From positions 1 through 27,923 of the IMG/VR virus record IMGVR_UViG_3300025896_000154: a stretch of 27,923 nt of DNA. One strand, 5' to 3'. Shown piece after piece: positions 1-27,923 of this stretch. Each line of letters starts with the position of its first letter. The stretch's first letter is position 1. The notes beneath the pieces are model-generated. The model searched no databases and was not told the DNA's origin. It saw only the letters and a program-made list of their open reading frames with translations. The DNA comes from a virus. A program made the translations under genes and the position numbers.

Positions 1-1
1 C

Positions 2-694
2 AATGAACAACTACAAATTCGTTCAGCTGACTTTAGCACAGTGGACAGTGCAGTAACAAGTTTCAGTGTGGTAGATGAGTATGGTAATATCATTGAAGCA
101 TATACTAAATCAGGAAACGACATCACATTGATGTATCGAAAAGATGGTACTATACAGTTTTCAAATGCAATTTGGGACGGCAGTTTAAATGACGCCTGGG
201 ACAAATTACCATGGGACAGAACATATTGGGATGAGGACATCAGTGAAGTAATTGAAAGCATCCTACGAGCTTTGCGTAAAAGCATATTTGTTGGAGTGGA
301 CATCAATTACTTCAATAAACTATTCTTTGCATTGGTCAAGGAAAGTCTATCACAAATTGGAAATGCAGACTGGGTAGTAAAAACAACATATCTTGATGTA
401 TTCCAAACCAGCGAGCGTGAATTAGAAAAAGTTGGCATTTACTACAACAAAAAGGACAAGTTAATCATCAAGTACATAGATGAAGTCAAGCCATTCCACA
501 GCAAAATCATTGAAGCAAATAAGCTAAACAATGCCCAGCAGGATATTGCTGTTGATATTGTGGAAGCTATTACTTTAACGTGGACCATCCGTACAATGCT
601 AACTGACGAAGCAGGAAACCCAATACTTACTGAAGACGGTAGAAAACTAGCACCAATCTCAGAAGTACTTGTGCAAGATCTGGTCGAGCAATAA
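2..694 (+). CDS. Virion structural protein, 5'-truncated by the window edge
   Basis: The frame is open from base 2, so the window holds only the C-terminal 230 or so residues; the GTG at 41 is not a convincing start. I see no enzymatic motif. The segment DEVKPFHSKI resembles a stretch found in large baseplate or tail-associated proteins of T4-like marine phages, and the acidic, aromatic-rich composition (several WD pairs) fits a structural protein. It lies directly upstream of two other tail-type genes on the same strand. The role is inferred from context and a remembered family resemblance. The exact structural position (baseplate, neck or tail tip) cannot be decided here. Confidence 0.6.
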   Translation, partial: NEQLQIRSADFSTVDSAVTSFSVVDEYGNIIEAYTKSGNDITLMYRKDGTIQFSNAIWDGSLNDAWDKLPWDRTYWDEDISEVIESILRALRKSIFVGVDINYFNKLFFALVKESLSQIGNADWVVKTTYLDVFQTSERELEKVGIYYNKKDKLIIKYIDEVKPFHSKIIEANKLNNAQQDIAVDIVEAITLTWTIRTMLTDEAGNPILTEDGRKLAPISEVLVQDLVEQ

Positions 695-715
695 AGTGGG
701 TTATTTTAAATACAC

Positions 716-726
716 TAAATATCATT
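716..726 (+). promoter_or_regulatory. T4-type late promoter, predicted leaderless start
   Basis: TAAATA at 716-721 is followed by five bases and then the ATG at 727. T4 late promoters (TATAAATA) start transcription about six bases after the octamer, so the predicted +1 is the A of the ATG. No SD sequence precedes this start. A second TAAATA lies at 707-712 but is not at this spacing. Confidence 0.6.
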
Positions 727-1353
727 ATGAACATAACATCTTTACCAGTTAAAATTACAACTCACATTGTGATCTCTGATGCTGATACAGGGGAAATCTT
801 GCGCGAAGGCCAGAATGCTATTCATCAAGAAAACATGAGTCAAATCCTGGCCACTGCACTTGCTCGCGGAACAAACAGCTTCATCAGCGAAATGCATTTT
901 GGTAAAGGCGCCAGCGTCACTGCAATTGACGGCTCAGTTTCTTACAGAACTCCCAATGTATTTGGATCAAATTCGTCCCTGTATAATCCCACTTACTTTA
1001 CAGTAGTTGATGCACAGGACTTGAACAATCTAGACCCCACTGCCAATAATCTTGCAGTGACACATACCACAGGAACAACTTATAGCAGTACTGTGGTAAC
1101 AGCAACATTAGATTACACTGATCCTGTCGCAAGCGACAGTGTGTTTAACATTGTTAACAGCACTGAAGACAGCTTAAATGCAACCACTAGTGTAGATGGA
1201 GAAATGGTTTTTGATGAGATTGCATTAAAAACAAAAGGAACTGCAGGTTTAAATTCTGGGAATTTGCTAACGCATTTCATTTTTCACCCAGTTGAGAAAA
1301 GCTACAATCAGCGTATACAGATCGTGTACACTCTAAAAGTTCAAGCCGGTTAA
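727..1353 (+). CDS. Putative virion structural protein
   Basis: A 208-residue protein. The N-terminus contains ITTHIVISDADTGEIL and the C-terminus a beta-rich segment ending in IQIVYTLKVQ. Alternating beta-strand composition, many Thr/Ser/Asn residues and the absence of catalytic motifs suit a tail or fibre-associated protein. It sits between the truncated structural gene and the tail-fibre-like gene on the same strand. The start is the ATG five bases after a TAAATA late motif, with no SD site. The structural assignment is by context; no specific family is recognised. Confidence 0.55.
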   Translation: MNITSLPVKITTHIVISDADTGEILREGQNAIHQENMSQILATALARGTNSFISEMHFGKGASVTAIDGSVSYRTPNVFGSNSSLYNPTYFTVVDAQDLNNLDPTANNLAVTHTTGTTYSSTVVTATLDYTDPVASDSVFNIVNSTEDSLNATTSVDGEMVFDEIALKTKGTAGLNSGNLLTHFIFHPVEKSYNQRIQIVYTLKVQAG

Positions 1354-1363
1354 ACCAAATTTA

Positions 1364-1377
1364 ACTAAATATACAAA
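1364..1377 (+). promoter_or_regulatory. Late promoter-like motif with an ordinary leader
   Basis: ACTAAATA (hexamer TAAATA 1366-1371) sits in the 51-bp gap before the 1405 gene. The predicted start is near 1377, giving a leader of about 28 nt that contains AAGGA at 1391-1395, nine bases before the ATG. Unlike the 727 gene, this one has a normal leader and SD site. Confidence 0.5.
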
Positions 1378-1404
1378 GGCATTAAGCCAAAAGGACATGA
1401 AGAA

Positions 1405-2478
1405 ATGGCATACGAAGTAAACAAAGCAAACGGTGAAGTATTGGTTAACCTGATTGACGGGGAAATTGACAATACATCAACCAGTTTAAATTTATTGGGC
1501 AAGAACTATCTTGGCTATGGCGAGCTGATCGCAGAAAACTTTGTTCATCTACTAGAAAACTTTGCAAGTAGCATTGAACCAATTAGTCCAGTAACTGGCC
1601 AAACATGGTTTGATACTGGCGAACGTAGATTAAAATTAAATGCTGATAATTCAAATTGGAAAACAATTGCATTCTTGGCAGCACAGAATTCTGTTCCAAC
1701 AATTGGTACATCAATTCGCGGTGACTTTTGGTACGATACTGCCAATAATGCCATTAAGATTTATACAGCCGACGTAACGTTACCTGGCACAAATGGTAAC
1801 GGTTGGATGAACGTTGGAGCATTCCAAGGAACTCGTGAAACTGCAACCGGTATGGCATTCTTGGACCTATTAGACATTACTAGCAGTTTACACAAAGTAG
1901 TTGCAATGTACGCCATGGGTGTATGTGTTATGATTATTAGTTCTGATGCTGACTTTACAATTGCTACTTCGCATGCTGTGCCTGGTTTTACTGAAATTGG
2001 TAAAGGCATCAACATGAACACCACCGGAAATGACTCAACAGCATTTAATCCAAATGCTTTTAAATTGCGCGGTATCTCAATGGAAGCTGAATTTGCTGAC
2101 GTTGCTGAGATCTATGTTGGCGATGCCACATACGAGCCAGGTACACTGGTGAGTCTGGGTGGAGAAGCAGAAATAACACAAACATCCTCATATGGTGATA
2201 CAAATATTTTTGGCATTGTTTCAACTCGTCCAGCTTACTTAATGAATGCACGACAAAAGCGTGAAAAGAATGCAATGCCTATTGCTGTTGCTGGTCGTAT
2301 TCCAGTTAAAGTAAAAGGTATAATCAACCGCGGCGACAGACTAATTGCAAGTGATGTTCCGGGTGTGGCACAAGCTGCTTCAGTAGATGCTCCGGCCTGG
2401 AGCATTGTTGGTCGTAGCTTAGGAAACTTTAGCGGAGAAGGCATCGGCAAAGTCGAAGCAACTATCGGGGCTCGTTAA
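1405..2478 (+). CDS. Tail fibre / virion structural protein
   Basis: A 357-residue protein with features typical of T4-like marine phage fibre proteins. The N-terminus (residues 1-50) contains VNLIDGEIDNTSTSLNLLG. Two copies of a W-(F/Y)-D-T module follow (TGQTWFDTGERRLKL near 64-79 and GDFWYDTANNAIKIY near 105-119). A C-terminal domain beginning near residue 230 (ADVAEIYVGDATYEPGTLV) resembles the terminal domain of many phage fibre or appendage proteins, ending in a PVKVKG...GDRL segment. Its likely role is in an appendage or baseplate fibre that contacts the host. The start is supported by AAGGA nine bases upstream. The structural class is fairly secure; the exact fibre identity is not. 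Confidence 0.75.
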   Translation: MAYEVNKANGEVLVNLIDGEIDNTSTSLNLLGKNYLGYGELIAENFVHLLENFASSIEPISPVTGQTWFDTGERRLKLNADNSNWKTIAFLAAQNSVPTIGTSIRGDFWYDTANNAIKIYTADVTLPGTNGNGWMNVGAFQGTRETATGMAFLDLLDITSSLHKVVAMYAMGVCVMIISSDADFTIATSHAVPGFTEIGKGINMNTTGNDSTAFNPNAFKLRGISMEAEFADVAEIYVGDATYEPGTLVSLGGEAEITQTSSYGDTNIFGIVSTRPAYLMNARQKREKNAMPIAVAGRIPVKVKGIINRGDRLIASDVPGVAQAASVDAPAWSIVGRSLGNFSGEGIGKVEATIGAR

Positions 2479-2480
2479 TA

Positions 2481-3920
2481 ATGTCAACGACTCCAACATA
2501 TACCCTTACGGTAGAAGTAGCAGGTAGAGGCACTGGAACAGTAACCAGTACTCCGCCTGGCATCAATGGGCCCGGGTCAGCAACATTTACAGCAGGAACA
2601 GTTGTTACTTTAACAGCAGTCCACGACACTGGTTGCAGATTTAATACCTGGTATGGCGATGACAATCGCCAGCCTGGCCCAACAGAAACTAGAATACGCA
2701 TGACTTCTGATAGGAGTATAACAGCAATATTCAATAGGTCCGTAGCTACTCCGGAAAAAGGCACACTATTGAGAATGGCCTGTGTTGGCGTTGACAAAGT
2801 TGGACATTATGCCAACGGCGAAGGCGAAGAATATACTGAAGTCATAACATATAATAGTATAGAGTGTGGCTATGTTGCTCCTGTACCAATTGACAGGGCA
2901 GACCCAACTGAACTGCAATCTGATAATTGGTTTAACCAATTGACTACGAATGTGAATGAATTATTTGGCGATATACACGAAGGCAAAGGCCCAAGCGAAG
3001 AAGCCGAAGTGCAGGATGAAATTCGTTGGGGCTGGGGCGGAGAAAATGTTGATTTGGTCAATCGTGGCCAGAAGATCACAGCCGTAAAGACTAATGAGCT
3101 TGTTAACCGTATTAACATCAGCACCCTGCGCACAAACAGTAGTGATCAGGAATTGGTCATTGTTGAACCTGGTGATAAAATTGATGTTGCTTTTTATAAC
3201 ACTGTAACAAACTTATTAGAAGGCGCAAAAAATTCTCGTAACGAAGTTGATCCTGCGTTAACATCTCTGTCAACTTTAATCACAGTTGTAAGTTCAGTGC
3301 CAGTTTGGGATAATCAATTAGAAAATGCAATACTTTTAAATTTTAACGGATATGAAAGTGCTCGACACTTTTTCAATGCAGGCGGTGATATACGTTTGTC
3401 TTTTTCAATAGCAGATGGCAGCGGAGCTGGTTACAGTACCTGGGGAGGAATCTTTTTGGACCAGGGTACTTTAAAATTCAATGTCAAGTCAATGAATAGT
3501 TTAAATCTTCGAGGCATTAGTCAAGAACGTGGCTTCGCAGAGTTAACATTAAACGAAGAATTATTGTATACTAGCCCAACTGGCGGCGGCGCCGGTTACG
3601 GTGGTTACGGTGGCTATGGTGGCTATGGTGGCTATGGCGGTTATGGCGGTTATGGCGGTTATGGCGGTTATGGCGGTTATGGCGGTTATGGCGGTTATGG
3701 AGGCTATGCTTCTAGTCGCTTAAAAGTTTACGGTAATATCAGTGGCGATCAACTTCGTTTACGTATGTTGCTGGACCATGCAGGCTTAGGAACCAGAGTC
3801 AACGGAACAATTACCATGACAGTTTCAATATCTCATCCATCCACAGTAACTGAACACGATGTAGAATTAGTGATTCCAACCCCATTGGTAACTGTTTTGA
3901 CGCCCTGGCAAGAAGTTTAA
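2481..3920 (+). CDS. Tail fibre-like protein with InlB-type repeat and GGY-repeat tract
   Basis: A 479-residue protein starting two bases after the previous stop. Residues about 5-90 match the divergent InlB B-repeat/Listeria-Bacteroides type module (TLTVEVAGRGTGTV, then a Gly/Pro turn, then FNTWYGDD and ITAIFN). The middle contains WFNQLTTNVNELFGDIHEG. A C-terminal region (about 290-479) looks like a beta-rich head interrupted by a 38-residue glycine/tyrosine repeat at residues 372-409. InlB-type modules and glycine-rich loops are both known in phage adhesins (glycine-rich segments occur at the tip of gp38-type adhesins of some T4-like phages), so host recognition is a reasonable inference. 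It may also be a baseplate or neck-associated protein. Confidence 0.65.
   Translation: MSTTPTYTLTVEVAGRGTGTVTSTPPGINGPGSATFTAGTVVTLTAVHDTGCRFNTWYGDDNRQPGPTETRIRMTSDRSITAIFNRSVATPEKGTLLRMACVGVDKVGHYANGEGEEYTEVITYNSIECGYVAPVPIDRADPTELQSDNWFNQLTTNVNELFGDIHEGKGPSEEAEVQDEIRWGWGGENVDLVNRGQKITAVKTNELVNRINISTLRTNSSDQELVIVEPGDKIDVAFYNTVTNLLEGAKNSRNEVDPALTSLSTLITVVSSVPVWDNQLENAILLNFNGYESARHFFNAGGDIRLSFSIADGSGAGYSTWGGIFLDQGTLKFNVKSMNSLNLRGISQERGFAELTLNEELLYTSPTGGGAGYGGYGGYGGYGGYGGYGGYGGYGGYGGYGGYGGYGGYASSRLKVYGNISGDQLRLRMLLDHAGLGTRVNGTITMTVSISHPSTVTEHDVELVIPTPLVTVLTPWQEV
3594..3707 (+). repeat. In-frame 9-bp tandem repeat encoding GY(GGY)12
   Basis: 114 bp encode GY followed by twelve GGY units. The 5' units use mixed codons (TAC, GGT GGC TAT), then seven perfect copies of GGCGGTTAT run from 3636 to 3698, closed by GGA GGC TAT. 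The gradient from diverged to identical units suggests expansion by slippage from the 3' side. The repeat keeps frame at any copy number because the unit is three codons. Confidence 0.95.
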
Positions 3921-3938
3921 TTGGTTAAACCAGAATCT

Positions 3939-3962
3939 GTACGTTGGTAAATAACAACGTAC
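3939..3962 (+). promoter_or_regulatory. Late promoter-like TAAATA in the loop of a perfect 8-bp hairpin
   Basis: GTACGTTG (3939-3946) and CAACGTAC (3955-3962) are perfect inverted repeats around the 8-nt loop GTAAATAA, which holds TAAATA at 3948-3953. Predicted late transcription would begin near 3959, inside the right arm, so only read-through RNA from the fibre gene could form the hairpin. The next gene starts at 3982, leaving a short leader with no clear SD site. Confidence 0.55.
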
Positions 3963-3981
3963 ATAATAATTCTGGAACCAA

Positions 3982-4326
3982 ATGGATACACGCCTAAATG
4001 ATGCCTTGGCATTTGCCAACTATAGACTGACGCTACAAGTCCAGCGACTGAACATTGACGCACGAGTGAATGCAGCGTTAATTGTATCCTATCAGAATGC
4101 AATTTTTAAATCAAACCAAACTTTAATAGCATTTGTCGCATTGCGAGCCAGCAGATCCGACAGACTCTTGGTTGAGGACAATAGCGGAAACGTTATCCAA
4201 ATTGAAAATCCAAATGAATTCTTAGATGCGCTATTACTTGCATATGATTCTGCCCTGGAGTTAAAGCAACAAGAATTACAAAAATTAAAGTCTGCACGTA
4301 GTACTTCAAAAGTTGTTGGGCTGTAA
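3982..4326 (+). CDS. Conserved T4-like hypothetical protein
   Basis: A 114-residue protein that looks mostly alpha-helical, with a helical N-terminus (LNDALAFANYRLTLQVQ) and a C-terminal charged helix (ALELKQQELQKLKSA). The opening MDTRLNDALAFANYR resembles small hypotheticals that follow structural genes in T4-like marine phages. It is preceded by a hairpin carrying a late-promoter motif and followed after one base by the next gene. No function is recognised; a small late virion or assembly protein is possible. Confidence 0.6.
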   Translation: MDTRLNDALAFANYRLTLQVQRLNIDARVNAALIVSYQNAIFKSNQTLIAFVALRASRSDRLLVEDNSGNVIQIENPNEFLDALLLAYDSALELKQQELQKLKSARSTSKVVGL

Positions 4327-4327
4327 T

Positions 4328-5206
4328 ATGAGCACTAAAGGCTTTATGATGTTCGCTTACAATAACGAACAGTTGGACTACACTCAGCTGGCACTTGTGG
4401 CCGCGTATGCTTGTAAAAAATATATGCCAGATATTCCTGTGGTACTGGTAACCAATCAACAAAGTCTGGAGCATTGTAAAGAAACACATGGTACAGAAAT
4501 TATGGCCGCCGCCTGGGATGATATTATTGTAACAGACCCGGGCTATGAAAAGAACATGCGACTTCATCATGATGGTGCATACCATAGCTTCAACGCACAA
4601 TTTACCAACACTAACAAACACGACATTTATAATCTAAGTCCATTTGATGAAACTATTCTAATAGATACTGACTACCTGTGCGGCAACAACAATTTAGAAA
4701 AGCTATTTGGCAGTCAATACGATGTTGCAATGTACAGAGATGCTCGTAATTTACAAATGCAAGAACCATACACAACAGAACGTTGGCTACACTATGCTGG
4801 TGTTCGCATGTGGTGGAGTACTGTGGTGTACTGGCGCAAAAGTGAAGAAGCCACACACTTCTTTAATATTTGGACCGCGGTTAAAAAGAACTGGGAGTAC
4901 TATCGCTTCTTATATAAATTTCCGGGAACATTGTATCGTACAGACTACTCAGCTAGCATAGCCGCGCACATGTGCAATGGTTGGCAAGATGGCGGCTTCA
5001 TTGGAGAGATTCCCAATTATATGCGTTATCAAGATCAACGAGATGACATTGTAGAAGTCAAGGGACCTAACCATTGGGTTATGTTAAGCAACTTGCCCGA
5101 AGAGTGGAAAAACATGGTAGTTGAAATCAAAGGTGAAGATGTTCACTTGATGAATAAGAAAAGTATACTTCGTAACTACGAACGAATTATGAGTGAATTG
5201 GCATGA
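4328..5206 (+). CDS. Glycosyltransferase-like protein
   Basis: A 292-residue protein. The N-terminal half looks like a nucleotide-sugar binding alpha/beta fold: FMMFAYNN near residue 6, IPVVLVTN near 36-43, and a hydrophobic strand ending in a DxD-type motif, ILIDTDY, with Asp at 113 and 115. DxD motifs coordinate the metal and the sugar nucleotide in GT-A glycosyltransferases. The C-terminal half is rich in Trp and Tyr. The start is the ATG at 4328, one base after the previous stop; an in-frame TTG at 4313 would overlap the upstream gene. It opens the accessory island and overlaps the next gene by ATGA. The substrate is unknown. Confidence 0.55.
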   Translation: MSTKGFMMFAYNNEQLDYTQLALVAAYACKKYMPDIPVVLVTNQQSLEHCKETHGTEIMAAAWDDIIVTDPGYEKNMRLHHDGAYHSFNAQFTNTNKHDIYNLSPFDETILIDTDYLCGNNNLEKLFGSQYDVAMYRDARNLQMQEPYTTERWLHYAGVRMWWSTVVYWRKSEEATHFFNIWTAVKKNWEYYRFLYKFPGTLYRTDYSASIAAHMCNGWQDGGFIGEIPNYMRYQDQRDDIVEVKGPNHWVMLSNLPEEWKNMVVEIKGEDVHLMNKKSILRNYERIMSELA

Positions 5207-5907
5207 CAATACATATCATTGCGCCCCCAGGTTTTGATGAGCATGTTAAAATTACATCATTAGATGCAAAGTTGGTTAATGCTTCTGTTGAACTAAATGT
5301 TATCAATGTTGAAGCAGAACCATACAGTCAAATTAAACTCTTAGCTGGACTTGATCTTGCGCCAGGTGACATTATTTGCATGGCAGGAACTTGTACTCGA
5401 CAATCGACGACTGCAATTGCAGAACTTGCTGTTGCTAAACAAATAAATCTCATGCCCGGGGCAGGCATAGATCACCGCGGCGTGCCAATTGAACCACATA
5501 AAATAAATGCCAGGGCTGCTATTGAAAAGAATAATAATATTGCATGGCCGTACTTAATGGTCATTGGTGATCCTGCCTTGGCTAAAAAGAGCTTTGAAAT
5601 ACTGCCCGAGTTAGACAGCACTGTATATTGGCCTAACTATACTCCTGAGCCCGAGCAGGTGAGAATTGAACACTTGTTGGCCGCAGTGGCAGCGACTGGA
5701 TTGTGGGAAACTCCTGACTGGTTTAAAATTGTTGACCTAAGTGTTAGAGATTTAGAACTTGCTCCTGTGATGTATGCCAGCCATATGTGGCATGATTGGA
5801 TTGCATTTTATCCAGCCAACGGAAATTTCAAATTGGAAAATCATAGTCAATTGCATCCAGTCTGGTTGGCTGGCAGTACAAAGCCTTTGGAATACTGGAA
5901 AACATGA
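5203..5907 (+). CDS. Hypothetical protein
   Basis: A 234-residue protein coupled to its neighbours by ATGA overlaps on both sides. The N-terminus has alternating hydrophobic strands (TIHIIAPPGF, VELNVINV, GDIICMAGT) that suggest an alpha/beta fold. The C-terminal half is rich in Trp and ends in a PVWLAGSTKPLEYWKT tail. I do not recognise the family. Translational coupling with a glycosyltransferase-like gene on the left suggests a shared pathway, but nothing in the sequence gives a reaction. Confidence 0.5.
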   Translation: MTIHIIAPPGFDEHVKITSLDAKLVNASVELNVINVEAEPYSQIKLLAGLDLAPGDIICMAGTCTRQSTTAIAELAVAKQINLMPGAGIDHRGVPIEPHKINARAAIEKNNNIAWPYLMVIGDPALAKKSFEILPELDSTVYWPNYTPEPEQVRIEHLLAAVAATGLWETPDWFKIVDLSVRDLELAPVMYASHMWHDWIAFYPANGNFKLENHSQLHPVWLAGSTKPLEYWKT

Positions 5908-6878
5908 GCGAGCTAAAATTTGAACTTCGCCGCCGCGACAAGAAGAGGCACGAGTTCTGGTGTGTGTATTATGACGAGTATTCGGGCAAGATTAAATCAA
6001 TCGAACCCGGCAGTGTTCAAGTGGCTGGCACCCTTTTAGTTGACTATGCTCGTGTAAAGAAAATATTAGCAGGGGAAATCAATCAAAATGATTACAGAGT
6101 TGCACTCAATGAGAATCTGGGCGCACTTGACTTGGTTGATATCAAACGTCCAAGTGAATACAGAAAAAAACAAGTACATCATGGATGGTTATCGTCAGCG
6201 GAAACAGATGGCTATTCCCCTTCTCCGCTACGTGCAACTCTTTACTTAGATACTGGTCACATTAGATTTGAAGCAAGTCGTATATGGACTACTAAAACTA
6301 AACAAAGCATGGACAGAAATGTGCTTGGGGATAACATTCCATTTTTTATCAGCGACGTTGAAGATCCACACAACTTGTTTGGCAATGACGAAATTAATTT
6401 AGCTGAAATAATTGAGCGAGGATTTTGGGAAAAGAGGTTGTGGGCATTCATGGACCATGATGTTATACAAAAAATATTGTATCATGGACAAGAGATACGC
6501 ATTAATATGCCACCAGTGGCACCGGGCCTAACCTTGTCCCGGACTGCCCAACATTCTCAATTTTCTGAAATCATTGATGAATGCACTGTGCTTAGTAGAT
6601 CGGGGCCCGGTCTACATCTTAGTGTATTTTCTAAGAATGGCTCACTGTGGGTACAGAGCCACTATTCAAAAGGCTGTGCAATTGATCAGTTAATCGGAAA
6701 CTTATCAGTTGCATTACTATCACAGCCAGACCCGGACTACTTTGTAACCTGGGCTGAATTACCGGCACTGATGCTTAGACAACACCATCCGTTTGAATTG
6801 ATTTCAAATTGGCCTGACCATGTGGTCCCAAGTTTGTTATATAAAGCAAACAACTTAGATATTGGAGTAATTTCTTGA
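5904..6878 (+). CDS. Hypothetical protein
   Basis: A 324-residue protein with a basic N-terminus (FELRRRDKKRHEFW) and no clear membrane segment, signal peptide or catalytic motif. It starts by ATGA overlap with the preceding gene, and its own stop overlaps the TTG start of the next (TTGA). Its place in the middle of glycosyltransferase-like genes suggests an accessory role in the same process. I cannot assign a family. Confidence 0.5.
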   Translation: MSELKFELRRRDKKRHEFWCVYYDEYSGKIKSIEPGSVQVAGTLLVDYARVKKILAGEINQNDYRVALNENLGALDLVDIKRPSEYRKKQVHHGWLSSAETDGYSPSPLRATLYLDTGHIRFEASRIWTTKTKQSMDRNVLGDNIPFFISDVEDPHNLFGNDEINLAEIIERGFWEKRLWAFMDHDVIQKILYHGQEIRINMPPVAPGLTLSRTAQHSQFSEIIDECTVLSRSGPGLHLSVFSKNGSLWVQSHYSKGCAIDQLIGNLSVALLSQPDPDYFVTWAELPALMLRQHHPFELISNWPDHVVPSLLYKANNLDIGVIS

Positions 6879-7846
6879 AAACCCCTATTACAGAATTTGA
6901 TGTAGTATTCATCAGCTATGATGAGCCAAATGCTGATGAGAATTATGCAGATCTATTGGAAAAGTGCCCTTGGGCCAAGCGCAGTCATGGTGTTTATGGT
7001 AGTGATGCTTGCCATAAAGCCGCAGCCAAACTAGCCGAAACAGAACGATTCATTACCATTGATGCTGATAATAAAGTACGAGCAGACTTCTTTGAAATGG
7101 AACTGGATCTAACTAAATTTGATCGTAGTGACGTACTGAGTTGGAGCGGTAAAAACGTAATCAATGGACTGGTATACGGCAATGGCGGCGTAAAACTTTG
7201 GCCAGTCAAAGTGGTTGAGCAAATGCGTACACATGAAGCAGTTGATAGTGGCGCAGGTGCTGTGGACTTTTGCTGGGACATTCACTATCATCAGTTAAAC
7301 AACATTTATAGCGATGTGTACAACAACGCAACACCGTATCAGGCATATCGTGCAGGCTTCCGCGAAGGTGTCAAATTGGCACTACACGATGGTAAGCCAA
7401 TGGACTGGAGACAAATTGCGGCACGTAATCACTTTAAAAATCATCGTAGACTACTAGTTTGGATGAGTGTTGGTCAAGATGTGCAGAACGGCTTGTGGGC
7501 CATGTACGGCGCACGCCTGGGCTGTTATCTAACTAATTTGCGTAAAGACTGGGACTACAAGTTAGTAGCAGACTTTGAATGGCACAATCAATACTGGTCA
7601 GAAACAGTTGCTCCTATGTTTGCCGGTGACGAAGAACGGTGTCCTACCTCAAAATACTCATGGAGTCGAACAAAGCTCATGGCCGAAACTGTAAAGTTAG
7701 GCAAATTACTACGACAGGATCTACATCTAGACATTGCTGAATTAGATGAAGTTGGCAGCAAGTTCTTTAAAGCAAGTTTCTTTAACCCACATCGTTTGGC
7801 ACCACACATCAAAGAAAGCGATGTGGAACAGTTTATTGCTGAATAA
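6875..7846 (+). CDS. Glycosyltransferase-like protein, paralogue 1 of 3
   Basis: A 323-residue protein. The start is TTG, overlapping the previous stop as TTGA, with GGAG seven bases upstream and no other usable start for about 70 codons. It contains FDVVFISYDEPNAD near 8-21, a DxD-type TIDADN (Asp 63 and 65), YGNGGVKLWP and FREGVKLAL. All of these recur in the genes at 8708 and, more weakly, at 7846. The layout (short strand, conserved His-Lys-Ala-Ala segment, hydrophobic strand ending in DAD, then GNGG) fits a GT-A nucleotide-sugar transferase. The donor and acceptor are unknown. Three tandem copies imply local duplication. Confidence 0.6.
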   Translation: MKTPITEFDVVFISYDEPNADENYADLLEKCPWAKRSHGVYGSDACHKAAAKLAETERFITIDADNKVRADFFEMELDLTKFDRSDVLSWSGKNVINGLVYGNGGVKLWPVKVVEQMRTHEAVDSGAGAVDFCWDIHYHQLNNIYSDVYNNATPYQAYRAGFREGVKLALHDGKPMDWRQIAARNHFKNHRRLLVWMSVGQDVQNGLWAMYGARLGCYLTNLRKDWDYKLVADFEWHNQYWSETVAPMFAGDEERCPTSKYSWSRTKLMAETVKLGKLLRQDLHLDIAELDEVGSKFFKASFFNPHRLAPHIKESDVEQFIAE

Positions 7847-8721
7847 TGTTAGACGTATTTTTTATTTCAATGGGCGAAAAAGGAAGCGAAGCCAATTGGC
7901 AACGCTTGCTTTCTTTTGCACCACATGCAAAACGTGTTGACAATGTTAAAGGCATTTACAACGTGCATAAGGCATGTGCGCAGTTAAGCACAACAAAAAA
8001 CTTTTATGTAGTAGATGCAGATGCATGGGTGCTTGATGGGTTCAAGTTCCATTGGGAGCCTGACGCTAAAACATTGCATTGGAATATTCCCGAAACAGAA
8101 TGTGTACTAGTTTGGCCAAGTTGTAATCCTGTAAACGGCTTAGAATACGGATATGGTGGCATTAAGATGTTCCCTCGCGGACCGTTTCTAGAAAACAAAC
8201 CCTGGGACATTGACTTATCAACTACTATTGGCCGTGCCACAATCAGTAAAGAAAAAGTTAGCTGCGAAACAAGATTCAATGCAACACCTGAAAGTGCATG
8301 GATTGGTGCGTTTCGCGAATGTGCCAAACTGGCATCGCTATCAATGATTAAAAGTAGGATTCGACGTGCCACTGCACTTAAAAATACAGAGCTGGATAAA
8401 TTAGCAGCTCATATCAACTCTCATGCTGACTGGGACAACGAAAGCCGCGCAACGTATCGTAAAGTTAAAACTATGTTAGCGTCAGACACCTATGATAAAC
8501 AAATTGATGTTTATTCATATTGGGAAGAGATTGAAGAATGTAGTCGCAAACGACTGCATTGGGCTGTAGTTGGAAGCCAAGCGCATAATGGACAGTATAG
8601 CATATTGGGAGCGCAAGCAGGATCAAATTTTGGTTTACAATACAGCGATGATTTATCAATGTTGGATAAAATCAATGATTGGGATTGGCTAAAAGAGGAA
8701 TTTAAAAATGTCAATGTTTAA
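7846..8721 (+). CDS. Glycosyltransferase-like protein, paralogue 2 of 3 (divergent)
   Basis: A 291-residue protein starting within the TAATG that ends the previous gene. It keeps the family signatures in altered form: LDVFFISMG at the N-terminus, VVDADAW with Asp 57 and 59, YGYGGIKMFP in place of YGNGGVKLWP, and AFRECAKLAS in place of GFREGVKLAL. It lacks the DEPNAD segment of its two neighbours. It is the most diverged of the three tandem copies, which suggests a changed substrate or an older duplication. The last codons overlap the next gene by 14 bases. Confidence 0.6.
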   Translation: MLDVFFISMGEKGSEANWQRLLSFAPHAKRVDNVKGIYNVHKACAQLSTTKNFYVVDADAWVLDGFKFHWEPDAKTLHWNIPETECVLVWPSCNPVNGLEYGYGGIKMFPRGPFLENKPWDIDLSTTIGRATISKEKVSCETRFNATPESAWIGAFRECAKLASLSMIKSRIRRATALKNTELDKLAAHINSHADWDNESRATYRKVKTMLASDTYDKQIDVYSYWEEIEECSRKRLHWAVVGSQAHNGQYSILGAQAGSNFGLQYSDDLSMLDKINDWDWLKEEFKNVNV

Positions 8722-9679
8722 CGTAAAACCAAAAAAACAAAATACTAGAAATACCATTGCAGATATTCCTGTGGTATTTCTAAGTTTTGATGAGCCCAAC
8801 GCAGATCTACATTGGAACTTGTTACAGGAAGTGACCCCGCATAAACGTATTGCTCGTGTGCATGGAGTGGTGGGATTTGATGCAGCGCACAAGGCAGCAG
8901 CCGCACAATTCCCTCTCAGCGACTATGTTATCACAGTAGACGCTGACAATCAAGTTGATCCTAAGTTTTTTACCAAACGTTTGCCTGAAAACATGAATGG
9001 ACAAGTTAGCTATACTTGGGGCGGACGCCAAGTTACAAATGGCTTGATGTATGGCAACGGTGGATTAAAAATGTGGAGCACAGAACATCTTGCTAATATG
9101 AAAAGTCACGAGCTTGCAGATGAACAACGTGATGCTGTAGACTTTTGCTGGGATTTTAATCGCTATAAAGAGTTGCCTGGCTGCTTTTCCAATGTGTATA
9201 CCAATGGTAGTGCTTACCAAGCATTTCGTGTTGGCTTCCGCGAAGGCGTAAAGCTATCAATGGAACAAGGCCGTGTGCTAGCATTTGATGAATGGTCAAC
9301 TACAATGCACGCCGCAAACTATCAACGATTAATAACTTGGATGACAGTGGGTGCAGACGTCAAGCATGGCATGTGGAGTGTATATGGAGCTCGTCTTGCA
9401 GTTAAGTTGTTGCAGTATGACAACTTTGACTTTGTAAATATCAGGGACTATGCCTGGTTCAATGACTTTTTTAATTCGCATGCAGCAGCCGATCCAGCTA
9501 AAGCCAGCAAGTCATTGGGCAAGAACATCAGCGAAGGCATTGGTTACATCTTGCCTGATTTTGACGATGAGCAAAGTGCATTTATTAAACAGATTCAATT
9601 GCACCCAGCAAGGCCATTGACATATGAAGATGTAGAATGGCAAACTAATTTAAGCATGTATGGATGGTTCCGTGGATAA
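8708..9679 (+). CDS. Glycosyltransferase-like protein, paralogue 3 of 3
   Basis: A 323-residue protein, same length as paralogue 1. After a basic 20-residue lead it has PVVFLSFDEPNADLHW, a conserved AAHKAAAAQF segment, VITVDADNQ (Asp 78 and 80), YGNGGLKMWS and GFREGVKLSM. Paralogue 1 matches it in the same order, including a later WMTVGADVKHGMWSVYGARL block. The start at 8708 has AGAGGA upstream; an in-frame ATG at 8714 is the alternative. It overlaps both neighbours, which supports translation as one unit. Glycosyl transfer is inferred from the DAD motif and fold pattern. Confidence 0.6.
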   Translation: MSMFNVKPKKQNTRNTIADIPVVFLSFDEPNADLHWNLLQEVTPHKRIARVHGVVGFDAAHKAAAAQFPLSDYVITVDADNQVDPKFFTKRLPENMNGQVSYTWGGRQVTNGLMYGNGGLKMWSTEHLANMKSHELADEQRDAVDFCWDFNRYKELPGCFSNVYTNGSAYQAFRVGFREGVKLSMEQGRVLAFDEWSTTMHAANYQRLITWMTVGADVKHGMWSVYGARLAVKLLQYDNFDFVNIRDYAWFNDFFNSHAAADPAKASKSLGKNISEGIGYILPDFDDEQSAFIKQIQLHPARPLTYEDVEWQTNLSMYGWFRG

Positions 9680-10841
9680 AAATAACGAATTAAGATCAGC
9701 ATTACTATACTTTGTTGACGAAGCAATTGGCTATAGACACAGCTTGCATTTCCTTCGCTGTTGGTTAGAAACAGGAGAACAATCTAAATTAGAAGGATTG
9801 ATACTGGAAGTTGGACGAGAAAACTTTGTTGACTTGCAACCACTGCTTGACTCAGTTAATAATTCAGCTGACACAAGTGGAACAACAGCTCTGCAGAATT
9901 TTATATACACTCGTGGTATTCATCGGCCAGAGGCACCAGAAGTAAAAATTTCACCCATGCCTAACCTCGATGATAGTATCCCAGAATATGTTGAAGGCAA
10001 TGCTTGGGTCATGCACTCTTGGGTAGAAGCAAATACACACAAGAATTTGTCCCCATATTTTGCAATAGCAAAAGCATATGGAGTTTTCCAGGAAGCTAGA
10101 GAAGACTTTATTAAGATTTTTGATCTATTAGAACTGATGTTTGGCAAAGACACTACATTGTTTTCTGCGGTAAAGGACAATGATATTGAATTATTGGGCC
10201 AGCTGTTATCTAATAATTATTATCCAAGTTGTAGTAAGCATATCAATGCACTTGCACTTTCATTGACAACACATCCAGATTTGAATTGGAAAGACGCACT
10301 AAGTAGAAATCAAATTAAAAGCAAGCTGTGGCTCATTGATAAAATGAATGAGCTTGATGTGTTGCCCAAGCACAAAAGCAACATGTTCAATGAGCATACT
10401 AATGTGTTGGTGGTTGGCGGATGGGTTGGCATGCTGCCATTCTTAGCAGACATGAAAGGCAAGTTTCTTGATACAGTAACAAATATTGATATTGATGAAA
10501 CAGTACATGCTGCATCGGCCAGTTTAAACTCGATTACAGATTCAACGTTTAGGACCAGTGGCAAAGATGTTCGTAAACTAAACATTGAAAAGTACAACAA
10601 GCCTATTGTGATTGACACTATTGTTGAACACTTTGAAGATCACGGAGAATGGGTCAAAACATTGCCCTCCACAGCCACTGTGATATTACAAGGTAACGAC
10701 ATGTTTGATGTACCTGATCATGTCAACTGTCATACAACATTAGAGGAATTTATTGAGTCATGTGGGTTAAATAACATTATCTGGGCCGGAGAACTGAATC
10801 TCTATAAGTGCACCAGATATATGGCCATTGGCACCACATGA
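9660..10841 (+). CDS. Methyltransferase-like protein with an unknown N-terminal domain
   Basis: A 393-residue protein. The N-terminal 230 residues are helical and unrecognised. The C-terminal part has a class I SAM-methyltransferase pattern: VLVVGGWVGMLPF at 249-261 (glycine-rich motif I), an acidic strand end at NIDID 275-279, then a strand with IVIDTIVEHF. The canonical GxGxG is altered to GGWVG. The start at 9660 overlaps the previous gene by 20 bases; the GTG at 9672 is a possible alternative. It ends by ATGA overlap with the 2OG-oxygenase-like gene. The acceptor (sugar, lipid or protein) is unknown, and the methyltransferase call is moderate because the motif is not classical. Confidence 0.5.
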   Translation: MDGSVDKNNELRSALLYFVDEAIGYRHSLHFLRCWLETGEQSKLEGLILEVGRENFVDLQPLLDSVNNSADTSGTTALQNFIYTRGIHRPEAPEVKISPMPNLDDSIPEYVEGNAWVMHSWVEANTHKNLSPYFAIAKAYGVFQEAREDFIKIFDLLELMFGKDTTLFSAVKDNDIELLGQLLSNNYYPSCSKHINALALSLTTHPDLNWKDALSRNQIKSKLWLIDKMNELDVLPKHKSNMFNEHTNVLVVGGWVGMLPFLADMKGKFLDTVTNIDIDETVHAASASLNSITDSTFRTSGKDVRKLNIEKYNKPIVIDTIVEHFEDHGEWVKTLPSTATVILQGNDMFDVPDHVNCHTTLEEFIESCGLNNIIWAGELNLYKCTRYMAIGTT

Positions 10842-11356
10842 ATGACAACCGTTTTAGACGACACACCAATTTTAAAGTAGATCTTGTTAGATTAAAAGCA
10901 GAAGCTTATACGCTGATGTATGACTATCCAAACGGAGTTTATCACACTCAGCGCTCACTACAAACAGATGGATCTGATGACTGGGATATCAGCACTGGAT
11001 CAAAACCAGACATTGATGAGTCAATTTGGGACAAATTACATCCTAAATTAGTTGGCACCTGGTGGGAGGAGTTTTTTGCCGCATTGCCTTTTAAAGTGTA
11101 CAGGGCCCGCCTGCTAACTATACAGCCACGTACTTGCTATAGTATACATGTTGATAGAACGCCAAGAATACATATTGCAATTGATACACATCCGCAAGCA
11201 AGATTTATTTTTACTAACCCTCCGGCCCTTCGCCATATTCCGTCTGACGGCCATATATGGTGGATTGATACCACAAAAGAACACTCGGCAATGAACGGCA
11301 GCTTAAAGCCAAGAATTCATTTTGTTGCTTGCCTGGATAACACAGACCCTAATTAG
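10838..11356 (+). CDS. 2-oxoglutarate/Fe(II) oxygenase-like (aspartyl/asparaginyl beta-hydroxylase type)
   Basis: A 172-residue protein starting by ATGA overlap. It shows an HxD motif (HVD at 104-106) and a distal EHSAMNGS with His 149, followed by Arg 159 in KPRIHFVACL. HxD...H plus a downstream Arg is the iron- and 2-oxoglutarate-binding set of this superfamily. The arrangement R-x-H-I-A-I after HxD and W-W-I-D before the distal His resembles Asp/Asn beta-hydroxylase-like proteins. The likely reaction is hydroxylation of an amino acid side chain or small molecule. The substrate is unknown. Confidence 0.6.
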   Translation: MNDNRFRRHTNFKVDLVRLKAEAYTLMYDYPNGVYHTQRSLQTDGSDDWDISTGSKPDIDESIWDKLHPKLVGTWWEEFFAALPFKVYRARLLTIQPRTCYSIHVDRTPRIHIAIDTHPQARFIFTNPPALRHIPSDGHIWWIDTTKEHSAMNGSLKPRIHFVACLDNTDPN

Positions 11357-11371
11357 ATCATACATACAGGT

Positions 11372-11986
11372 ATGACATTAGAAGTTATTCATATCTGCGC
11401 AGAACACTTTAGTAGTGTAGAGTCCCTATACAACGATTTCTTATTGGAAATAGCCAATGACCCGTTGCCGGCCTTGGTTAATATGGGATATGATCTTCCA
11501 GCAGGACTAGGATATCTTGCTAACAATAAATTAAGATGGACCGAACAAACTGGCCAAATTGATTTGCTTTTAGACAATGGTAGGATTGTAGGAGTTAGCG
11601 CAGTTGAAACAAGTTCGCTTTCAACTGCATTTGGTAGCGGTGGCAATCGTTGTTGGGTACTGCCAAAGTATCGCATCAACAATGAAATTACAAAGTACTT
11701 GCTGGCATCAAATTTACAATGGTGCAAGGACCGCAATCATGCAGGGATGATCCTGACATTTAACGATTACAACAAATGGATCTTTACCACAATTAAACGA
11801 CGGGTACACGGACAAGCTGGAGCACTTGGCCCAGTCTGGAGTGCATGGTGGAATGACTGTGTTCCGTTTGAGCAACAATTAAATGTGTTTAATACACCAC
11901 AGTGGGCAGTGGTAAAACCCCTGGCCGATATTGACGCAGTACTTGACGGCATGAATAATATTGAAAAAGAATTTAGACTAGCATGA
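11372..11986 (+). CDS. GNAT-like N-acyltransferase
   Basis: A 204-residue protein. The core IDLLLDNGRIVGVSAVETSS (about 63-82), followed by CWVLPKYRINNEITKYLLASNLQWCKDRN, fits the beta4-loop-alpha3 part of a GNAT fold, where the acyl-CoA pyrophosphate is bound. The C-terminus is Trp-rich. A 15-bp gap separates it from the preceding gene, with only a weak CAGG before the ATG. It ends by ATGA overlap with a PP-loop ATPase gene. The family call is from fold pattern only; the acyl donor could be acetyl-CoA or a longer chain. Confidence 0.45.
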   Translation: MTLEVIHICAEHFSSVESLYNDFLLEIANDPLPALVNMGYDLPAGLGYLANNKLRWTEQTGQIDLLLDNGRIVGVSAVETSSLSTAFGSGGNRCWVLPKYRINNEITKYLLASNLQWCKDRNHAGMILTFNDYNKWIFTTIKRRVHGQAGALGPVWSAWWNDCVPFEQQLNVFNTPQWAVVKPLADIDAVLDGMNNIEKEFRLA

Positions 11987-12933
11987 TCATAAACACAGAA
12001 CGTTCGCATTTGAAATACTGGTATGGCGAAGACCGCACACAAATCTGGCGTAAAGACAATTTAGAAACAACATCAATGAGTGTTGGTGGTTGTATTCGAA
12101 AGCCAATGAGTTTAAAAGCTGAACTAATTAGGAATGCTAGAATGATAAGCAAAGCCTATCCTGATTTAACATTGTTCATGAGTGGCGGCTTGGACAGTGA
12201 AATGGCGTTACAAAGTTTTCTAACGGCAGGCATCGTCCCGCGGATTGTTACTGTTAGATTTCCCAATGGCAAAAACATGCACGATATTGGTCCAGCAATG
12301 CGAATGTTTGAACATATGGGATTGAAATATGAAATACTTGATATTGATCCAGACGAGTTTGTAATGAGCGGGGAAGCCTTTGAAATTGGCGCTCGCTTCC
12401 AAAGCTATAGTTTTTATCAACAACTTCTTATGAAGTTGACGCTTGAGTATAATGCGCCAATGATCACCATTGATGAAATTGAATTAGAAAAGTTGCCAAG
12501 TATAAACTGGGAAACTGGTGAGCACTATGATAGATGGTGCTTCTTGAAAAAAGAAGATCAAGACGGCGTGTGGCGCAGATTTGCTGATGCTACAGGCATT
12601 CCAGCAATGAATAATTTCTACAGCTACAGTCCCGAATCCATCTTGGCATTTTTACAACTGCCCACAGTGGATGATTTGATCAATGATCGTATCCTGGGAA
12701 AGTTAGGATGGACCAGTAGCAAGATGAAAATTTATTCGCACCTGGGTTACAATTTTAGAAAACGTCCAAAATGGCACGGGGTTGAGAATTACATGCACTT
12801 ATGGGACTACGTAAGATACAATGTATATGAAAAGTCAAACTTAAACTTTGATGAGCGTAGCTATGTAATGCCTGTCAATCAACTGAAACAAAATTTAATT
12901 AACGGAGTAGAAACAGTATGCAATATAGCCTAA
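11983..12933 (+). CDS. PP-loop ATP pyrophosphatase (asparagine-synthase/ExsB-like)
   Basis: A 316-residue protein. The PP-loop FMSGGLDSEMAL (SGGLDS at 67-72) binds ATP and is diagnostic of N-type ATP pyrophosphatases such as asparagine synthase, QueC/ExsB and GMP synthase. The following IVTVRFPNG and YEILDID strands fit the nucleotide-binding fold. There is no N-terminal Cys glutaminase domain, so it may use ammonia, an amine or another partner to form an adenylated intermediate. It lies between two GNAT-like genes and is coupled to both (ATGA at its start, 16-base overlap at its end). A second PP-loop protein lies at 15124. The substrate is unknown. Confidence 0.7.
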   Translation: MIINTERSHLKYWYGEDRTQIWRKDNLETTSMSVGGCIRKPMSLKAELIRNARMISKAYPDLTLFMSGGLDSEMALQSFLTAGIVPRIVTVRFPNGKNMHDIGPAMRMFEHMGLKYEILDIDPDEFVMSGEAFEIGARFQSYSFYQQLLMKLTLEYNAPMITIDEIELEKLPSINWETGEHYDRWCFLKKEDQDGVWRRFADATGIPAMNNFYSYSPESILAFLQLPTVDDLINDRILGKLGWTSSKMKIYSHLGYNFRKRPKWHGVENYMHLWDYVRYNVYEKSNLNFDERSYVMPVNQLKQNLINGVETVCNIA

Positions 12934-13562
12934 TGCCAATGACACTTGAACATTTGCCTGGACTGGTAGAGTTTGCAGAGCATATCTATGCAAATACAGA
13001 TCCCGACAAGTACCCAGATTTTAAAATATCAAATGATATTGATGATGAAGAAAAGAGAAGAAAGTTCTTTTCAGCATTTATGCTACCCAGCACATTCAAC
13101 AACTACAACATCAGACAATGCTATGCACTGGTTGATGAGAATGGCGTTTACCAAGCTGCCATCGGGGTCAAGCGATGGGGTCATATGCCCAGTTGGAGTC
13201 TGAGCTGGTTACTGAGTCCCAGTCTGGGCATAAAGTTTATTCCAATATTTAGATCTATTATATCAAAACTCTGCAAGGAACACGAAGCTGCTGGCATGAA
13301 CGAGTTTTATGTAAGCTATCCTACACATCGCGAAGCCGCATACAGTAAGATCATGTTGCCTGTACGGGAAAACTATTACAGCTTTGTTGAATGCACCATT
13401 GCAGCCAATACTAGAAGTCACTATAGCTTTATACATGAATTAATGGGACATGCGCTACACCCGCACGATATGAACCTACGAAGATATATACTACGTAGAG
13501 AAAACACACTACCGCCGAGCCAAGGAGGTACGGCAATCCCATTTAATAAAGACAATACATGA
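12918..13562 (+). CDS. GNAT-like acyltransferase
   Basis: A 214-residue protein. It opens with YSLMPMTLEHLPGLVEFAEHIY, a typical GNAT N-terminal strand-helix. Later, CYALVDENGVYQAAIGVKRWG fits the central strand pair, and LCKEHEAAGMNEFYVSYPTHREAAYSKIMLPV fits the C-terminal part of the fold. The start has GGAG ten bases upstream, inside the end of the PP-loop gene. It ends by ATGA overlap with the fatty-acid desaturase gene, which makes an acyl-group substrate plausible. The call is by fold pattern; the substrate is not shown. Confidence 0.45.
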   Translation: MQYSLMPMTLEHLPGLVEFAEHIYANTDPDKYPDFKISNDIDDEEKRRKFFSAFMLPSTFNNYNIRQCYALVDENGVYQAAIGVKRWGHMPSWSLSWLLSPSLGIKFIPIFRSIISKLCKEHEAAGMNEFYVSYPTHREAAYSKIMLPVRENYYSFVECTIAANTRSHYSFIHELMGHALHPHDMNLRRYILRRENTLPPSQGGTAIPFNKDNT

Positions 13563-14458
13563 AAAATTGGTTAAACAAACAACTAGAGTTGTATCGTAAG
13601 ACGCATCAGATTCCTTACATTTTAGCAATTTGGTTACCTTATCATGTGGCAGCAATTGCCACCATTGCATATACTGTTGCAACAGGGTGGTCATGGATAT
13701 ACTTGCTACTTGCAGTATGCGGTTGGGCATTATTAGATGGTGTTGGCAATAATTTAACATTGCATCGCTGGTTGAGTCACAAAGCATGGACGCCACATAA
13801 GTGGGCAGAACCATTCCTATTATGGGCCAGCGCCATGGTAGGTGAAGGTAGTCCCCTATGGTGGGCCGCATTGCATCGTGGACATCATCATAAAGTAAGC
13901 GACATTCCTGGTAAAGATATTCATACTCCAGTTGGCAATGGTTGGTTTCATAGTTACATGGGATGGCAGTTTGGTATTGATCAGAACTCAGTAAGTTTCC
14001 GTTATGCTGTCGATTTGCTTCGTGATAGACGTGTGACATTTATTCATGAAAATTATAACAAGATTATCTATGCAACATTGTTAATCAGTGCATTTATTTT
14101 TGGATGGCAAGCGACAGTTTGGTTCTTTGTTGTTGGCTCTTTAATGAGTTTACATGCTGATGGACTTGTTAACACGTTTGGGCACGTACCATCAGCTGGA
14201 TATCAGAACTTTGATAATAAAGATGTGAGCACTAACGTGTGGGCCTTGGGCTACTTCCATTGGGGTTCGGGTTGGCACAACAATCACCACAAGGAAGCAA
14301 GTAGCTTTGACTTTGGTACTAGTGTAAGTGGACGTTGGCATGAGTTCGATCCATGTTTGATTTTAATGATTCCGTTTGCTCCGCTTTCGGAAACAAAACG
14401 CTTGTGGGCGAGAAGAAAAGATGCTATACTTAACTTCAACTCACAGGAACCTAAATGA
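13559..14458 (+). CDS. Membrane fatty-acid (acyl-CoA/acyl-lipid) desaturase
   Basis: A 299-residue membrane protein with the three histidine boxes of the desaturase superfamily: HRWLSH at 69-74, HRGHHH at 106-111 and HNNHH at 240-244, the last preceded by GW. Hydrophobic segments lie near 20-65 and 165-200, which places the boxes on the same face. These enzymes insert a cis double bond using a di-iron centre, O2 and an electron donor. The pattern is close to the delta-9 acyl-CoA/acyl-ACP class, but NLTLHRW replaces the common AHHR form, so regiospecificity is uncertain. It starts by ATGA overlap with a GNAT-like gene and ends by ATGA overlap with thyX. No electron-donor gene is seen nearby, so the host's may be used. 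Confidence 0.85.
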   Translation: MKNWLNKQLELYRKTHQIPYILAIWLPYHVAAIATIAYTVATGWSWIYLLLAVCGWALLDGVGNNLTLHRWLSHKAWTPHKWAEPFLLWASAMVGEGSPLWWAALHRGHHHKVSDIPGKDIHTPVGNGWFHSYMGWQFGIDQNSVSFRYAVDLLRDRRVTFIHENYNKIIYATLLISAFIFGWQATVWFFVVGSLMSLHADGLVNTFGHVPSAGYQNFDNKDVSTNVWALGYFHWGSGWHNNHHKEASSFDFGTSVSGRWHEFDPCLILMIPFAPLSETKRLWARRKDAILNFNSQEPK

Positions 14459-15135
14459 CAGTACGTCTCGTATCATATTCACAACCAACAGAAGAATTTA
14501 AAAACGAAGGCATTGTTGATGCACAAGAGCTTGTTGCTTTTTGTGCGCGAGTCAGCAATCCTACCAATCAGTACAACACGGAAACGTCAGAAAAACTGAT
14601 CAACTATCTTGTCAAGCATGCACATTGGAGCCCACTTGAAATGGCATCTGCGTGTGTAGAGATTACAACTACTCGCGATATTGCACGACAGATCCTGCGG
14701 CATCGCAGTTTTGCATTTCAGGAGTTTAGCCAACGTTATGCAAACCCTACGGAGGACTTAGGCTTTGTTATTAGAGACGCACGCCTACAGGATACAAAAA
14801 ACCGTCAAAACAGTGTAGACTTAGACTTAACCGATGCTGATCAGCGTGAATTAAACAACTTGTGGGTTGAAAAACAACAGGATTTAATTCGCCAAGTAAA
14901 AGATACATACGACTGGGCTATTAGTAACGGTATTGCAAAAGAACAAGCACGTTCAATTTTGCCAGAAGGTAATACAGTAAGCCGTTTGTATATGAACGGA
15001 ACATTGCGTAGTTGGGTACACTTCATTGAATTGCGTAGTGCAAATGGCACACAGAAAGAGCATCAATTAGTTGCTCTTGCTTGTGCCCGTGCTATTGCAG
15101 CCATTTACCCAATGGCTAATAATTTAGTCGCCTAA
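14455..15135 (+). CDS. thyX: Flavin-dependent thymidylate synthase ThyX
   Basis: A 226-residue protein of the usual ThyX length. It carries the ThyX signature RHRSFAFQEFSQR at 82-94 (RHRx7S), the HAHWSPLEMA segment near 55-64, and a C-terminal RSWVHFIELR block. ThyX makes dTMP from dUMP using methylene-tetrahydrofolate, FAD and NADPH, and many marine phages carry it for DNA synthesis. It is coupled by ATGA to the desaturase gene, an odd place for a nucleotide gene. Its 3' end overlaps the convergent asparagine-synthase-like gene by 12 bases. Confidence 0.93.
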   Translation: MTVRLVSYSQPTEEFKNEGIVDAQELVAFCARVSNPTNQYNTETSEKLINYLVKHAHWSPLEMASACVEITTTRDIARQILRHRSFAFQEFSQRYANPTEDLGFVIRDARLQDTKNRQNSVDLDLTDADQRELNNLWVEKQQDLIRQVKDTYDWAISNGIAKEQARSILPEGNTVSRLYMNGTLRSWVHFIELRSANGTQKEHQLVALACARAIAAIYPMANNLVA

Positions 15136-16194
15136 CTCTTTTGTGGCAGTGAACGATTCGTCTTCGTTCTGCCACAAAAATCCCCAAGCATTATTATAAC
15201 GTGTAATGGTCGGCAAGCTGGGCCATTTTGTTTTATACTTGAAGTATTTTTCATTCGGCCAAATCTCATTAATCAATTGCTTGGCTGGCAACTTGTAAGT
15301 GTTCCATTTACCACCTACCTTGGCTTCATTTGTGTACAGTGCCCATTGCTGATATTGTTCACTATCAAAGAAGTTTACAACATTGGCGGCCATGTACTCT
15401 GCTTGAGTAGCAGTAGGAGCATGCATTGCCATGCGATACTTAACAGCTTGCCATTTCATTGCGTAGTTTAACCACCACAAGAAATCGTGATTGGTATTAA
15501 TAGGCACTGGGCTAGCAGCGACCAAATCTCGTAGCATTTGTTCACGTTCGTCTCTATACGCTTCTTTCTTATCCAGTAACCAAGGAAGTGTTTCCGTTTC
15601 CCAGTCTCCATGAATAGCATTAAAGTTATTTGTATTATCCATGTAGCTTTTTAAAGTTAAACTACCAAATAAGTTATCAGCACACTCGCCAGTGACACAT
15701 ACATTCTTTGTGTCACTTACAATGTCATAAAACTGGTTGCTGGCCAATAGTTGTGTGCCAAAGTTTGGTAACACAATCTCATTGAAGAACTCGGGATTTT
15801 CTAATTGACTATCTTCGTTAATAGCAAGCCAAGTTACTTTTTGCAACTCTGCCCAATCAGGATGACTAATCAGTAATGCAACAATCATTGTACTGTCAAT
15901 GCCGCCACTGTAGAAAATAACTAAACGTTCTTTACCGGGCTCCTTTAGTTTTGCAATACAATCATCAATCCTGTTATAGCTTACTCCGCTAAAGGAAGGA
16001 ACAACAGCAGGGCAGTCTGGAATAGGACTATTGTTATAAATGTCTACACCGGGTATATCTAATGTACCAGTACGATCACTTAGACTGATCCAAGGATTAA
16101 ACATTTCAATGAATGTTTTTGTAACAGGATTGATATCAACTGCTAACGGACTACGGTAAAGTCTATGGGGAATATAGTATAGTAATTTTTTCAT
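15124..16194 (-). CDS. Asparagine-synthase-like amide ligase without glutaminase domain
   Basis: A 356-residue protein. The PP-loop is VIFYSGGIDSTMI (SGGIDS at 96-101), and TGECADNLFGS at 168-178 corresponds to the GEGADELFGG motif of asparagine synthase B. The N-terminal Cys-glutaminase half is absent; the first 90 residues are a short unrecognised region. Such stand-alone synthase domains form amide bonds with ammonia or other amines and occur in sugar amidation and natural-product pathways. It starts two bases after the stop of the upstream hypothetical on the same strand and converges on thyX. With the PP-loop gene at 11983 it makes two amide-type ligases in one island. Confidence 0.75.
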   Translation of the reverse strand: MKKLLYYIPHRLYRSPLAVDINPVTKTFIEMFNPWISLSDRTGTLDIPGVDIYNNSPIPDCPAVVPSFSGVSYNRIDDCIAKLKEPGKERLVIFYSGGIDSTMIVALLISHPDWAELQKVTWLAINEDSQLENPEFFNEIVLPNFGTQLLASNQFYDIVSDTKNVCVTGECADNLFGSLTLKSYMDNTNNFNAIHGDWETETLPWLLDKKEAYRDEREQMLRDLVAASPVPINTNHDFLWWLNYAMKWQAVKYRMAMHAPTATQAEYMAANVVNFFDSEQYQQWALYTNEAKVGGKWNTYKLPAKQLINEIWPNEKYFKYKTKWPSLPTITRYNNAWGFLWQNEDESFTATKELGD

Positions 16195-16195
16195 G

Positions 16196-16816
16196 TTACA
16201 TCATCATTGATAAGAACGAGTCTTCGTCCATTCGTGCTCGTACAACTGCAAATTCTTCTTTGTTCGTTGCTGTACGAATCATGTTTTGAAATCTAATACG
16301 TAAGCGTTCCAGTTTACGAATTAGGAATTTTCTGTTGTTGTATTTGTTAGCAATTAGTCCAGCAGCCACGTCGATGGTTAAACCTAATTCAGCCGCATAG
16401 TCTTCAACCATGCCAACATCAAAATTTGAGCCTGCTATTACATTATTTGCCTGACGATACTTTTCTTCATAAGCTTCGTGCTGCCATTCAAATCGGTGTT
16501 CAAAACGTTTAAAGCCATGTGCCAGGCGCTGTTGTAATTCTATTACCAAATTGACTCGAGCCTGTAACTGATGACTGAGAATAGTAGCTTCCATGCTTTT
16601 ACGATGAGCTAAAAATTCAGTGTTGCGCGGACCATCAAACTTTAATTTAAAGTCTAGATTATTTTTTTGCAGTTGACTGGCATGCAAATCTGACACTCCA
16701 TAGATTCTGCAAATTGCTTGAAATTCACCCAGGCAGGCAGCTTCCAAAACGGGCATGTCTGTGGCCCATGCTAATACTTCATTCTCTGCTGTGCATGCTA
16801 ATGCTAACCAATGCAT
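16196..16816 (-). CDS. Hypothetical protein, largely helical
   Basis: A 206-residue protein with long charged helices (VIELQQRLAHGFKRFEHRF and FLIRKLERLRIRFQ), probably coiled-coil or helical bundle. The ATG at 16816 is chosen because GGGAG lies eight bases upstream; an in-frame TTG at 16831 is possible but lacks support. It is followed, one base after its stop, by the asparagine-synthase-like gene. No family is recognised and no catalytic motif is visible. Confidence 0.55.
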   Translation of the reverse strand: MHWLALACTAENEVLAWATDMPVLEAACLGEFQAICRIYGVSDLHASQLQKNNLDFKLKFDGPRNTEFLAHRKSMEATILSHQLQARVNLVIELQQRLAHGFKRFEHRFEWQHEAYEEKYRQANNVIAGSNFDVGMVEDYAAELGLTIDVAAGLIANKYNNRKFLIRKLERLRIRFQNMIRTATNKEEFAVVRARMDEDSFLSMMM

Positions 16817-16855
16817 ATCAAATACTCCCAATGTTACAGTATGTAGTTGAATAAT

Positions 16856-17395
16856 TTATGGTATGTTTTCCAATGGAATATCATTGATAAACCGAATACT
16901 CAGCATTAGCCGTGGACTGTTACTTTTGTTTTCAATGTGATGCGGGATATCAATCTTGACAACAGTAGGCCTGTCAATTATTTTAGTTGCAACCAGTAGA
17001 GGTTCCTGGCGCCAATTGATTTTGAGGTATTTGATAGTCTTAAATGGACTTTTAGTTAGAAAGAAATCACCGTCATACCAGTACATTGGGCCAGTCTCGC
17101 AATTTAGGATAGGAAGATTGAGTGCTGTGTTACTTGCATTGGTTCGTTGAACATTAAAACCGTCTACATGCAAGTCTTGGACAAAATTAGCATCATTGAT
17201 AAACATTATGGCTGTTTTAACTTTAACATCAAACCCCAGCGTATCTGCAATGTCCTGCTCGACTAAGTTGCTGATGTATGCTAAATCTTCTCCACTAAAA
17301 ACCTTTGCAGTGGTAAATTTGCCATTCCATTTACTCGAACAGAATTTCTGTATAGCCGGCCAACTTGGTAGATTGATTTCTTTAAAGTATTCCAT
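16856..17395 (-). CDS. 2-oxoglutarate/Fe(II) oxygenase-like protein
   Basis: A 179-residue protein from the ATG at 17395. It has HVD at 76-78 (HxD), a distal His at 152/153 in IPHHIEN, and Arg 162 in SPRLMLSIRF, the iron and 2-oxoglutarate ligand set. A Trp/Tyr-rich MYWYDGD lies between them. An in-frame ATG at 17434 would add 13 residues, but a TAAATA motif exactly five bases before 17395 favours the shorter form. The late motif suggests late expression. It is divergent from the fatty-acid hydroxylase gene and downstream genes follow on the same strand. The substrate is unknown; a lipid or amino acid side chain is possible. Confidence 0.6.
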   Translation of the reverse strand: MEYFKEINLPSWPAIQKFCSSKWNGKFTTAKVFSGEDLAYISNLVEQDIADTLGFDVKVKTAIMFINDANFVQDLHVDGFNVQRTNASNTALNLPILNCETGPMYWYDGDFFLTKSPFKTIKYLKINWRQEPLLVATKIIDRPTVVKIDIPHHIENKSNSPRLMLSIRFINDIPLENIP

Positions 17396-17396
17396 A

Positions 17397-17410
17397 CCAA
17401 TATTTATTGG
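17397..17410 (-). promoter_or_regulatory. Late promoter in a small dyad, predicted leaderless start
   Basis: On the minus strand the dyad CCAATAAATATTGG places TAAATA (17406-17401) five bases before the ATG at 17395. The arms CCAAT/ATTGG can be extended by a G-U and a U-A pair, reaching the A of the start codon. No SD site precedes either candidate ATG. Confidence 0.6.
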
Positions 17411-17433
17411 CAATTTTATCCCAGAACACTTCA

Positions 17434-17444
17434 TAAGTACTAGT
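17434..17444 (+). promoter_or_regulatory. Variant late promoter, predicted leaderless start
   Basis: ATAAGTA (hexamer TAAGTA 17434-17439) is followed by CTAGT and the ATG at 17445, the same five-base spacing as the TAAATA starts with one A-to-G change. No SD site is present. It lies back to back with the minus-strand late motif at 17401-17406. Confidence 0.4.
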
Positions 17445-17903
17445 ATGGAACATATTATTGCATTTTTAAGCTGGACACTGTACCTTTATATTATACATCG
17501 TGTTATTCACGCCGTGGGTTTAAAATTCTTCCCACTGGCATTCAAGGCGCATGCTGATCATCACAAGTATATCAATACAAATGAACAAACCAAATGGCAC
17601 TGGAATAATTTGTTTTTGTTTAATGATACATGGACCAGCACATTAGATTTATGGCTTACTGAAGTTGTTCCAACACTGGTGTTTAGCTGGGTGACTGGCT
17701 ACTGGTGGATCAGTGTATTTTACTATCTATGGGCTGCATTGGTCCAAGAAACAATTGAACATAACCCAAAGTTCAATGCATATCCGTTACTGACAAGTGG
17801 AAAGTGGCATTTGATTCATCATCGAACTACCAATTATAACTACGGACTGTTCTTCCCAATTTGGGATATTTTATTTAAAACTCACGTGCCAATTTCAAAT
17901 TGA
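17445..17903 (+). CDS. Fatty-acid hydroxylase / sterol desaturase family protein
   Basis: A 152-residue membrane protein with the histidine clusters of the fatty-acid hydroxylase superfamily: HRVIH at 18-22, HADHH at 36-40, EHNP at 105-108 and HLIHH at 122-126. Hydrophobic helices lie at about 5-18 and 75-102. These di-iron enzymes hydroxylate or desaturate acyl chains, sterols or carotenoids. At 152 residues it is short but close to the compact bacterial members. The in-frame region upstream of 17445 overlaps the opposite-strand gene and is not used. It is the only plus-strand gene between two minus-strand blocks, and its 3' end overlaps the convergent gene by 22 bases. With the desaturase at 13559 it suggests acyl-chain tailoring. 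Confidence 0.8.
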   Translation: MEHIIAFLSWTLYLYIIHRVIHAVGLKFFPLAFKAHADHHKYINTNEQTKWHWNNLFLFNDTWTSTLDLWLTEVVPTLVFSWVTGYWWISVFYYLWAALVQETIEHNPKFNAYPLLTSGKWHLIHHRTTNYNYGLFFPIWDILFKTHVPISN

Positions 17904-18577
17904 AATTGTTTAGCCGGGCCTGTTCTAACGATCCAGCTATAAAATGCCAGCTTAGCCGACGCAGGCTTTGTGTCTTCTAGTGAAAGAACAAGTGGCCAAA
18001 TGTCGAAGAAACGTCTTGTTGAAATCTTAATAAGGCTAATGTCTTTTGGAACCATCCGAATTGATAATTTGCCAGTGGGTTCAATAAACACCTGACATGG
18101 CCCATTTAGTATGTTAACACTGTCTAGGAATGTAAATGCACGTTCTACGCCATTTATAAAAAATGGTAGCGTTTGATCTTTTATTAAATGCCATTTAGCA
18201 TCTTTATAAACAAACGCATCAATGATCACGTGTTGCCCCTTGTAAGAAAGTATATTAAACATTCTACCAAGTTCAACTTCAAACTTGTTTGACAAGTAAT
18301 GTTCTGCCCTATCAGCCACGGGCGTGTTATGCAATACTATTTGGTTGTCAAGGCCATCTAACCATCGTTGCCCACTATTGGTCCAAGCCAATGCTGACTT
18401 GTATATTTTAGAACAGTCCCACGAACTAGTATTCAAATCAAGTATGCTTAATTCCGGAGGATATTCAAATATTTGGTCGGCTGTTGTTACAATTTGGTAA
18501 CTAACATTATTTGCGTCCAATGCACGAGCAAGCGGACCTGCTCGTGCTCCGGGATTGAGCATTAGTAAATCTATCAT
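17882..18577 (-). CDS. Hypothetical protein, possibly degenerate ATP-grasp-like
   Basis: A 231-residue protein. The N-terminus, DLLMLNPGARAGPLARALDANNVSYQIV, looks like a Rossmann-type pre-ATP-grasp strand-helix. QIVLHNTPVADRAEHYLSNKF is loosely like the NTP...K segment that opens ATP-grasp domains, and the later VIIDAFVYKDAKWHLI like an ATP-grasp strand pair. I do not see a secure catalytic set, so this is a guess. It starts by ATGA overlap with the upstream hypothetical and converges on the fatty-acid hydroxylase gene. If it is an ATP-grasp ligase it would be a third ATP-dependent ligase in the island. Confidence 0.45.
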   Translation of the reverse strand: MIDLLMLNPGARAGPLARALDANNVSYQIVTTADQIFEYPPELSILDLNTSSWDCSKIYKSALAWTNSGQRWLDGLDNQIVLHNTPVADRAEHYLSNKFEVELGRMFNILSYKGQHVIIDAFVYKDAKWHLIKDQTLPFFINGVERAFTFLDSVNILNGPCQVFIEPTGKLSIRMVPKDISLIKISTRRFFDIWPLVLSLEDTKPASAKLAFYSWIVRTGPAKQFQFEIGT

Positions 18578-18873
18578 TGTTTAAAGTGTGCAGCCAATAA
18601 TGTACCAACTACTCGCGTGACACGAGTCTTAATAAGATCGCTGTCCATCATAACTTCAAAGTCTACAATCCTATCTAAATATTGTGCCAGGCGCTTGCTT
18701 GTCAAAAGCTCGTTACTGCTTTTAATATCAGATAGATCTTCCTTCTTAAAGACTACTTCGGTTCCATCGTCGAGATAAACTTTAATCCAGTCAATGTACT
18801 CAACTGGAACTTCTTCTACGTGTATCTCTCTTAGCATTTCTTCAAAGCTACGATCTTTTTTGCGGATGCTCAT
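18574..18873 (-). CDS. Conserved T4-like hypothetical protein
   Basis: A 99-residue acidic protein with the pattern WIKVYLDDGTEVVFKKEDL in the middle and a basic helical N-terminus (IRKKDRSFEEMLREI). GGAGT lies about seven bases before the ATG. Its stop overlaps the start of the next gene. Its size and composition match small hypotheticals scattered through T4-like marine phages. No function is recognised. Confidence 0.6.
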   Translation of the reverse strand: MSIRKKDRSFEEMLREIHVEEVPVEYIDWIKVYLDDGTEVVFKKEDLSDIKSSNELLTSKRLAQYLDRIVDFEVMMDSDLIKTRVTRVVGTLLAAHFKQ

Positions 18874-18916
18874 TAACTACTCCAAAATGATTTTAAACGA
18901 TCAAACAATTTTGGTT

Positions 18917-19549
18917 TTAAACTGCTTGCACTTTTGCTGGGCGTCCTCGGCCCCTCTTGATTTCTGATGTCGCTGTTGTTGACTGAATCGGATTTACGGG
19001 GGCGACCGCGACCGCGCCTTTTGGGTCCAGCTTTGCTGCCTCCTCACGTAGACGTCTTGCTTCTAATTCAAACTGATTTGCTTGGACACGATACTTGCTG
19101 GCCAGCACATCGTCAGTAATAACACCAGGCGGGTTATTAGCAGGTGCAGTAGTTGCAATGTCACTTGACCGTGTACCAGCTGCACTTTGTGCATTGGTAA
19201 TTTGTTTTAGCTCACGATTTAGATCAACCAAGTTAATAACAACACCTGGCTTGGGTGTCATTGCCACGCTCTTTGTTGGAACCTTGACCATCCAACCACG
19301 TTGATGTAATGTGTTGAGCATGTTAGTGCCATCATTGAAAACTTGGCGAAACAAATAGTCGCTAGTGTCCATTAAGTCTTGGCAATTGGGATGTTCAATT
19401 ACTCTAATAAGATCATCGTGATATAATTGTGGTAATGACTCTGTGGGAATAATTAATGCTGAATCACTGTCGCCTGGAAGTTCACGAAATACCACAACGC
19501 ATTTCTTCCCTTGACCGTTGACTCCAACATGTTTAATGAATTGTGCCAT
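18917..19549 (-). CDS. Conserved phage hypothetical with C-terminal AT-hook-like motif
   Basis: A 210-residue protein. Residues 1-115 form a conserved-looking globular part (FIKHVGVNGQGKKCVVVFRELP at the N-terminus). A Ser/Thr/Ala/Pro linker follows, then a short helix (QFELEARRLREEAAKL), and the tail ends in KRGRGRPAK at 198-206. GRP flanked by basic residues is the AT-hook DNA minor-groove-binding motif, so DNA binding is a reasonable inference. A strong SD (AAGGAG) lies upstream. It is downstream of a small hypothetical with a similar SD, probably in one transcript. The role may be transcriptional or architectural; that part is not proven. Confidence 0.6.
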   Translation of the reverse strand: MAQFIKHVGVNGQGKKCVVVFRELPGDSDSALIIPTESLPQLYHDDLIRVIEHPNCQDLMDTSDYLFRQVFNDGTNMLNTLHQRGWMVKVPTKSVAMTPKPGVVINLVDLNRELKQITNAQSAAGTRSSDIATTAPANNPPGVITDDVLASKYRVQANQFELEARRLREEAAKLDPKGAVAVAPVNPIQSTTATSEIKRGRGRPAKVQAV

Positions 19550-19566
19550 GTGGTATCTCCTTAAAT

Positions 19567-19809
19567 TTACTCAGCTGCCGCGTCTGCGGTAACTTCTGCA
19601 CTGGCTTCTTCTGCTGGTGCTGGCTCGTTTGCTTTGAGGAAACTTGCCAACTTGTTGTAAGTTGCGCCAATGATTTCCATTTCGCCTGCACGGTAACCGC
19701 CGCGCTGTGATGCTAACTCAATTGCACCAGCAAGAATCTTCATATCTTGTAGTGTTAAGCCAATTGGTTGTTGTACTTGCTCTTGTTGTTCTGCTTGAAC
19801 ATTTTCCAT
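19567..19809 (-). CDS. Small conserved T4-like hypothetical protein
   Basis: An 80-residue acidic protein. The core LTLQDMKILAGAIELASQRGGYRAGEMEIIGATYNKLASFL is a helix-rich segment that resembles a small conserved protein of T4-like marine phages. The last 20 residues are Ala/Glu-rich and probably disordered, as is the Gln-rich N-terminus. AGGAG lies eight bases before the ATG, one of the best SD sites in the window. An imperfect TATAAG lies about 45 bases upstream but I see no matching -35. The function is unknown. Confidence 0.65.
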   Translation of the reverse strand: MENVQAEQQEQVQQPIGLTLQDMKILAGAIELASQRGGYRAGEMEIIGATYNKLASFLKANEPAPAEEASAEVTADAAAE

Positions 19810-19903
19810 AAAATATCTCCTAAGTTAAAAAGATGGAAGTCTTCCGCAAATACTTATAGCACACATTACCTTAGGGTATAGCCAAAACTACTTGGCAATG
19901 TGG

Positions 19904-20761
19904 TTAACCAGGTATGATTCTTATTTTTTTGCGATCTTGTTCACTTCTGCACTGATTAACTGTGCAAGGAAAGTGCTGGGCAGGTGGTGTCCATTGTGAA
20001 TCAAACACATTGTAGTGCTCGTTCCTGCCGCCACATTGACTATAAGACACAAAGCCTTTGGGGTTTATATGCAACCAGTCAACCCCAGCATAGCAGGGTG
20101 CTCCGGTATACACTGGACTGGTATCGTTGACAATGGACAAATCGTAATACGCTGGCGGTACTATTTTAAACTCATGATCGTCTGGTAACCCATTTATTCT
20201 ATTCAAATCAACTTGATTGTATCCACGATATAAATTGCCGCCACGATCATGCAATAGTTTTTCATTGCAGTTGTAACCCCGGTCTCTAAAGTACTTGACT
20301 CGTTCCCTGGCTTCAAAAATACCGCCGGGTTCTAATGGAATCACAATGCTAACAGCAGTATTCTTTTCTTCGCACTGCTCTAATATAAAGCCAAACACAT
20401 CATCGTTTTGCCAAGAGTGATATGTTAGCTTGACCTGATCAATTAAGTTTGCTACAGCATAATAAGAAAACCATGTATCATCACCACTGGTATCTAATCG
20501 TATGATGCTGTCCTGCTCTTTGATCTTTTTTAAAATAGTACTGAGATGGGGAAAATGCAATGGTTCGCCACCACTGAGCTTCCAAAGTATTTTAGAGTGA
20601 TGTTGGTACCTAGTGCTTTGCAACTTTTCAATTACTGATAGATACTGATCCACAGGTCGATCTACTGTACCACTACGATACCCAGAGTCACAATAGGCAC
20701 ATTGAAATTTGCAATATGCATTTAGTTCCCAATTAACTTCGGCGTAGTCTAGTTCTATCAT
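19904..20761 (-). CDS. Radical SAM protein with SPASM-like C-terminus
   Basis: A 285-residue protein from the ATG at 20761. CKFQCAYC at 17-24 is the CxxxCxxC motif that binds the SAM-cleaving 4Fe-4S cluster, and WKLSGGEPL near 60-68 is the GGE motif. The C-terminal region has at least four more cysteines (CYAG, SQCGG, PCTVNQC), which suggests a SPASM/Twitch-type domain with auxiliary clusters. Such enzymes modify peptides or carry out sulfatase maturation and other radical chemistry. The longer reading frame back to 20986 would overlap the VWA gene, and a TAAATA motif five bases before 20761 supports the shorter start. No obvious peptide substrate gene is adjacent. Confidence 0.8.
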   Translation of the reverse strand: MIELDYAEVNWELNAYCKFQCAYCDSGYRSGTVDRPVDQYLSVIEKLQSTRYQHHSKILWKLSGGEPLHFPHLSTILKKIKEQDSIIRLDTSGDDTWFSYYAVANLIDQVKLTYHSWQNDDVFGFILEQCEEKNTAVSIVIPLEPGGIFEARERVKYFRDRGYNCNEKLLHDRGGNLYRGYNQVDLNRINGLPDDHEFKIVPPAYYDLSIVNDTSPVYTGAPCYAGVDWLHINPKGFVSYSQCGGRNEHYNVFDSQWTPPAQHFPCTVNQCRSEQDRKKIRIIPG

Positions 20762-20766
20762 ACACG

Positions 20767-20774
20767 TATTTAAC
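20767..20774 (-). promoter_or_regulatory. Late promoter, predicted leaderless radical SAM start
   Basis: On the minus strand, GTTAAATA (hexamer 20772-20767) is followed by CGTGT and the ATG at 20761. There is no SD site. A strong terminator lies just upstream, so this promoter would be the main way to transcribe the radical SAM gene. Confidence 0.6.
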
Positions 20775-20780
20775 ACAGCC

Positions 20781-20807
20781 AAAAAAAACGCACCCGAAAG
20801 GTGCGTT
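20781..20807 (-). terminator. Rho-independent terminator after the VWA gene
   Basis: On the minus strand AACGCACC, loop TTTCG, GGTGCGTT form a perfect 8-bp stem (20807-20800 with 20794-20787), directly followed by six more T residues. It lies 18 bases after the stop of the HExxH/VWA gene, insulating the early region from the late radical SAM gene. Confidence 0.9.
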
Positions 20808-20825
20808 AAAAGGAGCCCAGCAAAA

Positions 20826-22031
20826 TTAGTGTTTAGGCGGCACGTAGTTGGCAGTGATACCAAACGGTGCTGTGATAGTATTGCTACCATGCACAACAAA
20901 CAGCGTGTCGCAATAGTCTGGATCGCCCCAGCTACCAAACGGATATCCGTCTGTAAAGAATACCAACTGATGCGGTTGGATGTCATTCTCTTTCATCCAA
21001 TGCCATACACATTCAAAGCTGGTTCCACCGCCGCCTTGGATGTTGTACTCGCCCATGCTACGACCATCATCACCTGTAAACGTGTCTTCATTGTAGACAT
21101 CTGTATCAAAGGTAACTACACGCACCTTGTACGAAGTGAACTGGTCTAAGCTACCCTGTACCATGCCCAAAAAGTCTGACAGCATACGATCATCAATTGA
21201 TCCAGATGCGTCAAGTGCAACCACAATGTCAAGTTCTTCACCTGGCAATTGTCCGGGCATAATAGCACCAGTGTGCCAGGCTTTACGGTTAGGACGCATC
21301 CAAGTATAATCACTCTTGACACTGCCGCTAAACTGAATACGCAACAGGTCTTTCAAGTCCATTACAGGAGCAGTGATGTCTTTGACCATGCGCTCAATGT
21401 CAAGTGGAGTATTACCTGCACCTGCATTTTTTGCTGCCTGTATTGTAGCTTCACGCCACTCATCACGCAAGGCTTTCTTTTCTTCTTCGCTTAACTTCTT
21501 AAACTTAGGACGTCCTTTGCCGTCCTTGTCACCATCTTTGCCTTCGCCTTCACCGGACCCGTCGCCTTCACCATCCATGTCCAAGTGCTCGTCAAAGGGC
21601 ATTTTAATAATAGTGGCATTGGCCATCAAGTCATCATACACTTCGTCAGCAGTTTTGCCTTCGTACTTGCGGTCAGCTAAAATTTCAACTGCGGTGATTC
21701 GTGTGCCTACACTTTCGCGGATCAGCATGTTGTTGATAACAAAGTCACCAGCCATGTTCCATACCTGCGGACTACGGCTACCGCGGCGTGTCATGTGTTC
21801 AAAGATGATGTGTCCAAGTTCATGTGCAAAGCCAAAGATTAGCTCACCATCTGATAGCTTTTGAACGAAGTCTTTATTGTAGTAGAACTTGCGACCGTCT
21901 GTTGCAATAGTCTTGCACCATTCAACTTCTTCCAACTTTAGGCGTGCCGCCAAAGGACCCCAAAAGGGATACTTGAGCAACATGGCAACACGGCTCTTAA
22001 TTAAACGATCTTTTGCGGGCATCTTAGACAT
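20826..22031 (-). CDS. Metallopeptidase-like (HExxH) protein with C-terminal VWA domain
   Basis: A 401-residue protein of the DUF2201-like putative metallopeptidase plus VWA architecture. The N-terminal half has AHELGH with His 70, Glu 71 and His 74, the zinc-binding HExxH motif. Residues about 150-178 form a Gly/Asp/Glu/Lys low-complexity linker. The C-terminal VWA domain has the MIDAS set DASGS at 274-278, Thr 337 in GGGTSF and Asp 361 in FFTDGYP. AGGAT lies six bases before the ATG. It is transcribed from a perfect sigma70 promoter and ends at a strong terminator. VWA proteins of this type pair with MoxR ATPases, as here with the gene at 22569. The substrate is unknown. Confidence 0.8.
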   Translation of the reverse strand: MSKMPAKDRLIKSRVAMLLKYPFWGPLAARLKLEEVEWCKTIATDGRKFYYNKDFVQKLSDGELIFGFAHELGHIIFEHMTRRGSRSPQVWNMAGDFVINNMLIRESVGTRITAVEILADRKYEGKTADEVYDDLMANATIIKMPFDEHLDMDGEGDGSGEGEGKDGDKDGKGRPKFKKLSEEEKKALRDEWREATIQAAKNAGAGNTPLDIERMVKDITAPVMDLKDLLRIQFSGSVKSDYTWMRPNRKAWHTGAIMPGQLPGEELDIVVALDASGSIDDRMLSDFLGMVQGSLDQFTSYKVRVVTFDTDVYNEDTFTGDDGRSMGEYNIQGGGGTSFECVWHWMKENDIQPHQLVFFTDGYPFGSWGDPDYCDTLFVVHGSNTITAPFGITANYVPPKH

Positions 22032-22063
22032 TGTGGATCCTAAACTTGTTACTGTATGTATCT

Positions 22064-22093
22064 ATTATACTGCAAATTCATTGGTGCTGTCAA
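22064..22093 (-). promoter_or_regulatory. Sigma70-type early promoter for the VWA gene
   Basis: TTGACA (22093-22088), 18-bp spacer, TATAAT (22069-22064), both hexamers perfect. The -10 contains the TAA stop of the 47-residue gene upstream. The leader to the ATG at 22031 is about 25 nt and holds an AGGAT SD site. Confidence 0.85.
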
Positions 22094-22208
22094 CGACTTC
22101 GTACACCCAGGACACTGGAATTTCTAGTATAAGTGCAATGGTTGCAGGGCTAAAATCTTGCTCAAGCATGGTTTCAATTTCCAAACTCAGGTTGCTCATT
22201 ACACTCAT
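22065..22208 (-). CDS. 47-residue protein with possible helix-turn-helix
   Basis: A small gene with AGGA seven bases before the ATG and its own sigma70 promoter. Residues 19-40 (FSPATIALILEIPVSWVYEV) have the spacing of a helix-turn-helix: helix, Ile-Pro turn, recognition-like helix with Trp and Tyr. This resembles small conserved proteins of T4-like marine phages. It lies between the 22244 hypothetical and the VWA gene. DNA binding is inferred; no target site is shown. The reading frame is supported by SD, promoter and exact stop-codon packing. Confidence 0.65.
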   Translation of the reverse strand: MSVMSNLSLEIETMLEQDFSPATIALILEIPVSWVYEVVDSTNEFAV

Positions 22209-22237
22209 TTTAGATCCTTTTTGCTGTTTAAGTGTTT

Positions 22238-22266
22238 ATTATACTACAGTTTTGGCACTTCGTCAA
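22238..22266 (-). promoter_or_regulatory. Sigma70-type early promoter for the 47-residue gene
   Basis: TTGACG (22266-22261), 17-bp spacer, TATAAT (22243-22238). The TAG stop of the upstream gene ends directly at the -10. One mismatch to consensus in the -35 hexamer. Confidence 0.8.
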
Positions 22267-22564
22267 CCGGATTTTCTGTTGTTTTTTTGCTACAACTTAG
22301 GTCCCAAATCATTGCAACCTCGGGCTCTCTAAACCAAATTTTTTGCTTGGGAATAAAGTCCCAGTCTAGTCGCTTTAGCCCTTGTTCACGAGCCCATTTG
22401 GTAACTTCATTAATTGTTGTGGCTCGATTAAGAATCCGAACAGACCAACCTTTTCTTTGTTCACGGAGCCACTCGCTAACGTCAGAAGGGGTAGGAGGTT
22501 GGTCTGTCCAGATCTCTTTGTATTCCGGGCCATAAAGCATTTCTGCAATAGACCCGGAACGCAT
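22244..22564 (-). CDS. Hypothetical protein
   Basis: A 106-residue protein from the ATG at 22564, four bases after the stop of the MoxR gene; an in-frame ATG at 22594 would overlap that gene by 26 bases. The sequence is Trp- and charge-rich (WLREQRKGW, WDFIPKQKIWF) with no membrane segment or known motif. No strong SD is visible. It is probably translated with the MoxR gene. The function is unknown. Confidence 0.6.
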   Translation of the reverse strand: MRSGSIAEMLYGPEYKEIWTDQPPTPSDVSEWLREQRKGWSVRILNRATTINEVTKWAREQGLKRLDWDFIPKQKIWFREPEVAMIWDLSCSKKTTENPVDEVPKL

Positions 22565-22568
22565 TCTT

Positions 22569-23666
22569 TTACTCGTCTGTGAGCAAGTTGGCATAACGTT
22601 TGAAGAACTCAGGGAAGTTAGTCATTTTCTTACGATCAAAAACTACCTTGTAAGACTTCAACACTGTATGGGCACCCATGATAACCATTTCTGGTTCAAA
22701 GTTCGCCATCATAAAACCAAGCCAGTTGTCGGCGTTCTTGTTAAAGTCGTCCAACTTACCTGCTCGCTTGCCTGCTTCGTAACGTGTACGAAGTTCGTAG
22801 CTCAAGCTGGTAACCAATGCATAAGCGGCACTCACTTCCTTGCTCTTGAAAGTGGTAACTTTGCCACTTAGCACATCGCTTGGGTCAGGCAAGTCTGCGG
22901 CGTGTCGACGATGCGCCATAAACTTAATTGCCATACCTTCACCAACCAAGCCCGACACCATATCTGTGTTAGCACTGTCTGGCATGTCGTCATCAATCAT
23001 GTCGCTTACGAAGCTCCAGGTACGTGGAGTACTGAATGCACGGTCATGTTGCGTAGGATCAAAGTTGTACAGGTCGCCTTTGAACTGCTTCAAGAAGCCA
23101 ACCACGTGTGGATGGATCTCGTTCATAATAGCCCACTGTTCCCAGTCCTCAAAGTCCACACGGATCTCCAAGTGCATGAAGCGGTTAGCCAATGGGCTAG
23201 GCATACGATACGTAACACCCTTATCGCCCATACGGTTACCGGCAGCAATCATAACCACATTTTTTGGCAATGTGTACTGTCCAACCTTGCGGTTCAGGAT
23301 AAGCTGATAAGCCGCTGCCTGTACAGCAGGAGGAGCACTGTTAAGTTCGTCTAAGAACAAGAACACTACATCATGCTGACTTGCAAATTCTTCTGTAGGC
23401 AACTCGCTGGGAGTAGCCCACTTCATAGTATTGTCGCCTGCACTGTAATAAGGAACACCCTTAATATCAGTAGGATCCATCAGGGCCATACGCAAGTCTA
23501 CGACTGCAGAATTGGGCCACTCTGCGGCAACTTGGTTAACCATATCACTCTTGCCAACTCCGGGAGGACCCCAGACAAAGACAGGACGGCGCTTGGCAAC
23601 TGCACGGCGCAGGATAGGTTTGCATTCGCTAATTTTAACGGTGCGGGTTTCTACTTGATTTCCCAT
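22569..23666 (-). CDS. MoxR-family AAA+ ATPase
   Basis: A 365-residue protein. Walker A GPPGVGKS at 33-40, Walker B FLFLDELN at 102-109, sensor-1 AAGN at 141-144, and an arginine in LANRFMHLEI (Arg 162) at the arginine-finger position are all present. This is the MoxR-type layout. MoxR ATPases act as chaperones with VWA partners to load metals or remodel complexes. The HExxH/VWA protein downstream is the natural partner, although two small genes lie between. AGGAG lies eight bases before the ATG, and a perfect sigma70 promoter is upstream. Confidence 0.85.
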   Translation of the reverse strand: MGNQVETRTVKISECKPILRRAVAKRRPVFVWGPPGVGKSDMVNQVAAEWPNSAVVDLRMALMDPTDIKGVPYYSAGDNTMKWATPSELPTEEFASQHDVVFLFLDELNSAPPAVQAAAYQLILNRKVGQYTLPKNVVMIAAGNRMGDKGVTYRMPSPLANRFMHLEIRVDFEDWEQWAIMNEIHPHVVGFLKQFKGDLYNFDPTQHDRAFSTPRTWSFVSDMIDDDMPDSANTDMVSGLVGEGMAIKFMAHRRHAADLPDPSDVLSGKVTTFKSKEVSAAYALVTSLSYELRTRYEAGKRAGKLDDFNKNADNWLGFMMANFEPEMVIMGAHTVLKSYKVVFDRKKMTNFPEFFKRYANLLTDE

Positions 23667-23705
23667 TTTGGTGGCTCCTACTTAGGGTTTGTTAAACATA
23701 TATGT

Positions 23706-23746
23706 ATTATAAGGCATTTAGTTGCACTTGTCAACAACTAAATGCC
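23706..23746 (-). promoter_or_regulatory. Sigma70 promoter with its -35 inside a perfect 12-bp hairpin
   Basis: TTGACA (23734-23729), 17-bp spacer, TATAAT (23711-23706). The arms GGCATTTAGTTG (23713-23724) and CAACTAAATGCC (23735-23746) are perfect inverted repeats, and the -35 hexamer lies in the 10-nt loop. This has the form of the promoter-early stem-loop cassettes described in T4-type phages. The MoxR gene follows. Confidence 0.85.
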
Positions 23747-23755
23747 TTGTTGTTT

Positions 23756-24022
23756 TTATGCTACAGCCTGTTCCTGTGCTGGCATAACTTGTGCGATGAA
23801 CTCGCTAGCAAGAATTTCTTCTTTGCTCATTGGACGGGGCAATGCCACAAATTTGACATCAGTGAACTTACCACGAAGCAAGGTGCCTGTACGGCGCTTG
23901 TCATTGGTGTAGCGAACTGCGGCGCGACCTTTTGGATCAACAGCATAGCCTACAAAAGTAAAAACTTTCTCGGCAGTAATGGATTCAATAGCGGCGCTCA
24001 GTGTAGATTCTGACATTTTCAT
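23756..24022 (-). CDS. Small conserved hypothetical protein
   Basis: An 88-residue protein from the ATG at 24022, which has CAGGAG five bases upstream; an in-frame ATG at 24049 is less likely because this SD would lie after it. The core VFTFVGYAVDPKGRAAVRYTNDKRRTGTLLRGKFTDVKFVALP reads as a small beta-rich fold. No family is recognised. It has its own early promoter with a dyad near the transcription start, so it may be regulated separately. Confidence 0.65.
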   Translation of the reverse strand: MKMSESTLSAAIESITAEKVFTFVGYAVDPKGRAAVRYTNDKRRTGTLLRGKFTDVKFVALPRPMSKEEILASEFIAQVMPAQEQAVA

Positions 24023-24050
24023 AAAAACTCCTGTGTGTGTTAAAAACATA

Positions 24051-24069
24051 TTGCAGAACTGTTCCGCAA
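24051..24069. promoter_or_regulatory. 19-bp near-perfect dyad, operator-like
   Basis: TTGCAGAAC and GTTCCGCAA flank a single T, with one mismatch between 9-bp arms. It begins at about +1/+2 of the promoter at 24077-24105. A one-base spacer does not make a good RNA hairpin, so a dimeric DNA-binding protein is the simpler reading. Confidence 0.5.
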
Positions 24070-24076
24070 TAGTGTT

Positions 24077-24105
24077 ATTATACTATTGATCCAGATCCTT
24101 GTCAA
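24077..24105 (-). promoter_or_regulatory. Sigma70-type early promoter for the 24022 gene
   Basis: TTGACA (24105-24100), 17-bp spacer, TATAAT (24082-24077), both hexamers perfect. The -35 and spacer lie inside the 3' end of the 54-residue gene, whose TAG stop ends directly at the -10. Confidence 0.85.
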
Positions 24106-24247
24106 CCTGTTTTTGAGTCTTTTCGCGTCTTTTGTAGACTTTTTTGCTTTCCACAACTTTGGCCCGAAAAGGGCTGTCAGCATGGTACAGCTCAATAGCT
24201 CTACGCTTGGTACGCTCTAGCTTCAAAGTGATTGTAGTCCGTTTCAT
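24083..24247 (-). CDS. 54-residue highly basic protein
   Basis: A short gene read from the ATG at 24247: basic and Lys/Arg-rich, with the segment ADSPFRAKVVESKKVYKRREK in its second half (residues about 23-43). It resembles a small basic protein conserved in T4-like marine phages. It has its own sigma70 promoter with the ATG only nine bases after the -10, so the leader would be about three bases and there is no SD. Its last codons double as the -35 and spacer of the next promoter. The charge suggests nucleic-acid binding; this is inference. Confidence 0.65.
   Translation of the reverse strand: MKRTTITLKLERTKRRAIELYHADSPFRAKVVESKKVYKRREKTQKQVDKDLDQ
24101..24122 (-). repeat. Duplicated promoter-upstream segment, copy 1 (copy 2 at 24281-24302)
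   Basis: The 15-mer CAAAAACAGGTTGAC is identical in two copies exactly 180 bp apart. Over 22 bp, 20 positions match. In both copies it carries the first five bases of the -35. Copy 1 is coding (end of the 54-residue gene); copy 2 is intergenic. Confidence 0.85.
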
Positions 24248-24256
24248 AGTGTTACT

Positions 24257-24285
24257 ATTATATGGCGATCTGGCCCAGAAGTCAA
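24257..24285 (-). promoter_or_regulatory. Sigma70-type early promoter with a near-leaderless start
   Basis: TTGACT (24285-24280), 17-bp spacer, TATAAT (24262-24257). Nine bases separate the -10 from the ATG at 24247, so the leader would be about three bases. Confidence 0.8.
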
Positions 24286-24334
24286 CCTGTTTTTGGCTCT
24301 TTCTGAGTCAAAAAGTGTTGTATTTTTGCAACTA

Positions 24335-24763
24335 TTAGCGGTTTGCTAGGTCTCTTGCGTGTCTTAGTACTTGACTCATACGACCAAAGTTTATACTGGC
24401 CAATTCCAGCAGTAAATCAACTGGTTTGGTTGCTATACTTGCCATACCAAATGCAATTTCTCCCATGTCTGCAAAGTATTTGGCATTGGGCCATTTAGCT
24501 TGTTTGAGTTGCCAAGCATCAATTAATAAACATTCCTCGCCTACTGAGCGTAGGTCAATGCGTTTAGTTAAGCCGGGTTTGCTTTGTGCAGTCAGCAGTT
24601 TGATGGCAATTGGCTCGTCCCATATATCAGTGCGTTCAAACGTCCGTGCTATAGTATGAACAAGGAATGCTTCAACGTCAGGCTGCAAATATGTTTTGCT
24701 AATACCCTGCGCTTCAGATACTAATTCCCATCCTGCTTGAACATACGGTTGCCAATGCTGCAT
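24335..24763 (-). CDS. Hypothetical protein
   Basis: A 142-residue protein, mostly helical, with a C-terminal SINFGRMSQVLRHARDLANR. No catalytic motif is seen. The ATG at 24763 has no SD. It lies five bases after TAAATA and is itself part of a 6-bp inverted repeat, which predicts late leaderless translation. It follows two coupled hypotheticals on the same strand. The function is unknown. Confidence 0.6.
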   Translation of the reverse strand: MQHWQPYVQAGWELVSEAQGISKTYLQPDVEAFLVHTIARTFERTDIWDEPIAIKLLTAQSKPGLTKRIDLRSVGEECLLIDAWQLKQAKWPNAKYFADMGEIAFGMASIATKPVDLLLELASINFGRMSQVLRHARDLANR

Positions 24764-24779
24764 AGAAATATTTATGCAG
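24758..24779 (-). promoter_or_regulatory. Late promoter in a hairpin whose arm holds the start codon
   Basis: On the minus strand CTGCAT (24779-24774) and ATGCAG (24763-24758) form a perfect 6-bp stem. TAAATA (24774-24769) begins at the end of the left arm and runs into the loop, five bases before the ATG. Late-initiated RNA would begin at the ATG and lack the left arm. Confidence 0.6.
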
Positions 24780-24798
24780 AGTTTGGAAGTTACCGGCG

Positions 24799-25182
24799 TT
24801 AACCTTTGCCTTGCACTTTGCGGCTGAGTCCATCAAGCCATAGTAATATATCATCGTTCACTAAACGGATTTCCATTGCATCTTGCTCACCAAATATACG
24901 AAAGTATCCGGCACCGTGATAGTACGGCCAATCTAAATGTTTTTCTAATCCTATTAGGTGCCCGGGCTTGGGACTCCATCCTGGCGGGCATTGATATGAC
25001 CAATATCGAAAATGCAACTTCATCAACTCCCAGCCGAAGCTTGTAAGCCGTAACCCCTTGTGCTTACCAGGTTGATAGTTTTTGAAAATTGAATACGGAG
25101 TTATCTTGGTGTTTTCCCAGATAGCCGGCAGCGGATACTGAGTCAAGTACTCAGTTATCTTTGTAGCTAGTTCCTTGCTCAT
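24799..25182 (-). CDS. Conserved T4-like hypothetical protein
   Basis: A 127-residue protein. The segments ENTKITPYSIFKNYQPGKHKGLRLT and a later LHFRYWSYQCPPGW resemble small hypotheticals of T4-like marine phages. The start overlaps the preceding gene by 32 bases, and AGGGA lies about 11 bases upstream, so translation is probably coupled. No motif indicates a function. Confidence 0.6.
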   Translation of the reverse strand: MSKELATKITEYLTQYPLPAIWENTKITPYSIFKNYQPGKHKGLRLTSFGWELMKLHFRYWSYQCPPGWSPKPGHLIGLEKHLDWPYYHGAGYFRIFGEQDAMEIRLVNDDILLWLDGLSRKVQGKG

Positions 25183-25462
25183 TGATTTTGCGTCCCTGCT
25201 TTAACTCTACAACACTAAAGTCTGTGACTTTGAATAACTTGTTCATCTTATCAGCCAGGTTAAATGCATGCCCTGGATTAGAGAAACTTACTTTTTTATA
25301 TTTTGGTCCCGGATAGCTGATTAGGCTATTCAAGGTGCGAAGATTAATAGGCTTGTCTTTATAGAACACAGCATAGATTGCATCGGCAGCAAGAACTTCT
25401 TCACTTTTATAAGTTCTTGGATCTGTGTGGGTTAATAGGATGTTGGGTTTGGGTCGGCTCAT
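25151..25462 (-). CDS. Conserved T4-like hypothetical protein
   Basis: A 103-residue protein from the ATG at 25462. An in-frame TTG at 25477 would add five residues but lies inside the promoter loop and is not used in my reading. The segments PKPNILLTHTDPRTYKSEEVLAAD, PGPKYKK and FSNPGHAFNLAD resemble a protein conserved in T4-like marine phages. A late motif five bases upstream and a 9-bp stem that includes the start codon suggest late-only translation. The function is unknown. Confidence 0.65.
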   Translation of the reverse strand: MSRPKPNILLTHTDPRTYKSEEVLAADAIYAVFYKDKPINLRTLNSLISYPGPKYKKVSFSNPGHAFNLADKMNKLFKVTDFSVVELKQGRKINEQGTSYKDN

Positions 25463-25484
25463 ACTTTTATTTATCAAAAGTATG
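25460..25484 (-). promoter_or_regulatory. Late promoter in the loop of a perfect 9-bp hairpin holding the start codon
   Basis: On the minus strand CATACTTTT (25484-25476) and AAAAGTATG (25468-25460) are perfect inverted repeats around the loop GATAAAT. TAAATA occupies 25473-25468, and the ATG at 25462 is in the right arm, five bases after the motif. Read-through RNA would bury the start codon; RNA begun at the late promoter would not contain the left arm. Confidence 0.65.
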
Positions 25485-25499
25485 TATATAATGAGCCAA

Positions 25500-25850
25500 T
25501 TAAATCATATTTTTTGGCGGCATTGCAGTTGCTTTGGTACCATGGATGATAATACAACTGGTGTCTGGGTTTGCAACAGGAGTGCCAACAGCAGTAAAGG
25601 TACGTGTGGTAGGGTTGACCCAAAATGTAAGCATTACAACTCCATCAATTGCGCCAGTTATAACAACGTCCTCACCTGCAGATCTAAGCTCTGCTACTAA
25701 ATCTACTGTCTTGCCACATGTCCAGTTAGACTCAAGTTTAAAAACTTCAGCTTTCACTGGCCATGTGTAAAATGTGACAAGTACTATTAAGGATATGATC
25801 CCTAGTTTAGTTATAGCTGGACGCCAGCCATTCAGTATGTTGTTGAGCAT
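25500..25850 (-). CDS. Secreted or membrane-anchored small hypothetical protein
   Basis: A 116-residue protein from the ATG at 25850, overlapping the end of the exonuclease gene by 44 bases. Residues 1-34 form a signal peptide: a positively charged start, a hydrophobic stretch near 15-31 (LGIISLIVLVTFYTW), and VKA before a likely cleavage at 34/35. The mature part has two cysteines (45 and 99) that could form a disulfide in the periplasm, plus beta-strand-like segments. It may act on the host envelope. No family is recognised. Confidence 0.6.
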   Translation of the reverse strand: MLNNILNGWRPAITKLGIISLIVLVTFYTWPVKAEVFKLESNWTCGKTVDLVAELRSAGEDVVITGAIDGVVMLTFWVNPTTRTFTAVGTPVANPDTSCIIIHGTKATAMPPKNMI

Positions 25851-26790
25851 TATCACTGGACTTTTGTAAATTGTACTTACCACAGAACTTCATAAAATGA
25901 GGTCCTACAGAAGGATTTTTAGGTTTCTGTACAGCTTCAGCAATAGTTGTATCCAGCTCGGCTTTTATGTGGTCAGGCTGTGCAGTTAGATCAATGATGG
26001 CACAGTTGCGTTCGTAGTCATCACGTACCAAGTGTTCAACACCCTCGTGGTCAGTCCAACGCTGAAGCATGAGATTGTTCCACATGAATCCTTTGTTGTT
26101 GCGATCAGCGAATGCTTCTTTTAAGCCAACTTTGTTTTTGGTGCCAACAGTGCGTACACCAGGAAATGCACTGAACACATTATCACTAGTATCACCGCGC
26201 ATGCACTTTTCAAACAGCAACCATTCTGGCTCGGGTGCTGGCTTTACTTCTTTTGTCTTCTTATCTTTTACTGGCTTACCCTTTTCGTCAAAGTAACCTT
26301 CGTGTGTGGTAAGCACACCAGTGATGCCATTGAACAATCGAACGTTGGGTGCAATCAGTTGTTCAAAGTCTGTATCGCTTGACACAATGATATGCTCCTC
26401 ATCTTTATGCAACTGAATCCAACGTGCAATAAAATCGTCAGCTTCGCACACAGAGTTTTTAAGCACAGTCACATTGGTCTTGGTGCTGATGTATTCATAG
26501 AACTGATCAAAACTTTCCCAGAATAGTTTTTCTTCTTCTGCTTCTTTGGGGGTATGCTTGGCTCTGCCTTCTGCTCGATTAGCCTTGTAAGGCAGATATG
26601 CATCCTTACGCCAGCTACGGCCTTCGAAGCAGAATACAACATGCTTGCCCTGTCGTTCGCGCCATTGACGCAAGACCGAAGCAAGGATAATATGGTAGCT
26701 CATTGCAACACGCTCTTCAGGATCACCAGAACGGATCACATGACGGGCACGGAAGAATAAGTTTGCGGCATCAACGATTAAATAGGTCAT
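25807..26790 (-). CDS. 5'-3' exonuclease / RNase H-type FEN protein
   Basis: A 327-residue protein. It opens MTYLIVDAANLFFR with Asp 7, has EADD at 116-119, SSDTDF at 137-142 and GDTSDN at 199-204. These are the metal-binding acidic motifs of the FEN/5'-3' exonuclease family, to which T4 RNase H belongs. FPGVRTVGTKNK after GDTSDN fits the helix-hairpin-helix DNA-binding segment. In T4 this enzyme removes RNA primers during lagging-strand synthesis. An insertion of Lys/Glu/Pro-rich sequence near 165-188 is not catalytic. The ATG lies five bases after a good -10, with no SD. Confidence 0.85.
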   Translation of the reverse strand: MTYLIVDAANLFFRARHVIRSGDPEERVAMSYHIILASVLRQWRERQGKHVVFCFEGRSWRKDAYLPYKANRAEGRAKHTPKEAEEEKLFWESFDQFYEYISTKTNVTVLKNSVCEADDFIARWIQLHKDEEHIIVSSDTDFEQLIAPNVRLFNGITGVLTTHEGYFDEKGKPVKDKKTKEVKPAPEPEWLLFEKCMRGDTSDNVFSAFPGVRTVGTKNKVGLKEAFADRNNKGFMWNNLMLQRWTDHEGVEHLVRDDYERNCAIIDLTAQPDHIKAELDTTIAEAVQKPKNPSVGPHFMKFCGKYNLQKSSDNAQQHTEWLASSYN

Positions 26791-26795
26791 GTGTT

Positions 26796-26824
26796 ATTGT
26801 AGCAGTTTAAAGTGGAATTGTCAA
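26796..26824 (-). promoter_or_regulatory. Sigma70-type early promoter, near-leaderless exonuclease start
   Basis: TTGACA (26824-26819), 17-bp spacer, TACAAT (26801-26796). Five bases then separate the -10 from the ATG at 26790. The TGA stop of the MOSC gene is inside the -35 hexamer. A short dyad CAACT/AGTTG (26822-26834) overlaps the -35. Confidence 0.8.
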
Positions 26825-27540
26825 CTATTAGTTGGTGGATCAAACGGGGTTCTACTAACAACACCATGTGGACGTTGGATATATCTCAATCTGGCATTGC
26901 TAGTAGGAGCATGCACAATTGTAATGGAATCATTTGGTCGAATCACTCCCTCAGCAATAACTTGTCCAAGTACACCAATCTTATTGATTCCAAGCCTGGC
27001 CAATGATTTCTTCCAATTGAAGTAAGCACCAACTGTCGGGAATATTACATTTTCAAATTTAAAGCAGCATGATCTTAGATGAGTTATTTTAATTTGTGCA
27101 GTCTTACCAAATTGCAAGATTGTTTCAGGTGGTAACATTTCAATATCTAGTAGCCCTTCTATTAGGATATTTTCTCCAAACTCACCAGCTTGCACATTTG
27201 TTTTATATAATTGATTTAGTTCACAATATCGTTCTGTAGTCAATATACTGATCTGGCCGTACTTATACACATTGTAAAAAATACCATCACTGCATTCAAT
27301 CCAATTTGGTCTAAAATGTCTGTCACCTATTACGCCCCCAGGCTTTACCGTAATAGAGTCACATGGAGTTTTGTTGATGGTACTTTTGCTTAGTTCTTGA
27401 AATACATTGCATAGTTCATCGTCCGGGGTTGACAACTGCATACAGTGTCGATGTAGCACAGCTTCCAACTTCTTGTAAGCTAATTGATTCATGTTGTGCA
27501 GATCTAGTCTACTATCTACATTGACTGAACACACTTTCAT
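26821..27540 (-). CDS. MOSC-domain protein
   Basis: A 239-residue protein. PGGVIGDRHF at 67-76, GEFGENILIEGL at 119-130, ITHLRSCCFKF with Cys 158/159, and a C-terminal GVLGQVIAEGVIRPNDSITIV match the MOSC fold (Moco sulfurase C-terminal, YiiM/YcbX type), including the conserved cysteine position. In bacteria MOSC proteins bind molybdenum cofactor and reduce N-hydroxylated compounds, including base analogues. It starts by ATGA overlap with the upstream gene, and its stop lies in the exonuclease promoter. The substrate here is not known; a MOSC gene in a phage genome is uncommon in my experience. Confidence 0.75.
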   Translation of the reverse strand: MKVCSVNVDSRLDLHNMNQLAYKKLEAVLHRHCMQLSTPDDELCNVFQELSKSTINKTPCDSITVKPGGVIGDRHFRPNWIECSDGIFYNVYKYGQISILTTERYCELNQLYKTNVQAGEFGENILIEGLLDIEMLPPETILQFGKTAQIKITHLRSCCFKFENVIFPTVGAYFNWKKSLARLGINKIGVLGQVIAEGVIRPNDSITIVHAPTSNARLRYIQRPHGVVSRTPFDPPTNS

Positions 27541-27857
27541 TGATTGCGAGTACGATTGTTTGTTTGCATGCGGCCAGCATCTGCTACAAATGATGTCGCG
27601 GCATCACTGTCCATGCTTACATTACGGCACATATCAGTAAACCACTCATCAACTATCTCTTCGGCTGTTGCACCCTGGTATCCACCACTACGTAAGAATT
27701 GAACAAACGCAGGATTCCATTCAAGTTCAAAGTATCCTTGTTTGGGATTATCTGGAGCAAGGTGTGCTTGTACTACGTTGACCCAAGGCTCGGGACTGTC
27801 CTTCATTGACTTTGCAGTCTGCTTTTTCTTAAAAATCTTCTTTATAAATTCAAACAT
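27537..27857 (-). CDS. Conserved T4-like hypothetical protein
   Basis: A 106-residue protein from the ATG at 27857. The N-terminus FEFIKKIFKKKQ is amphipathic and basic. The middle WVNVVQAHLAPDNPKQGYFELEWNPAFV and the end EEIVDEWFTDMCRNV resemble a small protein conserved in T4-like marine phages. An in-frame ATG at 27881 has a GA-rich upstream stretch, but it would overlap the upstream gene whose TGA ends one base before 27857, so I prefer the shorter form. It is coupled to the MOSC gene by ATGA. The function is unknown. Confidence 0.6.
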   Translation of the reverse strand: MFEFIKKIFKKKQTAKSMKDSPEPWVNVVQAHLAPDNPKQGYFELEWNPAFVQFLRSGGYQGATAEEIVDEWFTDMCRNVSMDSDAATSFVADAGRMQTNNRTRNQ

Positions 27858-27858
27858 T

Positions 27859-27923
27859 TCAAATATCCCGTCTAAATACATCTTCTTCTCTCTTGGGTAA
27901 ATCAGCTAGTACTGTTTCCCGCC
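27859..27923 (-). CDS. C-terminal end of an upstream gene, truncated by the window edge
   Basis: On the minus strand one frame reads 20 codons from the edge, ending ETVLADLPKREEDVFRRDI then TGA at 27859-27861. The other two frames carry stops. The stop is one base from the next ATG, the tight packing typical of this block. Too little is present to name the product. Confidence 0.55.
   Translation of the reverse strand, partial: RETVLADLPKREEDVFRRDI

Follow-up and report, generated by a model that had tools for sequence, protein, structure and literature searches.

The window analysed here is a 27,923-nucleotide stretch from the IMG/VR virus record IMGVR_UViG_3300025896_000154, and it contains six genes whose ATG lies exactly five bases downstream of TAAATA or its variant TAAGTA. 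The elements and the genes they precede are listed below; "late", "leaderless" and +1 are predictions throughout.

716..729, plus strand: TAAATA+N5+ATG putative late element, predicted +1 at 727
727..1353, plus strand: predicted leaderless gene, relative of virion/structural genes (33% identity to an ESI-MS/MS-detected protein of PA5oct; phrog_11259)
17434..17447, plus strand: TAAGTA+N5+ATG putative late element, predicted +1 at 17445
17445..17903, plus strand: predicted leaderless gene, fatty acid hydroxylase family (PF04116)
17393..17406, minus strand: TAAATA+N5+ATG putative late element, divergent from that at 17434, predicted +1 at 17395
16856..17395, minus strand: predicted leaderless gene, no family found
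20759..20772, minus strand: TAAATA+N5+ATG putative late element, with a terminator-like hairpin and T-run immediately ahead of it, predicted +1 at 20761
19904..20761, minus strand: predicted leaderless gene, radical SAM-like
24761..24774, minus strand: TAAATA+N5+ATG putative late element, predicted +1 at 24763
24335..24763, minus strand: predicted leaderless gene, no family found
25460..25473, minus strand: TAAATA+N5+ATG putative late element, predicted +1 at 25462
25151..25462, minus strand: predicted leaderless gene, 59% identity to a PA5oct protein of unknown function

The original prediction, made by reading the window without database searches, had located five TAAATA-N5-ATG sites and the TAAGTA variant, and all of its coordinates were correct. 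Its estimate that chance would give well under one match also held: five matches were found against 0.49 expected (sd 0.69), and none of 100 shuffles reached five. When spacings of 0–60 were scanned in the window, a clear maximum appeared at five bases (5 matches vs. at most 2 elsewhere). The TAAGTA at 17434, followed by the ATG at 17445 five bases on, was the only TAAGTA-N5-ATG in the window. The SD motif was absent from all six starts, as had been claimed, and the genes at 1405, 19549, 19809, 22031, 23666 and 24022, said to carry good SD sites, all had one, that of 22031 being the weakest. The motif, its exact spacing and the lack of SD are thus direct observations. A gene caller based on coding potential and blind to promoters selected the same ATG at five of the six sites and placed the start of 17395 18 nt upstream. 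Two near matches with a four-base spacing, TAAATA ahead of 26789 and TAAGTA ahead of 15432, were rejected as chance occurrences, being antisense or in frame inside another gene.

A megablast search of the window against cultured phages returned no match. The window MoxR ATPase shared 49% identity with its counterpart in the jumbo phage PA5oct, and IMG/VR held about 80 related loci, mostly close, including records of 285, 178 and 125 kb. The window therefore belongs to a freshwater jumbo phage related to PA5oct (Arenbergviridae) and not to a Straboviridae relative of T4, which qualifies its initial description as T4-like. A more distant group, at about 55% identity, served as a second test set. 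Positions 4313–15135 (plus strand) were occupied by tightly packed, often overlapping metabolic-looking genes beside virion genes, including desaturase-like and ThyX-like genes and apparent paralogues around 6875–9679. The desaturase had relatives at 27%–32% only, mostly in Cytophagales, and no host was assigned. A long GYGGYGG repeat lay within a gene at 2481–3920 (plus strand), which virion genes adjoin.

Conservation of the layout in orthologues was shown directly. Both motif and spacing were kept in 19 of 20 distinct sequences for 24763, in 11 of 13 for 20761 and in 5 of 6 found by homology for 727, where the exception was a 33%-identity match without an ATG at that place. The five-base spacing occurred in 11 of 17 distinct orthologues of 17395, in 11 of 21 of 17445 (with 6 more at four bases) and in 18 of 32 of 25462, the others of which include N5-ATC-ATG or an SD leader. 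The flanks diverged while orthologues of most window genes retained the motif and spacing. In far relatives of 25462, the arrangement GATAAATAAGTAT-ACAGGAGACATAC-ATG retains the box, and an SD leader separates it from the ATG; judged from sequence alone, this is likely a natural switch between leaderless and SD-led designs. Six other orthologues of this gene (L007, L014, L025, L038, L076 and L078) carried TAAATA-N5-ATC-ATG or N5-ATA-ATG, in which the ATG is displaced by exactly three bases. In these, +1 could conceivably fall on the AUC or AUA before the AUG, giving a non-AUG start or a three-base leader.

The genomes of relatives were scanned for every hexamer at every spacing ahead of ATGs with long open frames. 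In the 285-kb record, TAAATA at five bases ranked first (12 vs. 0.47 expected) and TAAGTA at five ranked third (10 vs. 0.43); in the 178-kb record, TAAATA at five again ranked first (10 vs. 0.25). In these two records, the relatives G001 and G002, it was thus the top hexamer-by-spacing signal, level with or above the SD hexamers. Pooled counts of TAA(A/G)TA with an ATG five bases on and an open frame of ≥ 60 aa exceeded background in G001 (23 vs. 1.5), G002 (15 vs. 0.7) and G003 (8 vs. 0.5) and, within the distant group, in G008 (10 vs. 0.8) and weakly in G010 (4 vs. 0.7). Values of p for spacing five in other clade genomes went down to 1e-19, although orthologues are not independent and significance pooled across genomes is inflated. 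Absence of such genome-wide enrichment had been named beforehand as a refutation, and the prediction survived this check on the relatives. Among 158 open contexts, the triplet five bases past TAAATA was ATG in 96 (1.5 expected), and neither GTG nor TTG was among the most frequent triplets.

The clade element can be written G(A/N)TAA(A/G)TA, with the box at −11 to −6 relative to the ATG in 59 aligned sites, +1 itself being predicted. The aligned sites gave a TG-n-TAAATA consensus resembling an extended −10, and no conserved −35 was found upstream of the 59 sites. The reasoning from the T4 late octamer required correction: the full TATAAATA had no exact match in the window, its one-mismatch matches were at chance level, and only the core TAAATA is common to both. 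The base at −1 was a pyrimidine (T or C) in 70 of 74 aligned sites compared with 43% of other genes in the same groups (Fisher p 1e-19), in which A was favoured at −1. Bacterial RNA polymerase usually prefers a pyrimidine-purine start. An SD was present in 4 of 46 leaderless-layout genes, as against 384 of 735 other genes.

The genomic context of these genes was also distinctive. Only 7% of leaderless-layout genes followed a same-strand gene with a gap under 10 nt, compared with 51% of other genes, and 28% were divergently arranged compared with 6%. Their first-in-unit position, at the head of transcription units, is thus an observation. Upstream terminators were clear at some sites and were not used as evidence because they were not enriched over other gap-preceded genes. 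The products included a portal protein (49% identity to that of PA5oct), a gp25-like baseplate wedge and head/virion proteins. Others were enzyme-like (radical SAM and fatty acid hydroxylase), and the late timing of the set is therefore only inferred.

A gene for a gp55-type late sigma factor, lying outside the window fragment, was found in five of eight long relatives (G001–G004 and G010). Its product matched phrog_12791, "sigma factor for late transcription", at E-values of 1e-87 to 1e-91 (best 2.7e-91), matched the family of T4 gp55 itself at 1e-23 to 1e-26, and was 45% identical to the PA5oct protein so named. The presence of this gene in relatives is established; that the factor reads the box is likely but inferred. 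Searches of the relatives for the T4 clamp family phrog_223 gave no match, which is weak evidence since the control was silent. A bS21 ribosomal protein was not found in them, and this route thus yielded no phage candidate for a leaderless-translation factor.

Not all late genes share the leaderless layout. SD leaders precede the major capsid, sheath and neck genes, and in several of these cases the same motif seems to drive expression; the proposal of systematic leaderless late expression accordingly held only in part. Two such arrangements lie in the window.

1366..1404, plus strand: leadered late promoter (predicted), contrast case, TAAATA at 1366–1371, predicted +1 at about 1377
19810..19856, minus strand: probable leadered late promoter, TAAGTA at 19856–19851, leader with TAGGAG, ATG at 19809

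The leader before the ATG at 1405 contains a GGC-n5-GCC hairpin and AAGGA, a layout also present in G001, G002, G006 and G007, and that at 19809 is repeated in G001, G003, G005, G006 and G007. Several predicted transcripts start right at the SD, as in the neck gene with TAAATA-gtcct-GGAGACACCCT-ATG. For boxes upstream of SD leaders, a purine stood six bases past the box, matching +1, in 50 of 70 cases; this set was chosen by position only and will include chance motifs. As a separate observation, some leadered late mRNAs (1377–1404 and those of G001, G002, G006 and G007) seemingly open with a small hairpin, GGC-n5-GCC or similar, before the SD.

By far the most economical reading, and a likely one, is that a late promoter of the phage has its +1 on the A of the ATG. 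TAA(A/G)TA would be its −10-like box (about −11 to −6), read by host RNA polymerase carrying the phage gp55-type late sigma factor. Where this promoter abuts a late gene, as it would in one set, the A of the ATG would be the first transcribed base; the resulting mRNA would be leaderless and translated via its 5′-terminal AUG without SD pairing. In the other set, the same box would lie about 16–40 bases before the ATG and yield a transcript with a short SD leader. Leaderless expression is thus probably one of two designs served by the same promoter. The central claim of the original prediction, a leaderless late mRNA starting at the ATG, is supported from sequence alone; no transcript 5′ ends have been mapped, and both the +1 position and leaderless translation remain inferences. 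Support beyond that available to it came from the −1 pyrimidine, orthologue conservation, first-in-unit position, the late virion genes and the gp55-type sigma in relatives.

T4 late promoters, which use the gp55 sigma, lack a −35 and have a TATA-type box located one helical turn upstream of +1 (PMC2988020), a layout that the element described here fits if its predicted +1 is correct. In T4, Syn9 and P-SSM2, however, the box lies roughly 13–35 bases before the ATG, whereas here the predicted +1 coincides with the ATG. SD motifs dominate in T4, with no significant peak at five, and T at −13 is rare here (4 of 59 aligned sites). No clear genome-wide peak at five was found in T4, Syn9, S-TIM5, phiYS40, P-SSM2 or PA5oct. 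PA5oct is among the closest cultured relatives and has the late sigma in common with the window clade, but it shows the leaderless form at few genes: the annotated starts 84079, 144985 and 49602 (minus strand), and a fourth site at 180252 (minus strand), in frame and 15 bases inside an annotated gene. Methylophage Melnitz had only three such sites. In the cultured Pelagibacter phage HTVC008M (NC_020484; loci L163–L170), unexpectedly, TAAATA-N5-ATG was the top signal (12 vs. 0.65 expected); all 12 ATGs were annotated starts, including those of virion genes that we take from the annotated products to be gp2-, gp3-, gp25- and gp48-like. ATGs with this layout lie, for example, at 75830, 19456, 31132, 49760 and 18916 (minus strand). 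Phage Mosig had 7 sites against about 1.2 expected, gp2- and gp3-like genes included. Both are T4-type Kyanoviridae with the leaderless layout at late virion genes, as in the jumbo clade, although their consensus is TATAAATAGT (often TATAAATAGT-n3-ATG in HTVC008M) and their host (SAR11) is known. Late-promoter prediction has been published as unsuccessful for pelagimyophages (PMC7029224), and no report of leaderless late genes in pelagiphages was found in the literature searched. Systematic leaderless middle and late mRNAs are known from the Thermus phage phiYS40 (reviewed in PMC3594737), which differs in its promoters, its unrelated host and its lack of a TAAATA spacing peak. In Deinococcus-Thermus, a −10 box within a few bases of the ORF, on its upstream side, gives leaderless mRNA (PMC12340547), but this layout belongs to a cellular housekeeping sigma and not to a phage late system.

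Several other explanations were weighed. The element might instead act in the translation of longer mRNAs, for instance as an A/U-rich site for the ribosome or S1, as its position directly ahead of start codons without SD would allow. This is very unlikely given the exact spacing of five, the −1 pyrimidine, the unit-start genes and the divergent pairs; other genes carry the same box at different distances, ahead of SD leaders, and the far relatives of 25462 keep it with the leader in between. It could alternatively be argued that the promoter is real but the ATG is merely an initiator-like sequence (TATG at +1), with the true start codon downstream. T before the ATG is indeed very common, some orthologues have N5-ATC-ATG, and the PA5oct orthologue of 25462 has TAAATA-N5-ATG but is annotated as starting at an SD-preceded codon 22 bases further on, in another frame. 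Nevertheless, coding potential and orthologue alignment from the first residues fall on these ATGs, as do the GenBank starts in HTVC008M and PA5oct, and this view is also very unlikely.

A less remote but still unlikely possibility is that the host housekeeping sigma reads the box as a −10 variant, in which case the start would remain leaderless. The extended −10-like consensus favours this, as does a TTGACA-N17-TAnAAT promoter that also adjoins an ATG, at the RNase H gene; against it, the late set has no −35 hexamer upstream, virion genes are among the targets, and the late sigma gene is conserved. Chance in A/T-rich intergenic DNA deserves mention as the pattern was picked after the sequence had been seen. 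It is practically ruled out by the recurrence of the spacing in other clade genomes at the p values given above, and PA5oct and P-SSM2 are richer in A/T yet lack a comparable peak.

The late promoter starting transcription at the ATG is thus retained as the preferred reading. Leaderless mRNA as such is already known. No report of leaderless late promoters in gp55-type phages was found in the open-access literature searched, a weak result as most subscription papers were not covered. If the reading is true, leaderless translation can be coupled to T4-type late transcription, a textbook system, and aquatic phages make use of this, among them cultured phages that infect the abundant SAR11 bacteria. 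Annotated starts and maps of late promoters would be corrected where standard prediction failed, and the question would arise of how bulk late virion protein is made without SD pairing. The prediction can be tested in the cultured phages HTVC008M, Mosig and PA5oct. A bolder reading, which we consider unlikely, is that phages with gp55-type sigma factors repeatedly evolved a two-class late programme, one box giving leaderless and SD-led mRNAs, with a late change in ribosomes or initiation factors selecting between two virion gene sets; the two lineages in which it would have arisen or been retained, freshwater jumbo phages and pelagiphages, are far apart.

A promoter of another type was observed at the RNase H-like gene at 26790 (minus strand), where TTGACA-N17-TACAAT is followed by the ATG five to six bases on. 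Judged from its sequence, transcription from this sigma70-type promoter would apparently be leaderless too, and the arrangement is conserved in relatives. In the pooled set, 29 sigma70-type sites had a spacing of 5–6, apparently mostly from one orthologue group, and a second peak lay at spacing 9 (17 sites), as at 24247.
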